A program made the translations under genes and the position numbers. From Dokdonia pacifica (GTDB taxonomy: Bacteria; Bacteroidota; Bacteroidia; Flavobacteriales; Flavobacteriaceae): a DNA stretch of 64,000 bases. A model generated the notes under the pieces. It worked only from the letters and a program-made list of their open reading frames with translations. It had not been told where the DNA came from and made no database searches. This document shows, one piece after another, positions 1 to 64,000 of this stretch. The stretch is from contig NZ_FZNY01000002.1 in the NCBI RefSeq assembly GCF_900188275.1, forward strand, positions 124,001 through 188,000, in the 5' to 3' direction. Numbering within the stretch: position 1 is the stretch's first letter; the number at the start of each line of letters is the position of its first letter.

Positions 1-608
1 CACTGGAAGCAGGAATTTTTGAGTATCACGATAAGATTCCGCTAAAAAGGGATTTCCAAAATCGAGGTATTCGTGTAGTGCCAAATGCCGTAGCACGTCA
101 CGGAGCGTATATTTCTAGCGGTGTTATTTTAATGCCAAGTTATGTAAATATAGGTGCTTATGTAGATGAAGGTACCATGGTAGATACTTGGGCAACGGTA
201 GGAAGTTGTGCACAAATAGGTAAAAATGTACACTTAAGTGGTGGTGTAGGAATAGGTGGTGTATTAGAACCATTACAAGCCTCTCCTGTGATTATAGAAG
301 ATGGCGCTTTTATAGGAAGTCGTTGTATTGTTGTAGAAGGAGTACATATAGAAAAGGAAGCTGTTTTAGGAGCAAATGTTGTATTAACAATGAGTACTAA
401 AATCATTGATGTTACAGGAGATACTCCTGTTGAAATGAAAGGAAGAGTTCCTGCGCGTTCTGTTGTAATTCCTGGTAGTTATACTAAAAAGTTTGCAGCT
501 GGAGAATACAATGTACCTTGTGCTTTGATTATTGGTAAACGTAAAGAAAGTACAAATAAGAAAACCTCTCTTAATGATGCTTTAAGAGAATATGATGTAG
601 CAGTATAG
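1..608 (+). CDS. dapD: 2,3,4,5-tetrahydropyridine-2,6-dicarboxylate N-succinyltransferase (5' truncated)
   Basis: The enzyme succinylates tetrahydrodipicolinate in the lysine/diaminopimelate pathway in the cytoplasm. The reading frame is open from base 3, so the start lies outside the window and about 201 C-terminal residues are visible. They contain the family signature [18 protein letters not shown], then [24 protein letters not shown], here given as [19 protein letters not shown] in part, inside left-handed beta-helix hexapeptide repeats. The C-terminal part has the usual [12 protein letters not shown] segment. A GTG at 78 is an internal valine, not a start. It ends 12 bp before the next plus-strand gene, so the two may be cotranscribed. 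Identification is secure from sequence pattern alone. Confidence 0.95.
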
Positions 609-620
609 TCACATTCTATA

Positions 621-1682
621 ATGGATAAAAAAATATTAATTATACAACACAAAATGATAGGCGATGTTTTGACATCGTCTATTCTTTGTGAGGCAATTAA
701 ACATAGATATCCAAAAGCAACTGTTCATTATCTAGTAAATGAACATACCTTACCTGTATTAGAAAACAATCCCTTTATAGATCAAAAGGTGGTGTTTACT
801 CCAGAAATGGTAAAAAGCAGGAAAACAGCGAGAAAATTTCGTTCACAACTGGCTTCCCATGCATATGATATTGTCATAGATGTCTATTCCAAAATTGGGA
901 GTGCCAGTATATGTAAAGCTACGAAGGCCACACAACGTATTGGTTATAAAAAGTGGTATACAAAAGCCTTTTATACAGATTTATATACATACCATTATAC
1001 TCCAGAGACAGAAGCTGGACTTGCGATAGAAAATCGTATGAAGCTACTTCAAGCCATTGATGCTGATTTTCCTAAAGCATTAAAACCTAAATTGTATGTA
1101 ACTGATGAGGAGATCGCTTCCGCGAAAAAAATACTAGCTGAAGTTAGAACAAACCCAGATCAAAAATTATACATGATAGGGATTCTTGGTAGTTCGTCTA
1201 ATAAAACCTATCCCCTACGTTACCTAGCCACCCTATTAGATCATATTGTACATAAAACGGAAGCTCAGTTACTGTTTAATTATATTCCGAAACAAATAGA
1301 TCAAGTAGAAGCATTGTATGAATTATGCTCAGAAAAAACCCAGCAACATATCTTAAAAGATATTTATGGGAAGAGTTTGCGTGAGTTCATTGCATTCACC
1401 ACACAATGTGATGCATTGATAGGAAATGAAGGCGGTGCTATCAATATGGCGAAAGCATTGGATATTCCTACTTTTACAATTTTCTCTCCTTGGATACGTA
1501 GAGCCGCTTGGGCTTTATATGAAAATGATCAAAATCATGTGGTTCATCTACAGGATTTTGAATCGAGCTTATATACTTCAAAAAGTCTTAAGGATATGAA
1601 GAAACGAACGGAGTATTATTATTCGTTACTCACTCCTGAGAAAATTGTAGAGAAATTAGATGAATTTATTTCAATGCATTAA
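621..1682 (+). CDS. Glycosyltransferase family 9 (LPS heptosyltransferase-like)
   Basis: This 353-aa protein resembles ADP-heptose:LPS heptosyltransferases. The N terminus ILIIQHKMIGDVLTSS matches the GT9 pattern with a Gly-Asp at the start of the first Rossmann domain. Near residue 265 there is DALIGNEGGAINMAKAL followed by PTFTIFSP, which corresponds to the donor-binding G(N/D)xGxxHxAxALxxPTVALFGP region of the family, although the usual His is replaced. It probably adds a sugar to the lipopolysaccharide core at the inner membrane face. Its stop overlaps the stop of the convergent epimerase gene by a few bases. The exact sugar cannot be told. Confidence 0.8.
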   Translation: MDKKILIIQHKMIGDVLTSSILCEAIKHRYPKATVHYLVNEHTLPVLENNPFIDQKVVFTPEMVKSRKTARKFRSQLASHAYDIVIDVYSKIGSASICKATKATQRIGYKKWYTKAFYTDLYTYHYTPETEAGLAIENRMKLLQAIDADFPKALKPKLYVTDEEIASAKKILAEVRTNPDQKLYMIGILGSSSNKTYPLRYLATLLDHIVHKTEAQLLFNYIPKQIDQVEALYELCSEKTQQHILKDIYGKSLREFIAFTTQCDALIGNEGGAINMAKALDIPTFTIFSPWIRRAAWALYENDQNHVVHLQDFESSLYTSKSLKDMKKRTEYYYSLLTPEKIVEKLDEFISMH

Positions 1683-2620
1683 AGAAACTTCTCTTGATAC
1701 CAAGCAACCTGTGCACGAAGTCCTTCTTCAAAATCAGTAGTTGGTTTGTAATCTAATAATTGTTTTGCCTTATCAATAGTTGCTGCTGTTTTTAATTGAT
1801 CTCCAGGACGTTTCCCTACATGATCAATTAGCGCTTTCTTTCCAATTATTTTTTCAATGAGAGCAATCCCCTGCCCTGTAGTATACACCGCAGTACTTCC
1901 AAGATTGATAATCTCCCCATTACACCCCTCTTTATGGGTAATTATCTTTTCTAATCCGTCTATAATATCTCCCACATAGGTAAAACTACGCTCATGATGC
2001 TCACTGCCTTCATACAAGGGAAATGAAGTACCATCATAAATCGCTTTAATCAGTTTTGTATATAGTTTTTCCGGACGTTCTCTAGGGCCGTAGACAGAAA
2101 ATAAACGGATAGAACAAGCATCAAGCTTTCCAGAGCGTTGTGATGCTAGAACTAATTGCTCTGCTGCCAATTTTGTAACACCATAATCTGATACTGGCAT
2201 AGGTGCTTCTTCTTCGGTAGATGTAGCGTGTAAACCATAAATAGACGATGTGGCTATATTTACAAATAATTGCGTATTCTTATTTTGATGGATAGACCAC
2301 TGCAATAAGTTTTGAGTTACTTGTATATTATTGCGTTCGTAATCTGTAAATGGTGTGGTTGCTGAAATACCAGGTTGTGCCGCAAAATGATAAATAATAT
2401 CAATATCGTTAGGCAAGATGATACTTAAATCGTCAAGTAAATCTGCTGTAAGTAAAGTAACTCCAACTTTTTTGATATCATTTGCGTTGATTTCTTTTAA
2501 TTTAGGGTCATAATACTCAGAAAAGTTATCTATTCCTAATACTTGATGTCCCTGAGACACTAAACGTTCACAAAGGTGAGAGCCTATAAAACCTGCTGCT
2601 CCAGTAACTAATATTTTCAT
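1679..2620 (-). CDS. NAD-dependent nucleotide-sugar epimerase/dehydratase
   Basis: The 313-aa protein is an extended short-chain dehydrogenase. The N-terminal GAAGFIGSH is the glycine-rich NAD-binding loop. The stretch DNFSEYYDPKLKE resembles UDP-glucuronate 4-epimerases of the CapI type. The active-site Tyr-x-x-x-Lys appears as YGVTK near residue 145, preceded by a TSSIYG serine segment. It probably converts UDP-glucuronate to UDP-galacturonate or a similar pair for surface glycans. The start ATG overlaps the stop of the upstream glycosyltransferase (ATGA), which points to translational coupling. Substrate is inferred only. Confidence 0.8.
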   Translation of the reverse strand: MKILVTGAAGFIGSHLCERLVSQGHQVLGIDNFSEYYDPKLKEINANDIKKVGVTLLTADLLDDLSIILPNDIDIIYHFAAQPGISATTPFTDYERNNIQVTQNLLQWSIHQNKNTQLFVNIATSSIYGLHATSTEEEAPMPVSDYGVTKLAAEQLVLASQRSGKLDACSIRLFSVYGPRERPEKLYTKLIKAIYDGTSFPLYEGSEHHERSFTYVGDIIDGLEKIITHKEGCNGEIINLGSTAVYTTGQGIALIEKIIGKKALIDHVGKRPGDQLKTAATIDKAKQLLDYKPTTDFEEGLRAQVAWYQEKFL

Positions 2621-3456
2621 TCTTCTATATCGTCGCCTTTTTTAATACCAAAATAGGTATAGGCATATCCTTTTTTTCTTGTGTTTTTTCTTATAGCTAG
2701 ATTACGCTCCAGGGATTCTTTTGTTTTATATCCTCTAGGATGATCTAAATGCAAACATAATGCTCTATGACGAATTTGTTTGCCTTTAACTCCTGCATTT
2801 TCTAAACGTTCTCCTAATTCTCTATCTGGACCTCCATATTGCATACGTTCATCGTATCCATTAATACGAAGTAAATCTTCTAACCAAGCAGAAGAATTAC
2901 AATTATTAAATGAGGCATTAGAAGGTGTAACAGCATCTAATAACTTTGCTACAGTCTCTCCACTGGCAAGTTTTCTATATTGCGAAGATCCAAGTGATCC
3001 ATTTTCTTTTAACCACTCAACATTAAAACAATTACCAGATATAATATCTTCTTTAGTAATCCCTTCACTAAGACTCATATCCAATTTGCAGTATCCGCCA
3101 GATAAGAACTTACCTTTTTCAGCATAATTTGCATGACGTTCTAAAAAATCTTCTTTTGGAATGCAATCGCCATCTGTAAAAACTACATACTCATTTTCAG
3201 CTTTAGTTAGTGCTATATTAAGTATGGTTTGTCTTCGATATCCTTTATCTTCGTGCCAAATGTGACGTAAAGGTACAGGATACTCTTTTTGAAAAGATTT
3301 TATAAGATCTTCAGTTTCCTTTCCAGAACCATCATCTGCTATAATTACTTCAAAATCTGTATAGGTTTGTGTACTATAGCCGTGAAGTACCTTTTCTAAC
3401 CATTTTACATTATTGTAAGTAGCTATGATCAACGTTATTTTAGGTAGTTGTTGCAT
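2617..3456 (-). CDS. Glycosyltransferase family 2 with galactosyltransferase-type C-terminal segment
   Basis: The 279-aa protein begins with the GT-A fold signature ITLIIATYNN, followed by ADDGSG and the metal-binding TDGDCIP, a DxD-type motif, near residue 93. The C-terminal GGPDRELGERLENAG segment resembles the acceptor-site region found in chondroitin-synthase-like and galactosyltransferase-type GT2 proteins. There are no membrane helices, so it acts in the cytoplasm on a lipid-linked acceptor. It forms a two-gene unit with the overlapping epimerase downstream, suggesting that the epimerase makes its sugar donor. Donor and acceptor are unknown. Confidence 0.8.
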   Translation of the reverse strand: MQQLPKITLIIATYNNVKWLEKVLHGYSTQTYTDFEVIIADDGSGKETEDLIKSFQKEYPVPLRHIWHEDKGYRRQTILNIALTKAENEYVVFTDGDCIPKEDFLERHANYAEKGKFLSGGYCKLDMSLSEGITKEDIISGNCFNVEWLKENGSLGSSQYRKLASGETVAKLLDAVTPSNASFNNCNSSAWLEDLLRINGYDERMQYGGPDRELGERLENAGVKGKQIRHRALCLHLDHPRGYKTKESLERNLAIRKNTRKKGYAYTYFGIKKGDDIEE

Positions 3457-3528
3457 TTGGTTGGTTTACTACAAAAATAAACTTTTAATTATAAAAAAGA
3501 TTAGTAGTTTTGCTATCCTACTAAATTT

Positions 3529-4287
3529 ATGGAAAAATTAACCGCAATAATCCCTACTGGCAACGAAGAGCACAATATTCGTGAGGTTCTCGAATCTGTG
3601 ACTTTTGCTGATGAGATTATGGTCGTAGATTCCATGAGTACAGATAATACAATCTCTATAGCCAAAGAATATACAGATACTATCTTACGTCGCAAGTATC
3701 ATTATTCTGCTTCACAAAAGAATTGGGCAATTCCACAAGCAAAACATGAATGGATACTCCTAGTAGATGCAGATGAAAGAGTTACGCCAGATTTAAGAGA
3801 TGAGATTATAGAAATTCTAAAAAACCCACCTTCAGATGGAACTGTAGCCTACTGGATATATCGTACCAACCATTTTATGGGGAAACGTGTACGTTATAGC
3901 GGATGGCAAAATGATAAGGTAATTCGTTTATTTAGAAAGAGTAAATGTGCTTATGAAGATAAAATGGTACATGCAGAGATTGTTGCAGATGGTAACGTAG
4001 GATTTTTAAAGAATCGTTTTCATCATAATACCTATATCACATTAAACAGTCATATCACAAAACTCAATAGATATGCCGCTTGGCAAGCTAGAGATTATGA
4101 TAAAAAAACAGGACGATTACATATCTATCATTTTGTAATCAAACCGTTTTGGGGCTTTTTTAAACATTATGTCGTTCAAATGGGATTTAGAGATGGTGTG
4201 GTAGGGCTTATTATAAGCTATTTACATGCCTATGCTATATGGATGCGTTATGCAAAGCTATGGTTGTATAGACGAGGATTGAAATAA
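3529..4287 (+). CDS. Glycosyltransferase family 2 (WaaE/KdtX-like LPS core glycosyltransferase)
   Basis: The 252-aa protein starts LTAIIPTGNEEHNI and has DEIMVVDSMSTDNT and the metal site LLVDADERVTPDL, all typical of the small GT2 proteins that add a glucose to the LPS inner core. The middle (YWIYRTNHFMGKRVRYSGW) and the basic, aromatic C terminus fit the same group. It is divergent from the GT2/epimerase pair across a 72-bp gap that must hold both promoters. A TAGTTTTG box at 3505-3512 resembles a Bacteroidetes -7 element, but I see no matching TTG at -33. Confidence 0.8.
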   Translation: MEKLTAIIPTGNEEHNIREVLESVTFADEIMVVDSMSTDNTISIAKEYTDTILRRKYHYSASQKNWAIPQAKHEWILLVDADERVTPDLRDEIIEILKNPPSDGTVAYWIYRTNHFMGKRVRYSGWQNDKVIRLFRKSKCAYEDKMVHAEIVADGNVGFLKNRFHHNTYITLNSHITKLNRYAAWQARDYDKKTGRLHIYHFVIKPFWGFFKHYVVQMGFRDGVVGLIISYLHAYAIWMRYAKLWLYRRGLK

Positions 4288-4299
4288 TAATTATTCTTT

Positions 4300-4366
4300 A
4301 TACGCTTTCGCGAAATCGAACTTGTGAGATTCACGATCATAGTGAGAGTAAAGCGATAAAGCGTAT
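4300..4366. repeat. Split or degenerate copy of the dispersed palindrome
   Basis: TATACGCTTTCGCGAAA starts at 4300 and matches the dispersed palindrome with one core mismatch (CTTTCGCGAAAT at 4305-4316). About 40 bp later AAAGCGTAT (4358-4366) supplies the missing right flank, so ATACGCTTT and AAAGCGTAT form outer arms. The segment between them holds two small overlapping inverted repeats (GTGA/TCAC type). It lies between the convergent 3' ends of a glycosyltransferase and a peptide gene. Confidence 0.6.
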
Positions 4367-4391
4367 GCTTCTACTTACTCAATAAAAAATA

Positions 4392-4429
4392 AAAGACAGC
4401 AATTAACTCATTGATTAATTACTGTCTTT
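4392..4429. terminator. Bidirectional rho-independent terminator
   Basis: AAAGACAG and CTGTCTTT, continued inward by AATTAA/TTAATT with one mismatch, form a hairpin with a short loop. It has A- and T-rich flanks on both sides and sits between convergent genes, just past the stop of the minus-strand peptide gene. Confidence 0.75.
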
Positions 4430-4448
4430 ACTTAAATTATATGCTATT

Positions 4449-4682
4449 TTATCTATGAGCTTCATGTCCACAAGAGGCGTCCCAGCCTAGGCTTCCCCAA
4501 GCATTTACCCATGCAGTAGCAGATGCTTCGCTTTGATTACCATAAAATGTATGGCTAACACCATCTTTAGTTCGGATACACGCAAAGGCATGATCTTCAG
4601 AAATAATTCCTCCGTTGGTATTTTTTAATTGAGCATTATTTAATTCTTTAACGCCATTTAGATTTACAATGTTCTTTAACAT
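4449..4682 (-). CDS. Double-glycine leader peptide precursor (copy 1)
   Basis: The 77-aa product starts MLKNIVNLNG and its first 25 residues end in NTNGG, a bacteriocin-type double-glycine leader. The 52-residue core contains two cysteines, in ACIRTK and ASCG, and is rich in Trp, Ala and Gly. From ACIRTK to ASCG it is 37 of 39 residues identical to the neighbouring copy at 4808-5035, so the core is conserved while leader and tail drift. Leaders of this kind are normally cut by a C39 peptidase-transporter during export; none is in this window. Product, activity and any modification are unknown. A bacteriocin or signalling peptide is an inference from the leader. Confidence 0.75.
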   Translation of the reverse strand: MLKNIVNLNGVKELNNAQLKNTNGGIISEDHAFACIRTKDGVSHTFYGNQSEASATAWVNAWGSLGWDASCGHEAHR

Positions 4683-4807
4683 ACGTATTTAATTTAAAAA
4701 TTTATGATACTGGAAACATTTAGAGACACTTACAGCTTATGTCTATTATTATAAGAAATTCAATGATATGTTCCTTTTGAAAGAATTCTTATCCTTTGAA
4801 CATTATT

Positions 4808-5035
4808 TTATTGTTGATGCTGACTGCCACAGGAAGCATCCCATCCTAAACTCCCCCATGCATTTACCCAAGCCGTTGCAGAACCTTCACTTTGATTTCC
4901 GTAAAAAGTGTGACTAACTCCGTTTTTAGTTCGGATACATGCCCAACTACCTCCTGAAGCTCCACCAAGAGTGTATTTTAATTGTTTCTTATTTAATTTC
5001 TGAGCACCATTTAATTCTAAAATGTTTTTTAACAT
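4808..5035 (-). CDS. Double-glycine leader peptide precursor (copy 2)
   Basis: The 75-aa product starts MLKNILELNG and residue 25 is the second glycine of YTLGG. The core (50 residues) has ACIRTK, SHTFYGNQSE, WVNAWGSLGWD and ASCG, matching copy 1 except at two positions over 39 residues. The C terminus differs (SQHQQ here, HEAHR in copy 1). It lies 125 bp upstream of copy 1 on the same strand, and the pair looks like a tandem duplication. A terminator at 5143-5180 separates it from the upstream gene, so it should have its own promoter in 5036-5142, but I see no clear -33/-7 pair. Confidence 0.75.
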   Translation of the reverse strand: MLKNILELNGAQKLNKKQLKYTLGGASGGSWACIRTKNGVSHTFYGNQSEGSATAWVNAWGSLGWDASCGSQHQQ

Positions 5036-5142
5036 AATTGTTTGATTTTAAAGATTACATCTTGAAATTAAATAAGAATTAAATTATGAACAATAGTAAA
5101 TTCATATTTGCCTATGAAAAGTGTAAAAGCGTATTTAAATAC

Positions 5143-5180
5143 AAAAGCCATCAGCATATGTTACTATACTGATGGCTTTT
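5143..5180 (-). terminator. Rho-independent terminator
   Basis: AAAAGCCATCAG pairs perfectly with CTGATGGCTTTT around a 14-base loop, followed by A/T-rich sequence. It is placed 24 bp past the stop of the minus-strand gene ending at 5205. Confidence 0.8.
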
Positions 5181-5204
5181 ACGTGTGAATTATTAACTAA
5201 GCAC

Positions 5205-5723
5205 TTACTGTTGTTCCATAATTACATAATAATATGCAATTCCAATAGGTCTACCTACTCCTACAAATCCGGATTTTACAAGAACAGCATTGGTGTTTCC
5301 TGGATATAGTTTTTGAAGTTTACTTACGGCATCAGCTATAGCAACATTAATATCTGTAGAATTGTATGCATAACCGACTACTTGATTATTAGCTGTTTGA
5401 GTAAGTTCTTGTGGAACAGCTCCTTTCTCATCCATTAAGTCGCGTACAGGAATTTTCTGCGTACCAGATTCAGTTTGGAAATACACAAAATCTAGATCTG
5501 TAGCATATGGAATTGTTTTGGTAACTGTATATGGAAAGTATCCAATAGCACCACATGGATCTCCAACCACCATAAATATTGGAGGATAGATTTGTGCTGC
5601 AGATTGTTCAATTCTAATTTTGCAATATCCGTCTTCATGACCTTTTGCTACAATGGTTACTTTTGGATCATTTCCAATTCGATATGCAAATACTTCTTCT
5701 GGGTATAAAACTTGACTACTCAT
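5205..5723 (-). CDS. Hypothetical protein, 172 aa
   Basis: I do not recognise a family. The protein has no signal peptide and no membrane segment. It reads as a compact soluble protein of mixed beta strands (KVTIVAKGHEDGYCKIRIE; FVYFQTESG) with a helical stretch near residue 130 (INVAIADAVSKLQKLYP) and a C-terminal strand-rich end (GIAYYYVIMEQQ). It contains two cysteines. It lies directly upstream of the two double-glycine peptides on the same strand but is separated by a strong terminator, so a functional link is only suggested by proximity. Confidence 0.65.
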   Translation of the reverse strand: MSSQVLYPEEVFAYRIGNDPKVTIVAKGHEDGYCKIRIEQSAAQIYPPIFMVVGDPCGAIGYFPYTVTKTIPYATDLDFVYFQTESGTQKIPVRDLMDEKGAVPQELTQTANNQVVGYAYNSTDINVAIADAVSKLQKLYPGNTNAVLVKSGFVGVGRPIGIAYYYVIMEQQ

Positions 5724-6026
5724 AATATTAGGTGTTTTAGTGTTATGTTCTTACTCTATTTATATTGGTTTTTCAGAATCCACCAACTCTGTAATAGAAA
5801 TGAAGTAGCTACTTAATAATCACATTTCAATTACATTGTAAAATTCTGATTATCAGTACTTTTTATTAAGAGCAAAAACCCCTAATTATAGAAATCACGT
5901 ATAAACACTTGAAAACAAGGTATTTACACTCGTATTGTAATTAGTTAATATAAAACACAAAAAACCTCTAAAGAAGCTACTCTTTAGAGGTTTTACTATA
6001 AAATTGTTTTTAAAATGTGTGTATGC
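5724..6026. other. Intergenic region of about 300 bp
   Basis: The region is very AT-rich. It holds the terminator of the SPFH gene at 5961-5994 and, on the minus strand, the presumed promoter of the 172-aa gene. A run reading TTAGGGGTTTTTGC on the minus strand near 5873-5887 stands out as G-rich in this context. I could not match it to a known operator. No further gene is visible. Confidence 0.5.
5961..5994 (-). terminator. Rho-independent terminator
   Basis: AAAACCTCTAAAG pairs with CTTTAGAGGTTTT around an eight-base loop. It lies 32 bp downstream of the stop of the minus-strand SPFH gene. Confidence 0.8.
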
Positions 6027-6842
6027 TTAGTTATTCCCTAAAATCAATGGGAGTCCACTATCGCCAGAACCTACTACCACTACTTTAGCATTAGGTGATT
6101 CAGAAAGTTTTAAAGTTGCTTCTATTCCTTTGTCTTGAAGAATCTTATCTGTAAGTGATGCACTTAGTATTCTGTTTGCATCTGCTTTTCCTTGTGCTTC
6201 AATACGAACTTTTTCTGCTTCTTTTTGAGCCGTAACTAATCTAAACTCATACTCTAAAGATTCTTGCTCTTGTTTTAGTTTACGTTCAATTGCTTCTTTT
6301 ATAGTAGGAGGAAGTGTAACATCACGTATTAATATATTATTCAATTGGATATATTGATCCTTCACAATTTTTTCTGTTTCTTGAAAAATTTCTTCTTGAA
6401 TAGCATCTCTTTTACTACTGTATAATTGTTCTGGTGTATAACGCCCTACCACACTACGAGCTGCGCTACGAATTGCTGGTTGAATAATTCTCTCTAAATA
6501 ATCTTTTCCTTTTTGATTATGAAGTTTTCCTATATCTGCAGTTACAGGATTGTACCATGCCGTTGCATCAATTTGAATTTCAAGACCATTTGACGAAAGC
6601 ACTCTCATTTCTTCAAATAATTGCTGCTGACGTGTTTCATAATCAATTACCTTATTCCAAGGAGCAATTAAATGAAATCCAGGTCCTAAAGGTTCTTTAT
6701 CAGGATCTACTCCATCTCCTAATGTTTCATATAATACGCCTGCGTGACCTGCATCTATAGTAACAGCAGATTTTGCTAATACTACAATGACAAGAATTAG
6801 TATGACAATAATAGGTAATCCAATTTTTGGTAATTTATCCAT
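6027..6842 (-). CDS. Prohibitin-like SPFH/band 7 membrane protein
   Basis: The 271-aa protein has one N-terminal membrane helix (about residues 7-24), then an SPFH/band 7 domain starting at VTIDAGHAGVLYE and including GPGFHLIAPW, which is typical of prohibitins. The second half is a charged coiled coil (ERKLKQEQESLEYEFR, AQKEAEKVRIEAQGKAD) that should drive ring-like oligomers. The short C terminus is VGSGDSGLPLILGNN. Such proteins form membrane scaffolds and often work with FtsH-type proteases, but none is adjacent. It is monocistronic by position, with a terminator downstream and a 28-bp gap to the upstream gene. Confidence 0.85.
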   Translation of the reverse strand: MDKLPKIGLPIIVILILVIVVLAKSAVTIDAGHAGVLYETLGDGVDPDKEPLGPGFHLIAPWNKVIDYETRQQQLFEEMRVLSSNGLEIQIDATAWYNPVTADIGKLHNQKGKDYLERIIQPAIRSAARSVVGRYTPEQLYSSKRDAIQEEIFQETEKIVKDQYIQLNNILIRDVTLPPTIKEAIERKLKQEQESLEYEFRLVTAQKEAEKVRIEAQGKADANRILSASLTDKILQDKGIEATLKLSESPNAKVVVVGSGDSGLPLILGNN

Positions 6843-6870
6843 AATCTATTTTTTTAGTTAATTTTTAGTT

Positions 6871-8904
6871 TTAAGTAAGACCATTGTATTTGCGCATAAA
6901 CCACTCTATTCCAAGAAGCAATGCTAAAACGGCTAAGAGCCATTTCCAATCTATTAAAGGTACAACATTTTCGGTGCTTTTTTGAACAGGTCTATATCTA
7001 CTGTCTTCTACTAAAGAAGTTATTAATTGATCAATATTTGAAATAATGTATTGTGTACCATTTGTATTTGTTGCTACTTGTGATAAGGCAGCTACATTAG
7101 CATTTAGAAACTGTTGTTCAACTTCAAAGGGAACAATGGTAAATGATCCTGATCTGGCTAACCCTTGATCTTGTACTGTCACTGTAAAAGAATAATCACC
7201 AGGCACAAGATTACTTAAGTCAATTTCATAGGCATTACGCTGTAATAGAAAAGGAGCATCATAAACATCTTCAGTTTCTTTATTTATTACTTTAATGGTT
7301 AGTGCTGCTCTATTATCAAACACATAGTTTTTATCAAAGTATTGTGCATAAAGTTTTACAGAACCATTGCCATAATAAAAAGAGTCATAATCTAAGTTAA
7401 GCCTACTCTTACGTTTATTTGAAGCGGCATATTGAATTAAGTTATCTATAAAATTATCAAAAGATTCAAAACTTCGAGTATCAACATAGCTTTGTGCTCT
7501 CCATCGCCAGAGACCTTCTCCAAAAATATATACTCCTCTTCTACCATTTTGATCTGTAGTAGCTAATAAAGGAGCATCTGTAGTAATGGCACCTATTTTT
7601 TGATATAAAGCAATGTCTGCCTCCGTTTTTAACGTGATATCCCCAAAACTCGTTTTTAAGGGAGGGAAATCTGAAAAGTTAAGATCATTTAAAACAAACG
7701 TAGAAAAATTAGGATTACTAATCCCTTGGACATCTTCATCTTGTGCTGTCACTTCATGAAATACCTCTGTTTGCAATTGATTAAGAATATTCCAATCTGT
7801 TTTGGCCCCTGTAATGGTCATGCTATTTTTTCCTAAAGTTTCTAGTTCCCTATAAACAGGTTGAAAAAGACCATTGGGTTGATACAAAATCACTAATTGG
7901 TACTCATTTAATGTTCCAATAGCCTCAGCAGGTTTTGCAAAAGTAGCAGTACGTAACCTATTACTTTCTATGCTCTTTTTAAGCATCCCAATATCTGGAT
8001 GAGTAATATCTGAGACAATAAGCACATTGGTTTTTTGATCAATAATTTCTACAGCAAAATTCTTGCGATTATTATTTTTATTTTTTTCGTTTTCTATAGA
8101 TTGAAGACTTACAGTATATTGTTGTACTCCAACACTATTTGCAGGAATTAGCGCCGTAATGATTTGTGATTTTTTCTGATTAGAAAAATTAATATTTTGC
8201 TGATATACTGTAGTATTTCCAGATCGTATGGTTAATCTAGATGAAACATCATTGCTCCCATTATAATTTGTAAAGACTTCTACTGGAAATTTATTGTTGA
8301 TATATGCGTATCTATTTACATTTACCTGACTTATAATAAGATCGTCATATACAAGAGTATCACCTACAACAACTGGATATACATTCTGATTAAAGTTTTT
8401 ACTCGTGTATTCAAATGCTTCTCCAAATGTTTGATTTCCATCAGATACCAGTATTACAGGCGCGACATCATTTCTATATAAAGAATTAAATGATGAAAAA
8501 ACAGTTGCAATATTTGTTTGCCTTTCGGCGAAATCTAATGAATCTAGTGTTTCAACATTGGTTCCGAATCCAAAATACTGAATATCAAAGGCGTCATTTA
8601 AGTTTTTGCTTTCGCGAAAGCGTACCAATGCATCTTCTACTTGCGTATCGTACTCTAAATACCGAATACTTGCAGAATTATCTATAGCAACTGCTAAAGA
8701 GGGTTTTTCAGTATAAAAAGTTTGCTGCTTGTATTTAGGATTAATCAATAATAGTAATAATCCAAAAACAGTACAAAAGCGAAATAAAGCATATATTTTA
8801 TTTCGCTTTGTTTTATATGTAGCCTTATAAAAATATTGAAATACAGCAACTGCTAAAGCAACAATCGCAGCTCCAATAATTAATAATAAGGTTGTACTTG
8901 TCAT
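6871..8904 (-). CDS. Membrane-anchored protein with von Willebrand factor A-like domain
   Basis: The 677-aa protein has two N-terminal membrane helices (about 5-25 and 40-55) and one near the C terminus (LLAVLALLLGIEWFM). Between them lies a large presumably periplasmic part. It opens with a VWA-like fold: a DxSxS metal site appears as D74-N-S76-A-S78, followed by VILVSDGNQTFG. Similar proteins occur in Bacteroidetes near or within aerotolerance-type loci, but no batABCDE genes are here. Codons for VRFRES (about residues 88-93) are an exact copy of the dispersed palindrome at 8608-8622. Function is unknown. Confidence 0.7.
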   Translation of the reverse strand: MTSTTLLLIIGAAIVALAVAVFQYFYKATYKTKRNKIYALFRFCTVFGLLLLLINPKYKQQTFYTEKPSLAVAIDNSASIRYLEYDTQVEDALVRFRESKNLNDAFDIQYFGFGTNVETLDSLDFAERQTNIATVFSSFNSLYRNDVAPVILVSDGNQTFGEAFEYTSKNFNQNVYPVVVGDTLVYDDLIISQVNVNRYAYINNKFPVEVFTNYNGSNDVSSRLTIRSGNTTVYQQNINFSNQKKSQIITALIPANSVGVQQYTVSLQSIENEKNKNNNRKNFAVEIIDQKTNVLIVSDITHPDIGMLKKSIESNRLRTATFAKPAEAIGTLNEYQLVILYQPNGLFQPVYRELETLGKNSMTITGAKTDWNILNQLQTEVFHEVTAQDEDVQGISNPNFSTFVLNDLNFSDFPPLKTSFGDITLKTEADIALYQKIGAITTDAPLLATTDQNGRRGVYIFGEGLWRWRAQSYVDTRSFESFDNFIDNLIQYAASNKRKSRLNLDYDSFYYGNGSVKLYAQYFDKNYVFDNRAALTIKVINKETEDVYDAPFLLQRNAYEIDLSNLVPGDYSFTVTVQDQGLARSGSFTIVPFEVEQQFLNANVAALSQVATNTNGTQYIISNIDQLITSLVEDSRYRPVQKSTENVVPLIDWKWLLAVLALLLGIEWFMRKYNGLT
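8608..8622. repeat. Dispersed palindrome, exact core, inside a gene
   Basis: GCTTTCGCGAAAGCG with exact core at 8609-8620. It is read on the minus strand as CGC TTT CGC GAA AGC, giving RFRES. Confidence 0.9.
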
Positions 8905-8929
8905 ATAAATATAAGTCTTCTAATGACTT

Positions 8930-9676
8930 TTAAGTTAACATTCCTCCGTCTACATTAAGTACCTGTCCAGTAACATAGGCACTTAAATCACTTGCTAAGA
9001 AAACACATGCGTTTGCAATATCTTCAGGTGAACCGCCTCTTTTTAGCGGTATTGCATTACGCCATCCCTTAACCGTTTCTTCATCAAGCTTTGCTGTCAT
9101 TTCTGTTTCTATAAACCCAGGAGCAATTACATTCGTTCGGATATTACGTGATCCTAATTCTAATGCCATTGATTTTGAAAAACCAATCATACCGGCTTTT
9201 GATGCTGCATAATTTGCTTGACCAGCATTCCCTTTTACTCCTACAACAGAGCTCATATTTACAATACTTCCATGACGTTGTTTAAGCATAGTACGTTGTA
9301 CAGCTTTCGTCATATTAAAGATAGACTTAAGATTTACCTCAATTACTTTATCAAAATCTTCTTCAGACATACGCATTAAGAGGTTATCTTTAGTAATCCC
9401 TGCGTTATTGATAAGAATATCGATGCTTCCAAAATCTTCTATTACATCTTTTACAAGTTGTTGTGCTTGTTCAAAATCGGCTGCATTACTTTTATAACCT
9501 TTAGCTTTTACTCCTGCAGTATTAAGTGCATTTTCAAGTGCATTTGCTGCATCTACAGAAGAGCTATATGTAAATGCTACATTTGCTCCATGTTGTGCAA
9601 AAACTTCGGCAATACCTTTTCCAATACCACGACTGGCTCCGGTAATAATGGCTGTTTTTCCTTCTAGTAATTTCAT
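8930..9676 (-). CDS. fabG: 3-oxoacyl-[acyl-carrier-protein] reductase
   Basis: The enzyme reduces 3-oxoacyl-ACP in fatty acid elongation with NADPH. From the ATG at 9676 the product is 248 aa, the normal FabG length; an in-frame start further upstream (9727) would add 17 atypical residues, so I prefer 9676. It has TGASRGIG (residues 12-19), NNAG (90-93) and the catalytic set Ser143, Tyr156 and Lys160 in NYAASK. The terminator at 9805-9834 separates it from sucD, so it is transcribed on its own. It could also serve as a close SDR paralog, but all key residues fit FabG. Confidence 0.9.
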   Translation of the reverse strand: MKLLEGKTAIITGASRGIGKGIAEVFAQHGANVAFTYSSSVDAANALENALNTAGVKAKGYKSNAADFEQAQQLVKDVIEDFGSIDILINNAGITKDNLLMRMSEEDFDKVIEVNLKSIFNMTKAVQRTMLKQRHGSIVNMSSVVGVKGNAGQANYAASKAGMIGFSKSMALELGSRNIRTNVIAPGFIETEMTAKLDEETVKGWRNAIPLKRGGSPEDIANACVFLASDLSAYVTGQVLNVDGGMLT

Positions 9677-9804
9677 ATATGTTGGTCGTTTAATCTGTAC
9701 AATGTGTGTCGTATTGCCAAGAAACAATAAAATACATTAAAAGACGTATTTCATCAATTAATTGGTAGTATCAAATATAAGGAAATGCGTAAGGGCTTAC
9801 ACAA

Positions 9805-9834
9805 AAAAACCTCTTGAAAATTCAAGAGGTTTTT
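9805..9834 (-). terminator. Rho-independent terminator of the lpx-sucD operon
   Basis: AAAAACCTCTTGAA and TTCAAGAGGTTTTT form a perfect hairpin with almost no unpaired loop bases. It lies downstream of sucD on the minus strand. Confidence 0.8.
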
Positions 9835-9872
9835 AAAGTTTATGATAAGTTTATCATAATTATTTTTAGCAG

Positions 9873-10745
9873 TTATCCTAAAACTTCTGCTATTCTTTTT
9901 CCGATTTCTGCAGGACTATCAACAACATGAATTCCGCATTCTCTCATAATTGCTTTTTTAGCTTGAGCTGTATCATCACTTCCTCCTACGATTGCACCTG
10001 CATGTCCCATTGTACGACCAGCTGGGGCTGTTTCACCTGCAATAAAACCTACTACTGGTTTTGTGCTACCACTATTTTTATACCAATTTGCAGCGTCTGC
10101 TTCTAATTGTCCACCAATTTCTCCAATCATAACAACAGCTTCTGTTTCTGGATCATTGATTAATAACTCTACAGCTTCTTTTGTTGTCGTTCCAATAATA
10201 GGATCTCCTCCTATTCCGATAGCTGTTGTAATTCCAAGTCCTTGTTTTACAACTTGATCTGCAGCTTCATAAGTAAGCGTTCCTGATTTTGATACGATAC
10301 CTACACGTCCTTTCTTAAAAACAAATCCTGGCATGATTCCAACTTTTGCTTCTTCTGGAGTAATTACTCCTGGACAATTAGGTCCTACTAAACGACAGTC
10401 TTTATTTTTTATATAATCTGATGCCTTAATCATATCGGCAACAGGAATACCTTCTGTGATTGTAATAATAACTTTAATACCCGCATCTGCAGCTTCCATA
10501 ATTGCATCGGCAGCAAAAGCTGGTGGGACAAAGATTATAGTTGTATCTGCTCCTAGTTTTTGAACCGCTTCTTCTACAGTATTAAAAACAGGACGATCAA
10601 GATGTGTTTGCCCTCCTTTTCCTGGGGTAACACCTCCTACTACATTTGTACCATATTCAATCATCTGACCAGCGTGAAATGTACCTTCACTACCTGTAAA
10701 TCCTTGAACAATAATTTTCGAATCTTTATTTACTAAAACGCTCAT
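9873..10745 (-). CDS. sucD: Succinyl-CoA ligase, alpha subunit
   Basis: The 290-aa alpha subunit binds CoA and carries the phosphohistidine in the TCA-cycle step succinyl-CoA to succinate with ATP or GTP formation. The N-terminal [12 protein letters not shown] is the CoA-binding turn. [10 protein letters not shown] and [10 protein letters not shown] are family signatures, and the phosphorylated His is His248 in [13 protein letters not shown]. The beta subunit gene sucC is not in the window. It follows the NTF2-like gene by 63 bp and closes the lpx operon before a strong terminator. Confidence 0.95.
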
Positions 10746-10808
10746 TGTATGTTTTTAAGTTTTGCTGTTGCAAAAATAGTTTTTTGTGGGCTTTTGTCGA
10801 AGGTATTT

Positions 10809-11222
10809 TTACAAATTTACACCTTGATAAGAAATCATAGCTTCTTGACTTTCTTCTGCGGGTTGACTCATTTGATATCCTTTATACATCAAACCGTCTT
10901 TTATCTCCCAAATAGCTACAAAATGAGCTACGGGAACTTCTTCATTTGGGTTTTCAATAGTACTAACAAAAAAAGTAAATCGTATGGTTACATTATTTCC
11001 ATCTTCTAGTAAGTGTGTGATCTCACAACGTACACTTTCAAAAGACTTGGAAGCTTCTGAAGTCACTGCAGAGATATCTTCTATACGCATATGCGAATAT
11101 CCAGTTCTTGCATTCCAGAAAAGTTCCATTTCGGGATGAAGATGTTTTTTAACATTAGCATTTTCATTAAAAAAGTCTGATGTGTAAAAATCACTTACAA
11201 TACTTTTACCGCTTGTACTCAT
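10809..11222 (-). CDS. NTF2-like (SnoaL-type) protein
   Basis: The 137-aa protein has the size and pattern of the NTF2 cone fold: an N-terminal helix pair, then strands such as NVTIRFTFFVST and HFVAIWEIKDGLMYKGYQMSQP, the last being characteristic of SnoaL-like proteins. It has no signal peptide. Its ATG overlaps the stop of the LpxD-like gene (ATGA), so it is translated as part of the lipid A operon. What it binds is unknown. Confidence 0.75.
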   Translation of the reverse strand: MSTSGKSIVSDFYTSDFFNENANVKKHLHPEMELFWNARTGYSHMRIEDISAVTSEASKSFESVRCEITHLLEDGNNVTIRFTFFVSTIENPNEEVPVAHFVAIWEIKDGLMYKGYQMSQPAEESQEAMISYQGVNL

Positions 11223-12157
11223 TTCTTATTCTTTAATTGTTCTATTAATTCTGGCACCATTCTAAGATTGGCAATCTCTTTATATTTCTCTCTAAAATCT
11301 CCTGCAGGAGTGCCAAAGTAACTCTTTTTACCTTCTAAAGATTTACTTACACCACTTTGTGCAGAGATTACAGCTTTTTCACCTATAGTAATACCGCTTG
11401 TTATGCCTACTTGACCCCATAATGTTACTTCATCTTCTATGATAACACATCCAGCAATACCTGTTTGAGATGCAATTAACACCTTTTTCCCTATAACTGT
11501 ATCGTGGCCAATATGAACTTGATTATCGATTTTAGTACCCTCTCCTATAGTCGTATCTCCAGTAACACCTTTATCTATAGTACAAGCTGCTCCTATGTCT
11601 ACGTGATCTTTTATAACAACACGTCCTCCAGATTTTAATTTATCAAAGCCTTCTGGACGTTTTTTATAATAAAATGCATCTGCACCTAATACTGTTCCTG
11701 CATGAATAGTAACATTATCACCTATTACTGTATAGTCATAGAGACTAACATTAGAATGAATTAAACAGTTTTTACCAATGGTTACATGATTACCAACAAA
11801 AGTATTAGGTTGTATAACTGTTCCCTCTCCTATAGTTGCAGTATCTGCTATCGGATTTTGTGCACTCATAAACCCTTTAAAATACTCTGTGAGTTTATTA
11901 AAATCTCTAAATGGATCGTCAGAAATCAATAATGCTTTTCCTTCAGGGCATTCTACTTCTTTATTAATAAGAATAATAGTAGCGGCACTTTCTAAGGCTT
12001 TTGAGTAGTATTTTGGGTGATCTACAAATACAATATCTCCTGGTGTTACCACATGAATTTCATTCATGCCCAATACAGGGAAGTTTGCATCTCCCACAGG
12101 AGTTGCTTGTATAATTGTAGCTATTTGTTGTAATGTATGTGCTTGAGGAAATTTCAC
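11219..12157 (-). CDS. LpxD-like acyltransferase paralog
   Basis: The 312-aa protein is a second LpxD-family member in the same operon as true lpxD. It has an N-terminal uridine-binding-like domain (residues 1-100), then left-handed beta-helix repeats from about 103. DNQVHIGHDTVIG keeps the catalytic-type His (His218, equivalent to His241 of the LpxD here). The C-terminal helix is shorter than in LpxD. The start codon is GTG, 22 bp after efp. It probably transfers an acyl or acetyl group to a nucleotide sugar, but the substrate is not clear and it may have left lipid A synthesis. Confidence 0.75.
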   Translation of the reverse strand: MKFPQAHTLQQIATIIQATPVGDANFPVLGMNEIHVVTPGDIVFVDHPKYYSKALESAATIILINKEVECPEGKALLISDDPFRDFNKLTEYFKGFMSAQNPIADTATIGEGTVIQPNTFVGNHVTIGKNCLIHSNVSLYDYTVIGDNVTIHAGTVLGADAFYYKKRPEGFDKLKSGGRVVIKDHVDIGAACTIDKGVTGDTTIGEGTKIDNQVHIGHDTVIGKKVLIASQTGIAGCVIIEDEVTLWGQVGITSGITIGEKAVISAQSGVSKSLEGKKSYFGTPAGDFREKYKEIANLRMVPELIEQLKNKK

Positions 12158-12178
12158 GCTAAGGTTTTTTAAAAAGAA

Positions 12179-12745
12179 TTATTCTTTAATTCTTTCTTTA
12201 TACGTCCCTTTGGCAGTCTCAATTTTAATCTTGTCGCCTTCATTAATAAATAAAGGAACATTTACTCTTGCACCAGTTTCTACCGTAGCTGGTTTTGTAG
12301 CATTTGTTGCAGTATTTCCTTTTACACCTGGCTCGGTATGCGTTACTTCTAAAATAACACTTGCTGGCATATCTACAGATAGCGGTGCTTGATCTTCAGA
12401 GTTGATAAGTACTGTTACTACATCACCTTCTTTTAAGAATTCGGCAGCATCTATTGTATTTTTTTCTAATGTAATCTGATTGTAATCTTCTACATTCATA
12501 AAGTGATAGGTATCGCCTTCTGGATATAAAAACTGAAATTTATGTGTTTCTACACGTACTTCGTCTATTTTATGCCCTGCAGAAAATGTATTATCTATTA
12601 CTTTTCCGCTAGTGACACTTTTCATTTTTGTACGAACAAAAGCAGGGCCTTTTCCTGGTTTTACGTGTAAAAACTCTATAACTTTATAAATATCGTGATT
12701 GTAATGAATGCATAATCCGTTACGAATGTCTGATGTTGTTGCCAT
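12179..12745 (-). CDS. efp: Translation elongation factor P
   Basis: EF-P relieves ribosome stalling at polyproline. The 188-aa protein has the three-domain length, and the loop lysine that is modified in many bacteria is present as Lys32 in KPGKGPAFVRTK. The C terminus ends in GDKIKIETAKGTYKERIKE, the standard EF-P signature region. It lies inside the lipid A operon between lpxA and the LpxD-like gene, with a 119-bp gap upstream that holds a copy of the dispersed palindrome. Confidence 0.95.
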   Translation of the reverse strand: MATTSDIRNGLCIHYNHDIYKVIEFLHVKPGKGPAFVRTKMKSVTSGKVIDNTFSAGHKIDEVRVETHKFQFLYPEGDTYHFMNVEDYNQITLEKNTIDAAEFLKEGDVVTVLINSEDQAPLSVDMPASVILEVTHTEPGVKGNTATNATKPATVETGARVNVPLFINEGDKIKIETAKGTYKERIKE

Positions 12746-12830
12746 ATTTGTAATGCGTATAAATTTATATGATCTATACTGCTATTTTAAGGTTAAACGA
12801 TTATTATGTGATCTTGTGATCTAACTATAT

Positions 12831-12850
12831 ATGCTTTCGCGAAAGCGTAT
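12831..12850. repeat. Dispersed palindrome, exact core, within the lpx operon
   Basis: ATGCTTTCGCGAAAGCGTAT with exact core at 12834-12845. It lies in the gap between the end of lpxA and the start of efp, both on the minus strand. Confidence 0.9.
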
Positions 12851-12864
12851 ACAATATTTTTATA

Positions 12865-13650
12865 TTAATTATTACTGAAATATCCTTTCATAATACCACG
12901 TTGAGAGTTTCTAATAAATTGTAATATTTCATCTCTCTCTGGAGTAGCTTCCATTTCAGCTTCTATAATTTCTACAGCTTGCGTATTGTTATAGTTTTTT
13001 TGATATAGAATTCTAAAAATGTTTTGAATTTCGCGGATTTTTTCAGTGGTAAAACCGCGACGGCGAAGTCCAATAGAATTGATACCTACATAACTTAAAG
13101 GTTCTCTACCTGCTTTTACAAAAGGAGGTACATCTTTTCTTACTAGAGAACCTCCAGTTACAAAAGCATGACTTCCTATAGTACAAAATTGTTGTACAGC
13201 TGCCATTCCTGCTAATACAACGTGTTCTCCTACTGTAATATGTCCTGCTAGCGTACTATTATTAGAAAAGATACAGTTGTCACCTACAATACAATCGTGG
13301 GCAATATGACAATAGGCCATAATCCAACAGTTTTTACCTACTTCTGTTTTCATACGATCAGAAGTACCTCTATTAATGGTTACACATTCACGAATGGTTG
13401 TGTTGTCACCAATAATAGTTACGGTATCTTCATCATTGAATTTTTTATCTTGAGGGATCGCAGAAATAACGGCTCCTGGAAAAATGCTTACATTTTTACC
13501 TATTCGAGCACCTTCCATGATGGTTACATTAGATCCTATCCAACTCCCTTCTCCTATCACAACATTATTATGTATAGTACTAAAGGGTTCTATCACTACA
13601 TTTTTTGCAATTTTAGCACCAGGATGCACATATGCCAGTGGTTGATTCAT
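12865..13650 (-). CDS. lpxA: Acyl-ACP--UDP-N-acetylglucosamine O-acyltransferase
   Basis: LpxA does the first step of lipid A synthesis: transfer of a 3-hydroxyacyl chain to the 3-OH of UDP-GlcNAc in the cytoplasm. The 261-aa length and hexapeptide repeats fit. The catalytic His is His118 in CHIAHDC, and TIRECVTINRGT matches the conserved substrate-binding loop. The C terminus is the expected helical domain. It starts 9 bp after the stop of lpxC/fabZ. Confidence 0.95.
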   Translation of the reverse strand: MNQPLAYVHPGAKIAKNVVIEPFSTIHNNVVIGEGSWIGSNVTIMEGARIGKNVSIFPGAVISAIPQDKKFNDEDTVTIIGDNTTIRECVTINRGTSDRMKTEVGKNCWIMAYCHIAHDCIVGDNCIFSNNSTLAGHITVGEHVVLAGMAAVQQFCTIGSHAFVTGGSLVRKDVPPFVKAGREPLSYVGINSIGLRRRGFTTEKIREIQNIFRILYQKNYNNTQAVEIIEAEMEATPERDEILQFIRNSQRGIMKGYFSNN

Positions 13651-13659
13651 ATATGTATG

Positions 13660-15066
13660 TTAGTTGTTCTTTACTTTAACAATTTGAGCCATTATCTCGG
13701 CTTCTGATACGAGTCTACCATTTGCATAGGCTCTCGCTTGCATTTGACATATTCCTCTTCGTATAGGAGACATCAAATCTAATTTAAAAATGAGGGTGTC
13801 ACCAGGGACTACTTGTTGTTTATAACGTACATTATCTATTTTTAATAAATAGGTTAAGTAATTTTCTGGATCAGGTACTGTACTAAGTACAAGTATTCCT
13901 CCTGTTTGAGCCATCGCTTCTATTTGTAAAACACCTGGCATTACAGGCGCTCCTGGGAAATGACCAACAAAAAACGGCTCGTTCATTGTCACATTTTTCA
14001 TTCCTATCACATAGGTATCGGTTAATTCCAATATTTTATCTACTAATAAAAATGGTGGGCGATGCGGTAGCATTTCCATTATTTGATTTACATCCTTCAC
14101 CGGAGGTGCGTGTAAATCTACATCAGGAACGTGATTACGACGTTCTGTCTTAATGATTTTTTGAAGCTTTTTTGCAAACTGTGTATTTACATAATGCCCA
14201 GGTTTATTAGCAATTACTTTCCCTTTTATGCGTGTACCTATCAAAGCTAGATCGCCAATAACATCTAACAATTTGTGGCGTGCTGCCTCATTTGGGTGAT
14301 GTAAGGTAAGATTATCTAAAATACCATTTGGTTTTACTGCAATGTGTTCTTTATTAAATGCAACTCGTAATTTCTCCATGGTTTTAGGAGACAACTCTTT
14401 GTCTACATATACAATAGCATTATTAAGATCACCTCCTTTAATTAGGCCATGCTCTAATAACATTTCGATTTCGTGTAAAAAACTAAATGTACGACTATCA
14501 GATATTTCCTCTTTAAATTCAGAAAGGTGTTTAATACTTGCATTTTGAGTACCTAACACTTTAGTACCAAAATCAACCATGGTTGTGATTTGGTATTCAT
14601 CTGCCGGCATTAGAATAATTTCACTTCCAGACTCTTCATCTACATACGAAATGACTTCTTTTACTACATATTCATTACGACATCCTTCTTGTTCTTGAAT
14701 ACCTGCTTTTTCTAATGCTTCTACAAAGAATTTTGAAGAACCGTCCATTATAGGTGGTTCTGATGCGTTAAGCTCTATTAAGATATTATCTATTTCTAGG
14801 CCTACACATGCTGCAAGTACATGTTCTGTAGTTTGAATAGTAACTCCATTCTTTTCAAGGTTGGTACCTCTTTGAGTATTTGTTACTAATGAAGCATCTG
14901 CAGCTATGACAGGCTCCCCTTCCAGATCAACACGTTTAAACTTATAGCCATGATTTTCACTAGCAGGTTTAAACGTCATCGTCACATTGGCTCCCGTATG
15001 TAATCCTACACCGGTAAGTGTGACTTCCTTAGCTATTGTACATTGTTGTGCTCTAGCTTCACTCAT
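13660..15066 (-). CDS. lpxC/fabZ: Bifunctional UDP-3-O-acyl-GlcNAc deacetylase / 3-hydroxyacyl-ACP dehydratase
   Basis: The 468-aa protein fuses two enzymes, an arrangement known in Bacteroidetes. Residues 1-305 are LpxC, the zinc deacetylase that commits lipid A synthesis: zinc ligands His82 (TTEHVLAA), His264 and Asp268 (HKLLDVIGD), and a conserved His290. Residues 325-468 are Fab[14 protein letters not shown], His369 in GHFPG and Glu383 in [10 protein letters not shown]. The ATG overlaps the lpxD stop (ATGA). FabZ competes for the 3-hydroxyacyl-ACP that LpxA and LpxD use, so the fusion fixes a 1:1 ratio of the two activities. Confidence 0.95.
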
Positions 15067-16085
15067 TGATTTATTTTTTTGTCAAGTTGATTAACCGTTT
15101 GAACTATTTTTGGCAAATTTTTAAAATGGACATAGGATTTATTATAATCTCCATAATTAAGCGCTGGAGATCCTTGAAGAACTTCATCGTCTTTAATATT
15201 ACGTCCTATTCCTGATTGTGCTTGAATACGTACTCTATCACCAATTGTAATATGTCCTACAATTCCTACTTGTCCTCCTATGAGGCAATGTTTTCCAATT
15301 TTTGTAGATCCAGCGATTCCTGTTTGAGCAGCAATGGCCGTATGTGCTCCAATTTCTACATTATGCGCAATTTGAATTTGATTATCAAGTTTTACGCCTT
15401 CTCTAATAACAGTAGAACCTAAAGTAGCTCTATCTATTGTAGTACCAGCACCTATGTCTACATAGTCTTCTATAATTACATTTCCAGTTTGAGGCACTTT
15501 ACTATATTCTCCCTTTTCATTGGGTGTAAAACCAAATCCATCTGCTCCAACAATAGCACCACTATGTATATAAACAGAATCACCTATGATACATTCTGAA
15601 TATACCTTAGCACCAGAAAATAATACGCAATTATCACCTATGGTAACATTATCACCTACATATGCATTAGGGTAAATTTTTACGTTATTACCAATTTTCA
15701 CATTGTCACCTAGATAGGAAAATGCTCCTAAATAAAGACCTTCTCCATAGGTGGCTGACTCAGAAATATAACTAGGTTGTTCTATTCCTAATTTATTAAG
15801 TTTTACTTGATTATAATACTCTAATAACTTTGAAAAAGATTTATAAGCATCTTCTACACGTATAAGTGTAGTGTCTATTTTATTTTCAAGTTCAAAATCT
15901 GTATTAACAATAGCAATAGATGCTTTTGTTGTATATAAGTATGAAGTATATTTTGGATTAGCTAAAAATGTAAGTGATCCAGATGTTCCTTCTTCTATTT
16001 TTGCAAGCTTAGAAACTTGAACTTCAGGATTACCCTCTACTGTTCCTTCTAATATACCTGCTATTTGGGCTGCTGTAAATTTCAT
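15063..16085 (-). CDS. lpxD: UDP-3-O-(3-hydroxyacyl)glucosamine N-acyltransferase
   Basis: LpxD adds the N-linked 3-hydroxyacyl chain in lipid A synthesis. From the ATG at 16085 ([14 protein letters not shown]) it is 340 aa, close to the 341 aa of the E. coli enzyme; an upstream in-frame ATG at 16103 adds six hydrophobic residues and is less likely. The N-terminal uridine-binding domain is followed by the beta-helix. The catalytic His is His241 in DNQIQIAHN. The gene follows the HD protein by 23 bp. Confidence 0.9.
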
Positions 16086-16108
16086 GTATGGCAAAAATAA
16101 CAAAAAAC

Positions 16109-17338
16109 TTAGTCTTTAGGTTTGGGGTAACAGATATAGTTTTTAACTACTTCTTTTGTTAACGATTTTAAGCTTAATTGGTCACTAGCTTTTACTACGT
16201 CTACAATCTTGCCATTTGGCAATACTATATTTATCCCTCCTTGTGTATAATTATATCCTTGATTTGATATTTTGCCTGTAAAAACAAAATAAGAAGCTTC
16301 GTAAGAACTAATGTCATAACGCTGCATTAATTGATTAATATGCTTTTGTTGTTTTTCTTCTGAAAATGGTTTTTTACGAATCTTAACCTTTAATAAATCT
16401 CTATTTATAATAGACTTAGATAATTCTCTAAGTACAAAATCTTCTGTGTAACACCATTCTTTCATAGCAGATATGATATCATAATCATCTAATTTTGAAA
16501 AAGTATCTAATGCATCTTTAAAATTATGTTGATCAATTTTATTTTTTAAAAAATATGATAAAGCACTACTCGCAGGCAGGTCAATTCCCGTATGTGATAC
16601 TTCTTTTGCTCTTTTTAATACACGGGTTATTAACTGTTCAGCAACTACTCCTGTTTTATGTAAATATACCTGCCAATACATAAGACGTCTAGCAACCAAG
16701 AATTTTTCAACGGTATACACGCCTTTTTCTTCTACAACAAGTTGATCATCAAAAACATTAAGCATTGCAATAATACGATCTGTATTAATATTTCCTTCTG
16801 CCATACCCGTGTAAAAACTATCTCTCTTTAAATAGTCTGTACGATCCATATCTAATTGTCCAGAAACAAGCTGATTTAAAAATTTACGAGTATACGTTCC
16901 CTTAAATATTTGAAGTGCTAGCGTTAAACTTCCGTTAAACTCTTCATTCAAAGCTTCCATAAAAGCAATAGATATTTGCTCATGGTGAACACTTTCAATA
17001 ATCGCTTCTTCCATAGCATGCGAAAATGGACCATGTCCTATATCGTGTAATAATATGGCAATAAGTGTAGCTTCTTCTTCTTCTTTAGAAATGACAACTC
17101 CTTTGTTTTTAAGGGTTGTGAGTGCTTTCTGCATAATATGCACACAGCCTATTGCATGGTGAAAACGAGTGTGATGTGCGCCCGGATATACCAAGTATGA
17201 AAGCCCCATTTGAGTAATGCGACGTAAACGTTGGAAATATGGATGCTGAATTAAATTAAAGATGATACCATTAGGTATGGTAATAAAACCATAGATAGGA
17301 TCGTTAATTATAGTAACTTTGGTAGCCTGTTTTATCAC
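16109..17338 (-). CDS. HD-domain phosphohydrolase
   Basis: The 409-aa protein belongs to the dGTPase-like HD group (COG1078 type). Metal-binding residues are visible: His60/His61 in HTRFHHAIG, His98-Asp99 in [12 protein letters not shown], and a later Asp in [18 protein letters not shown]. The start is GTG at 17338, with no better in-frame start. It heads the lipid A operon, a common gene order in Flavobacteriia, and is divergent from porX. The substrate of this subgroup is not settled; a nucleotide phosphohydrolase is inferred. Confidence 0.8.
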
Positions 17339-17403
17339 AGAATTATTTAAAGAGTTTAAACAAATATACCACTAATCATACTAGCTTTTATGAGAGTTAT
17401 TAT

Positions 17404-17423
17404 TTGCTTTCGCGAAAGCGTAT
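17404..17423. repeat. Dispersed palindrome, exact core, in a divergent promoter region
   Basis: TTGCTTTCGCGAAAGCGTAT with exact core at 17407-17418. It sits in the 103-bp gap between the HD-domain gene and porX, which are divergently transcribed, so it lies within or beside both promoters. Confidence 0.9.
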
Positions 17424-17441
17424 AAACACACCACACAATAT

Positions 17442-18989
17442 ATGAGTACAATCAACATTCTATGGGTAGATGACGAAATTGATTTATTAAAACCACACAT
17501 CCTCTTTTTAGAGAAGAAAAACTATGCTGTTACTAAATGTACAAGTGGTACTGAGGCAATAGAAATTATAGATGAGCAAAATTTTGATATTGTTTTTCTA
17601 GATGAGAATATGCCTGGTTTAACAGGACTAGAAACACTTAATGAAATCAAAAACAAACGAGAGAGTGTACCTGTAGTAATGATTACTAAAAGTGAAGAGG
17701 AATATATTATGGAAGAAGCCATAGGTTCTAAAATTGCTGATTATCTCATAAAACCTGTTAATCCAAATCAAATCTTACTTAGTTTAAAGAAAAACTTAGA
17801 TCACAGTCGTTTGGTGTCTCAAAAAACAGCTTCTTCATATCAACAAGAATTTAGAAAAATAGCCATGGACCTTTCTATGGTAAACTCTTTTGAAGAATGG
17901 TCAGAGTTGTATCAAAAATTGATTTATTGGGAAATGGAATTAGAAACCATTGAAGATCCTAGTATGTTTGAGATTTTAGAGTCTCAAAAAACAGAAGCCA
18001 ACCATCAGTTTTGCAAGTTTGTAGATAAAAATTATCCAGATTGGTTTGCATCTCATGATGGCCCAATTATGTCACACACATTATTTAAGGAAAAAGTAGT
18101 GCCTGAGATCAAGAAAGATGAACCTATATTGTTTGTAGTCATAGATAATCTTAGGTACGATCAATGGAAAGCGTTTGAACCACATTTGTCATCTTATTAT
18201 AAAAAAACAGATGAAGATGCTTATTATAGTATTCTCCCTACTGCTACGCAATATGCTCGTAATGCGATTTTCTCAGGATTAATGCCTAGTGAAATGAAAA
18301 AAAGGCATCCTAATTATTGGCTTGACGATACAGATGAGGGTGGGAAAAATATGCATGAAGCAGATTTTTTAAGAGAACAACTTAAAAGGCTACACTTAGA
18401 CATCAATTGGGAATATCATAAAATTACCAATCTAAAAAATGGAAAAAAACTAGCTGATAACTTTAAGTCTCAAAAGAATAATGACCTCACGGTTGTGGTA
18501 TATAACTTTGTAGATATGCTTTCACATTCTAAAACAGAAATGGAAGTGATTAAAGAACTTGCAAGTACTGATAAATCATATAGATCTCTTACAGAAAGCT
18601 GGTTTAAAAACTCTCCGTTACTAGAAATGATACAGCAAGCTCAACAAATGGGCTTTAAACTTATTATCACTACAGATCATGGTACTATTAATGTAAAGAA
18701 CCCATCAAAAGTAATTGGAGATAAGAATACAAGTCTAAATTTACGTTATAAAACTGGGCGTAGTCTTACGTATGAAGATAAAGAAGTACTTGCAGCTAAA
18801 GACCCAAGAACGATTCACTTACCAACTATAAATATGAGTAGTTCATTTATTTTTGCTAAAAGTGATCTGTTTTTTGCATATCCAAATAACTACAATCATT
18901 ATGTGAGTTATTATAGAAATACATACCAACATGGAGGGGTATCACTTGAAGAAATGATTATTCCAATAGCAATATTAGAACCTAGGTAG
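17442..18989 (+). CDS. porX: PorX-type response regulator with PglZ domain
   Basis: PorX controls type IX secretion and gliding genes in Bacteroidetes together with the PorY kinase and a sigma factor. Residues 1-120 are a receiver domain: Asp10-Asp11 acidic pair, phosphoacceptor Asp54 in FLDENMPG, Thr82 and Lys104. Residues from about 220 form a PglZ/alkaline-phosphatase-fold domain with FVVIDNLRYDQW, a Thr-rich TATQYARNAIFSG around residue 268, and TTDHGTINV. In the characterised homolog this domain is a zinc phosphodiesterase. The 515-aa length matches. No porY is nearby. Confidence 0.92.
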   Translation: MSTINILWVDDEIDLLKPHILFLEKKNYAVTKCTSGTEAIEIIDEQNFDIVFLDENMPGLTGLETLNEIKNKRESVPVVMITKSEEEYIMEEAIGSKIADYLIKPVNPNQILLSLKKNLDHSRLVSQKTASSYQQEFRKIAMDLSMVNSFEEWSELYQKLIYWEMELETIEDPSMFEILESQKTEANHQFCKFVDKNYPDWFASHDGPIMSHTLFKEKVVPEIKKDEPILFVVIDNLRYDQWKAFEPHLSSYYKKTDEDAYYSILPTATQYARNAIFSGLMPSEMKKRHPNYWLDDTDEGGKNMHEADFLREQLKRLHLDINWEYHKITNLKNGKKLADNFKSQKNNDLTVVVYNFVDMLSHSKTEMEVIKELASTDKSYRSLTESWFKNSPLLEMIQQAQQMGFKLIITTDHGTINVKNPSKVIGDKNTSLNLRYKTGRSLTYEDKEVLAAKDPRTIHLPTINMSSSFIFAKSDLFFAYPNNYNHYVSYYRNTYQHGGVSLEEMIIPIAILEPR

Positions 18990-19017
18990 TTTTAAATTTG
19001 AAAATAAATATTATAAT

Positions 19018-19060
19018 AAGCAGCATATAATTTATATTTATACTTAATTGTATGCTGTTT
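19018..19060 (+). terminator. Probable terminator after porX
   Basis: CAGCATA (19021-19027) pairs with TATGCTG (19051-19057), extended by A/T pairs, and is followed by a T-rich tract. The loop is long (about 23 bases). Confidence 0.5.
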
Positions 19061-19207
19061 TATTTTTTATTAATTTATGATAGTATTTAAAACATCACTT
19101 TACTAAATGAAGTATTTACTTACAAAAGTCTTATGTAGTGTAGTTTTGTCTTCGTAACCTCTGATTCATTTTTTATATATTTAAAGTCCCAAGTTGAATT
19201 ATATAAA

Positions 19208-19615
19208 ATGGAAATAACCTACATACTATCACAAATAGATAGTATTTCTATGCGTATTATTGAAAATGCAAAAAGTAATATCTTACTTTTTTATGGCGAA
19301 ATGGGTGTTGGAAAAACAACACTCATTACTTCATTAGCAAAACATTTAGGCGTTACTGATAACGTCTCAAGTCCCACTTTTTCAATAGTTAACGAATATA
19401 AGGCTAAAGATGATATAACTATTTATCACTTTGATGCCTATAGAATCGAGCAAGAAGAAGAAATACTTGATATTGGTTTTGAAGAATATATTGACCAAGG
19501 CGACTGGATATTTATAGAATGGCCAGAGAAAATAAGAAGTTTTATACCAGAGAATAGTCAAAAAATACATATTTCAATGAATGAAATTGGCGAAAGATTA
19601 ATAAAACTAAACTAA
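19208..19615 (+). CDS. tsaE: tRNA threonylcarbamoyladenosine biosynthesis ATPase TsaE
   Basis: TsaE is the ATPase of the TsaBDE complex that makes t6A37 on ANN-decoding tRNAs. The 135-aa protein has the P-loop GEMGVGKTTLI (residues 30-40), SSPTFSIVNEY (about 54-64), FDAYR and the IEWPEKI signature. Length and order of motifs are those of the family. It lies between porX and alanine dehydrogenase, an order I recall from other flavobacterial genomes. Confidence 0.93.
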   Translation: MEITYILSQIDSISMRIIENAKSNILLFYGEMGVGKTTLITSLAKHLGVTDNVSSPTFSIVNEYKAKDDITIYHFDAYRIEQEEEILDIGFEEYIDQGDWIFIEWPEKIRSFIPENSQKIHISMNEIGERLIKLN

Positions 19616-19895
19616 CAATGTTAAAATAATGTTAAAATTTTAAGCATTAGGTAGGAGTATTTTGTAGGTGAATTCTGAATTTATTTTAATATAATGCGAT
19701 GAAAAACAATTTAAAATTCTCTTTAACGAAAAAAATGTTTTTAAAGGATAGTTAATAAACCAAGTGTAATCATAAGAAAAGCATGTATTTTTTTATAAAA
19801 ACGCGCGAATATACAAAAAAAATGGAATAGCTTAACTTTTGAAGTGTTTAATGATTTTTGTTGTAACAAATCATTAATATTAAACACTCACGATT
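19616..19895 (+). promoter_or_regulatory. Leader region with imperfect hairpin upstream of the 46-aa peptide
   Basis: The 280-bp gap is AT-rich. At 19844-19857 GTGTTTAATGATTT faces 19868-19887 (AAATCATT then AATATTAAACAC), giving an inverted repeat with a six-base bulge that ends 8 bp before the ATG at 19896. The hairpin could regulate translation of the peptide or be an operator. I see no consensus -33/-7 promoter and no strong Shine-Dalgarno site, which is usual for this phylum. Confidence 0.45.
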
Positions 19896-20036
19896 ATGAA
19901 AGTTAAAGCTTTACTATTAGCTCTGCTTATAGCAGGCGCTACTGCTCTTATGTACACTGCAACTAACGAAACAAATGCAACCCAAGCAATTGACAAGAAA
20001 AAAGTCAAAATCCCAGGACAATACAATAACGTATAA
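19896..20036 (+). CDS. Small secreted peptide, 46 aa
   Basis: The product starts MKVKALLLALLIAGATAL, a clear signal peptide (basic n-region, Leu/Ala-rich h-region), and its likely mature end is a short hydrophilic peptide that includes IDKKKVKIPGQYNNV. It has no cysteines. The last 62 bp overlap the next gene in the +1 frame. I do not recognise a family. The signal peptide and the strong hairpin just upstream support a real gene. It could be a secreted signal peptide or a small envelope peptide; it is too short for a firm call. Confidence 0.6.
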   Translation: MKVKALLLALLIAGATALMYTATNETNATQAIDKKKVKIPGQYNNV

Positions 20037-20574
20037 GAAAATCCATGTAAATAAAAAGAAAGGATTATTTTATGGTAGCATAATTGCATTATTTATCATA
20101 ATATCACCTTACTTTTTTTATCTTTATGAGGGAATCCCGGATGGTGACGTCTGGGATTCTCCTTTTGGTGTAATAAGTAGTAACTATTATGGAAGTGTTC
20201 AAGTATTGTTTTGGACATTGTTCAATAAAATTGTTCCTCTCTTTTTATTATTAATTTGGTTTTTTACCTGTAAACACTGGTGGTATCATGCGATTTTAGT
20301 ACCTATTTGCATGATTATTATTCAGATATATACAATATTGAATGATGAAATTGAATTTCCAGATTCAAAAGTATTGTATATACTTGGGCCTATTATTTTT
20401 ATCATGCTTATTTTTTCTTATACAGTTAGAACTAAAATTTTTGATAAATTATATGGGATTGACTTGAGTGAATTAAGTCGTGTGAATTGGAAAGGAGAAA
20501 TTCAGTCATATCATACTATAGATGAAAATGATGATGACGAAGATGATGATGATCCAATGTTTATGAGTAATTAA
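19975..20574 (+). CDS. Membrane protein with acidic C-terminal tail
   Basis: The 199-aa protein has a basic N terminus, then four probable membrane helices (GLFYGSIIALFIIISPYFF; a helix near 75-95; HAILVPICMIIIQIYTI; YILGPIIFIMLIFSY) and a tail with DENDDDEDDDDP. I do not recognise it. The only usual in-frame starts (ATG 19975 or TTG 19990) are inside the 46-aa peptide gene in another frame, so its translation is probably coupled to that gene. If neither is used the protein would lack a start before its first helix. Confidence 0.65.
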   Translation: MQPKQLTRKKSKSQDNTITYKKIHVNKKKGLFYGSIIALFIIISPYFFYLYEGIPDGDVWDSPFGVISSNYYGSVQVLFWTLFNKIVPLFLLLIWFFTCKHWWYHAILVPICMIIIQIYTILNDEIEFPDSKVLYILGPIIFIMLIFSYTVRTKIFDKLYGIDLSELSRVNWKGEIQSYHTIDENDDDEDDDDPMFMSN

Positions 20575-20647
20575 CACCCTACTCAATTTAACTAATAAGA
20601 ATTCTTTTTTAAATCCGTATTTTTGGGTAACAACCTGACATATATTT

Positions 20648-21847
20648 ATGGATACTCCCAATAGTCCTTTTACGAAAGCACAATTATTACCTCAAGAAGA
20701 AACCCTTGAAATTGCTAAGAAGAAAGGTGAATTATTTATAGGCATTCCTAAAGAAGCTCATTTTCAAGAACGCCGCGTATGTCTTACCCCAGATGCTGTA
20801 GCTGCTCTTACGGCAAATGGTCATCGTGTTCTTATAGAATCTAAAGCTGGTGAAGGAGCTCACTATTCTGATAAAGATTACAGTGAGGCTGGAGCCGAAG
20901 TTACTAACGATACCGCCAAAGTTTTTTCTTGTCCAATGATTCTTAAAGTAGAGCCACCCTCTATTGAAGAATTAGAAATGGTAAATCCACAAACGGTTCT
21001 TATCTCTGCATTACAATTAAAAACACAATCAAAAAATTATTTTGAAAAATTAGCTAGCAAAAGAGTTACAGCTATTGCTTTTGAATTTATTAAAGATGAT
21101 GATGGCACCTACCCTGCTGTGCGTACGTTATCTGAAATTGCTGGCACTGCAGCTGTTCAAGTAGCGGCAGAGCTTATGAGTAATTCAGAATTAGGAACAG
21201 GAACGCTTCTAGGGAATATAAGTGGTGTTCCACCTGCTGAAGTCGTTATTATTGGAGCAGGAACTGTTGGTGAATTTGCAGCGCGATCTGCCATAGGACT
21301 TGGCGCTAACGTCAAAATTTTTGATAATTCAATCACCAAACTACGGTGTATACAAACAAATATTGGGAGACCTACATACACATCTACATTACAACCTAAA
21401 AATTTAATTAAGGCTCTAAAAAGGTGTGACGTTGCCATTGGCGCTATACGAGGAGCAAATAGATCTCCTGTTGTTGTTACCGAAACAATGGTGCAAGGAA
21501 TGAAGGCTGGAGCCGTAATTATAGATGTAAGTATTGATATGGGTGGGTGTTTTGAGACCAGCGACGTAACTTCTCATGACAAACCTACTTTTGTAAAGCA
21601 TCAAGTAACGCATTATTGTGTTCCAAACATACCCGCTCGATTTGCTAGAACTGCCTCAATATCATTGAGTAACATCTTCACTCCTTACCTTTTAGATATA
21701 GGTGAAGAAGGAGGGATTGAAAATAAGCTAAGATTTGATAAAGGATTGAAAAACGGTTTGTATTTTTACCACGGCGTTTTGACCAATAAGTCGGTAGCAA
21801 ATTGGTTTAATTTGCATTATCGTGATATCAATCTTCTTATATTCTAA
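20648..21847 (+). CDS. ald: Alanine dehydrogenase
   Basis: The enzyme interconverts alanine and pyruvate plus ammonia with NAD. The 399-aa protein has GIPKEAHFQERRVCLTPD at the substrate domain, with the conserved Lys and Arg, and the NAD-binding VVIIGAGTVGEFAAR after GNISGVPPAE. IDVSIDMGGCFETS and THYCVPNIPA follow in the right order. It carries an N-terminal extension of about 25 residues relative to many bacterial enzymes, as I recall for flavobacterial forms. It is followed by the DUF4258-like gene after 3 bp. Confidence 0.92.
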   Translation: MDTPNSPFTKAQLLPQEETLEIAKKKGELFIGIPKEAHFQERRVCLTPDAVAALTANGHRVLIESKAGEGAHYSDKDYSEAGAEVTNDTAKVFSCPMILKVEPPSIEELEMVNPQTVLISALQLKTQSKNYFEKLASKRVTAIAFEFIKDDDGTYPAVRTLSEIAGTAAVQVAAELMSNSELGTGTLLGNISGVPPAEVVIIGAGTVGEFAARSAIGLGANVKIFDNSITKLRCIQTNIGRPTYTSTLQPKNLIKALKRCDVAIGAIRGANRSPVVVTETMVQGMKAGAVIIDVSIDMGGCFETSDVTSHDKPTFVKHQVTHYCVPNIPARFARTASISLSNIFTPYLLDIGEEGGIENKLRFDKGLKNGLYFYHGVLTNKSVANWFNLHYRDINLLIF

Positions 21848-21850
21848 TAT

Positions 21851-22228
21851 ATGCGTTTATTACATCGAATAGGTTACTATTTAGGTGGTTTCTCATTAGG
21901 CTTGATCGTTTTAGCCTTTTTCTTTAGTGGAAAAAAAACAAGTTGTGCATACTTTCCTCAAGCACGTGTTTCAAAAAACATTAATACAAAAATGTATACG
22001 CTTTCGCGAAAAGCGCACCAGTCTTTATCTCAATTAAAATTAGATACAATAGCTGTTAATGACGTATTGCAAAAAGGAGAAGTTGATTTTGGCGAAAGCC
22101 AACCCAGAAAAGAACCTTGTAGCGAATATAGCATCTATGGTAAAACTCAAAAAGAGCAAGATCTCAAACTAATTCTTATAAATTGTGAAGAAATAGTACA
22201 AGTATTAGATGTGCATCTGGTAAAATAA
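21851..22228 (+). CDS. DUF4258-like membrane-anchored protein
   Basis: The 125-aa protein has one N-terminal membrane helix (YYLGGFSLGLIVLAFFFSG), then a small domain with LQKGEVDFGESQPRKEPC and EYSIYGKTQKEQDLKLILINC, resembling DUF4258. It starts 3 bp after ald and is probably in the same transcript, a pairing I recall from related genomes. Residues TLSRKA (about 52-57) are encoded by a near copy of the dispersed palindrome at 22001. Function is unknown. Confidence 0.7.
   Translation: MRLLHRIGYYLGGFSLGLIVLAFFFSGKKTSCAYFPQARVSKNINTKMYTLSRKAHQSLSQLKLDTIAVNDVLQKGEVDFGESQPRKEPCSEYSIYGKTQKEQDLKLILINCEEIVQVLDVHLVK
21998..22015. repeat. Dispersed palindrome, near copy, inside a gene
   Basis: ACGCTTTCGCGAAAAGCG differs from the consensus by one extra A after the centre. 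It is read on the plus strand as CTT TCG CGA AAA, giving LSRK. Confidence 0.7.
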
Positions 22229-22240
22229 ATAGTTGGATAG

Positions 22241-23410
22241 TTATATCTTCCTACGTTTTCTTTCAGATTTAATCAATTCTAATTCGCGATTTGTTTGCCC
22301 TGCCACTGAAGTGTTCTCCTCTGCTCTTCTAATCAAATAGGGCATCACATCTTTTACAGGTCCAAATGGCATATACTTGGCTACATTATAGCCTTCTGAT
22401 GCTAGATTAAAGCTTATATGATCACTCATTCCGTATAATTGCCCAAACCAAACGCGTTTATCATTAATGATTATTCCTTTAGATTTCATAATATCGATAG
22501 CTAGCAAACAACTAGCCTCATTATGAGTTCCTAAAAATACAGAAATGTCATCTAAATTATCAAAAATGTATTTTAGTGTATTATCAAAATTTTGATCTGT
22601 ATCTGCTTTACTAGCGCATATTGGAGTTGGATATTTCATTTCTTGTGCTCTGTCATTTTCTTTTTCCATATAAGCCCCGCGCACAATCTTCACTCCTATT
22701 TTAAAACCTTTTACTCTTGCGTCTACATGAAGTTTTTTAAGATATTCAAGTCTATCCCAGCGATAGCACTGTAATGTGTTAAATACAATTGCTTTTTCTT
22801 TATTGTATTTTGCCATCATTTCTGTCACAAGATCATCGGCTGCGTCTTGCATCCAGCTCTCTTCCGCATCAATTAAAACGGCAACATCGGTTTCTTTTGC
22901 TTTTTTACATATTTGATCAAATCGATCTACAATTTTATTCCACTCTTGTTCTTCTTCAGATGTAAATGCTTCTCCAGCTGTTTTTTTCTGCCAAATTGCA
23001 AAACGTCCAAAGCCTGTAGGTTTAAAAACAGATATAGGCATTGCTTCTTTTTCTTCAGCAAAATCAGTAAGCTCCATTACTTTAGTGAGACATGCATCAA
23101 ACTGCTCTTCATTTTCTTTGCCTTCTACAGAATAATCTAAAACAGAACACACTCCTGCTTGAAAGAGTTTGTCCATTACTGGAATACAATCATTTTCATT
23201 TACGCCTCCACAAAAATGATCAAATACTGTAGAGCGAATAAGACCTTCTACAGGTAAATTGGCATTCAACGCAAATTTTGTCATTGCAGTACCTATACGT
23301 ACAAGTGGCTCTTTTGAGATCATTTTAAATAGAAAATACGCACGTTCGAGTTCGCTATCAGATTTAAGTGCAAATGCGCGTTCTGTATTATCAAAAATAG
23401 ATGATGGCAT
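22241..23410 (-). CDS. putA: Proline dehydrogenase
   Basis: This flavoenzyme oxidises proline to pyrroline-5-carboxylate, giving electrons to the quinone pool. The 389-aa monofunctional protein has the TIM-barrel signatures KIVRGAYMEKE, FLGTHNEASCLLA, WFGQLYGMSDH and YMPFGPVKDVMPYLIRRAEE, the last holding the Arg pair that binds proline. It lacks the P5C dehydrogenase half seen in long PutA proteins. It is convergent with the DUF4258-like gene and divergent from aroB. Confidence 0.92.
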   Translation of the reverse strand: MPSSIFDNTERAFALKSDSELERAYFLFKMISKEPLVRIGTAMTKFALNANLPVEGLIRSTVFDHFCGGVNENDCIPVMDKLFQAGVCSVLDYSVEGKENEEQFDACLTKVMELTDFAEEKEAMPISVFKPTGFGRFAIWQKKTAGEAFTSEEEQEWNKIVDRFDQICKKAKETDVAVLIDAEESWMQDAADDLVTEMMAKYNKEKAIVFNTLQCYRWDRLEYLKKLHVDARVKGFKIGVKIVRGAYMEKENDRAQEMKYPTPICASKADTDQNFDNTLKYIFDNLDDISVFLGTHNEASCLLAIDIMKSKGIIINDKRVWFGQLYGMSDHISFNLASEGYNVAKYMPFGPVKDVMPYLIRRAEENTSVAGQTNRELELIKSERKRRKI

Positions 23411-23496
23411 AGTATAATTTTTAGTGTTACAAATATAATTGAAACTGAATGTGAATTACACAAAAAGATGTAATTTGGCACCTTAAATTAAAATCT

Positions 23497-24570
23497 ATGC
23501 AGCCTATCAAAGCGTCAAGCTATGAAATTGTTTTTAACACCTCTGGATATGAGGGACTCAATACACTATTACAAGAGTCAATTTATTCAAAAATATTCAT
23601 TATTGTTGATAGCAATACGCAAGAGCATTGTTTAGCCTCATTTTTAAGTTTACTAGAAACTTCGATTACCATCGAAGTGATAGAGATTACACCTGGAGAA
23701 GAAAATAAAACCATAGCTACCTGTTCTGGAGTTTGGGATGCCTTAGCTGATCTTGATGCAGATCGCAAAGGATTAGTTATAAATCTTGGTGGTGGTGTTG
23801 TTACGGATTTAGGAGGATTTGTAGCTAGCACTTTTAAAAGAGGAATGGATTTTATTAATGTTCCTACTTCCCTACTTTCTATGGTAGATGCATCTGTTGG
23901 CGGTAAAACTGGTGTAGATTTAGGAAATTTAAAGAACTTAATTGGAGTGATTAATAATCCGAAATTGGTATTAATAGATACAGGATTTTTAGCCACGTTA
24001 CCTAAAGTTGAAATGCGTTCTGGTCTTGCCGAGATGTATAAGCATGGTCTTATTGCAAGTGATTCTTATTGGAAACGGTTGTCAGATTTAACATCAATGA
24101 CTACAGAAGATCTTAATACATTAATTTATGATAGTATTGTCATAAAAAACGAAGTAGTTCTTAAAGATCCAACAGAAAAAAACCTCCGGAAAACGTTAAA
24201 TTATGGTCATACACTAGGACATGCTATAGAGTCTTATTGTCTTAGCAATGAAAGCTTAACAACACTATTACACGGAGAAGCAATAGCCATTGGTATGATT
24301 TTAGAGAGCTACATTTCTACTAAACTTACAGGCTTATCACAAGCAGATCTTGAACAAGTTACCCAGGTGCTTTCAGATATGTATGACGCCGTTACCTTTT
24401 CTAAAAATGATATAGATCGCATCATTGAATTACTTAAATACGATAAGAAAAATGCCAATGGTAAAATCTATTTCGTTCTTCTAGAGTCTATAGGTAAAGG
24501 AGTTATAGACCAAGAAGTTTCTAATGAATTGATTTATGAAGCATTCGAATTTTACGCTGCAAATTCTTAA
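23497..24570 (+). CDS. aroB: 3-dehydroquinate synthase
   Basis: AroB makes 3-dehydroquinate from DAHP in the shikimate pathway, using NAD and a divalent metal. The 357-aa protein has the NAD-binding GGGVVTDLGGFVASTFKRG, then PTSLLSMVDASVGGKTGVD, and metal ligands in NYGHTLGHAIE and LHGEAIAIGM, all in family order. It is flanked by genes on the opposite strand and is probably transcribed alone. Confidence 0.95.
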   Translation: MQPIKASSYEIVFNTSGYEGLNTLLQESIYSKIFIIVDSNTQEHCLASFLSLLETSITIEVIEITPGEENKTIATCSGVWDALADLDADRKGLVINLGGGVVTDLGGFVASTFKRGMDFINVPTSLLSMVDASVGGKTGVDLGNLKNLIGVINNPKLVLIDTGFLATLPKVEMRSGLAEMYKHGLIASDSYWKRLSDLTSMTTEDLNTLIYDSIVIKNEVVLKDPTEKNLRKTLNYGHTLGHAIESYCLSNESLTTLLHGEAIAIGMILESYISTKLTGLSQADLEQVTQVLSDMYDAVTFSKNDIDRIIELLKYDKKNANGKIYFVLLESIGKGVIDQEVSNELIYEAFEFYAANS

Positions 24571-24585
24571 TGATTTTTTAAAGTT

Positions 24586-25104
24586 TTACAGATAACGTTC
24601 TTTAATGAGTGAAACATGATGTTTTTCATGCCCTACAGTGATAAACCCTAATGCTCTTACTGACATAGGGCTTCCGCTTCCCATTCCAATTTCTTTAAGC
24701 ATCGTTTCATCAAAGTTTTTAAAAAGTACAACTGTGGCATTTCTAACTGCTTCATACTCTTCTATTAGAGATACTATAGATCGCGTATCTGCATTTGACG
24801 GGGGTATAAAGTCATTCTGATCAAACCCAAGAAGATCTAACTTATCTTTTCTAGCAAAGCGTAATGCTCTATAAGCAAAGATTCGCTCTGTATCTATAAT
24901 ATGCATTAAAACCTCTCTAGGAGTCCATTTATCAATATCATATCGATAGCTTAGTTTTTCAGTAGGAATTTCCTTAAAAAAAGCAATGACTTCATCTTTA
25001 CTTTTTTTGAGTATTTCTACCAAAGAAACTTCAGTGCTAATTATTTTTATAAATGGCTCGTAATATGGATTATATTCTGAAGGATTTAAATCTGTAGTGT
25101 ACAT
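24586..25104 (-). CDS. DinB-family (DUF664-like) four-helix-bundle protein
   Basis: The 172-aa protein fits the DinB/YfiT fold: IDKWTPREVLMHIIDTERIFAYRALRFAR carries the first conserved His, and TVGHEKHHVSLIKERYL at the C terminus gives the His-x-x-His pair of the metal site. Proteins of this group include thiol transferases and many of unknown role. Nothing around it tells the substrate. Confidence 0.8.
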   Translation of the reverse strand: MYTTDLNPSEYNPYYEPFIKIISTEVSLVEILKKSKDEVIAFFKEIPTEKLSYRYDIDKWTPREVLMHIIDTERIFAYRALRFARKDKLDLLGFDQNDFIPPSNADTRSIVSLIEEYEAVRNATVVLFKNFDETMLKEIGMGSGSPMSVRALGFITVGHEKHHVSLIKERYL

Positions 25105-25132
25105 CGTTATTTTTTTAAGTAAAGGTACTAAA

Positions 25133-25160
25133 AAACCCTTCTAGGTAGCTAGAAGGGTTT
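25133..25160 (-). terminator. Rho-independent terminator after the Lrp-type gene
   Basis: AAACCCTTCTAG and CTAGAAGGGTTT form a perfect 12-bp stem with a four-base loop, 22 bp past the stop of the minus-strand regulator. Confidence 0.85.
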
Positions 25161-25182
25161 ATATACAATTACATTGAGATAA

Positions 25183-25665
25183 TTATATTAAATCTTGGAA
25201 TATAGAATGCATTAAACGCTTTTTATCATTAATGCTCTCTTCAAGAGAAATCATTGTTTCAGTACGGTATACTCCTTCTATATCATCTAATTGAAAGATG
25301 ACATTCTTTGCATGATTCGTATCTCTAGCTCGTATCTTGCAGAAAATATTAAACTTACCTGTAGTTACATGTGCTACGGTTACAAAAGGAATTTGAGCAA
25401 TACGCTCTAGCACAAATGTAGTTTGTGAGGTTTTGTTCAAAAATACACCTACATATGCAATAAAAGAATATCCTAGTTTTGCATAATCAAGACTAAGCGA
25501 AGAACCGATAATGATTCCAGCTTCTTCCATTTTCTTAACACGTACATGTACAGTTCCTGCAGATATTAGTAACTTTTTTGCGATATCTGTAAAGGGGATT
25601 CTGGTATTCTCTATGAGCATATCCAGTATTTGGTGATCAACTTCGTCAAGTTTGAATTTTGCCAT
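25183..25665 (-). CDS. Lrp/AsnC-family transcriptional regulator
   Basis: From the ATG at 25665 (MAKFKLDEVDHQILD) the protein is 160 aa. An upstream in-frame ATG at 25680 would add five residues. The N-terminal helix-turn-helix covers about residues 5-50 (TPFTDIAKKL-type segment, here IPFTDIAKKLLISAGTVHVR). The C-terminal RAM domain (HVTTGKFNIFCKIRARD) binds a small molecule, often an amino acid, and makes octamers. It is close to proline dehydrogenase and alanine dehydrogenase genes, but a regulatory link is only a guess. Confidence 0.88.
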   Translation of the reverse strand: MAKFKLDEVDHQILDMLIENTRIPFTDIAKKLLISAGTVHVRVKKMEEAGIIIGSSLSLDYAKLGYSFIAYVGVFLNKTSQTTFVLERIAQIPFVTVAHVTTGKFNIFCKIRARDTNHAKNVIFQLDDIEGVYRTETMISLEESINDKKRLMHSIFQDLI

Positions 25666-25744
25666 TATTGTGTGATTCATTGAATTTAATTCAAAATTAA
25701 ATCATTTTTATTGAATAATATGCAATTTTATTGGTTATTTAAAA

Positions 25745-26869
25745 CTACAACGTTATCGTAAGTTGCTCATCTATTATTAAATGTCTTATATCGGGTTTCC
25801 CTATCACATTTTCTTGTAATAGTTTTTTAATTTTTAATCCCGAAACATCGATAACACGATGTCCAAACATAGAAGATGTTGCTTCTTTGGAAGCAAATTC
25901 AGGAATAAACTTGATTTTATCACTAGTCAATTTTTCTACATACAGAATTCCTATATCTCCATCTAATGAATTTTTAAATAGGATATCACAATAACACTTT
26001 TGATGCTCAGGAATATTAAAATACAAGGTTTCATCAAAAACTGTATTATTGAAAGTATTTTCAATGGCAGTTATTATTGCAATAAACATAAATTGCCTTG
26101 TTATCTCTCGATCATAATCATTAGGATAATGACCCGCTTCAAACAGTATGGTTGGAGTGCCGTCAGCCTGAAAAGTGTCTCCTGTACAATTATGATTAAA
26201 ACCATCATCGTAAAGCCCGATATTTTTAGATAAGTACGGTGATAATGTATTATACATATGTGTAATCACTTGCATAGACCGCTTTCGCGAAAGCGTAATA
26301 CTCCTTTCTTCATCTGCCGAAGGGGCTAAAAACGAAAGGATAGACGGTTTTCCAGTATCTTCAAAACCATAAATAGTGCGTTGTCCATGAAGATTGAAAC
26401 AAAAATCTGGAGCAAAATCTTTATAAATATCCCAAAGTAATCTACTCTCTGGTTGAGATTTGTTTTGAGCATCTCTATTTAAATCTACATTATTTGCATT
26501 TATACGTGTATATCCATGCGCTCCATCTGGATTTAAAATAGGAATAAAACAAAGTGTACAAGAAGATAAAATAGTATCAAAGAGTGGTAATTGATCTGTG
26601 GTTTGAAAGGCATTAAAAAGGTCAAAAACTGCTTTAGTTGTAGTGCTTTCGTTTCCATGCATTTGTGACCAGAGTAATATTTTAATTTTACCAGTACCAA
26701 TTGTAACTGTATGGATAGGTCTTTTTTCTACAGAAAGTCCGCGTTGTTTTACTTCAAATTCAGAAGGTAATTTATCTAATAACTCACGAATAGATTCCAA
26801 ATGAATATAACGACCAAAGAGTTGTTTTTCGTGATTTTTTTTATGCCAGTTTAAAAGTGTCTCCAACAA
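25745..26869 (-). CDS. M14-family zinc carboxypeptidase-like protein
   Basis: The 374-aa protein has the M14 metal site HxxE in SQMHGNES, then LNPDGAHGYTRINANNVDLNRD (substrate-binding Asn-Arg), the second zinc His in FNLHGQRT and a possible catalytic Glu in ILFEAGHYPND. No signal peptide is seen, so it is cytoplasmic and may trim peptides or act on amino acid conjugates. Residues ITLSRKRS are coded by an exact copy of the dispersed palindrome. It is divergent from the XRE regulator gene, with shared operator-like sites between them. Confidence 0.8.
   Translation of the reverse strand: MLETLLNWHKKNHEKQLFGRYIHLESIRELLDKLPSEFEVKQRGLSVEKRPIHTVTIGTGKIKILLWSQMHGNESTTTKAVFDLFNAFQTTDQLPLFDTILSSCTLCFIPILNPDGAHGYTRINANNVDLNRDAQNKSQPESRLLWDIYKDFAPDFCFNLHGQRTIYGFEDTGKPSILSFLAPSADEERSITLSRKRSMQVITHMYNTLSPYLSKNIGLYDDGFNHNCTGDTFQADGTPTILFEAGHYPNDYDREITRQFMFIAIITAIENTFNNTVFDETLYFNIPEHQKCYCDILFKNSLDGDIGILYVEKLTSDKIKFIPEFASKEATSSMFGHRVIDVSGLKIKKLLQENVIGKPDIRHLIIDEQLTITL
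26281..26298. repeat. Dispersed palindrome, exact core, inside a gene
   Basis: GCTTTCGCGAAAGCGTAA with exact core at 26282-26293. It is read on the minus strand as CTT TCG CGA AAG, giving LSRK. Confidence 0.9.
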
Positions 26870-26883
26870 GGTTTTCGTTTTAT

Positions 26884-27174
26884 GTTTACAAAGTTAAACT
26901 TTATAAAATTTACATTTGTAAACATATGTATTTGTAGAAAATATTCCATTTGTAAACAATTCTGAGATATAATAACTAGTATGACTTGGAAATAATCCAC
27001 TTGTATAATCAATATAATTCAAAACATTATTAATCAATGGATTAAGATGTTAATATAAAGTAATAAGTTAAGTATTTTTAAAACTTATCAAAATAAAAAT
27101 TGCCTACTAAACATCAAAAATTTACATTTGTAACGTATATATAAGGAAAGGTGTTATTTACAATGGTAAACAAT
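26884..27174. promoter_or_regulatory. Divergent promoter region with repeated TTTACA/TGTAAA operator-like sites
   Basis: TTTACATTTGTAAA at 26909-26922 is an inverted repeat with a two-base spacer. A partial copy CATTTGTAAAC lies at 26947-26957, TTTACATTTGTAA at 27121-27133, a weaker GTTTACAAAGTTAAAC near 26884, and TTTACAATGGTAAA overlaps the likely ATG of the XRE regulator at 27163. Repeated sites in a divergent region with a regulator gene suggest autoregulation and control of the peptidase gene. Confidence 0.5.
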
Positions 27175-27561
27175 AAAATTTTTGCACAAAGACTGGATAA
27201 AATCCTTAAAGAATATGAATTATCTGCTGCTAATTTTGCAGATAAAATTCAAGTAGGTCGCGCTACTATATCACATATTTTATCAGGTCGTAATAAACCA
27301 AGTTTAGACTTTGTGTTAAAAATTACGCATGCATTTCCCGAAGTAGATTTGTATTGGCTATTAGAAGGAAAAGGATCTTTTCCTAAAGTTGAAGAATCCA
27401 CCTCCTCTACTCTAAATAATATTTCAACTAAAGTAGACAGTCCTGAACAAAATGTATCTACTACTATTGAAAATACATATAAACAGATTTCACAGAAAAA
27501 GATTAAGCGTATTATTTTATGTATGGAAGATGGTACTTTTGAAAATTATGAAATAGGATAG
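27163..27561 (+). CDS. XRE-family helix-turn-helix regulator
   Basis: From the ATG at 27163 (MVNNKIFAQRLDKILKEY) the protein is 132 aa; a GTG at 27151 would add four residues. Residues 8-60 are a Cro/CI-type HTH with NFADKIQVGRATISHILSG and NKPSLDFVLKI. It is followed by WLLEGKGSFPK, common in flavobacterial XRE proteins, and a Ser/Thr-rich linker with a basic C-terminal segment. Probable operator repeats lie upstream. Targets beyond its own region are unknown. Confidence 0.85.
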   Translation: MVNNKIFAQRLDKILKEYELSAANFADKIQVGRATISHILSGRNKPSLDFVLKITHAFPEVDLYWLLEGKGSFPKVEESTSSTLNNISTKVDSPEQNVSTTIENTYKQISQKKIKRIILCMEDGTFENYEIG

Positions 27562-27587
27562 GCTGTCCATTTTCGTATTTTTGTTGT

Positions 27588-27965
27588 ATGATTAAAAAAA
27601 TATTGCTTCCTGCTTGTATTCTATTATTGATTATTGCTTGCAAAACACCTGAAAGAGACTGTAATGCTTTTAAGACTGGTGAATTTAGTTATGAAGAGCT
27701 TATAGATGGAGTGCTTGTAACGACACGCTTCACTCGTAATGATACGCTTGAGGTTGCCTATTTTAATGAAGTAGTAGATTCTTCTAGTGTGCGTTGGATT
27801 AATGATTGTGAATGGATTGTACAAAAGATCAATCCTAAGAGTATGAGCGAAGAAAAAGCTGTTCATATGAAGATTTTATACACCGAAGGAGAATTTTATA
27901 CCTTTGAGTACTCCCTAGTAGGGAAAACCAAAAAACAAAGAGGAACCGCCAAAAAACTAAACTAA
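27588..27965 (+). CDS. Small lipoprotein of unknown function
   Basis: The 125-aa product has a lipoprotein signal: basic start, hydrophobic stretch and the lipobox IIAC with Cys at residue 18. The mature part has RFTRNDTLEVAYF and WINDCEWIVQKINP and looks like a small beta-barrel-type domain. As I recall, homologs are sometimes named after DNA topoisomerase IV in databases; nothing in the sequence supports that. The stop overlaps the start of the TerC gene (TAATG), so the two are coupled. Confidence 0.75.
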   Translation: MIKKILLPACILLLIIACKTPERDCNAFKTGEFSYEELIDGVLVTTRFTRNDTLEVAYFNEVVDSSSVRWINDCEWIVQKINPKSMSEEKAVHMKILYTEGEFYTFEYSLVGKTKKQRGTAKKLN

Positions 27966-28759
27966 TGTTCGATATTTTTGCTTCATCTGACGCATGGATT
28001 GCCTTATTGACACTTACTTTTCTAGAAGTTATCCTGGGAATTGATAATATTATCTTTATCACACTGGCCTCAGATAAACTTCCAGAGAAAAACAGAAAAA
28101 AAGCAACTAACATAGGTCTATTTCTCGCCATGATTATGCGTATAGTCTTATTATTTGGGATATCCTACCTCATTGCGTTAAGTGTACCATTCTGGCATAT
28201 CAATACTTCATGGATGACTGCGGGTATAAGCTGGCAAGCAATTATTCTCTTTGCCGGTGGGATTTTCTTATTATGGAAAAGTGTTCATGAAATCCATGAA
28301 AAAGTAGACGAAGCTGGTGTTGAAGAGCAAGAAATTAAAGATAAAAGCTCCTCCTCTCTTTCTAAAGCTATTATACAAATAGCAGTGATAAATATTGTTT
28401 TCTCATTTGATTCTATCCTTACAGCTGTTGGGATGACTAGTGGTCTTTCGCCAAATCCTGATGATGTACTAATCATTATGATTATAGCTGTCGTTATATC
28501 TATCCTTATTATGATGTTATTTGCAAACCCAGTAGGAGAATTTATAAATAAACATCCTTCATTGCAGATATTAGGGCTTTCATTTTTAATACTCATTGGT
28601 TTTATGCTTATAGCAGAAGCAGCCCATTTATCACATCTTAAAATATTTGGTTCTGAAATTGGAAGTATTCCAAAAGGGTACCTCTATTTTACTATTGCTT
28701 TCTCATTACTTGTTGAGTTTCTTAATTTTCAATTTCGAAAAAAAGCAGTCCCTAAATAG
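27965..28759 (+). CDS. TerC-family integral membrane protein
   Basis: The 264-aa protein has seven or so membrane helices. The conserved acidic TerC motif appears in LTFLEVILGIDNIIFI near residues 17-32 and again as IAVINIVFSFDSILTA near 140-155. Members are linked to metal (manganese or tellurium) export; here a cation role is inferred only. It is translationally coupled to the lipoprotein gene upstream and is followed by a terminator. Confidence 0.88.
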   Translation: MFDIFASSDAWIALLTLTFLEVILGIDNIIFITLASDKLPEKNRKKATNIGLFLAMIMRIVLLFGISYLIALSVPFWHINTSWMTAGISWQAIILFAGGIFLLWKSVHEIHEKVDEAGVEEQEIKDKSSSSLSKAIIQIAVINIVFSFDSILTAVGMTSGLSPNPDDVLIIMIIAVVISILIMMLFANPVGEFINKHPSLQILGLSFLILIGFMLIAEAAHLSHLKIFGSEIGSIPKGYLYFTIAFSLLVEFLNFQFRKKAVPK

Positions 28760-28780
28760 GTAAGAAACACTTAAAATTCT

Positions 28781-28813
28781 AAAAGCGATTATGATTTCAT
28801 GATCGCTTTTTTT
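28781..28813 (+). terminator. Rho-independent terminator after terC
   Basis: AAAAGCGAT (28781-28789) pairs with ATCGCTTTT (28802-28810) and is followed by more T residues. Confidence 0.8.
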
Positions 28814-28921
28814 GTGAAATAAAATTTGTTTTTGATTTAAATAGCTGAAAATCAGTATTATAATATTTTTGGCACGCAACTTGTTATGTAGATAGTGTGT
28901 TCATCAATCAAACACACAGTT

Positions 28922-30238
28922 ATGAATCTAAAAACTCGTATTATGAAAAAGTTTGCTTTATTACTCATCGGTCTTCTTACTATAGGATCAACTGCATATG
29001 TTGCAGCAGAAACTACAAACACTGTTCGTCGCGGTACTGTTTATGACGGTAGTAAATATATATTTGTAGAAAATGGAATTGAATTTTCAGTATTTCCTGA
29101 CGGCGAATTCGATTTTTACATCCCTCAATACACAGACGGTCTAGCCGTAAGTGTAAATGCAGGACCTGTAGGAATTAGTTTCAATACTGGTTTTGATTAT
29201 GATCCATATATCCAGTATGATGATTATGGAGCTGTTATTCAGATAGAAGGTACTCCATTATATTATGATTACTATGGACGTTTAACACAGGCTGGTGATG
29301 TACGTATCAATTATAGAAACAATAGATTAGTACAAGTAGGTGGATTATACGTACACTACAATAACTTTGGAGTATATTCTCATTACACTGGTTTTATAAA
29401 TCCGTATAACAGATACTATGTATACAGCCCATTTCACGCTTATTTTTACAGACCAGTATTTAATAGATGTTTAGTATTTACAACTCCATATAGAAGATAT
29501 TATACTCCAGTTCGCTATAGCTATACATATCACAGAAACAATTACTATAGAGGCTATGCAAATGGATATCACAATTCAAGACGTGACTTTAGACGCCCTT
29601 CGACTGGTCGTGTAGCACATAACAATGGACGTCGTGATAATGTAGATCGCAACAATGCACGCTTTAGAAGTGTTACTCCTACCTCTAGAAATAACTCAAG
29701 AGGAATTGCGAGCAGAAGCGATAGAAATACATCTAGAGATAACTCAAGAGGAATTGCAAGTAGAAGCGATAGAAATACATCTAAAGGAAACTCAAGAGGT
29801 GTTGCAAGCAGAAGCGATAGAAATGCATCTAAAGGAAACTCAAGAGGTGTTGCAAGCAGAAGCGATAGAAATGCATCTAAAGGAAACTCAAGAGGTGTTG
29901 CAAGCAGAAGTGATAGAAATACATCTAGAGGAACTGCAAGTAGAGCATCAAAGTCTTCTTCTAGAAGCGGAAATTCAAGAGGTGTAGCTTCTCGATCTAC
30001 TACAAAAAGATCTAGTAGTGCTTCAAGATCATCTTCTAGTAGTCGTGCAAAAAGTTCAAGAGCACAGCGCTCTAGTGCCCCTAAAGCATCTAGGAGCAGT
30101 TCTTCAAACAAAAGATCAAGTAGTGCGACAAGAAGTAGTTCTTCGAGCAAGAGATCAAGCAGCGCAACAAGAAGTAGTAGCAGTCGCTCTAGTTCTTCAA
30201 AAGGAAGAGCAACCACTAGCAGATCTCGTAGAGGATAA
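28922..30238 (+). CDS. Secreted protein with tandem 16-residue repeats and Ser/Arg-rich tail
   Basis: I choose the ATG at 28922; ATG 28943 gives MKKFALLLIGLLTIGSTAYV, a good signal peptide, and is also possible. The N-terminal domain is Tyr-rich with many strands and repeats such as YDYYGRLTQAG. From about residue 210 it is basic. Five near-exact copies of NSRG(I/V)ASRSDRN(T/A)S(R/K)(D/G) follow, encoded by 48-bp DNA repeats, then a long Ser/Arg/Lys tail (SSSSSRAKSSR, RSSSSKGRATTSRSRRG). The tail should bind acidic polymers. Family unknown to me. Confidence 0.75.
   Translation: MNLKTRIMKKFALLLIGLLTIGSTAYVAAETTNTVRRGTVYDGSKYIFVENGIEFSVFPDGEFDFYIPQYTDGLAVSVNAGPVGISFNTGFDYDPYIQYDDYGAVIQIEGTPLYYDYYGRLTQAGDVRINYRNNRLVQVGGLYVHYNNFGVYSHYTGFINPYNRYYVYSPFHAYFYRPVFNRCLVFTTPYRRYYTPVRYSYTYHRNNYYRGYANGYHNSRRDFRRPSTGRVAHNNGRRDNVDRNNARFRSVTPTSRNNSRGIASRSDRNTSRDNSRGIASRSDRNTSKGNSRGVASRSDRNASKGNSRGVASRSDRNASKGNSRGVASRSDRNTSRGTASRASKSSSRSGNSRGVASRSTTKRSSSASRSSSSSRAKSSRAQRSSAPKASRSSSSNKRSSSATRSSSSSKRSSSATRSSSSRSSSSKGRATTSRSRRG
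29693..29932 (+). repeat. Five tandem 48-bp coding repeats
   Basis: Units begin at 29693, 29741, 29789, 29837 and 29885, each coding for a 16-residue repeat starting NSRG. Units three and four appear almost identical at the DNA level, which suggests recent duplication. Confidence 0.85.
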
Positions 30239-30268
30239 AAAAAATAGATTTTTGGTTGGTTAGTTTGG

Positions 30269-30302
30269 GAAGTCCCTAGTAGCAATTAGCACTAGGGACT
30301 TC
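30269..30302 (+). terminator. Rho-independent terminator
   Basis: GAAGTCCCTAGT and ACTAGGGACTTC pair perfectly around a 10-base loop. It lies 30 bp after the stop of the repeat protein. Confidence 0.8.
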
Positions 30303-30306
30303 TCCT

Positions 30307-30332
30307 TTATACGCTTTCGCGAAAGCGTATAA
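30307..30332. repeat. Dispersed palindrome, fullest copy (26-bp perfect palindrome)
   Basis: The 26 bases are a perfect palindrome with exact core at 30314-30325 and flanks TTATACG and CGTATAA. It defines the consensus of the family in this window. It lies just after a terminator and before the M19 dipeptidase gene. Confidence 0.95.
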
Positions 30333-30416
30333 TTGCATATTAAAAACTAAAATACATGCATCTATAAGATTAACACACATTACGTATCTTTAGACAACAA
30401 AATTTAGAAACTAACT

Positions 30417-31736
30417 ATGAATAAATCAATCATCCTTGTGGCGATCTTACTTTTGTCTATCGCTTGTAAAGAAAGCAATACTGAACAGCCAGAAACTACA
30501 ACCCCTATGACGGAAGCAGAAATACTTACCAAAGCTAAAGAGATTCATAAAAATGTAATGACACTAGATACCCATTGCGATATCAATGTCAAGAACTTCA
30601 CTGACTCTATTAACTATACGCAAAAACTTACATCACAAGTAAATCTTCCAAAAATGAACGAAGGAGGGCTTGATGTGCCGTGGTTTATTGTATATACAGG
30701 ACAAGATTCTTTAAATACAAAAGGATATGCAGCTGCTTATGAGAATGCAATGTCAAAATTTGACGCAATTCACAAGCTTTGCGAAGAGATTGCTCCAGAT
30801 CAAATTGAACTTGCTACTACTTCTGAAGAAGCAAGACGTATATGGAAATCTGGAAAAAAAGTAGCTATGATTGGTATTGAAAACGGATATCCTGTAGGTG
30901 AAGATATTGGGAATGTGAAAAAGTTTTATGATCTAGGAGGACGCTATATGTCTTTAGCACATAATGGTCATAGCCAATTAAGTGATAGTAATACTGGGGA
31001 AGCTGATGATGTATGGTTACATAATGGTTTAAGTGATTTAGGAAAGGAAGTAATTGCCGAAATGAATCGTGTAGGAATGATGATAGATGTATCGCATCCT
31101 AGCAAGGAAGCTATGCGTCAAATGATTGAACTTACAAAGGCACCTATTATCGCATCACATTCATCGGCACGTGCACTATGTGATCACAGTCGTAATCTAG
31201 ATGATGAGCAATTACAATGGATGAAGGAAAATGGCGGTGTAGTACAAACGGTCGCATTTAAAAGTTATTTGAATACAGAAAAATTTGAAACACGTGTAAG
31301 TCATGAGGTAGAAATAGCCAAAGAGATTGCAGATTCTATGGGAGTTACCTGGTTAGATGGAAGAGCAGCAGTTATGGCATTAGATAATGAAGCTAGAGAA
31401 AAATATTTTGATTTCCTAGGAACAATGGCTGCCATACGTCGTGAAAAAATGAAAACTATGGATGACCTCCCTCCTGCTGTAAATGTGGCTGACTTTGTAG
31501 ATCATATCGATTATCTTGTTGAAAAAATGGGATTAGAGCACGTAGGTATCTCTTCCGATTTTGATGGTGGAGGTGGTATAGAAGGCTGGGAAGATGCTTC
31601 AGAGACGATGAATGTAACTATAGAACTTGTACGCCGTGGCTACACAGAAGATCAGATTGAAAAACTGTGGAGCGGTAATCTTTTACGTGTACTTGATGAA
31701 GTGCAAGCCATCGCTCAAGAAATACAAAAAGGATAA
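30417..31736 (+). CDS. Membrane dipeptidase (M19) lipoprotein
   Basis: The 439-aa protein has a lipoprotein signal with the lipobox LSIAC (Cys17). The M19 domain follows: the metal site HxD in TLDTHCD near residue 50, GIENGYPVG with the bridging Glu, SLAHNGHSQLSDS, IDVSHPSKEAM and IASHSSARAL with further His ligands, and SDFDGGGG near the C terminus. It probably cleaves dipeptides at the cell surface or periplasm. It is followed closely by a small membrane protein gene. Confidence 0.92.
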   Translation: MNKSIILVAILLLSIACKESNTEQPETTTPMTEAEILTKAKEIHKNVMTLDTHCDINVKNFTDSINYTQKLTSQVNLPKMNEGGLDVPWFIVYTGQDSLNTKGYAAAYENAMSKFDAIHKLCEEIAPDQIELATTSEEARRIWKSGKKVAMIGIENGYPVGEDIGNVKKFYDLGGRYMSLAHNGHSQLSDSNTGEADDVWLHNGLSDLGKEVIAEMNRVGMMIDVSHPSKEAMRQMIELTKAPIIASHSSARALCDHSRNLDDEQLQWMKENGGVVQTVAFKSYLNTEKFETRVSHEVEIAKEIADSMGVTWLDGRAAVMALDNEAREKYFDFLGTMAAIRREKMKTMDDLPPAVNVADFVDHIDYLVEKMGLEHVGISSDFDGGGGIEGWEDASETMNVTIELVRRGYTEDQIEKLWSGNLLRVLDEVQAIAQEIQKG

Positions 31737-31746
31737 TGGAAATCTG

Positions 31747-32019
31747 TTGACAGAAGAAGAAAAAAATAAAGAAAGACGTAAAATAGCTTCTCTAACTACA
31801 GAAGAATATCTTACGTTTTTCTTTTTTCCTTATAACGATACAGGTAGATTAGGGAGCTTCACCAAAAGCTATAATCAATCTGAAGATGAGCGTTTTGCAA
31901 AACATGGCTTTGAAACCAAAATAAAACAAGCAAAAAGTGCAAGAAAATTAGGATTCCTTTTTTATGCAATTATGGTGTTTATCCTTATAGTGCTAGCAAA
32001 ATACTTAGATTTCATATAA
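31747..32019 (+). CDS. Small membrane protein, 90 aa, probable TTG start
   Basis: The reading frame continues upstream into the dipeptidase gene, but the protein-like part begins LTEEEKNKERRKIASLTTEE, so I place the start at TTG 31747 (CTG 31744 is also possible). It has a charged N-terminal half with FFFFPYNDTGRLGSF and a C-terminal membrane helix (LGFLFYAIMVFILIVLA). No in-frame ATG fits. I do not know the family. It probably shares the dipeptidase transcript. Confidence 0.55.
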   Translation: MTEEEKNKERRKIASLTTEEYLTFFFFPYNDTGRLGSFTKSYNQSEDERFAKHGFETKIKQAKSARKLGFLFYAIMVFILIVLAKYLDFI

Positions 32020-32028
32020 ACAAAAGCC

Positions 32029-33552
32029 TTACATATCCCTTTCAGTACAAATTTGATTGATACGAAGGCGTAATTTACGTTCATAATCTTCTTGTAGCCA
32101 GTCTCTATAGTTTTGTGTATTATTCATGATACTATACGAATACTGTCTCACACGATACGCAATATCTTCTTTAAGCTTTCTAGCAAGAATACGAGCGTCA
32201 AAAACATCTTCACTATTCTCAATCACCATCATAGCGTGTTGCTCTACAGCATTATCGAGAGCGACTTTTGCTTTCTTACCTTCTGCTACTACCTTCTTAT
32301 ATTCTTTTTTGATATCAAAATATACCTTATCTGTATTTGCAAACTCTTTACGCAAATCTGGAGGCATAACGTATGCAAAATTACGTTCAATCTCTTCGTC
32401 ACCAATTAGATTTTCTAAATAGAAATCTGGGAATTGGAAAATTTCTTTCCAATCTATAGGAGCTTCCCATAATCCAAAACGAGCCGCATTGTTTCCTAAG
32501 TCTAAAACTTTGAAATTCTTTTTATTTGGTAAAACACGAGAACCACGCCCTATCATTTGAAAATACAGCGTCAAAGATTTAGTTGCTCTATTCAGTATGA
32601 TTGTATCGACTGTAGGTTCATCAAAACCAGTAGTAAGGATACTTACTGAGGTAAGAATAGCATCTGGAGTGTGTTTAAACCATTCTAAGATCTCTTTACG
32701 TTCTTTAGCACTATTTGTATTATCTAAATGTCGTATGGCATATCCAGCTTCTAAAAAAGTCTCCTGAACATATCTAGAGGTATTGATTCCATTATTAAAA
32801 ATAAGTGTTTTCTTTCCTTTTGATTGATCTTCATAGGCTGCAAGTAACTTTTCTTGCATCGAAGTATCTGTATACAGGATGTCTGATGATTTTACTGTAT
32901 AGTCTCCATTAATTCCCAATTTTAGAGAAGATAAACCTACATTATAGGAGATAGTTTGTGCTTTCGCCAGGAACCCTTTTTCTATCAAAGTAGGAATACT
33001 TTCACCTATCAGCAGTTCTTCATAGTTATCCTTCATAGGTAACTTTATATTTGAACTTAATGGTGTTGCTGTAACACCTAGGATAAATGATTTATGGAAA
33101 TAACTAAATAGTTTTCTAAAAGAATTATAATGTGCCTCATCTATAATCACAAGCCCAACATCGTCAAAACTTATTTGCTCTTCTTGTAGTCTATTGGTAA
33201 GAGTTTCTACCATTGCTACATAACACATATAATCTTTGGCACCTTCTAAAGACTTTACATCACTAGAAATAATCATGTTGGGTACTTTAAACCCAGAAAG
33301 CATGCGTGATGTTTGTACAGAAAGCTCTATTCGGTGTGTAAGAATAACTACTTTCTTATTATTCTTTTCTATATATCTTCTTACAATTTCTGAAAAAATT
33401 ACGGTCTTCCCTCCTCCAGTTGGAAGTTGATATAACAAATTGTAATCCATATTAGATCTATCCATGCAATCAAATATGGCATCAAGATCCTTTAATTGAT
33501 AATCGTATAATTCTTTTAGTGGTGCTTTATCTTCTTGTATAATCTGGCTCAA
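32029..33552 (-). CDS. DEAD/DEAH-box (SF2) helicase
   Basis: The 507-aa protein has motif I LPTGGGKT (residues 43-50), VVILTHRIEL (Ia), IDEAH (II), GVTATP (III) and QMIGRGSRV (VI), and belongs to the SSL2/type III Res-like group. It has no accessory nuclease or methylase domain. Neighbours are a DUF6155-like gene and a small membrane protein, so it is not part of a restriction system visible here. A DNA or RNA unwinding role is likely. Confidence 0.88.
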   Translation of the reverse strand: MSQIIQEDKAPLKELYDYQLKDLDAIFDCMDRSNMDYNLLYQLPTGGGKTVIFSEIVRRYIEKNNKKVVILTHRIELSVQTSRMLSGFKVPNMIISSDVKSLEGAKDYMCYVAMVETLTNRLQEEQISFDDVGLVIIDEAHYNSFRKLFSYFHKSFILGVTATPLSSNIKLPMKDNYEELLIGESIPTLIEKGFLAKAQTISYNVGLSSLKLGINGDYTVKSSDILYTDTSMQEKLLAAYEDQSKGKKTLIFNNGINTSRYVQETFLEAGYAIRHLDNTNSAKERKEILEWFKHTPDAILTSVSILTTGFDEPTVDTIILNRATKSLTLYFQMIGRGSRVLPNKKNFKVLDLGNNAARFGLWEAPIDWKEIFQFPDFYLENLIGDEEIERNFAYVMPPDLRKEFANTDKVYFDIKKEYKKVVAEGKKAKVALDNAVEQHAMMVIENSEDVFDARILARKLKEDIAYRVRQYSYSIMNNTQNYRDWLQEDYERKLRLRINQICTERDM

Positions 33553-33606
33553 AAATGAAGTTCTTTATTATGTTTAAATAGTAATCTTGCAAAACTAAGT
33601 GATTTT

Positions 33607-33622
33607 TACGCTTTCGCGAAAA
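33607..33622. repeat. Dispersed palindrome, near copy
   Basis: TACGCTTTCGCGAAAA has core CTTTCGCGAAAA, one mismatch, at 33611-33622. It lies between the helicase start and the end of the upstream minus-strand gene. Confidence 0.7.
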
Positions 33623-33656
33623 CATAATTAGAAAATCTCACAAGGGCTATCAACAA

Positions 33657-34172
33657 TTAATCAACAAAATCGTTTGCAACTTCTTCAAAAAGATCGGTAT
33701 TAGGCCAATTTTGTGATTCAGATTGATCTATGACTCCCTCTATTCTACTGCTAAATTCTTCTTTTAGTTGATAATAACTTACATATTGCATTACTTCTTT
33801 AAACGAAACAAGCATGCTTTTAAAGAATGCATCTGGCATTTTTGTAGCAGTATCACTATACGTTTGAGCGACTTCAATATTAAACAACATCAAATCACCT
33901 AGTAGTTTTGGGTCTACACCTAATAGTTTGTATTGCTTGATATATTTTTGCGCTACAGACCTTCTTTTACGTGCTCTTTTCCTTTTGGTTGGGAAATATT
34001 CGTTGCTAATTTTAATTTTCGCTTCTTCAATAAGCGCTTCTTCTTTAGGGTTAAATACAAAATCATAAAATGTCTTTACCTGCGGAATACGCTCATACAA
34101 ATCTATAATCTGCTCTTTCAGTGCTTTTTCATCTAATGCATCTATATATTTTTTAAGTGCTCGTTTACTCAT
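33657..34172 (-). CDS. DUF6155-like protein
   Basis: The 171-aa protein begins MSKRALKKYIDALDEKALKEQ and has VKTFYDFVFNPKEE, then a basic TKRKRARKRRSVAQKYIKQY and a helical C-terminal half. It resembles the DUF6155 family as far as I can recall. No signal peptide or membrane helix. It precedes the helicase by about 100 bp on the same strand, and its basic region could bind nucleic acid, but neither its function nor a link to the helicase is shown. Confidence 0.65.
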   Translation of the reverse strand: MSKRALKKYIDALDEKALKEQIIDLYERIPQVKTFYDFVFNPKEEALIEEAKIKISNEYFPTKRKRARKRRSVAQKYIKQYKLLGVDPKLLGDLMLFNIEVAQTYSDTATKMPDAFFKSMLVSFKEVMQYVSYYQLKEEFSSRIEGVIDQSESQNWPNTDLFEEVANDFVD

Positions 34173-34277
34173 AAACTAATATTGAAATACAAACGAATTT
34201 ATAACAAATTTTACTGGCAAAAAGCGATACAAAAACTTAAATTTGCAAACTACTAAATACTAAATCTACATCACCAT

Positions 34278-34643
34278 ATGAAAACACTTCAAAATTCTAA
34301 AGCCGTAAAATTGATTAACAAACTCATTGAAGATGTAGTTCAAAATGGTATTATCACAAATACCGTAGTAGAAGATTTAAAGGCTTTGCGACCATACACT
34401 ATAGATGAGCAATTACCATTACTAGCAAAAGCAACACGTCTTTCTGCAGAACATATAGAAGAGCACGAAACATTTGATATTCCTATTCCACAGGATGAGC
34501 CTATTGAAGGAGAAGAGATAGAAGCTGTAGAAAGTGATCCAAAAGAGAGCCTACATTACTTTTTCTGCTTAATACGTGATATCAATAAGAAAGTAAACGA
34601 AGAAGAATTAAGAGAGTATGTAAAAGCACTAAACGAGTACTAA
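34278..34643 (+). CDS. Small acidic cytoplasmic protein, 121 aa
   Basis: The protein is acidic and helical: KAVKLINKLIEDVVQNG, then LKALRPYTIDEQLPLLAKATRLS, an acidic stretch IPQDEPIEGEEIEAVESDP, and a C-terminal HYFFCLIRDINKKVNEEEL. It has no signal or membrane segment. I do not recognise it; my impression is that similar proteins are widespread in Flavobacteriia. It is divergent from the DUF6155-like gene. Confidence 0.65.
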   Translation: MKTLQNSKAVKLINKLIEDVVQNGIITNTVVEDLKALRPYTIDEQLPLLAKATRLSAEHIEEHETFDIPIPQDEPIEGEEIEAVESDPKESLHYFFCLIRDINKKVNEEELREYVKALNEY

Positions 34644-34665
34644 ACACATCTCATCATCATACTAT

Positions 34666-34700
34666 AAAGACCAATTATCATATGGATAGTTGGTCTTTTT
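34666..34700 (+). terminator. Rho-independent terminator
   Basis: AAAGACCAA pairs with TTGGTCTTT, continued inward by TTATC/GATAG with one mismatch, and is followed by a T-rich tract. Confidence 0.8.
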
Positions 34701-34714
34701 ATTTTTACACAATA

Positions 34715-34764
34715 CCGTAATTAGATTACGGCATACCCACAAAATACCCTACATTGGGTATTTT
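34715..34764 (+). promoter_or_regulatory. Two further perfect hairpins upstream of a lipoprotein gene
   Basis: CCGTAAT-TAG-ATTACGG at 34715-34731 and AAAATACCC-TACATT-GGGTATTTT at 34741-34764 follow the terminator directly. The second ends about 66 bp before the ATG at 34831. They could be operators for a regulator or part of a leader. I could not match them to a known site. Confidence 0.4.
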
Positions 34765-34830
34765 AAAGGTTCTTGGAAAGCAGTAGGTTTATCCCATCAC
34801 TATTTTAAACTTTTTAAAAAGAATTGAACC

Positions 34831-35715
34831 ATGAAAAGAACCCTATTTATGATGTGCTGTTTAGGCATAACAATAATTAGTTGCTCTGTAGATGAAGAAG
34901 CTACTACTAGTACTACAGAAGACACTTTAACTACTTTAGAAACTCAACTCATACCAGATTTTCCAAACCCTGAAAACGATTATACAAGACAAGGTCTTTA
35001 TCAAGGAACTATTGTAACCCAAGATCTTAGTTTTCATGAAAAAATCACATTAAACTTAGGTGACAATGGCTTTTATAATGCTAGAATAATCACTTCAGAT
35101 AATCAGCAGTATATATTTAAAAGTCAAAATACTATAGAAGATTCTGTTTTGGATTTTGAAGGCGATCAAGGAACATTTTCGGTACAGTTTCTAGACGATA
35201 ATAGCGTGAGTTTTACAAATGTTATCATCCATAATAAAGAAGCGGTAGCCACAGTATTTAAAGATCAAAGCTTTCAAAGGATGATGCCTTCATTAGGAAG
35301 CTTTTCAAGTACTGATAATGCTATTACTGGAACATGGGATTTTACATTTTCTCCAACAAGTTCTTTAGGGTACTCTATCACAACTACTACGATATTTATT
35401 AATCAAAATAGCGAGACATTTGTACTTGATATTTCTGGGAATTATCAACGTTTATGTAGCGCTCCTGGGACTCCAGTGCCTATTGGCGTTGTCAACTCTA
35501 GTTTTTTTAATATCCAAAGTTCAAATAATGTGCCTTTAGGAAATAGTGATCTAAACTTCACATTTGTTGCTAATAGATTAGAAGCTACTAATGTAGGATG
35601 CTTGGACCAACCATCTACAGATTTAAATATTACTATAGCAAATTGGAGCTGGAATGGTATATCAGGAACGTCTACAGTAGATACCTCTAGTCTTCCAGAT
35701 TTTAGTGGTTTTTAG
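34831..35715 (+). CDS. Lipoprotein of unknown function, 294 aa
   Basis: The N terminus MKRTLFMMCCLGITIISCS has a lipobox with Cys18. The mature part is Thr-rich at first (ATTSTTEDTLTTLE), then strand-rich, with two similar halves that contain GTIVTQDLSFHEKITLNL and GTWDFTFSPTSS. It is exported and lipidated. No catalytic motif is visible and I do not recognise the family. The preceding hairpins suggest that it is regulated. Confidence 0.7.
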   Translation: MKRTLFMMCCLGITIISCSVDEEATTSTTEDTLTTLETQLIPDFPNPENDYTRQGLYQGTIVTQDLSFHEKITLNLGDNGFYNARIITSDNQQYIFKSQNTIEDSVLDFEGDQGTFSVQFLDDNSVSFTNVIIHNKEAVATVFKDQSFQRMMPSLGSFSSTDNAITGTWDFTFSPTSSLGYSITTTTIFINQNSETFVLDISGNYQRLCSAPGTPVPIGVVNSSFFNIQSSNNVPLGNSDLNFTFVANRLEATNVGCLDQPSTDLNITIANWSWNGISGTSTVDTSSLPDFSGF

Positions 35716-35738
35716 AATCATTTTAATATAAAAGTGGA

Positions 35739-35857
35739 TGTCTAAAAAGGTATTATTTTTTACCAAACTTAACTTGTTTCGGTTTCTCATCATACTGATA
35801 ATCTTTATAATGGGATGCTGAAATACATTCAGAATAACGTTGGTTCCTTTTTAGACA
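35739..35857. repeat. Spaced 12-bp inverted repeat between convergent genes
   Basis: TGTCTAAAAAGG (35739-35750) and CCTTTTTAGACA (35846-35857) are exact inverted repeats with about 95 bp between them. They lie between the lipoprotein gene and the convergent SDR gene. They could be a long-range terminator stem or the ends of a small remnant. Confidence 0.45.
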
Positions 35858-35870
35858 CACTCTTTTATAT

Positions 35871-36578
35871 CTACGAGCTTGCAGTTTTACTGGGTCTTAC
35901 TTCAATTTTACTTGGTAATGTTCTTGGGTGCATTTGCAATAAATCTACCACCATTTGCCCTAGATCTTCTGGCTGTATACGCCAGTCTTTACCATCTTCA
36001 GGAGATCGTCCTCCAAAATGACTACTTACAGAACCAGGCATGATGGTAGTGACTTTTACATCGTCATTACGTACGTCAAGCATTAAGGCTTGTGTAAAAC
36101 CAGTTAAGCCAAATTTACTAGCATTATAAGCAGTTCCTTTTGCAAAGAAATTCGTTCCAGCGAGACTTGAAATAGTGATGATATATCCTTTTGATTTCTT
36201 AATAGCTGCTAGGCTTGCTTTTACAGACAAGAAAACTCCTGTAAGGTTGGTATCTATCGTATCTTCCCATTGTGTAACACTCATATCTTCTATAGATGCA
36301 AAATGTCCTACGCCAGCATTAGCTAGTAATACATCTAACTGTCCAAAAGCTTCTATTACAGCTACAACAGCTTTCTCTTGACTCTCTAAACTTTTCACAT
36401 CGGCTTGAATTCCTATGGCATTTGGACCTAAGCTTGCTGCTGCTTGTGTTGCAGATGCCTTACTACGTCCTGTGATAGCAACTTTCATTCCTTTGGTTAG
36501 TAGTGCTTCGGCAATCCCATACCCTATTCCTTTTGTGCCTCCTGTAATAAGAGCTACTTTCCCGTTTAATTGACTCAT
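35871..36578 (-). CDS. Short-chain dehydrogenase/reductase
   Basis: From the ATG at 36578 (MSQLNGKVALITGGTKGIGYG) the protein is 235 aa; ATG 36584 adds two residues. TGGTKGIG is the NAD(P)-binding loop, NAGVG follows, and the active site is SSLAGTNFFAKGTAYNASK, with Ser, Tyr and Lys in the right spacing. It is a classical SDR of unknown substrate. An upstream in-frame start is possible but its extra residues would be encoded by the dispersed palindrome and look non-protein-like. Confidence 0.82.
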   Translation of the reverse strand: MSQLNGKVALITGGTKGIGYGIAEALLTKGMKVAITGRSKASATQAAASLGPNAIGIQADVKSLESQEKAVVAVIEAFGQLDVLLANAGVGHFASIEDMSVTQWEDTIDTNLTGVFLSVKASLAAIKKSKGYIITISSLAGTNFFAKGTAYNASKFGLTGFTQALMLDVRNDDVKVTTIMPGSVSSHFGGRSPEDGKDWRIQPEDLGQMVVDLLQMHPRTLPSKIEVRPSKTASS

Positions 36579-36607
36579 TTTCATTTTATTTTGAGGTAAA
36601 GTTACGA

Positions 36608-36629
36608 TTGCTTTCGCGAAAGCGTATAA
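36608..36629. repeat. Dispersed palindrome, exact core, upstream of a gene
   Basis: TTGCTTTCGCGAAAGCGTATAA-type sequence with exact core at 36611-36622. It lies about 30 bp upstream of the minus-strand SDR start, in its leader or promoter. Confidence 0.9.
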
Positions 36630-36670
36630 AGAATATATCAATTTTAACATCTTAAGAAATCACTAATAGA

Positions 36671-36701
36671 TTGCTTATTCTTTTATCCAATAGTATCTTT
36701 G
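36671..36701 (+). promoter_or_regulatory. Bacteroidetes-type promoter (-33 TTG, -7 TATCTTTG)
   Basis: TTG at 36671-36673 and TATCTTTG at 36694-36701 are 20 bp apart, matching the TTG/TAnnTTTG consensus of the primary sigma factor in this phylum. The ATG at 36717 follows with a short leader. Confidence 0.5.
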
Positions 36702-36716
36702 CAAAAAAATAAAACA

Positions 36717-36995
36717 ATGCTCAAATCATTCCGAATTTTAAGTTTTCTAGAAGGTGTTTCGTATCTCTTAATTCTATTTGTAACCATGCCTTTAAAGTAT
36801 ATTTGGGACAATGGCTATCCAAATAAAGTGATCGGAATGGCACATGGGTTTCTTTTTCTTGCCTATATCGTAATGGCTATATTGATGAAACCAGAACGAA
36901 AATGGGACAACAAAACACTAACAATCGTATTGTTATGTTCTATCATCCCATTTGGAACTTTTTGGATGGATAAAAAATATCTAAGAGATTCCTAA
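36717..36995 (+). CDS. DUF3817-like small membrane protein
   Basis: From the ATG at 36717 the protein is 92 aa. It has three membrane helices: RILSFLEGVSYLLILFVTMP, MAHGFLFLAYIVMAIL and LTIVLLCSIIPFGTFW. The SFLEGVSYLLL and MAHG motifs are typical of DUF3817, and the basic Lys-rich loops fit. A TTG at 36699 could add six residues but the promoter ends there. It meets the DUF4870 gene end to end. Confidence 0.82.
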   Translation: MLKSFRILSFLEGVSYLLILFVTMPLKYIWDNGYPNKVIGMAHGFLFLAYIVMAILMKPERKWDNKTLTIVLLCSIIPFGTFWMDKKYLRDS

Positions 36996-37361
36996 TTAAC
37001 TAAAGAAAGGAATACTGATATAGTAATTTGGTTTTTCACCATTACTTGCTTTTACAGCATTTACAATAGGTAATACAAATGCAAGTATTCCAATGGCTAT
37101 AATTCCTAGAATTCCTAATCCCAGAAGGAATACTGCTGGAATACATAGTATGGCATAAATAAAGATACTAATCTGGAAATTAATAATAGATTTCCCGTGC
37201 TCATCCATAGCGATCACTCTATCTTTATTGACTACCCATAAAATAAGTGGTACAATAAACCCTCCAAATCCTGTCACATAATCCAATAACTGCGATAAGT
37301 GCGTAAGGACTAATAACTGTTTATCTTCTCTAAGTGCTGTTTCGTGATGTACTATTTCCAT
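36996..37361 (-). CDS. DUF4870-like membrane protein
   Basis: The 121-aa protein has a short soluble start (ALREDKQLLVLTHLSQLLDY) and then membrane helices (VTGFGGFIVPLILWVV, IFIYAILCIPAVFLLGLGI, IIAIGILAFVLPIVNAV). It contains DEHGKSIINFQIS, the DUF4870 signature. Function unknown. It is convergent with the DUF3817-like gene and its stop is next to that gene's stop. Confidence 0.82.
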   Translation of the reverse strand: MEIVHHETALREDKQLLVLTHLSQLLDYVTGFGGFIVPLILWVVNKDRVIAMDEHGKSIINFQISIFIYAILCIPAVFLLGLGILGIIAIGILAFVLPIVNAVKASNGEKPNYYISIPFFS

Positions 37362-37448
37362 GTTGATTTTTTGATTTTTTTGATTGATTTACACTATATA
37401 AGTAGCATTATTCTATAAAATGTTACAGGTTTACGTAATTTTGCTTTG

Positions 37449-38861
37449 ATGAACACACAAGACACCATTGTTGCACTTGCAAGTCCTGCTGGAGCTGGCG
37501 CTATTGCAGTTATACGTGTATCTGGTCCAGATGCAATCACTATATGTACGCCTTTATTTAAATCGAAACGAGGAAAAGATTTATCCAAACAAAAAACACA
37601 TACGATACATCTTGGTCATATTATAGATGAACAACGTGTGCTTGATGAAGTTTTGGTTTCCTTATTTAAAGGAACCAATTCCTATACAGGAGAACCTACT
37701 GTTGAGATTTCCTGTCATGGTTCTAGTTATATACAACAAGAAATTATACAATTATTACTTCGTAAAGGCTGTCGTGCTGCACAGGCAGGTGAATTTACCC
37801 TACGTTCATTTATCAATGGGAAAATGGATCTTTCTCAAGCAGAAGCCGTCGCAGATCTTATTGCAAGTGATAACGAAGCGAGTCATCAAATAGCGATGCA
37901 ACAAATGCGTGGTGGTTTTTCTAACGAAATAGCACAGTTACGTCAAGAACTCCTCAATTTTGCTTCGCTTATTGAATTAGAGCTTGATTTTTCTGAAGAA
38001 GATGTAGAATTTGCAGATCGTACACAGTTTAAAGAATTGGTAGCACGTATCACCAAAGTTTTAAAACGTCTTATTGATTCATTTGCTACAGGAAATGTGA
38101 TTAAGAATGGAATTCCCGTGGCCATTGTAGGAGAACCTAATGTTGGGAAGTCTACGCTACTCAATGCCTTGTTAAATGAAGAAAGAGCTATTGTTTCAGA
38201 TATTGCGGGTACTACTCGTGATACCATAGAAGATGAGCTTACCATAGGCGGTATAGGCTTTCGATTTATAGATACTGCGGGTATTCGAGAGACCAAAGAT
38301 GTCATAGAAGGTCTTGGTATTCAAAAAACCTTTGAAAAAATAGGACAAGCACAAGTCGTTATCTATTTATTTGATGCATCCCTCTCTGCCTTTCAGGCAT
38401 CTCTTTCAGAAGGAGAGAAATATCAAGCTATTATCATAGAGATTGAGAAAATAAAGAATCAGTTTCCGCTGAAACCACTGATTATAGTTGCAAATAAAGT
38501 AGATCAACTTAGTGAATCAGAAATCAAAAATCTTCAATCAACAATCTCCAATCTACACATATTATCTGCAAAAAAAGGAATGGGTGTAGATGCGCTTAAA
38601 GCGAAATTATTAGACTTTGTAAACACTGGAGCATTGCGTAATGATGAAACCATTGTAACTAATTCTAGACATTACGATGCACTCTTAAAAGCACTCGAAG
38701 AGATTGAAAAAGTACAATATGGTCTAGATACTGATCTTTCTGGAGACCTCATGGCTATAGACATACGTCAAGCTTTATATCACTTTGGAGAGATTACTGG
38801 TCAGGTCACCAATGATGAGTTGCTTGGGAATATTTTTGCTAATTTCTGTATTGGGAAGTAA
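37449..38861 (+). CDS. mnmE: tRNA modification GTPase MnmE
   Basis: MnmE works with MnmG to put a carboxymethylaminomethyl group on U34 of certain tRNAs. The 470-aa protein has the N-terminal folate-binding domain (TIVALASPAGAGAIAVIRVSG), a helical domain, and an inserted G domain with GEPNVGKST (about residues 228-236), DIAGTTRD, DTAGIRE and NKVD. The C terminus ends in FCIGK with the conserved Cys. Start is the ATG at 37449. Confidence 0.96.
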   Translation: MNTQDTIVALASPAGAGAIAVIRVSGPDAITICTPLFKSKRGKDLSKQKTHTIHLGHIIDEQRVLDEVLVSLFKGTNSYTGEPTVEISCHGSSYIQQEIIQLLLRKGCRAAQAGEFTLRSFINGKMDLSQAEAVADLIASDNEASHQIAMQQMRGGFSNEIAQLRQELLNFASLIELELDFSEEDVEFADRTQFKELVARITKVLKRLIDSFATGNVIKNGIPVAIVGEPNVGKSTLLNALLNEERAIVSDIAGTTRDTIEDELTIGGIGFRFIDTAGIRETKDVIEGLGIQKTFEKIGQAQVVIYLFDASLSAFQASLSEGEKYQAIIIEIEKIKNQFPLKPLIIVANKVDQLSESEIKNLQSTISNLHILSAKKGMGVDALKAKLLDFVNTGALRNDETIVTNSRHYDALLKALEEIEKVQYGLDTDLSGDLMAIDIRQALYHFGEITGQVTNDELLGNIFANFCIGK

Positions 38862-38952
38862 GTTATTAACTAAACAATTATATGTTTCTATTAGTTAAAT
38901 ACTTCTAACTCTAAATTGATTAATTTCACTATCTAAATATATCTTTTATAAT

Positions 38953-40194
38953 ATGAGCAAAGCTTTTTTATTTATTGTAATACCACTTTTATTTATTTCA
39001 ATACGTTCCTACTCACAAAGTGATACAATTTGGTATGACAATAACTGGAAAACTGTTAATAAAGAAAAGGCTTCTTTTTTTAGATTACCTATCATAAAAG
39101 AGAACGATAAATATATTATATCTGATTATTATATTAATGAAACTATCCAAATGACAGGAACATCATTATCATTGAATGAAGAAATTTGGGATGGTGTTGT
39201 TAATAGATATTATGATAATGGTAACATACAATCAATATATAATTATAGTAAAGGAATATTAGAAGGGCCACATAAAGAGTTCTTAAGAAATGGAAATTTA
39301 AAAGGGATTGTTAATTATTCTAATGGAATATATAACGGTCAATTTGTTGAATACTATGAAAGTGGACAAATTAAGAGAACAGGGGATTTTAAAAATGGAG
39401 TAAAGCATGAAGATTGGGTTGCTTATTTTGAAGATGGTTCATTACACTACAAAGTATCTTATAGCTTAGGAAAAAGAGAAGGGCAACTAATTGAATATTA
39501 TCAAAATGGTCAAATAAGAGGAAATGGGACATACATCAATGATAAAAAAAATGGTGCTTTTGAATACTATTTCAGTAACGGAGATATCATATCAACTTGT
39601 GAGTTTATAGATGATAAAATTAACGGGCGTTTATTTCACAATGATATTAGTAGAAATGTTATTGGTGAAGGTATATTTAAAAATGGCAATTTAATTAGCT
39701 ATACCAGAAAATACAATAAACCAATTCGGGGAAGTAATTTTATGATGAAAGCTCGAATAGAAGACAACATTGAACACTGGGAAATATATAGAGATGAAAA
39801 ACTTATAGTAACATCATTTTTTAAAAATACTCATAAAATTGGCAACTGGAAAATGTATGATATTGATGGAGAAAAATTATACAGGAGTGTTAATTATACT
39901 GACTATGCCGACTGTGAAACAATAATAGAAGTAGAGAGCAAAGAATTATCCTTACCTATATATGACCTCCCAAGCTATTATATTGATATTGAAAAACATA
40001 ATATAAACCCTAGTTCATATATAGTAACTCTTGAAGGGTGTTTGAATGGTTTGTATAAAGAATATGACGTAGCAGGAAACTTATTATATGAAGTCAATTA
40101 TAACAATGGAGTTTCTGATCCAGAATCAATTCGTAGATCAGACAATAAGAATGCAATCGAAATTCCAAACCCACTACTAACAATTAAAGAATAG
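38953..40194 (+). CDS. Secreted MORN/YwqK-type repeat protein
   Basis: The 413-aa protein has a signal peptide (hydrophobic stretch to about residue 20). It then has at least six MORN_2-type repeats such as GQFVEYYESGQIKRTGDF, GQLIEYYQNGQIRGNGTY and GAFEYYFSNGDIIST, each with the (E/Y)YxNGxI core. Such proteins occur as possible antitoxin or envelope components (YwqK family). No toxin partner is visible. It is AT-rich and begins a stretch of accessory genes. Confidence 0.75.
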   Translation: MSKAFLFIVIPLLFISIRSYSQSDTIWYDNNWKTVNKEKASFFRLPIIKENDKYIISDYYINETIQMTGTSLSLNEEIWDGVVNRYYDNGNIQSIYNYSKGILEGPHKEFLRNGNLKGIVNYSNGIYNGQFVEYYESGQIKRTGDFKNGVKHEDWVAYFEDGSLHYKVSYSLGKREGQLIEYYQNGQIRGNGTYINDKKNGAFEYYFSNGDIISTCEFIDDKINGRLFHNDISRNVIGEGIFKNGNLISYTRKYNKPIRGSNFMMKARIEDNIEHWEIYRDEKLIVTSFFKNTHKIGNWKMYDIDGEKLYRSVNYTDYADCETIIEVESKELSLPIYDLPSYYIDIEKHNINPSSYIVTLEGCLNGLYKEYDVAGNLLYEVNYNNGVSDPESIRRSDNKNAIEIPNPLLTIKE

Positions 40195-40617
40195 TATTGT
40201 TATTTAAGAAAAGATACTCCAAAGATATTTGTAAAGTTATTCTACCAAAAGAAAACAAAATCCCCCACCCTACATACACCTCATAACGGTACAATCCCTT
40301 TAACTATAAGTATTATTAATATTTATTGGGTTGAAAAGTAGATGACTCTATACTATTACCTAACCGTCTAACTTTACATTAGATTCAAAAGCTGCTGTTA
40401 CAATACGTATATAAAATGATATATAGGTGCTGTATAAAATCGTAAGGTTTTGTAGGGGAGCTAGTTACTTTATCGTAATTCATGAAAATCGAAATACATT
40501 TCTTTGAGATTTTTATAAATGCATATACTTTTAAGTTATACAAAACTAGTTTGTTAGACAGAAACTCTGGATGTCATTAAATAGATCAGAGTGTGTATAA
40601 TTTAAAAATTTATTAGT
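40195..40617. other. Intergenic region, about 420 bp
   Basis: The region is AT-rich and lacks an obvious gene. It ends at the third double-glycine peptide, so the promoter of that peptide should be here. An inverted repeat ACTCTG/CAGAGT flanks a short spacer near 40564-40592. No dispersed palindrome is present. I see nothing else. Confidence 0.5.
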
Positions 40618-40788
40618 ATGTTAAAAAAGATTTCAAGTGTAAAAGGTGCTCAAAACTTAAGTCAAACAGCACAAAAGGAAATTGCTGGAGGAAGACCTCC
40701 TAGAAATATCTGCCATTCTGATGCAGAATGTACGTATCCGCAAAGATGTATCGCATGTATTTGTACTGCTCCTGGTGATCCAGTCTAA
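40618..40788 (+). CDS. Double-glycine leader peptide precursor (copy 3, Cys-rich core)
   Basis: The 56-aa product begins MLKKISSVKGAQ and reaches its double glycine at residue 25 (EIAGG), exactly as in the two peptides at 4.4-5.0 kb. The leader pattern MLKxI....G.Q.L is shared. The 31-residue core holds four Cys: ICHSDAECTYPQRCIACIC ends with CIACIC-type clustering, so it is rich in possible disulfides or a modification substrate. No transporter or modifying enzyme is adjacent. A terminator follows at 40816. Confidence 0.72.
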   Translation: MLKKISSVKGAQNLSQTAQKEIAGGRPPRNICHSDAECTYPQRCIACICTAPGDPV

Positions 40789-40815
40789 TTAGAGAAAATA
40801 TTGTTAAAAAGTATG

Positions 40816-40842
40816 AAAGCGAGCCTGTAGGTTCGCTTTTTT
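40816..40842 (+). terminator. Rho-independent terminator after the peptide gene
   Basis: AAAGCGAGCC pairs with GGTTCGCTTT (one G-T wobble) around the loop TGTA and is followed by T residues. Confidence 0.8.
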
Positions 40843-41080
40843 GTTTTAACTAATTAGGAATCAATCTTTAAAAGAAAAAAGCCTCCCATCTCTAGAAGAC
40901 CTTCTCTCACTAAGTTTCAAATATAAATAATATTTATGAGTGTTATTTGTATTTAACAAAATGCTATTATACAGTCGGTTATAGACATGAATTATGATTC
41001 CTATAATTATAATTTATAGTAGAAATTTGCTAGATTAAAAATGTTTAACTAATTTTATATAATATTAAACAAGTCAAAGC
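40843..41080. other. Intergenic region upstream of a small gene
   Basis: This AT-rich gap of about 240 bp should hold the promoter of the gene at 41081. I see no further open frame of note and no repeat of the dispersed palindrome. Confidence 0.4.
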
Positions 41081-41308
41081 ATGGATATATTACAGGAAGC
41101 TTCAAACTTTGAAAATGCAAAAATGAGTCACATGTCAACAAGTGATCGTGTGGTAGCCTCTAGAGAAGCAAAACGCCTTATCCTTGCAATTAATGAAATC
41201 TATAAGAAAACTAAAGATTCAGAACTTATGGATATTATGAAACGACTTACTGCAAAGAAGAAGAAGATTGAAATACGTTTAAAAGGCAGACCAGATTCAG
41301 ATATATAA
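41081..41308 (+). CDS. Small helical protein of unknown function, 75 aa
   Basis: The product has two helical segments: SDRVVASREAKRLILAINEIY and a basic C-terminal half LMDIMKRLTAKKKKIEIRLKG. It lacks a signal peptide. The charged, helix-rich pattern looks real and I recall such small proteins in related genomes, but I know no function. It sits between the accessory peptide and glutathione peroxidase genes. Confidence 0.6.
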   Translation: MDILQEASNFENAKMSHMSTSDRVVASREAKRLILAINEIYKKTKDSELMDIMKRLTAKKKKIEIRLKGRPDSDI

Positions 41309-41423
41309 AGGAAGTATCCTTTTTTACATTTATAAATTGTTATGAAAACTCGAAACACTTCTATAGAATAATAGAGGTGTTTCCTGTTTTATAAAATACA
41401 TTTAATACATAGATAAAAATATT

Positions 41424-41945
41424 ATGAACTTGATTAATAAAGCAAAAACTACATCTTCTATTCAAAAAAATACAGGACAATCATTATATGATATTACTAT
41501 TAATAGTATAGATGGAAAACCTATAGATTTATCTAATTTCAAAAATAAAAAGTTATTATTTGTCAATGTAGCATCCGAATGTGGTTTTACCAAGCAATAT
41601 AAAGATCTTCAAAAATTAAGTGATACCTACCCTACAGAACTTGTAGTGATAGGATCTCCTTGTAATCAGTTTGGGAAACAAGAACCTGGAAATGCAGAAG
41701 AAATACAAACTTTTTGCGAACGAAATTTCGGCGTTACTTTTTTGCTTACTGAAAAAATAGACGTTAAAGGCAGTAAGCAACATCCGTTATTTAAATGGCT
41801 TACGTCTAAAGAGTTAAATGGAAATAAAAACTCTAGTGTAAAGTGGAATTTTCAGAAATACTTAGTAAGCGAATCTGGCAAACTCATTGATTATTACTAT
41901 TCGATTACAAGCCCTACAAGTCGCAAAATCACAAAGCATTTGTGA
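41424..41945 (+). CDS. Glutathione peroxidase-family protein
   Basis: The 173-aa protein is a thiol peroxidase of the glutathione peroxidase fold. The peroxidatic residue is Cys53 in VASECGFT; it is a Cys and not a selenocysteine. PCNQFGKQEPG contains the Gln of the active site and KWNFQKYLV contains the Trp and Asn. In bacteria such enzymes usually use thioredoxin. The first 18 or so residues are a non-conserved extension. Confidence 0.9.
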   Translation: MNLINKAKTTSSIQKNTGQSLYDITINSIDGKPIDLSNFKNKKLLFVNVASECGFTKQYKDLQKLSDTYPTELVVIGSPCNQFGKQEPGNAEEIQTFCERNFGVTFLLTEKIDVKGSKQHPLFKWLTSKELNGNKNSSVKWNFQKYLVSESGKLIDYYYSITSPTSRKITKHL

Positions 41946-41995
41946 TTATTTTCAAGGTGTAATTGTAGTAACTCTTTATGTAGAGGTAATTTATT

Positions 41996-42017
41996 ATACG
42001 CTTTCGCGAAAGCGTAT
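41996..42017. repeat. Dispersed palindrome, exact 22-bp copy, next to a stop codon
   Basis: The 22 bases are a perfect palindrome with exact core at 42001-42012. Its last base is also the last base of the TAA stop (42017-42019) of the minus-strand cyclase gene. It lies between two convergent genes. Confidence 0.92.
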
Positions 42018-43072
42018 TAAGAAAGAATTGAATTAGAAACTGAATAAATTTGAACATTCGCTTGCTTTCCCCTCAGCATAATATCTCCTAAAAGTTCAAC
42101 GTGATTATTTTTTAAATCTAATTTTGTCTTTAAACTCTCTGAAATCAATAATTCTTGTTGAAACTCATTACATTTTCCTTGTATTCTAGCAGCTGTATTA
42201 AGGGTGTCTCCATGATAAGCAATTTCCTTTTTATACTTTCCAACCTCTGTCGCTGCAACTACTCCATCATTGAGGCCGGCTTTAAAAAAGGGAACTAGGC
42301 TATAGTTTTCTTTATAATATTGCTGCTTCTTAAGTAATCTATTCTTAAAGTTAAAAAAAGCATTAATACAATTTTGATTTCGTAATCCATCTTCTAATTT
42401 CCAAGTTAGAATGGCCTCATCACCAACATATTGGTAGACTTCGGCTTCATTTTCTATTACCACGCCTAGGTCATTAAAACAGTCTCTGATAAGCATACTA
42501 TACTTAAGATGCCCCAATCGCTCTGCATGTTCTGTAGATGATTGTAAGTCTAGGAACATAAAAATTCGATGCTCTTCGTGTGGAGTATAAAACTTACCTC
42601 GAAATATCTTCCATAAATTACTACCTCCTAGCATCAAATTAATTTGAGAAAAAGCTCCCATGAATGCATCTACACAAAACACATATATATAAATAGGTAA
42701 ACTTCCATCATCAACTACAAAGTCTATAAAACTAATATCCACACTGAATAGCGGTGGTATAATGATATATGAAATTAAAATCAATATCAAAATAAAAAGA
42801 AGTGAAGAGGATATTCTTATAAGAAATAATTTACGGGCAGAAGCACGCTTGTAAATACGCTCATTAATATAAATTTGAGCATAACCAGAAATAGCACCAA
42901 ATATAGGCCCCATTATGACTGAGTAAAGTACACTTGTTTTAAAATCAAAATCAAAAGCCCCATCTTCTGTAGCGCCTATACCCCTTATAATGCTTAGAAA
43001 TATAAATGCTAATGTCCATCCTATACAATATGTAAGTATAATGGACCATCTATGTTTATTTCTAAAATTCAT
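42017..43072 (-). CDS. Membrane-bound class III adenylate/guanylate cyclase
   Basis: The 351-aa protein has about four membrane helices in its first 170 residues, then a cyclase catalytic domain. The first metal Asp is in MFLDLQSSTEH near residue 180, the second in YVGDEAILTWK, and GDTLNTAARIQGKC carries the Asn-x-x-x-Arg transition-state pair. Such proteins convert ATP or GTP to the cyclic nucleotide. No cNMP-binding regulator lies nearby. Confidence 0.82.
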   Translation of the reverse strand: MNFRNKHRWSIILTYCIGWTLAFIFLSIIRGIGATEDGAFDFDFKTSVLYSVIMGPIFGAISGYAQIYINERIYKRASARKLFLIRISSSLLFILILILISYIIIPPLFSVDISFIDFVVDDGSLPIYIYVFCVDAFMGAFSQINLMLGGSNLWKIFRGKFYTPHEEHRIFMFLDLQSSTEHAERLGHLKYSMLIRDCFNDLGVVIENEAEVYQYVGDEAILTWKLEDGLRNQNCINAFFNFKNRLLKKQQYYKENYSLVPFFKAGLNDGVVAATEVGKYKKEIAYHGDTLNTAARIQGKCNEFQQELLISESLKTKLDLKNNHVELLGDIMLRGKQANVQIYSVSNSILS

Positions 43073-43399
43073 GGATCTTTTAAAGATTGATGTTTTAGTA
43101 AATTCAAAGTTATATAAATAATGTACTGCTATTAAATTAAAGATTATAAAAATAGCCTACGTATACGATTTACATAAAAACCTGTAATGCAGTATATTAT
43201 AACCTAATTTTGAAAAATCATTAAATTTAGTAAGAGATTACCTACAATATTTAACTTTTTAAAACTAAAAGTCTACAAAACTACTAGGAATTACAACTGA
43301 TTTCAAAAACACGTAATTATAACCATTTGATTATCAAGTATTTTTAATTAAATTTAAGTTCTCCCCCCTTATTGTAATTATTAATTAAAATCAATTTTT
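43073..43399. other. Divergent intergenic region, about 330 bp
   Basis: It separates the cyclase gene and the large protease gene, which are divergently transcribed. It is AT-rich and I find no open frame or clear repeat. A CTCCCCCCTT run at 43363-43372, just before the protease ATG at 43400, is an unusual C-rich block. The rest looks featureless. Confidence 0.5.
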
Positions 43400-46300
43400 A
43401 TGATTCGTAAACTATTTTATGGAGTATTCCTCCTATGCGTAATTTCTTCATACGCTCAAACTAACAAAAGGGTAAAAATTTCAAACATTACACAACAACA
43501 AGTATTACAATTAAGTAATGTAGGTATTGACATGCATTGTGGGGTTTATCAAGATGGCAATGACCTAATTTTGGAATTAACGCCTTATGAACAAGATCTT
43601 ATATCATCTTTAGAACTTAACTCACAAACACTTATAGAAGATCTTTCTATATTTTATGCTGAGCGAGCAATCTCAGATATGGATATTGCTACGACAACAC
43701 TAAATACAATGAAATCTAGACAACCAGAACCATTCCAACAAAGGTCTAGTGTTGCATCAGAAAGCATTACTAACATTGGACAGTATACCGGTGAGAATGA
43801 GATTAATTGGACGGTACCACAAAATTTTAATTTAGGAAGCTATGCAGGCTCGTTAACGCTAGATGAAGCACTCGCAGAACTAGACGCTATGCATGCGCAA
43901 TATCCAAATCTAATTACTGCACGTATAGCGGCAGCTACAGAGACCACCATCGAAGGCCGTACTGTGTATTATGTCAAAATATCTGACAACCCAGATATAG
44001 ATGAAGATGAACCAGAAACACTTTATAACTCATTGATTCATGCTAGAGAAATTTCTAGCCTCATGAATCAGTTATATTATATGTGGTATCTGTTGGAAAA
44101 TTATGATACAGATCCAGGTATCAAAAACTTAATAGATCATCATGAGCTTTATTTTATTCCTATATTAAATCCAGATGGGTATCAATTTAATATTGATAAT
44201 AACCCAAATGGTGGAGGTTTACAACGCAAAAACAGAAGAGTAACTAGTGGTTGTGGTGGGGATAATGATGGTGTCGATTTAAATCGAAATAGCGGTTACT
44301 TCTGGAATAATGGCGGCGCTTCTGGAAATCCATGTGCGCAAGACTTTAGAGGTACAGGACCTTTCTCAGAACCTGAGTCCCGTATTGTACGTGATTTTGT
44401 ATTATCAAGAGATTTTAAAGTAGCATTAGATCATCATGCGTTTAGTAATATACTATATCATTCGTATTCAAGTATTGGTAGTGCTACAGGAAGAGAAGAT
44501 GAATTTGCTCAATATGGGCATGACATGAGTTATTATAATAGATACGGTTATGGAGCTGTAACACAAACGGGACCGCCCGTAGCAAGTGGTAGTCATATTG
44601 ATTGGTTATTAGGGGGTACTATACCGGATGGAACTGGATCTACTGGGTCTGGAAAAAATATTATTTCATTCAGTCCTGAAAATGGTAGTAGTGCAGAAGG
44701 GGGCTTCTATCCTTCTCCATCTAATATCCTACCAATTGCACAACGGGCTATGCGTGTAAATTTATTGGCTGCCTATTACAGTGGTAAATATGCAAAATAT
44801 AAAGATTTAACACCCTCCAGTCTCTCTGCTATAACTGGGCAATTGCAAATAGGAATAGAATATCTAGGACAAACCCTCTCTCCTATTACAGTAACGGTTA
44901 CTCCTATTTCTACTAATATAAATAGTATAGGAACTTCACAGACCGTAAATCTTACAAAATTAGAACAAGTAGGCTTGAATTTCTCATATCAGTTAGATCC
45001 TGGAGTACAATCTGGAGATATGATTCAATATGAAGTAACAGTAGCAAATGAAGACTATACACTTTATCAAGCCATTATTGAAAAACAGTATACTCCTACA
45101 ATACTATTTGTAGATAATTCGGATGTTAATGGGCTTTCTAATTGGGCCAATAATGGTTGGGAATTAACAACCGATACTTTTTCAAGTGCTAGTGCCATCA
45201 CAAATACTTCTACTAGTTACGGAAATAACATTTTTGAAACACTTACGCTTGTAAATCCAATAGACTTATCGGGATCACAGCAAAGTGTTATTCAATTTTT
45301 TGCAAAATGGGATATAGAACGTGATTTTGATTTTGCGCAATTGGAAGGATCTATAGATGGCGGGGCTTCATGGACACCATTAATAGGGAAATATACTAAG
45401 CCAGGAAGTCCATCTGACACAAATCCGTATAGTCAAAAATCAAGTTCGGACGAAGCGCATCAACCAGATGGAGAGCCTTTATATGATGGAGACACACAAG
45501 ATAAATGGTCTTTAGAAGAGATTGTTATAGATGCAACAAACAATAGTTTTATGCAAGGCGCTCCCAATGCTTTAGTACGATTTGTTTTTGATTCGGATAG
45601 TTCCAATCTCACCAGCGGTTATACAACCACTTTTGAAGGGTTTTCGTTTGAAGGTTTTCAAATCGTAAATACCATTCCGATGCCACTCAGTACACAGTCT
45701 ATTACATTTCCAGCTATTCCGGATCAGATTACGACTGCAGGGCCTATTACACTAAATGCTACAGCAAGCTCTGGACTTCCTGTGAGTTATAGTATCACAT
45801 CTGGTCCAGCAACCATAAGTGGTAATTTACTAGTATTAGATGGAACTGTTGGTATTGTAACTGTAGAAGCTACGCAAGATGGTAATACTTCATTTGAAGC
45901 GGCAACACCGGTATCTATTTCATTTACAGTTAATCTTCCTGCTTGTGATACTGAGATTCCTCAAAATGTCATAGTAAACGCTATTACAGCCACTACTGCT
46001 ACGGTACAATGGGATGCAACTAATGGGGTTTCATATGAAGTACGCTTTCGCGAAAGCGGAAACAACATATTTCAAACAATAAATACAACAGCATTACAGG
46101 TAGATTTGGCAAACCTGACAGGAGATACCGTTTATGAAGTAGAGGTTAATAGTAGCTGTTCAGATGGATCTACTTCTGCTTATAGTACTCTTGTTAGCTT
46201 TACTACATTAACGCCTCCTGTGACCTATTGTAATGCTTCCAGCAACAATGCTACCGAAGAGTTTATAAGCAGGTTTGAACTCAACACGATTAATAATAGT

Positions 46301-48286
46301 TCTGGAAGTCAAAATTATAGTGACTTTACAAACATATCTACTACGCTAGAAACAAACATATCTTATCCCTTTACCATTGAGCCTACCTGGACTGGAACCA
46401 ATTACCCGGAAGCTTATGCCATATGGATAGATTATAATCAAGATGGTATTTTTAATGACGCTTCAGAGCGCGTTTTCACACAAACACCTACGACCAATCC
46501 ATCTATCTCTGGTATCATTTCTATACCTAATAATGCACTTACCGGTCCTACTCGATTGCGAGTAATTATGCGTTATAATACAGTTCCCACAAGTTGTGGT
46601 AGCTATGATTTTGGAGAAGTAGAAGATTATACGGTAATCATTTCTCAAGGAGTTCCAGATACAGAAGCTCCTACAGCACCTGAAAACCTTATTGCCTTTG
46701 ATATTACACAAATTGCAGCTACATTATCTTGGGATGTCGCAACCGATAATATTTGGGTTACAGATTATACCGTTTTTCAAGATGGACAGCCTATTGCAAC
46801 GACAATAGGTACTACCTACACAGCCCTTAATCTGACACCAGATACCATATATTCATTTTTTGTTGTAGCAAATGATCTAGCTGGTAATGTTTCTGATCAA
46901 AGTAATAGTATTCAATTACAAACACTTGAGCTAGGAAATGGTTGTATAGAAGGGATTACCGCGCTACCCTATTTTCTAGGTTTTGAAAATGGTTTTGACA
47001 ATTGGACTCAAAATACAGATGATGACATAAACTGGATAATAGATGCCAATGGTACTCCTTCTAATGGAACGGGGCCAAGTAGTGCTATAGAAGGTCAGAA
47101 TTATATGTATACAGAAGCCTCTGGAAATAATGTAGGTTTTCCAAATAAACAAGCTATTCTAACATCTCCATGTATAGACTTAACGGCTAGCATTAATGCA
47201 TATATTAGTTTTAAATATCATATGTATGGTACGAGTAATAATCTAGGTAGCTTAGATGTAGAGGTGAGTCTTAATGATGGTGCTAGTTGGTTTTCTATAT
47301 GGAATGAAGATCAAAATCAAGGCAACCAATGGAACACTCAAATTATAAGCTTAGACCCATATATAGGGTTTCCTATACAATTACGATATAATAGAATTAC
47401 AGGAAGTGATTTTAGAGGAGATGTAGCCATAGATGATATACAGATTATCCAAGGAGAAATACCTCCTGTACAGTCATGTAATGCTACAGAAAATGGATAT
47501 CCATACCAAGCAAGTTTTGAAACAGATTTTAATAATTGGACACAAAGCACTGCAGATGATCTTAATTGGATCAGAGATGCAAATGGAACACCTTCAGCTA
47601 ATACAGGGCCAAATAGCGCTAGTAATGGTGGTATATATCTTTATGTAGAAGCCTCTGGTAATGGTACAGGTTTTCCAAATAAACAAGCCATTTTAAACTC
47701 TCCTTGCTTTGATCTATCCATTTTAAATGGAAGCACATTTACGTTTGATTATCATATGTTTGGGAGTAATGACTTTGGGAGTATCTCTTTAGAAGCTAGT
47801 ATAGACGATGGTAATACTTGGATTGAATTATGGTTTCTTAGCGGAAATCAAGGAAATCAATGGAATACACAAGTGATTGATTTATCACCTTTTGAAGGTG
47901 GCTCTGTTCAATTACGATTTAATAGAATCACTGGTGGTACTTGGCAAGCAGACCTTGCATTAGATAATTTTGAATTGAATGGAGCTGTTCCTTCATTTAA
48001 TAATATATCATCAGGCAAATCTCAATTAGATCTAGATTATAACACAAGCATAAGTTCTGAAGATATTAGCTTATATCCTAATCCTGCTGAGAATGGAACA
48101 TATATTCAAATTCAAACAACGATTCCTGTAGATTTTGATATCTATACTGTGCAAGGTAAATGGATCTATTCAGGAACTCAACAGGAGTCATTTATAGATA
48201 CTCAAAAATTTAGCGCAGGAGTTTATTTCGTTCATTTTAAAAGTAATAATCGCATTGTTACTACTAAACGTTTTATTATTAAATAA
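43400..48286 (+). CDS. Secreted M14 metallocarboxypeptidase with type IX sorting tail
   Basis: The 1628-aa protein has a signal peptide (about residues 1-20), then an M14 carboxypeptidase domain (about 130-470). Zinc ligands His214 and Glu217 lie in IHARE, a substrate Arg in DLNRN (about 293), a His in DHHAFS (about 345) and the catalytic-type Glu427 in SPENGSS. Later come a fibronectin type III domain (about 855-940), a GEVED-like domain (about 945-1075), another FnIII-like domain (about 1085-1175), two tandem MAM-like domains (about 1181-1350 and 1359-1525) and a C-terminal type IX sorting domain (about 1553-1628) with LYPNPAENG and GVYFVHFKSNNR. It is exported by the PorX-controlled system. 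Confidence 0.9.
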   Translation: MIRKLFYGVFLLCVISSYAQTNKRVKISNITQQQVLQLSNVGIDMHCGVYQDGNDLILELTPYEQDLISSLELNSQTLIEDLSIFYAERAISDMDIATTTLNTMKSRQPEPFQQRSSVASESITNIGQYTGENEINWTVPQNFNLGSYAGSLTLDEALAELDAMHAQYPNLITARIAAATETTIEGRTVYYVKISDNPDIDEDEPETLYNSLIHAREISSLMNQLYYMWYLLENYDTDPGIKNLIDHHELYFIPILNPDGYQFNIDNNPNGGGLQRKNRRVTSGCGGDNDGVDLNRNSGYFWNNGGASGNPCAQDFRGTGPFSEPESRIVRDFVLSRDFKVALDHHAFSNILYHSYSSIGSATGREDEFAQYGHDMSYYNRYGYGAVTQTGPPVASGSHIDWLLGGTIPDGTGSTGSGKNIISFSPENGSSAEGGFYPSPSNILPIAQRAMRVNLLAAYYSGKYAKYKDLTPSSLSAITGQLQIGIEYLGQTLSPITVTVTPISTNINSIGTSQTVNLTKLEQVGLNFSYQLDPGVQSGDMIQYEVTVANEDYTLYQAIIEKQYTPTILFVDNSDVNGLSNWANNGWELTTDTFSSASAITNTSTSYGNNIFETLTLVNPIDLSGSQQSVIQFFAKWDIERDFDFAQLEGSIDGGASWTPLIGKYTKPGSPSDTNPYSQKSSSDEAHQPDGEPLYDGDTQDKWSLEEIVIDATNNSFMQGAPNALVRFVFDSDSSNLTSGYTTTFEGFSFEGFQIVNTIPMPLSTQSITFPAIPDQITTAGPITLNATASSGLPVSYSITSGPATISGNLLVLDGTVGIVTVEATQDGNTSFEAATPVSISFTVNLPACDTEIPQNVIVNAITATTATVQWDATNGVSYEVRFRESGNNIFQTINTTALQVDLANLTGDTVYEVEVNSSCSDGSTSAYSTLVSFTTLTPPVTYCNASSNNATEEFISRFELNTINNSSGSQNYSDFTNISTTLETNISYPFTIEPTWTGTNYPEAYAIWIDYNQDGIFNDASERVFTQTPTTNPSISGIISIPNNALTGPTRLRVIMRYNTVPTSCGSYDFGEVEDYTVIISQGVPDTEAPTAPENLIAFDITQIAATLSWDVATDNIWVTDYTVFQDGQPIATTIGTTYTALNLTPDTIYSFFVVANDLAGNVSDQSNSIQLQTLELGNGCIEGITALPYFLGFENGFDNWTQNTDDDINWIIDANGTPSNGTGPSSAIEGQNYMYTEASGNNVGFPNKQAILTSPCIDLTASINAYISFKYHMYGTSNNLGSLDVEVSLNDGASWFSIWNEDQNQGNQWNTQIISLDPYIGFPIQLRYNRITGSDFRGDVAIDDIQIIQGEIPPVQSCNATENGYPYQASFETDFNNWTQSTADDLNWIRDANGTPSANTGPNSASNGGIYLYVEASGNGTGFPNKQAILNSPCFDLSILNGSTFTFDYHMFGSNDFGSISLEASIDDGNTWIELWFLSGNQGNQWNTQVIDLSPFEGGSVQLRFNRITGGTWQADLALDNFELNGAVPSFNNISSGKSQLDLDYNTSISSEDISLYPNPAENGTYIQIQTTIPVDFDIYTVQGKWIYSGTQQESFIDTQKFSAGVYFVHFKSNNRIVTTKRFIIK
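46041..46060. repeat. Dispersed palindrome, exact core, inside a fibronectin domain
   Basis: TACGCTTTCGCGAAAGCGGA with exact core at 46045-46056. It is read on the plus strand as CGC TTT CGC GAA AGC, giving RFRES within a fibronectin type III domain of the carboxypeptidase. Confidence 0.9.
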
Positions 48287-48312
48287 GGATCCATCATAAT
48301 CACCCCTGATTT

Positions 48313-48344
48313 AAAGGCTATTCATATTCTGGATAGCCTTTTTT
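48313..48344 (+). terminator. Rho-independent terminator after the carboxypeptidase
   Basis: AAAGGCTAT (48313-48321) pairs with ATAGCCTTT (48333-48341) and is followed by T residues. Confidence 0.8.
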
Positions 48345-48363
48345 ACAGTAATGTTATTTAATT

Positions 48364-48385
48364 ATATGCTTTCGCGAAAGCGTAT
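48364..48385. repeat. Dispersed palindrome, exact core, intergenic
   Basis: ATATGCTTTCGCGAAAGCG and TAT follow one another, with exact core at 48369-48380. It lies between the carboxypeptidase terminator and the PHP phosphatase start. Confidence 0.9.
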
Positions 48386-48467
48386 AAAGAAACATCTATA
48401 GAAATATCAATATGATTTTAATAATTTTTAGATATCTACTCATTTAAATTTGGTTTATTTTTGTGGT

Positions 48468-49196
48468 ATGTTACAATTTTTTAAAAAGAAAACCCCATTT
48501 GTAGATATATGGAGTGGTACTCCAGAAATGCATTGTCATGTGTTGCCAGGTATAGATGATGGTGCAAAAAATAGCCAAACGAGTATCATTCTTATTGAAA
48601 AATACAAAGAGTTAGGATGTCCTCACATTATTGCTACTCCTCACACAATGCATGGTATTTATGATAATACACCTAGTTCTATAGAAAATGCATATACGAG
48701 TATTAAAGATCAGATAGGGTCTATAAAGCTTAGTTTCTCATCTGAATATATGGTAGATGATAATTTTGAGACATTACTAGACAATAAAAGTATTTTGCCT
48801 TTATATAAAAACTATGTGCTTATTGAAATGTCATATTTTCAACCTCCTGAAAATATTAAAGATATCATTTTCAAAATCGGAACTTTAGGATATATTCCTG
48901 TATTAGCACACCCTGAACGTTATGCATATTATCATAATAAGATAGAAGTTTTTCAGGATTTTAAAGCTAGAGGATGTCTATTACAATTAAATGCACTTTC
49001 ATTATCAGAGCATTATGGAGATTCTTGTCAAAAGACTGCATTAAAGTTATTGAAAGATGAATTTTATGATTTTATAGGAATAGATACCCATAAAATTGAG
49101 CACCTTACTAAAATTGAACATATGAAAATCGGAAACTCATATGTTCCTGCCTTAAAAAAGGTGTGTGATAAAACATCTTCTTTACTTACTTCATAA
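48468..49196 (+). CDS. PHP-family tyrosine phosphatase (CpsB/YwqE-like)
   Basis: The 242-aa protein belongs to the PHP phosphatases that act on bacterial tyrosine kinases. Metal ligands are visible in EMHCHVLPGIDDG (His-x-His), ATPHTMHG, LAHPERY and FIGIDTHK. ATG 48468 is preferred to an in-frame GTG/other start at 48450. It faces the minus-strand Wzc gene across a bidirectional terminator and probably dephosphorylates the Tyr-rich tail of that kinase, controlling exopolysaccharide length. This follows known CpsB/CpsD and YwqE logic. Confidence 0.88.
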   Translation: MLQFFKKKTPFVDIWSGTPEMHCHVLPGIDDGAKNSQTSIILIEKYKELGCPHIIATPHTMHGIYDNTPSSIENAYTSIKDQIGSIKLSFSSEYMVDDNFETLLDNKSILPLYKNYVLIEMSYFQPPENIKDIIFKIGTLGYIPVLAHPERYAYYHNKIEVFQDFKARGCLLQLNALSLSEHYGDSCQKTALKLLKDEFYDFIGIDTHKIEHLTKIEHMKIGNSYVPALKKVCDKTSSLLTS

Positions 49197-49216
49197 AAGT
49201 AAAAAACATATAAATA

Positions 49217-49250
49217 AAAAAACCTGTATGAATTTCATACAGGTTTTTTT
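49217..49250. terminator. Bidirectional rho-independent terminator
   Basis: AAAAAACCTGTATGAA pairs with TTTCATACAGGTTTTTT around almost no loop. It lies between convergent wzc and phosphatase genes. Confidence 0.85.
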
Positions 49251-49271
49251 ATTTAAGTTTATAAAGAGGTA

Positions 49272-51659
49272 TTATTTTTTTAATTTAAGAGCTCTTTTTA
49301 GTCGACTAAAAACACTTGGTTTTTCTTGTCCATACCCATACCCATAACCATACTTACTACCATAGCCAAAGTTAGTAAGCTTAATACCATTTATTGCAAA
49401 AGCAATATTTTTTATTTTTCCTTCGTCATACAATTCCTTAGGATATTGTAAGAGTTTTTTATCTGTATATTCTGCACGACAAACATATACAGTAGTATCT
49501 GCCATCTGACTTATAAGTAAGGTATCTGTTACTAATAATGTAGGAGCTGTATCTACGATTACATAATCATACTTGTCTTTTACCTCTGCTATAATTGTCT
49601 CAAAGCGTTCACTCATTAACAATTCTGCAGGATTAGGTGGTATTCTACCAGAAAGAATTACATCAAAGTTTTGCCCTTCTATATCTACTTTATTAGTGAT
49701 AGAATTAACATCAACAGAAGAATCAAATAAATATTCTGAAAGACCAATTTTCCATTCGTTTTCATCAATATATCTATGTATCTGAGGATTACGGATATCT
49801 GCTCCAATAAGTAGTACAGATTTTCTAGTACTTGTTAAACTTATAGCTAAGTTATAGGCTACAAAGGTTTTTCCTTCTCCTTTTATAGTAGAAGTAACGA
49901 AAACAACATTCCCGTTTTCTTTTGAATTAATAAAATAGCCAAGATTTGTTCTTAGTATCCTAAAGGCTTCTGCCAATACAGATCTATCATTATTTGTAAT
50001 AACCTCACTGTCTTTGCTGTCAATAACTGGAATTTCTCCAAGAATTGGAAGACTAGGTACTTCTTTTTCTACATCTACCCTATTATGAATTTTAGTATCA
50101 AAAAATGTTTTTATAAATATGATCACAAACGGAATTGCAAATCCAACGATGAGTGCAACTAAATAGATAAATTTTGGTTGAGGAGATACAGGCTCTTTTG
50201 CTGTATAAGCTTTATCAACTATTTTAGCTTTAGGCGTAGTTACAGCAAGTGAAATTGCAGTTTCTTCACGCTTTTGTAGTAAATATAAATATAATGACTC
50301 TTTAATAGTTTGCTGCCTTTCTATATCTCTTGAAGATTTTGCAATAGACGGTATTTGTGATATCTTACCTCCTATCTTATTGATTTGTTTTCTAATATCT
50401 CTATCTTCAATATCTAAGGCAAGTGTAACTGTATTAAGGTTTTCTTTTACATTTTCTTTGAATTGACTTATCTGATTAGATAATTCAATAACTATTGGGT
50501 TTTCTTCTGTAGAGCTATTGAGTAATCTTTGTCTTCTAATGATTAAGTCATTATATTCATTTACAGCTTGTACGACTCCTCCATTTTCGATTCCTAAATT
50601 AGAAGGTAATAATGTATAATCTTTACTAGTAGCAATATAGTCAGTCATTGACTTTAAAAGCTCTTTTTGAGTAGCAACAACTATTTGCTTTTTATTTAAT
50701 TCACTAGCATTTTCTAAAAATAATTGTCCCTCTGCTCGTATATCCGTAAGTCTATTTTTTTCTTTAAAATCTACTTTACCGGTTTCTACAGAATCAAGTT
50801 CTCTTGTAATGATTTCTAATCGATTAATTATAAAATCAGCTGTATTTTTGGATACTAAGTTTCTATCATAAATTGCATCCTTATTGTATACAGCAACTAG
50901 TGTATCTAATGTAGCTTCTGCTTTTAATTTCTGAGCAGATATTATAGTAAGTTTTAGAATACTACTACTACTATTTTTACTTACAGATTGAACTTTTATT
51001 TTCCTTCTTAAATCATTAACTGCTTTATCAACCGTTCCAATAGCAACAATGAAATTTTCTTTCCTAAATTGAAACTCATCACTATCTACATTAGGTTCTA
51101 GAGCAACTTCTCCAATTCCTATTTTGAAAGGTTGATTAAAACTATATTTCTTAACTTCTCCTTCTTCTCCTTCTTTTATTTCAAACTCTGTATCTGAAAG
51201 TATTTTTATGATAAGGCTTTTAGAAGAAAGCTGATCTATATTTGTAGTATCAAATATGGTTAGTTTAAAAGGAAGATCCTCATAGAGTTCTGAGGTTTTA
51301 ATGCTCCCTACTTTAAAATATCTAATATTAGATTTTAATTTTCTAACAACTTCTGATAATAAACGTCTTGACTTTAAAATCTCAATTTCATTTTCAAATT
51401 GTGATTTATTAAGTGCGGATCCTGTAAGTCCTAAATCTTCAAATATTGCAATTTCTGAAAGCGACGCATTCTTATCATCCTTAATTAAAATAGTTGCTTC
51501 AGAAACGTAACTATATGTACTATATCGCATGTTTAAAAACGCAATCGTAATACATATAGTAAGAGATAGTATAAACCAAAACCAGTATTGAAGATAATGC
51601 CTGATTTGATCTTTTAAGCTAACTTCTTCTTGACGAGAAAGTGATTCGTTTTCTTTCAT
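49272..51659 (-). CDS. wzc: Polysaccharide co-polymerase and BY-kinase (Wzc-like)
   Basis: The 795-aa inner-membrane protein has a Wzz-type N-terminal domain, two membrane helices (about 31-50 and 500-520), periplasmic coiled coils, and a C-terminal tyrosine kinase. Walker A is KGEGKT (about 593-598), Walker A' is LLIGADIRNP (the first Asp of the usual DxD pair is Gly), and Walker B is YVIVDTAP. The tail has a Tyr cluster at 766-776 (YGSKYGYGYGYG) for autophosphorylation. It controls chain length and export of the polysaccharide with the Wza protein. Confidence 0.93.
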   Translation of the reverse strand: MKENESLSRQEEVSLKDQIRHYLQYWFWFILSLTICITIAFLNMRYSTYSYVSEATILIKDDKNASLSEIAIFEDLGLTGSALNKSQFENEIEILKSRRLLSEVVRKLKSNIRYFKVGSIKTSELYEDLPFKLTIFDTTNIDQLSSKSLIIKILSDTEFEIKEGEEGEVKKYSFNQPFKIGIGEVALEPNVDSDEFQFRKENFIVAIGTVDKAVNDLRRKIKVQSVSKNSSSSILKLTIISAQKLKAEATLDTLVAVYNKDAIYDRNLVSKNTADFIINRLEIITRELDSVETGKVDFKEKNRLTDIRAEGQLFLENASELNKKQIVVATQKELLKSMTDYIATSKDYTLLPSNLGIENGGVVQAVNEYNDLIIRRQRLLNSSTEENPIVIELSNQISQFKENVKENLNTVTLALDIEDRDIRKQINKIGGKISQIPSIAKSSRDIERQQTIKESLYLYLLQKREETAISLAVTTPKAKIVDKAYTAKEPVSPQPKFIYLVALIVGFAIPFVIIFIKTFFDTKIHNRVDVEKEVPSLPILGEIPVIDSKDSEVITNNDRSVLAEAFRILRTNLGYFINSKENGNVVFVTSTIKGEGKTFVAYNLAISLTSTRKSVLLIGADIRNPQIHRYIDENEWKIGLSEYLFDSSVDVNSITNKVDIEGQNFDVILSGRIPPNPAELLMSERFETIIAEVKDKYDYVIVDTAPTLLVTDTLLISQMADTTVYVCRAEYTDKKLLQYPKELYDEGKIKNIAFAINGIKLTNFGYGSKYGYGYGYGQEKPSVFSRLKRALKLKK

Positions 51660-51675
51660 AAAAATATAAAACCTA

Positions 51676-52455
51676 TTAGTTGCGAGTTAAAACACTAATT
51701 ACTGATATGATGATACCCGCTATAGAAATAAACACACTTGTATTTCTATTAAAGCTTGAACTTTGTATTTGAGCTTGATTTGGAGAAACTATAACTACAT
51801 CGTTTTGTTGTAGGTAATAGAATGGAGAACTAATGATAGCAGATGATGTAAAATCTAATTCACCATATGACTTAACTCCATCTACTTCTCGTATAATCTT
51901 TACATTTTTACGATCTCCAAAGATTGTCATATCTCCCGCAAGACCTAATGCTTCCAATATTGTAATACGCTCATCATTTATTGTAAAAGTACCAGGTCGC
52001 TGTACTTCACCTAAGACAGATACTTTAAAGTTAAGAATTCTAATATTTATGATAGGATCTTTTACATATTTACTAACTAACCCTTTAATTTTTTCTGTAG
52101 CATCTGTACGTGTTAATCCTAATAAATTAACAGTCCCAACTAATGGAAATTCTATGGTCCCATCTACACTTACTAAATAGGTTTGTAATTGTTGAGAATT
52201 TTGAACAATTCCAGTTTGAGAAGGAAGGGTAACTAAAGGTAAGTTAAAAGGAACCACTGCTTCGGCATTAAGAGCAGAAACATTAATGGTAAGCAAATCA
52301 TTTGCTCTAATTTTTATATTATAATTTGTATTTGCAGGATTATCTGCAATTTGTTCTATATCTTGAAGATAAAGTACTTTTTTCTTGGAAACACAAGAAG
52401 TTGCTAATAATGTTATCGATAGCAGAACGAAGCTAAATTTTATATATGATCTCAA
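51676..52455 (-). CDS. wza: Polysaccharide export lipoprotein (Wza-like)
   Basis: The 259-aa protein has a lipoprotein signal with Cys21 in LLATSC. Poly_export and SLBB domains follow: RANDLLTINVSALN, PLVGTVNLLGLTRTDATEKI, VLGEVQRPGTFTI, and a C-terminal membrane helix (SVFISIAGIIISVISVL). It forms or connects to the outer-membrane channel for the polysaccharide. It lies 16 bp upstream of wzc in the same transcript. Confidence 0.9.
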   Translation of the reverse strand: MRSYIKFSFVLLSITLLATSCVSKKKVLYLQDIEQIADNPANTNYNIKIRANDLLTINVSALNAEAVVPFNLPLVTLPSQTGIVQNSQQLQTYLVSVDGTIEFPLVGTVNLLGLTRTDATEKIKGLVSKYVKDPIINIRILNFKVSVLGEVQRPGTFTINDERITILEALGLAGDMTIFGDRKNVKIIREVDGVKSYGELDFTSSAIISSPFYYLQQNDVVIVSPNQAQIQSSSFNRNTSVFISIAGIIISVISVLTRN

Positions 52456-52545
52456 AATTTATATCTCTAAAAATGAATGTGCAAAAGTAATCTTAAAAAG
52501 GTATATCAAGCAATCTTTTATAGCCCATCTTTATCACTTTTATAA

Positions 52546-54519
52546 CTATTTTTGTTTCTCAACTTGAATATCTAAAATTTCATATTCTGAGTTGTTACTT
52601 TTAAATTCGGGAATTAGTTGTTTAAGCTTAGCTACTGTCTTATTATTCATATTTTCTGTTGCAGCTTCTACAATAGCTTTTATTGACTCATTTACAAGGT
52701 GATACTCTTTAGTTTCATCTTCACTTATCATAATTTTATCATGATGTGTGGGAAGTGTTCTACTTTTATCACTTAATAATTCTTCATAAAGTTTTTCTCC
52801 AGGTCTTAATCCTGTGATTTTTATATCAATATCTTCATTTGGAATATGACCAGCTAGCTTTATCATTTTTTCTGCAAGGTCCATAATTTTTACAGGTTCT
52901 CCCATGTCAAAAATAAAAATCTCCCCTCCTTTTCCCATAGCGCCAGCTTCCAGTACTAATTGACAAGCTTCTGGAATTGTCATAAAGTAACGGATAATAT
53001 CTGGATGTGTAATTGTTACTGGACCTCCTGCTTCGATTTGTTTTTTGAATAAAGGAACTACTGAACCATTAGATCCTAATACATTACCAAAACGAGTGGT
53101 AATAAATTTAGTGATTTTGGTATTACTAAGCGCTAATTCCTTTTGTTCAAAATATAATGATTGCACATACATTTCTGCTGCTCTTTTTGAAGCACCCATT
53201 ACATTACTTGGATTTACAGCTTTATCTGTACTTACCATTACAAAATGTCCTACTCCAAATTCTGTTGCGAGATCAGCCATCAATTTTGTTCCTAATACAT
53301 TGGTATGTATAGCCTCAGATGGATTATCCTCCATTAATGGGACATGTTTGTATGCAGCTGCATGATATATTACGTCTATCTTATAGGCTTCAAAAAGTAC
53401 ACGTAACCGTTTCTTATTAACAACATCGCATATTACATAAGTGACTGTAAGATCTGGAAATTTGTCTTTAAGTTCTATATGTAGTGCATGTAATGGAGAT
53501 TCTGCTTGATCTAAGATAATAAGTCTCTTAGGACTATATGTCGCAACTTGTCTTACAATTTCACTCCCAATAGAACCAGCTCCTCCTGTTACTAATATAT
53601 TCTTATTACTAATTTGAGCAGTCTTATTCTTAGCATTAAGTACTATAGGGTCTCTATTTAATAAATCTTCTATTTGTAAAGATTTTAATTGATCAGTTAC
53701 GGTTGTGTTTTCTGACCAATTTATAACTAATGGAGAATTGTAAACTTTAATATCATTCTCTAAACAATCTTTTACCAATGCATAACGCTCTTCCGCATTC
53801 AATGTATTACCAGAAAATATAATAGCCTGTGCATCCAATTTATGAACCAGACTACTAATAGAAGTGTTCATTTCTAAAACTGGTTTTCCTAAAATACGTA
53901 AGCTTTTGTTCTGTCTACTAGAAGCAAAACCTTGTATTTTAAAACGTTGTGGATGCTCAATATCTAATGCAGCTGCTATTGAAATAGCACCATCATCTAC
54001 ACCAACAATAACAGCAGTTATAAGTTCTTCTTCTTGTTGAGCAACTTTAAAATATTCATATAATTGCTTTACCGATAATCTAAAAACAAATAAGGCAGAA
54101 AAAGAAATAAACAGGAATACTATAAGGCCTGTACCAATAAAGATTTTATTCCCTATTACCGCTAGACTTATAATATTAATAATTAATAATGTCAGAAATG
54201 TAGAAACCGAAGCAAAAAAGAGTTTCAATGCATCCATATATGATGAATGTCTTATTAATCCTGCATAGGTTTTGAATAATAAAAGGAAAATGAAATTTAT
54301 TCCAACAATAAGTCCTATTTGTTGTGAAACTCTTAATGTCTTTAAAGGAACAATGTTAAGGTCTTTTAAAAGAAAATAGGTGAGAAATAAACTAGAAGTA
54401 ACGAGTATTGTATCAATAAATAATACAGCCCACCTAGGAAGATATCTAATATTCCTAATATCTAACTTATTATCGTCAGAAAATAAATTTTCAACAGCAA
54501 TTTGTAATTTATTTTTCAT
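52546..54519 (-). CDS. UDP-N-acetylglucosamine 4,6-dehydratase, membrane-bound (PglF/WbpM-like)
   Basis: The 657-aa protein has four N-terminal membrane helices and then a cytoplasmic FlaA1-type SDR domain. The NAD loop is GGAGSIGSEIVRQ. MVSTDKAVNPSNVMGASKRAAE carries the catalytic region, and the C-terminal GLRPGEKLYEELL is typical of the group. It probably dehydrates UDP-GlcNAc to the 4-keto-6-deoxy sugar. Next to the aminotransferase, acetyltransferase and sugar transferase genes it fits PglF of the diacetamido-bacillosamine pathway. Confidence 0.88.
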   Translation of the reverse strand: MKNKLQIAVENLFSDDNKLDIRNIRYLPRWAVLFIDTILVTSSLFLTYFLLKDLNIVPLKTLRVSQQIGLIVGINFIFLLLFKTYAGLIRHSSYMDALKLFFASVSTFLTLLIINIISLAVIGNKIFIGTGLIVFLFISFSALFVFRLSVKQLYEYFKVAQQEEELITAVIVGVDDGAISIAAALDIEHPQRFKIQGFASSRQNKSLRILGKPVLEMNTSISSLVHKLDAQAIIFSGNTLNAEERYALVKDCLENDIKVYNSPLVINWSENTTVTDQLKSLQIEDLLNRDPIVLNAKNKTAQISNKNILVTGGAGSIGSEIVRQVATYSPKRLIILDQAESPLHALHIELKDKFPDLTVTYVICDVVNKKRLRVLFEAYKIDVIYHAAAYKHVPLMEDNPSEAIHTNVLGTKLMADLATEFGVGHFVMVSTDKAVNPSNVMGASKRAAEMYVQSLYFEQKELALSNTKITKFITTRFGNVLGSNGSVVPLFKKQIEAGGPVTITHPDIIRYFMTIPEACQLVLEAGAMGKGGEIFIFDMGEPVKIMDLAEKMIKLAGHIPNEDIDIKITGLRPGEKLYEELLSDKSRTLPTHHDKIMISEDETKEYHLVNESIKAIVEAATENMNNKTVAKLKQLIPEFKSNNSEYEILDIQVEKQK

Positions 54520-54534
54520 ACGCGTTAATCGTAC

Positions 54535-55674
54535 CTATCTTGATAGTAGGTCAAAGATAACCTTTTCTATTCTTTGTCTATCTTTTGATATTAAATTTGA
54601 ACCCGAAGGTACGCATAATCCGTTTTTAAATAGACGAAATGCAACATTTTCTCCATAAAAAGCACAGTTTTCAAAAATAGGTTGCATATGCATGGGTTTC
54701 CAAAGAGGTCTAGATTCTATATTTGCTTTCGCGAAAGCGAGACGAATATCCTCTCTCGTAACCCCATTGGTTTTTTCAGGATCTACTAAAATTGCTGATA
54801 ACCAATGATTGCTGTAAAAATCTTCATTAGGTTCTGTAAATACAGTAATACCATCGTATTTTTCAAAAAGCTCTTGATAAAAAGAATTCATCTGTCTACG
54901 AAGGTTTATGTGTTTGTCGAGCACTTCCATTTGTCCTCTACCAATTCCTGCAGATATATTACTTAACCTATAGTTATAGCCTATATTACTATGTTGATAA
55001 TGCGGAGCATCGTCACGAGCTTGCGTTGCTAGAAATACAGTATTCTTTTTTGCTTCTTCAGATGGACAAACAAGAGCCCCACCTCCACTCGTAGTAATGA
55101 TTTTATTTCCGTTAAAAGATAAAACACCATAAGTACCAAAAGTACCACAGTTTCTTCCTTTATAGGTAGAACCTAATGCTTCGGCACTATCTTCTACAAC
55201 AGGGATTTCATATTTATTGGCAATTGCATGTATCTCGTCTACTAAATACGGCATACCATATAAATGTACCGCAACTATTGCTTTTGGTTTTTTTCCTTTT
55301 GCTATACGATCAGTAATAGCTTCTTCTAAATATTTTGGAGAAATATTCCACGTTACGTCTTCACTATCTACAAAAACTGGAGTAGCCCCTAGATATGTAA
55401 TAGGATTTGCGCTTGCAGAAAATGTAAATGATTGGCAAATAACTTCATCACCTTGGCCAACACCGCATTGTAATAATGCAAGGTGAAGTGCGGCAGTCCC
55501 AGAGCTCAATGCAGCTACAGGGTTATTATTAAGATAGGTACTTAAATCGTTTTCAAAGCCATTTACATTAGGTCCTAATGGAGCGATCCAATTTGTATCA
55601 AAAGCTTCATTTACATATTTCTGTTCTGCTCCTCCCATATGAGGAGAAGAAAGCCATATTTTAGCTTCACTCAT
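54535..55674 (-). CDS. DegT/DnrJ/EryC1-type sugar aminotransferase (PglE-like)
   Basis: The 379-aa PLP enzyme puts an amino group on a keto sugar. The PLP lysine is Lys191 in SFNGNKIITTSGGG, preceded by EDSAEALGS with the Asp that holds the PLP nitrogen. NYRLSNISAGIGRGQ is the usual signature. Codons for LAFAKANIE are an exact palindrome copy at 54726. The start overlaps the PglD-like stop (TAATG). It would aminate C4 of the 4-keto sugar made by the PglF-like enzyme. Confidence 0.9.
   Translation of the reverse strand: MSEAKIWLSSPHMGGAEQKYVNEAFDTNWIAPLGPNVNGFENDLSTYLNNNPVAALSSGTAALHLALLQCGVGQGDEVICQSFTFSASANPITYLGATPVFVDSEDVTWNISPKYLEEAITDRIAKGKKPKAIVAVHLYGMPYLVDEIHAIANKYEIPVVEDSAEALGSTYKGRNCGTFGTYGVLSFNGNKIITTSGGGALVCPSEEAKKNTVFLATQARDDAPHYQHSNIGYNYRLSNISAGIGRGQMEVLDKHINLRRQMNSFYQELFEKYDGITVFTEPNEDFYSNHWLSAILVDPEKTNGVTREDIRLAFAKANIESRPLWKPMHMQPIFENCAFYGENVAFRLFKNGLCVPSGSNLISKDRQRIEKVIFDLLSR
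54722..54739. repeat. Dispersed palindrome, exact core, inside a gene
   Basis: TTTGCTTTCGCGAAAGCG with exact core at 54726-54737. It is read on the minus strand as GCT TTC GCG AAA GCA, giving AFAKA, the third reading frame of the repeat. Confidence 0.9.
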
Positions 55675-56321
55675 TATTTTGAAAATTTAATAGGTTTTGC
55701 AGGTATTCCTACTGCTGTACAATTTTCGGGCAATGATTTAGAAACAACTGCACCTGCTCCTACAATAGTATTTTTTCCTATATGAACTAGATTTATAATT
55801 TTAGCCCCAGTACCTATATAAGAACAAGCACCTAATTCTACTTCTCCAGAGACATTAACGCCTGGCATTATTGAACAAAAATCCTTTATCAGAGTATCAT
55901 GACCTATAGTACATGCTAAATTTAAAATCAAGAAATTACCAATTGTAATATCTACTGTAAGTATATTATTAGCACAAATTATACATCCATGACCAATGGT
56001 ATAATTATTTGGGTTTCCAATGACACTTGGATGAATCAAATTCGGGAAACTTACTTTAGGATTATTAATTTTTTGAACAATACTTTTTTTAGTAATTGGA
56101 TCACCAATTGCAACAGCTATAGAAATTTCATCATTCCAAGCGTTTAATTCTTTGATGCCTCCTAAAATTGTATAGTTATTTATAGTGTTTTTTATTTCAG
56201 GATTATCATCAAAAAAACCTATAAATTCATACTGTTCTTTATTTGTATTAATATCTTCAATTAGGCTTTTAACTTCTCGTCCAAAACCTCCAAACCCATA
56301 GATAGCTATTTTCTTTCCCAT
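55674..56321 (-). CDS. Sugar O/N-acetyltransferase (PglD/NeuD-like)
   Basis: The 215-aa protein has an N-terminal Rossmann-like UDP-sugar domain (IAIYGFGGFGREVKSLIED) and a C-terminal hexapeptide beta-helix. The catalytic His is in CTIGHDTLIKD, and the end NCTAVGIPAKPIKF is typical. It would acetylate the 4-amino group of the sugar. It overlaps the aminotransferase by one base and is 2 bp after the PglC-like gene, showing a tight operon. Confidence 0.88.
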   Translation of the reverse strand: MGKKIAIYGFGGFGREVKSLIEDINTNKEQYEFIGFFDDNPEIKNTINNYTILGGIKELNAWNDEISIAVAIGDPITKKSIVQKINNPKVSFPNLIHPSVIGNPNNYTIGHGCIICANNILTVDITIGNFLILNLACTIGHDTLIKDFCSIMPGVNVSGEVELGACSYIGTGAKIINLVHIGKNTIVGAGAVVSKSLPENCTAVGIPAKPIKFSK

Positions 56322-56323
56322 AA

Positions 56324-56923
56324 TTACCCCTTAAAACTTTCTGTAGTTGCTTGTCCAGAAGAATTAATCCCTTCTCGCAAAAACACTTTCTTTACTGTTA
56401 ACATTAATATTTTTATATCTAAAAGAAATGTTTGATTATCTACATACCAAACATCCAATTCAAATTTTCTTTCCCAACTTATTAAATTTCTACCGTTTAC
56501 CTGTGCCCACCCAGTTATTCCAGGCTTAACATGATGCCTTCTAGCTTGTTCTTTTGAATATAGTTCTAAATATGAAGGAAGTAATGGTCTAGGTCCAACA
56601 ATACTCATTTCACCTTTTATCACATTAAATAATTGTGGGATTTCGTCTAAAGACATTTTTCTAATGATCCGACCAATAACTGTCAATCGATCTGCATCTG
56701 ACAGTAAATTGCCGTCAGCATCTCGCTCATCTGTCATAGTTTTTAGCTTGATAATATTAAAGATACGACCATTCTTCCCTGGACGTTTTTGCACAAAAAA
56801 TGGAGTTCCAAAATTAACAATACTTAGACCTATAATTGAAAAAATTAGTATAGGACTTACTAATAACAGTACAATTATAGCAGTTACAATATCTAATAAT
56901 GGTTTAAAGAAATTTGGGTACAT
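56324..56923 (-). CDS. Undecaprenyl-phosphate sugar phosphotransferase (PglC-like)
   Basis: The 199-aa protein is a small monotopic initiating transferase. It has one N-terminal hydrophobic hairpin (DIVTAIIVLLLVSPILIF), FFVQKRPGKNGRIF, the catalytic MSLDEIPQLFNVIKGEMS with the Asp-Glu dyad, and the SIVGPRPLLPSYL motif. It moves a phospho-sugar from UDP to the lipid carrier and so starts the repeat unit. Its size and neighbours point to the PglC subgroup. Confidence 0.9.
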   Translation of the reverse strand: MYPNFFKPLLDIVTAIIVLLLVSPILIFSIIGLSIVNFGTPFFVQKRPGKNGRIFNIIKLKTMTDERDADGNLLSDADRLTVIGRIIRKMSLDEIPQLFNVIKGEMSIVGPRPLLPSYLELYSKEQARRHHVKPGITGWAQVNGRNLISWERKFELDVWYVDNQTFLLDIKILMLTVKKVFLREGINSSGQATTESFKG

Positions 56924-56953
56924 ATTTCTTATTCTTACTACAAAGTAACACTT

Positions 56954-58201
56954 CTATTTTTTATCACACAAGCTTTGTATATGATTTATATATTGTTGAG
57001 CTAAAATAGATCTATCGAAATGAATTTTCGCATAATTATATCCACGAATTCCACTTTCAATTAATTCTTCCCTATTTTGAAGTATTAACCTTATTTTGGT
57101 TTCTATATCTTCAATATTTTCTGGTTCTACATATACACCACAATCTGCTTTCTCAATTAATTCCCTTGATACTCCATCTATAGCTAAGAAAACGGGGCGT
57201 TTACAAGACATATAATCAAAAGTTTTATTAGAATAGATCGTTTTAAAGGTATCTACTTTCTTTAAAACTGAGGCTCCCATATCTGAAGCAAGAATATATT
57301 TAAAAACATCATTTTTTGGGACAGCGTTTCTAAAAATAACATTATTAAGGCCTCTATTTTTAACTTCATCCTGTAACATCTGTTTTTGCATTCCAGAGCC
57401 TATTAACTGAAAAATTACTGGAGTATCTTGTAGTTTACTAGCTGCGTCAACTAACTGTATTAAATGATTTGCAACACCATGAGCTCCTACATAGGTAATT
57501 ACAAACTTCCCTTCTAGTCCTAACTCTTTTTTAAAGGCATCTGCATCAAAGTCACTATTTTGAATTTGTTCTGCTAGTGTAAAATCTGCGGCATTTGGTA
57601 TAAATAAAATTTTCTCTTGAGAAACACCTTTTTCAATAAGTTTTGTTTTAAAAGCTGGTGTTAAAACATTTATTAGTGCAGATTTTTTATAAATAAAATT
57701 CTCAAACCAATATGCCATTTTAATAATGAGTTTATTTTTCAAAACTCCAGTGTCTATTGCAGATTCAGGCCATAAATCTCTTACCTCAAAAACAATTGGA
57801 ACACGCTTGAAAATTGAAAGTATAAAAGCAGTAATTCCAACAAATAATGGCGGAGATGTTACGACTATAGCATCATACTTCTCTCTAGTTTTAAACAAAC
57901 CTGCAATTGTAGAAGAAAAGACAAATGAGAAATACCCCCATAGTCTTCCTAAAAAATTTGTGTTATATGATTCAGAAACGTGACATCTGTATACATCTAC
58001 TCCATCATAAAACCCAGTATCTTTATAAAAAGATTTTCCTTTATATTTTTCAGGTTTTTTTCCAGTTGCATAATTAACCATTCCGGATATGACATCAATC
58101 TTCACTCCGTCACTTGTCCATGCTTTTACCATTTCATTAAATCTAGAACCTCCCCCTTCATTTTTCTCCAGAAAATACTGATGAATTAATAATATGCGCA
58201 T
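56954..58201 (-). CDS. Glycosyltransferase family 4
   Basis: The 415-aa GT-B enzyme has an N-terminal domain with the glycine-rich EKNEGGGSRFNEM loop and a C-terminal domain with FVITYVGAHGVANH, then SDMGASVLK and KTFDYMSCKRPVF. It resembles WbuB-type transferases of O-antigen and capsule clusters. It would add the second sugar to the lipid-linked sugar made by the PglC-like enzyme. It starts 2 bp after the heparinase-like gene. Confidence 0.85.
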   Translation of the reverse strand: MRILLIHQYFLEKNEGGGSRFNEMVKAWTSDGVKIDVISGMVNYATGKKPEKYKGKSFYKDTGFYDGVDVYRCHVSESYNTNFLGRLWGYFSFVFSSTIAGLFKTREKYDAIVVTSPPLFVGITAFILSIFKRVPIVFEVRDLWPESAIDTGVLKNKLIIKMAYWFENFIYKKSALINVLTPAFKTKLIEKGVSQEKILFIPNAADFTLAEQIQNSDFDADAFKKELGLEGKFVITYVGAHGVANHLIQLVDAASKLQDTPVIFQLIGSGMQKQMLQDEVKNRGLNNVIFRNAVPKNDVFKYILASDMGASVLKKVDTFKTIYSNKTFDYMSCKRPVFLAIDGVSRELIEKADCGVYVEPENIEDIETKIRLILQNREELIESGIRGYNYAKIHFDRSILAQQYINHIQSLCDKK

Positions 58202-58203
58202 AA

Positions 58204-60087
58204 TTAATTAGAACTCTTTATTTTGATGGTTGTAATAAGCTTGCCAGTTGTATCTTTAAATGACAGTTGCAAAGATGGGATTTTAACTCCATAATAACTG
58301 GAATACCAAGCAGTATTTTTTAACAGTTCTACTGGGTTACCATCTCTATTTACGGCTGTAATCTCTATAAGATCTTCTATATCAGGATTAATATGCCAAA
58401 ATTGTTCTATAAAATCTCCTTTCTTTAAAGTCACTTCATCAATCACATTCCATTCTAATCGATTTTTAATTTTATCGACCTTACGTTTATGATTATATCC
58501 ACCTATATGTTTGAATGCTTCTATTTGTCCTTCAAAAACATAGTTATTAGTAGTTTCTGAAAGATTACCTATTGCGTTTTTAATCCAATTATACCATATA
58601 AAACGACTTCCCTTTAACATTTGATCTTTTCCATTCACACTTATCGTATTATGGCCTTTTGTACCCATAAAAAAATCAAGCTCTTCTTTAGAAGTATTAT
58701 ACTTATAACTCCCTGCATCTCTTAAATAATTGATTCCATTTACCCAAATATCTAAATGTAGATTATCAGCCTGTGCTGGTCGATCTTTATACGAACCGCA
58801 TTTAATAAATGTTTTAACACTCTCTTCTTGAATAATATAATATCCGCTTTCGCGAAAACTAAAGATACCATCTTTCCTAGTAGGATCTATTTTAAGGTCT
58901 TGTAAACCGTACCAACCTTGACTTTCAGAAGATTGTCTAACCGTTCCCGAGAGTACCGCCCGTAGGTCATCTAATTGTGATTGATAATTGCGATAATCAT
59001 CATCGGTTAATTTGAAAAATAATGCCCCATCATTAGATCCATAATTAGGCAACTGTTTTGAGACAGGATCTTGAGAAGCTTCTAAAAAATCAAGTGATTT
59101 CTTTGCTTTTTCATATACTGCTTTTGTAAATGTATCATTATGCAGTTGTGATAAACGGATTCCCCAAGTAAGTAATTGTACAGCTACTCTATGATAATTC
59201 ATAGAAAACTGAAGAAAAGTACCATCGTCATATATCTGATAATCAATTTCCTGTTCAAACCATTTTTTCCCTTGTCTACTCCATTTTTTAGTTTCAGGTA
59301 TAAAAGGGAAAAGTAATCCAGATATGTAAAGCATTAAAGTCTCTGTAATTGCGTGATTATTACGAACAGCAATTCTAGAGAAATTAATATTATTATAAAC
59401 GTGATGCAATTGCCAGTAAATACTATTTAAAATAGCCTCAAAACGCTCTGAAGTTAAATGTGTAGAGTGTTTATAATAATACAATGCAAAAGTCCAATTA
59501 AGAATACGCAAGCTAATCTCTTGACTACACTTATAATTGGGACCTAAATTAATTGGATTCTGATTTATAAAGCTTTCTATCTCTGAAAAAACAAATGCTG
59601 CTTGATTACTATCATTATGATAATCATGTCTTATAATATCATATAAGTATGAAAACCGTGCTTTCTCCCATACATATTTGATATCACCCGCTTCTGCAGA
59701 AAGGTCTTCAATTTCCGACCAGTGTTTTGTAATATCATAACGATAACCCGTTGCAGAGTTAACAATCCAATCATACGCTGTTCCTAAATCATATTTTTTA
59801 CTACTAAAGAAGGTATAGGTTCCGTTTTTGCTTTCGCGAAAGCGTGACGCTAATACATCATTTTGTTTTTTATCTACAGGGATAGCATCTTTATCATCAA
59901 AAAAGAATAAAGGGGTATTGGCACGCCATGATGCTAACGTAATAAAGGATTTAGAATCTGGAGAGATTGGAAACTTATTCTTATGTATGCCTAACTTTGA
60001 AGACACCATATACTTCACTCTAAAAGTGACGTAACGGATCCCCATATTATTAAATAGGTCAATTAATTTCCGTAGTTTATTCAACAT
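58204..60087 (-). CDS. Heparinase II/III-like protein
   Basis: The 627-aa protein has an N-terminal alpha/alpha toroid (NNHAITETLMLYISGLLFP, NYHRVAVQLLTWG) and a C-terminal beta-sandwich with QADNLHLDIWVNG, GTKGHNTISVNGKDQM. These match heparinase II/III. In biosynthetic clusters, relatives act on the nascent polymer or epimerise it. There is no signal peptide, which is unusual for a lyase. It contains one exact and one near palindrome copy, both giving (R)FRES. It overlaps the MDR-Gfo gene by 11 bp. Confidence 0.83.
   Translation of the reverse strand: MLNKLRKLIDLFNNMGIRYVTFRVKYMVSSKLGIHKNKFPISPDSKSFITLASWRANTPLFFFDDKDAIPVDKKQNDVLASRFRESKNGTYTFFSSKKYDLGTAYDWIVNSATGYRYDITKHWSEIEDLSAEAGDIKYVWEKARFSYLYDIIRHDYHNDSNQAAFVFSEIESFINQNPINLGPNYKCSQEISLRILNWTFALYYYKHSTHLTSERFEAILNSIYWQLHHVYNNINFSRIAVRNNHAITETLMLYISGLLFPFIPETKKWSRQGKKWFEQEIDYQIYDDGTFLQFSMNYHRVAVQLLTWGIRLSQLHNDTFTKAVYEKAKKSLDFLEASQDPVSKQLPNYGSNDGALFFKLTDDDYRNYQSQLDDLRAVLSGTVRQSSESQGWYGLQDLKIDPTRKDGIFSFRESGYYIIQEESVKTFIKCGSYKDRPAQADNLHLDIWVNGINYLRDAGSYKYNTSKEELDFFMGTKGHNTISVNGKDQMLKGSRFIWYNWIKNAIGNLSETTNNYVFEGQIEAFKHIGGYNHKRKVDKIKNRLEWNVIDEVTLKKGDFIEQFWHINPDIEDLIEITAVNRDGNPVELLKNTAWYSSYYGVKIPSLQLSFKDTTGKLITTIKIKSSN
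58845..58860. repeat. Dispersed palindrome, near copy, inside a gene
   Basis: CGCTTTCGCGAAAACT has core CTTTCGCGAAAA at 58847-58858 with one mismatch. It is read on the minus strand as TTT CGC GAA AGC, giving FRES. Confidence 0.7.
59829..59846. repeat. Dispersed palindrome, exact core, inside a gene
   Basis: TGCTTTCGCGAAAGCGTG with exact core at 59831-59842. It is read on the minus strand as CGC TTT CGC GAA AGC, giving RFRES, in the same gene as the near copy about 1 kb away. Confidence 0.9.
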
Positions 60088-62197
60088 CTACCCAAGCGGC
60101 TGTTTTGAGACTTTCTATTGCTGCAAAAGAAGCTTTTGTTGTATTAATTAATTCATCAAATGGAATTAATGCTTCTCCTCCATTGTTTATTTGGTTTACT
60201 AAAAGTTCAAATTGATCTTTATGTCCTTTATCCATTTTAGTTTTCATTTTTGAAAACCCTTTAAAGCCATATCCTTTTAGATTACGCCAGTTGTCCAATA
60301 TTAATGTACGTTCTTGAGAATATACTTCTACACGCTCTTTTGAGTATGATTTACTACCATTTGCAAAGTAATTAATCACCCCGTTAGAACCATTTGCGTA
60401 TTTAAGTAATAAGGTTGCATTGTCTGTATTTTCTTCGGGTGCTTTTCCCATTGCATTCATACAAACAGCAATCACTTTACTTCCTGTAAAGTAACTTATT
60501 AAATCAATAAAGTGGCAAGCTTCTCCTATAATACGCCCACCTCCTACTTTTAGATCATGTACCCATACATTTGCAGGAATCATACCAGCATTCATCGTTG
60601 CGATTACATGAATAGGCGTATTTGAGTTTCCTAGTAAAGATTTCATCTTAACTGCATAAGGTGAAAACCTCCTATTAAATCCAACAGTTAATGTACTATT
60701 ACCATTAGTATAGGCATCAACAATTTCATTAAGCTCTTCTGTATTGAGTGCCAATGGTTTTTCTACGAAGACATTTTTATTAGCCTGTAATGATTTAATA
60801 ACCATAGGGGCATGTAAATTATGTCTTGTTGTAATAGCAACAGTATTTACAGTTTCTTCTTTTAATACCGCTTCATAATCTGTAGCACTATTTGAGATAT
60901 TAAATTTCTTTGCTAATGCTGTTCCTGAGACTCCTCCAGAGCTTATGATATGTGATAGATTTGCATTGGTACCTTTAAGAGCTGGTAACATGGTCATTTT
61001 TGTAAAATTACCTGCTCCTACAATTGCTAATCCGTTTGATTTAGATTCACTTTTACGTGATTCACTCACAACAATGTCATTAGCATATACTGCATCTTTA
61101 TAACTTAAAATGGAGGCAATGGATTTTGAACTACCAATTTCTCCATAAATTTTAAGGTAATCGTCTATATCTATTACTTCAGATATTAAAGGTTTTACAT
61201 TAATGTCTGAAGCTTTAATAGCATTAAGTATTGTTTGAAAATTACGTTGTTCTGTCCATCGTACAAAAGATAATGGATAGTCCTGCCCTTTGGCTTCATA
61301 ATTATCGTCATAACGTCCAGGTCCGTATGAACAAGATACTTGGAAGGTTAGTTCTTTTTCGTAAAAATCGGCTCTACTTATATCTAAGCCTATAACTCCT
61401 ACAAGGATAATTCTACCTCGTTTACGAGACATTTGAGCTGCTTGCGCTATAACATCATTCGTTTTTGTTGATGCCGTAATAATTACACCATCAGCACCAA
61501 TATTATCTGTAAGTTCTAATACAGTCTTTACAGGATCGTCACCTTTTCCTGGATTAATTGTTTCAATTCCCCACTGTTTTGCTAGATCAAGTTTAGACTG
61601 ATCAAAGTCAATTCCTATAACTTTACATCCATTAGCTCTTAGTAACTGAGCTGTCATAAGTCCTATAAGTCCCATTCCTGTAACTACAATAGTTTCTCCG
61701 ATGGTTGGGTTACATAAACGTATTCCTTGTAAACCTATACTTCCTATAACTGTAAAAGAAGCTTCTTCATCAGACACACCATCTGGAATTAAGGCTACTA
61801 AGTTTTTGGGTACAGAAACAAACTCAGCATGTGGACCATTAGAAGCTACTCTATCTCCCACTTTAAATTCAGAAACCCCCTGTCCTACGGCTTCTACAAC
61901 ACCTACATTACAATACCCTAATGGTAAGGGTTCTCCTAGTTTATTAAAAACAGCTTCTAAAGTAGGCATTAACCCTTCTGTTTTAATTTTATCTAAAACT
62001 TGTTTTACTTTATCAGGTTGTTGTCTTGCCTTTGCTATTAAACTAGATTTACCAAACTCAACTAGCATTCGTTCGGTTCCTAAAGAAACTAAACTCTTAG
62101 TAGTTCTTATTAATACTTGGCCACTCTTTACTTGTGGTGCTGGCACTTCTTCTAATATGGTTTCTCCTGTTTTGAAGGATTGTATAATTTGTTTCAT
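60077..62197 (-). CDS. Fused zinc-type alcohol dehydrogenase and Gfo/Idh/MocA oxidoreductase
   Basis: The 706-aa protein joins two oxidoreductases. Residues 1-370 are an MDR domain with GYCNVGVVEAVGQGV, KVGDRVASNG and the NAD loop VVTGMGLIGLMTAQLL. Residues from about 390 are Gfo/Idh/MocA with GLAIVGAGNFTKM and the EKPLALN motif with the key Lys, then ACHFIDL. Fusions of this type are known in polysaccharide clusters and often precede a heparinase-like gene; the product may be an oxidised sugar acid. It starts right after the acetyltransferase stop. Confidence 0.87.
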   Translation of the reverse strand: MKQIIQSFKTGETILEEVPAPQVKSGQVLIRTTKSLVSLGTERMLVEFGKSSLIAKARQQPDKVKQVLDKIKTEGLMPTLEAVFNKLGEPLPLGYCNVGVVEAVGQGVSEFKVGDRVASNGPHAEFVSVPKNLVALIPDGVSDEEASFTVIGSIGLQGIRLCNPTIGETIVVTGMGLIGLMTAQLLRANGCKVIGIDFDQSKLDLAKQWGIETINPGKGDDPVKTVLELTDNIGADGVIITASTKTNDVIAQAAQMSRKRGRIILVGVIGLDISRADFYEKELTFQVSCSYGPGRYDDNYEAKGQDYPLSFVRWTEQRNFQTILNAIKASDINVKPLISEVIDIDDYLKIYGEIGSSKSIASILSYKDAVYANDIVVSESRKSESKSNGLAIVGAGNFTKMTMLPALKGTNANLSHIISSGGVSGTALAKKFNISNSATDYEAVLKEETVNTVAITTRHNLHAPMVIKSLQANKNVFVEKPLALNTEELNEIVDAYTNGNSTLTVGFNRRFSPYAVKMKSLLGNSNTPIHVIATMNAGMIPANVWVHDLKVGGGRIIGEACHFIDLISYFTGSKVIAVCMNAMGKAPEENTDNATLLLKYANGSNGVINYFANGSKSYSKERVEVYSQERTLILDNWRNLKGYGFKGFSKMKTKMDKGHKDQFELLVNQINNGGEALIPFDELINTTKASFAAIESLKTAAWVDVE

Positions 62198-62722
62198 TTA
62201 GTTTCTATTCTTAATAAATTTTGCTGGAATTCCACCAACGATTGTATAAGGTGCTACATCTTTTGTAACAACGCTTCCTGCAGCTACGACAGCTCCTTCT
62301 CCTATTGTAACTCCTGCTACAATAACAGAATTCCCACCTATCCATGCATCTTTTCCTATACTCACTTTTTCAGGAACATGACCTGCACCAAATATTCTAC
62401 CTTTATTTTCTGGAATTGTGTGATTAGCGGATGATATGATTGTTCTATACCCTATTAAAGTTCTATCTCCAATTTCTACTTCTCCTCCAGTAGTAATAAT
62501 AACTCCCCAAGCTAAATCTACATGATCTCCTAGGGTTATATTTCTAGCAGGGTTGATACGTATACCCGGATAGTATGTAATTCCTTTACCAATTTTTGCT
62601 CCTTGTATTCTCAAATAATTAGACTTAAAGAAGTTAAATAACTTATGCCTAGGTAAGTTAAACACAACAAAAGACATGCTTTCATATGTACACACTAAGA
62701 AGTTTTTTACTGTTTTATTCAT
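62198..62722 (-). CDS. Hexapeptide-repeat acetyltransferase
   Basis: The 174-aa protein has left-handed beta-helix repeats: [51 protein letters not shown], ending in [10 protein letters not shown]. The active-site His is in SSANHTIPE. It probably puts an acetyl group on a sugar of the polysaccharide repeat. It overlaps the upstream glycosyltransferase gene by 8 bp and abuts the MDR-Gfo start. Confidence 0.87.
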
Positions 62723-63857
62723 TTAAAAGTTGTTGGAGGAACTCTATTTGTAAATTTACTTTTTCTTCAGGACTTGGATAATCTAAAAGAATTTTTTTAG
62801 CATTTTTTATATACAAATCTTGTTTTTCTTTGTTTTTAATATACGTGTCTATTTGTTTTGCAATATCCTGTGCATTATCTCTATTTACATATATAGCGGC
62901 GTCTTTACATATAGCCCTAGACCATTCGGCATCTGATATAAATAATGGTTTTTTGAAAAACCATGATTCAATTATATTATTACTAAAGCTTTCTAATAAG
63001 CTTAATAATCCTACACCGTCTATTTTATTATATAAATGAGGTAATTCATGAGGTCGAACACTTCCAATAAAAGATATGTGGTTGTCTACTTGTCGCGTTT
63101 TTGCATCACTAAGTAAAGCTTGCGATTCGGGGTGTGATTCAGCAACGGATATTACACAATTAACAGTGTTGCATCCTAACTTTTTTAATTCTTCTAAAAA
63201 TAAAGGAATCATTTGTAGATTCTTATTTTTATGCCACCCTGTAAGAAAAAGGATATTAAAATGATCAGTATTAATTCTTTTTAATCTTGTTTCTAACTCC
63301 TCGGATATAGGAGTATCAAGATATTCTGATATTGATGGCAAAATAAGTTTTGTTCTATTTTCAGGAACCTTAAATAATGAAATTGCTCTAGATTGCATTG
63401 CTGCATTTTCAAAGACTATAGCGTCAGATCTTAATGTTGATTTTAATCTATAGTAATCAATAAGCTTTAGTTTTACTTGTTTAAGCTTTGAATAAGCAGA
63501 CCAAAAGTCAATTTCGGGAAAAAACAAGTTAGAATAAGCACAGCCAGTAACCGTTTTAACACCATGTCCTTTAAGCGATGGACCAAAAAGTGTATAAATA
63601 ATATCTATATCATGTTTTTTAATTATTTTTTTTAAATCAAATAAATTAAATACTAGTCTTGATGTAGGTTTAGGATCAACTATAACAAAATTCACATTCT
63701 CAGAATTTTCTAAAAGCTTATGTATTTCTGTTCCTTTAGTGACTAAATATGTACAATTAATGGAATTAATTTTTTGAACATGTGTCACAAAATTAGTTGC
63801 GACTTGTTGACCGCCTCCCTTTTTAATAGGTATTAAGTTTATGAGTATATTTTTCAC
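62715..63857 (-). CDS. Glycosyltransferase family 4/GT1-like
   Basis: The 380-aa protein has the N-terminal GT-B start [20 protein letters not shown] with a glycine-rich loop. The C-terminal domain has [34 protein letters not shown] and [14 protein letters not shown], corresponding to the E(x7)E donor site. It would act on the lipid-linked repeat unit. It is the most upstream complete gene of the minus-strand run. Confidence 0.85.
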
Positions 63858-63864
63858 AATTATG

Positions 63865-64000
63865 TTATGATATTTTCTTATACTTTAAATACATTTTTAA
63901 TAAAACGGGAACTCTAATCATCATATACATGACCATTGTTTTTTTATCTTTTAGAGTATCAGATGAATACGAGAAAGATTTTTTTAGAAGAGCTTGACTT
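63865..64000 (-). CDS. C-terminal fragment of a gene cut by the window edge
   Basis: One minus-strand frame is open from 63999 to the TAA at 63865-63867, giving 44 residues with KDKKTMVMYMMIRVPVLLK and a basic end. It ends 7 bp before the glycosyltransferase start, as expected for the next gene of the operon. The fragment is too short to name; a membrane or glycosyltransferase protein is possible. Confidence 0.5.
   Translation of the reverse strand, partial: SQALLKKSFSYSSDTLKDKKTMVMYMMIRVPVLLKMYLKYKKIS

Follow-up and report, generated by a model that had tools for sequence, protein, structure and literature searches.

A 64-kb window of the Dokdonia pacifica genome, the whole stretch of DNA analysed here (G+C content 0.329), contains 11 exact copies of the palindromic 12-mer CTTTCGCGAAAG and four copies with one mismatch, distributed between and within genes (Table 1). 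A sequence-only reading of the same letters had listed 15 copies (11 exact, four near), and all of its coordinates were correct on recount; the fullest copy, which it had described as a perfect 26-bp palindrome, is one. It had also judged the 12-mer to be far above chance, in agreement with the 19 matches at up to two mismatches in the window, against 1.34 expected and with none of 100 shuffles reaching 19.

Table 1. Copies of the palindrome in the window, with their setting and their state at the aligned place in other sequences (G and L numbers are our handles).
Copy	Position	Setting	State elsewhere
One mismatch, CTTTCGCGAAAT	4305–4316	Between genes	Right arm broken by ~45-bp gap relative to G312
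Exact 14-mer	8608–8621	Within ORF 6871–8904 (FRES reading)	One mismatch in G312; exact in G314
Exact	12833–12846	Between genes	Exact in G312; one mismatch in G314
Exact	17406–17419	Between divergent genes	Exact in G312 and G314
One mismatch	22001–22012	Within ORF 21851–22228 (LSRK reading), without Pfam match	
Exact, 16-bp palindrome	26280–26295	Within zinc carboxypeptidase (M14) gene	Exact in G312 and G314
Fullest copy, perfect 26-bp palindrome, TTATACGCTTTCGCGAAAGCGTATAA	30307–30332	Upstream of peptidase M19 gene (30417–31736)	Exact 14-mer in G312; absent at same place in L018, L021, L043
One mismatch	33611–33622	Between genes	Orthologous copy exact in 9 other aligned Dokdonia loci; one mismatch in further genome G300
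Exact	36610–36623	Codons 9–13 (AFAKA) of short-chain dehydrogenase gene	Exact in 6/6 aligned relatives
Exact, 22-bp palindrome	41996–42017	Between convergent genes; without terminator-like call	
Exact	46043–46058	Within large M14/MAM secreted-protein gene (FRES reading)	Exact in G312
Exact	48368–48381	Between genes	Exact in G312
Exact	54725–54738	Within DegT/DnrJ aminotransferase gene (AFAKA reading)	Exact in G312; two mismatches in G314
One mismatch	58847–58858	Within heparinase II/III-like gene	Exact in G312 and G314
Exact	59830–59843	Same heparinase II/III-like gene as 58847–58858	Two mismatches in G312; one in G314

The window's own genome (5.52 Mb) holds 903 copies of the 14-letter form GCTTTCGCGAAAGC, with none of its reversed control, and 933 copies of the exact 12-mer, about one per 5.9 kb, against 0 for reversed controls; the count is thus neither near chance nor a clustering in this window only. 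All 18 same-genus genomes hold 369–905 copies of GCTTTCGCGAAAGC, without a rise with genome size, which upholds the genome-scale system of sites proposed from the window alone. Two further genera of Flavobacteriaceae hold 408–664 copies, the rest of the sampled family 0–19 copies in 294 of 299 genomes, and the rest of the phylum sample 0–4 copies in 217 of 218. When the longer named loci (8 kb or more) were scanned for over-represented palindromes, GCTTTCGCGAAAGC was repeated in Dokdonia loci only, and the palindrome string was not found in the literature searched. A second palindrome, CCGATAGCTATCGG, tried as a "dialect" in 299 family genomes, is thinly spread (93 genomes, at most 59 copies) and is therefore a different thing from GCTTTCGCGAAAGC. 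Copies are also carried by phages and by a metal-resistance island. Low-copy clusters in other genera were considered as a mobile system of their own and rejected. Of the 18 fetched stretches, 15 share DNA with one another; the two that were searched with Pfam both contain metal-efflux genes, and one contains RteC, with the copies lying within genes.

Spacing is more even than chance in four of five stretches, representing three of the four genomes tested (two stretches came from the window's own genome). The coefficient of variation of the gaps in these three genomes is 0.49–0.68, compared with about 1.0 for random placement, and only 0 to 2 of 2000 random sets, which kept the gene/intergenic share of copies, were as even as observed. 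Gaps shorter than 1.5 kb numbered 7, 1, 0, and 2, against 26, 11, 6, and 8 expected. For G190, from another genus, evenness was not significant (P 0.076). In four of five stretches, the distance from one-mismatch to exact copies exceeds that of random placements (P 0.012–0.026). Along a complete chromosome, density is uniform, with no trend visible by eye in 21 sampled stretches (5.48 copies per 20 kb, variance 2.76). Among 303 exact copies, 174 lie within genes and 129 in the 11% of DNA that is non-coding, a density about sixfold higher between genes. The intergenic copies are distributed over tandem, divergent, and convergent gaps as expected from the number of bases in each, and no preference for promoters or terminators was found. 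The two copy-free gaps that were read, of ~23 and ~17 kb, appear to contain variable genes.

Conservation between species was counted in 322 directional comparisons in which both 500-bp flanks were anchored; a count that requires aligned 30-bp flanks hides absent copies. The anchored comparisons comprise 236 exact copies, 33 with one mismatch, 28 with two mismatches, and 25 absences, and the 56 with a mean anchor identity of at least 90% comprise 52 exact and 4 one-mismatch copies. Base identity is 0.93–1.00 in the core, compared with 0.70–0.93 at 15–40 bp away, and exact copies outnumber one-mismatch copies by 230 to 44. The 25 absences trace to about five places, some places being occupied in one species and empty in another. 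At several of these, the occupied and empty intervals (57/57, 75/72, 103/100, 104/99, and 115/117 bp) differ by only 0–5 bp, and the sequence was therefore replaced, not inserted; upstream of the M19 gene the two lengths differ more. Identity within 1–3 kb of copies, a possible sign of recombination, showed no consistent rise in five genome pairs; a clear drop beyond 3 kb was seen in one pair, G300/G303.

The consensus is symmetric over at least 20 bp, with both halves constrained alike. The core is flanked by T then A, no flank is repeated beyond the consensus, and the flank consensus differs slightly between genera. To judge from its fit with these flanks and with the symmetric consensus, a symmetric, dimeric protein binding duplex DNA may be the reader. 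Most likely, the palindrome tags self-DNA, either for the exchange of genes or for the handling of the chromosome, and is recognized by a putative protein. By analogy with known tags, we tentatively propose, at a little short of even chances, that TACGCTTTCGCGAAAGCGTA, with its core GCTTTCGCGAAAGC, is a genome-wide palindromic uptake/recombination tag, which we favor over a nucleoid-protein site. From the observed distribution, spacing, conservation, consensus symmetry, and taxonomic limits we infer both this function and a dedicated receptor: a putative dimeric DNA-binding protein would read TACGCTTTCGCGAAAGCGTA as duplex DNA, and DNA bearing a copy would be taken up or recombined more readily, in the manner of DNA uptake sequences. 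If copy-bearing DNA is preferred, one copy per ~4–5 kb stretch would suffice, and exact copies would be maintained by selection or recombination drive. Such a tag would explain the even spacing, the least-disturbing placement, the exactness of the copies, and their absence from two variable gene clusters; since the motif is palindromic, it has no orientation.

Turning to the machinery, the secretin family PF00263 was detected in seven of the 18 Dokdonia genomes, including the window's own. The single-contig genomes G299, G300, G301, and G303, in which no secretin was found, hold 757–899 copies; a Neisseria-type machine is therefore not required. ComEC is encoded in all 18 genomes, but also in 10 of 14 control genomes, and is weak as proof because it is so widespread; inspection of the comEC neighborhood gave no receptor candidate. 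Riemerella, placed in Flavobacteriaceae by the authors, is described as transformable, with R. columbina preferring its own DNA (PMC7965970, PMC8459023), and under identical conditions Flavobacterium johnsoniae is described as non-competent (PMC7965970); on the latter account, competence is not general in Flavobacteriaceae. A fuller version of the proposal is possible, though rather doubtful: an orientation-free palindromic tag, of which we know no earlier example in Bacteroidota. Its reader would be a putative dimeric receptor coupled to pilus-independent competence, its presence in three genera would reflect at least two evolutionary steps, and the phages, like the metal-resistance island, which would be transferable, would bear the tag of their host. 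Counting against a tag are the spacing in G190 and the lack of a consistent rise in identity near copies, which raised recombination might predict; the phage-borne copies, which an intracellular role would account for as well, are likewise counted against it.

The nearest alternative, which we consider unlikely but a serious contender, is a site for a chromosome-organizing protein, a nucleoid or segregation factor of which a dimer every 4–5 kb would bridge, insulate, or tether DNA. The palindromic core with its symmetric flank consensus suits a dimer, and the even spacing and similar density along the complete chromosome agree with such a role. The sites of ParB, Noc, SlmA, and MatP are likewise palindromic, each a 13–16 bp dyad read by a dimer, and of similar size (for the Dokdonia palindrome the dimer is putative). 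However, those sites number tens per genome and are regional, whereas the Dokdonia palindrome has hundreds of copies at similar density across 21 stretches. Phages and the metal-resistance island bear copies that a chromosome scaffold would not obviously need, and, of the sampled genera, only three have high copy numbers, although chromosome organization is universal.

A recombination signal of the Chi type, which a helicase-nuclease would recognize once a double-strand break has formed, is improbable. The density of E. coli Chi is comparable to one per 4–6 kb, near that of the palindrome, and phages carry copies; Chi sites, however, are short, asymmetric, oriented, and read on one strand, whereas the Dokdonia consensus is symmetric with equally constrained halves. 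Less probable again is a motif whose upkeep depends on repair bias and an orphan DNA methyltransferase, like HIP1, which is also a genome-wide palindrome limited to some lineages. A target of 14–20 bp is larger than usual for methyltransferases, and HIP1, with the different sequence GCGATCGC, spans 8–10 bp; even spacing would be left unexplained. HIP1 of cyanobacteria is described as tied to methyltransferases (PMC4390886). In a search that covered C5 methylases, PF00145 was found in eight of the 18 Dokdonia genomes and not in the other 10, among them the window's own and the single-contig G300, G303, and G304, which disfavors the C5 form of the methylation role suggested by the sequence-only reading.

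Mobile palindromic repeats, whether REP/RAYT or the self-copying miniature element also suggested from the letters, are very improbable: the copies are dispersed, denser between genes, and at some places present in only one of the species compared, but they also lie within genes and mostly stay exact in place, RAYT (Y1) transposase was found in four of the 18 genomes, the window's own being among the 14 without it, no flank is repeated beyond the consensus, and at several places empty intervals are not shorter by one palindrome length. An equally faint prospect is an RNA-level signal, a terminator or stem-loop: the palindrome could fold, and left–right complementarity in Dokdonia exceeds independent expectation at the fourth flank position between genes (53 vs 36.5 of 106) and, more weakly, at the fifth (47 vs 38.7) and at the first within genes (94 vs 83.6 of 130), but the remaining positions are near or below expectation, intergenic copies track gap type by base share, T-then-A flanks are the reverse of a terminator tail, none of eight terminator calls between 30 and 49 kb coincides with a copy, and an Rfam search of the window gave no match.

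To our knowledge, only two bacterial families have an experimentally established genome-wide tag that influences gene exchange, and why such tags arise is still debated. If the palindrome is an uptake tag, it would add to these a third case, this time palindromic, in a marine genus that has cultured members. Drive and selection could then be weighed against each other in an independent system, DNA uptake by Bacteroidota would become easier to approach, and phages and mobile islands could be assigned to their host of origin. Should the palindrome instead be a nucleoid site, an exact copy every ~4–5 kb would represent a new mode of chromosome organization.

Compared with the DUS of Neisseriaceae and the USS of Pasteurellaceae, the proposed uptake/recombination tag differs in being longer, in belonging to another phylum, and in its machinery, DUS and USS being used with secretin pili, whereas no secretin was found in 11 of the 18 Dokdonia genomes. 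It is also palindromic, whereas uptake sequences known so far are non-palindromic according to PMC1939737. On most measures, however, its profile agrees with theirs. The hallmarks that it matches are those reported for the neisserial DUS (PMC2397512) and the Haemophilus uptake sequence (PMC1939737): a short motif in great genomic excess with hundreds of exact copies, even spacing (four of five stretches, three of four genomes), and an intergenic excess of a highly conserved motif (236 of 322 exact, 25 absent). Absence from recent DNA is a likeness suggested only, from the two gaps of ~23 and ~17 kb. Outside the core the flanks are weak, as in DUS and USS, and they differ slightly between genera in the way that dialects do.

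The palindrome CTTTCGCGAAAG, a 12-mer lying within the 14-mer GCTTTCGCGAAAGC, is a genome-wide site that is mostly evenly spaced and strongly conserved. All copies located by the sequence-only reading (11 perfect, four with one mismatch in 64 kb) proved exact in position, and its fullest copy is a perfect 26-bp palindrome; allowing up to two mismatches, the window holds 19 matches to CTTTCGCGAAAG against 1.34 expected. That reading had proposed a genome-scale system, and counting across the window's own 5.52-Mb genome (G000), where the window lies at C19:124001-188000, returned 933 exact 12-mers, 903 exact 14-mers and none of a reversed control. No print of CTTTCGCGAAAG or of three longer or shifted forms was found in the literature, nor was a Bacteroidota motif of this kind described in the titles and abstract openings searched, most subscription journals and bioRxiv lying outside both searches.

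Coordinates of individual palindrome-associated features
Feature	Stretch	Positions	Observation
Fullest copy	Window	30307-30332	
Split copy	Window	4305-4350	Palindrome split by a ~45-bp gap relative to the Dokdonia genome G312, far arm beyond the gap
comEC	L385	8330-8343	Palindrome at identical codon position in two Dokdonia species
comEC	L386	1340-1353	As for L385

Among 80 named loci, all relatives of one window protein, the palindrome occurs in 10 of the 10 labelled Dokdonia (L016–L019, L021, L023, L031, L032, L043 and L046) and is absent from the other 70. All 18 genomes of the genus carry 369–905 copies; the count does not rise with genome size between 2.6 and 5.5 Mb, so that density is lower in the large genomes. 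Of 299 sampled family genomes, five from three genera (G000, G206, G010, G242 and G190) have at least 400 copies, three have 16–19, 53 have 1–9 and 238 have none, and across 218 genomes of the phylum G000 alone is high, the runners-up having four. In an RpoB tree of 30 genomes, one of the other high-copy genera (g191) adjoins Dokdonia, followed by a nine-copy genome, and the second (g11) lies on a separate branch of uncertain place; given the starred branches, the high-copy label must have changed at least twice.

Stretches from four genomes gave the consensus T-A-C-GCTTTCGCGAAAGC-G-T-A around the core TTTCGCGAAA, with weak T/A preferences farther out; flanks in g11 lack the A preference beside C and also prefer T at the fourth position. 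In 1.23 Mb there are 230 exact cores to 44 with one mismatch, and all six control palindromes tried there lack exact copies. At most flank positions, agreement between left and right bases is close to that expected of independent half-sites, and a duplex-binding dimer is therefore a better fit than a hairpin. The exceptions are confined to Dokdonia: the fourth position of intergenic copies (53 agreements of 106, 36.5 expected) and, more weakly, the fifth intergenic position (47 versus 38.7) and the first position in genes (94 of 130, versus 83.6).

Within 1.63 Mb, 174 of 303 exact copies are genic and 129 intergenic; with a coding share of 0.89 by a simple gene call of our own, intergenic density is about six times the genic, the placements being partly dependent through inclusion of orthologous stretches. 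In G190, just 6 of 34 copies are intergenic. The 126 intergenic copies classified by gap type (77 tandem, 31 divergent, 18 convergent) track the respective base shares of 62%, 23% and 16%. Genic copies are read in the AFAKA frame in 91 of 174 cases, and 53 of the 174 lie in the first fifth of the gene. No terminator called in the part of the window between 30 and 49 kb falls on a copy, and an Rfam search of the window gave no match.

Spacing was compared with 2000 random placements that kept the gene/intergenic share (CV 0.96–1.02). Observed gap CVs were 0.65 (G206), 0.68 and 0.49 (two stretches of G000), 0.76 (G190) and 0.51 (G010), and the random sets at least as even numbered 0, 2, 0, 152 (P 0.076) and 0, respectively. 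Gaps shorter than 1.5 kb numbered 7, 1, 0, 3 and 2 in the same order, against 26, 11, 6, 7 and 8 expected. In four of the five stretches, the distance from one-mismatch copies to exact ones is greater than in random sets (P 0.012–0.026; 19, 14, 2 and 5 such copies), with no such displacement in G190 (P 0.32); by this measure they behave as if they were sites too. In G299, a single-contig genome of the genus, 21 stretches of 20 kb average 5.48 copies (range 1–8, variance 2.76), with no trend along the chromosome by eye.

Projected onto G312 (82% identical) and G314 (77%), both Dokdonia, 9 of 12 and 6 of 9 window copies are exact. Between pairs 78–95% identical, 117 directional projections gave 100 exact copies, 13 with one or two mismatches, four with gaps and no substitution losses, a count that hides absences because it takes only copies with alignable close flanks. 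We therefore recounted with 500-bp flanking anchors: of 1469 copy-by-genome combinations, 1142 were unanchored and five non-collinear, and the remaining 322, which count pairs in both directions and species of shared ancestry, comprise 236 exact, 33 one-mismatch, 28 two-mismatch and 25 absent. At mean anchor identity of at least 90%, 52 of 56 are exact, four have one mismatch and none is absent. The 25 absences trace to about five places, at several of which occupied and empty intervals are nearly equal in length, indicating replacement in place rather than clean insertion; upstream of the peptidase M19 gene that follows the fullest copy, the lengths differ more. Identity is 0.93–1.00 in the core versus 0.70–0.93 for bases 15–40 bp away.

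G000 has two site-free gaps, of ~23 and ~17 kb, which on our reading of the translations hold variable genes, among them a surface-polysaccharide-like cluster. Other genera supplied 18 low-copy stretches, drawn from 13 genomes; 15 of these have DNA in common with at least one of the rest, and Pfam searches of nine proteins from two of them found efflux pumps, a multicopper oxidase and metal ATPases, with RteC in one. A metal-efflux island common to several Flavobacteriaceae genera (L104–L121) carries Dokdonia-type palindromes within its genes in otherwise palindrome-poor hosts, so the mark appears to have been carried out of its host genera on DNA; in several genomes a pair lies 933 bp apart.

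At least 120 viral stretches contain sites, with host-like flanks at 25 of 133 sites among the matches listed. Several of these are on low-G+C phage contigs encoding a head maturation protease, a portal or a tape-measure protein with an integrase, the integrase being seen solely beside the tape-measure protein. Phage entries L175, L158, L144, L166, L170 and L236 (the last three a single contig) hold two to four host-like palindromes each, and one phage palindrome sits within the head maturation protease gene.

Other repeats were also seen. A second palindrome, CCGATAGCTATCGG, found in L039 (21 kb) and in 93 of 299 family genomes at up to 59 copies, is thinly spread over the family, unlike the Dokdonia motif; no print of it was found in the literature searched. 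Among other short repeats (the L041/L057 entry), an Aquimarina intermedia locus has 21 copies of AATTCTCCTCT and a Bizionia locus nine of AGAGGATTAGA.

Turning to known kinds of site, the RAYT transposase of REP elements occurs in 4 of 18 genus genomes, and a C5 methylase in 8 of 18 and not in the window's own. A tag for DNA uptake or recombination is our tentative interpretation, held at somewhat short of even confidence; the main rival, a nucleoid protein site, we consider less likely. ComEC is present in all 18 genus genomes and is widespread elsewhere too; a secretin is found in seven, the window's own included.

Neisserial uptake sequences are described as highly conserved, in permissive locations, spaced to match conversion fragments and missing from recent genes (PMC2397512), and Haemophilus uptake sequences as 65% genic and evenly spaced (PMC1939737). 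The palindrome's profile agrees with these descriptions on most measures, the two site-free gaps suggesting absence from recent DNA, and departs from both systems in two respects, palindromy and no secretin requirement. Natural transformation in Riemerella is reported to require ComEC, DprA, ComF and RecA together with several proteins whose function is not known, and R. columbina to favour its own DNA (PMC8459023, PMC7965970); F. johnsoniae was non-competent under the same conditions (PMC7965970). On these gene requirements, a missing secretin need not rule out uptake in this phylum.
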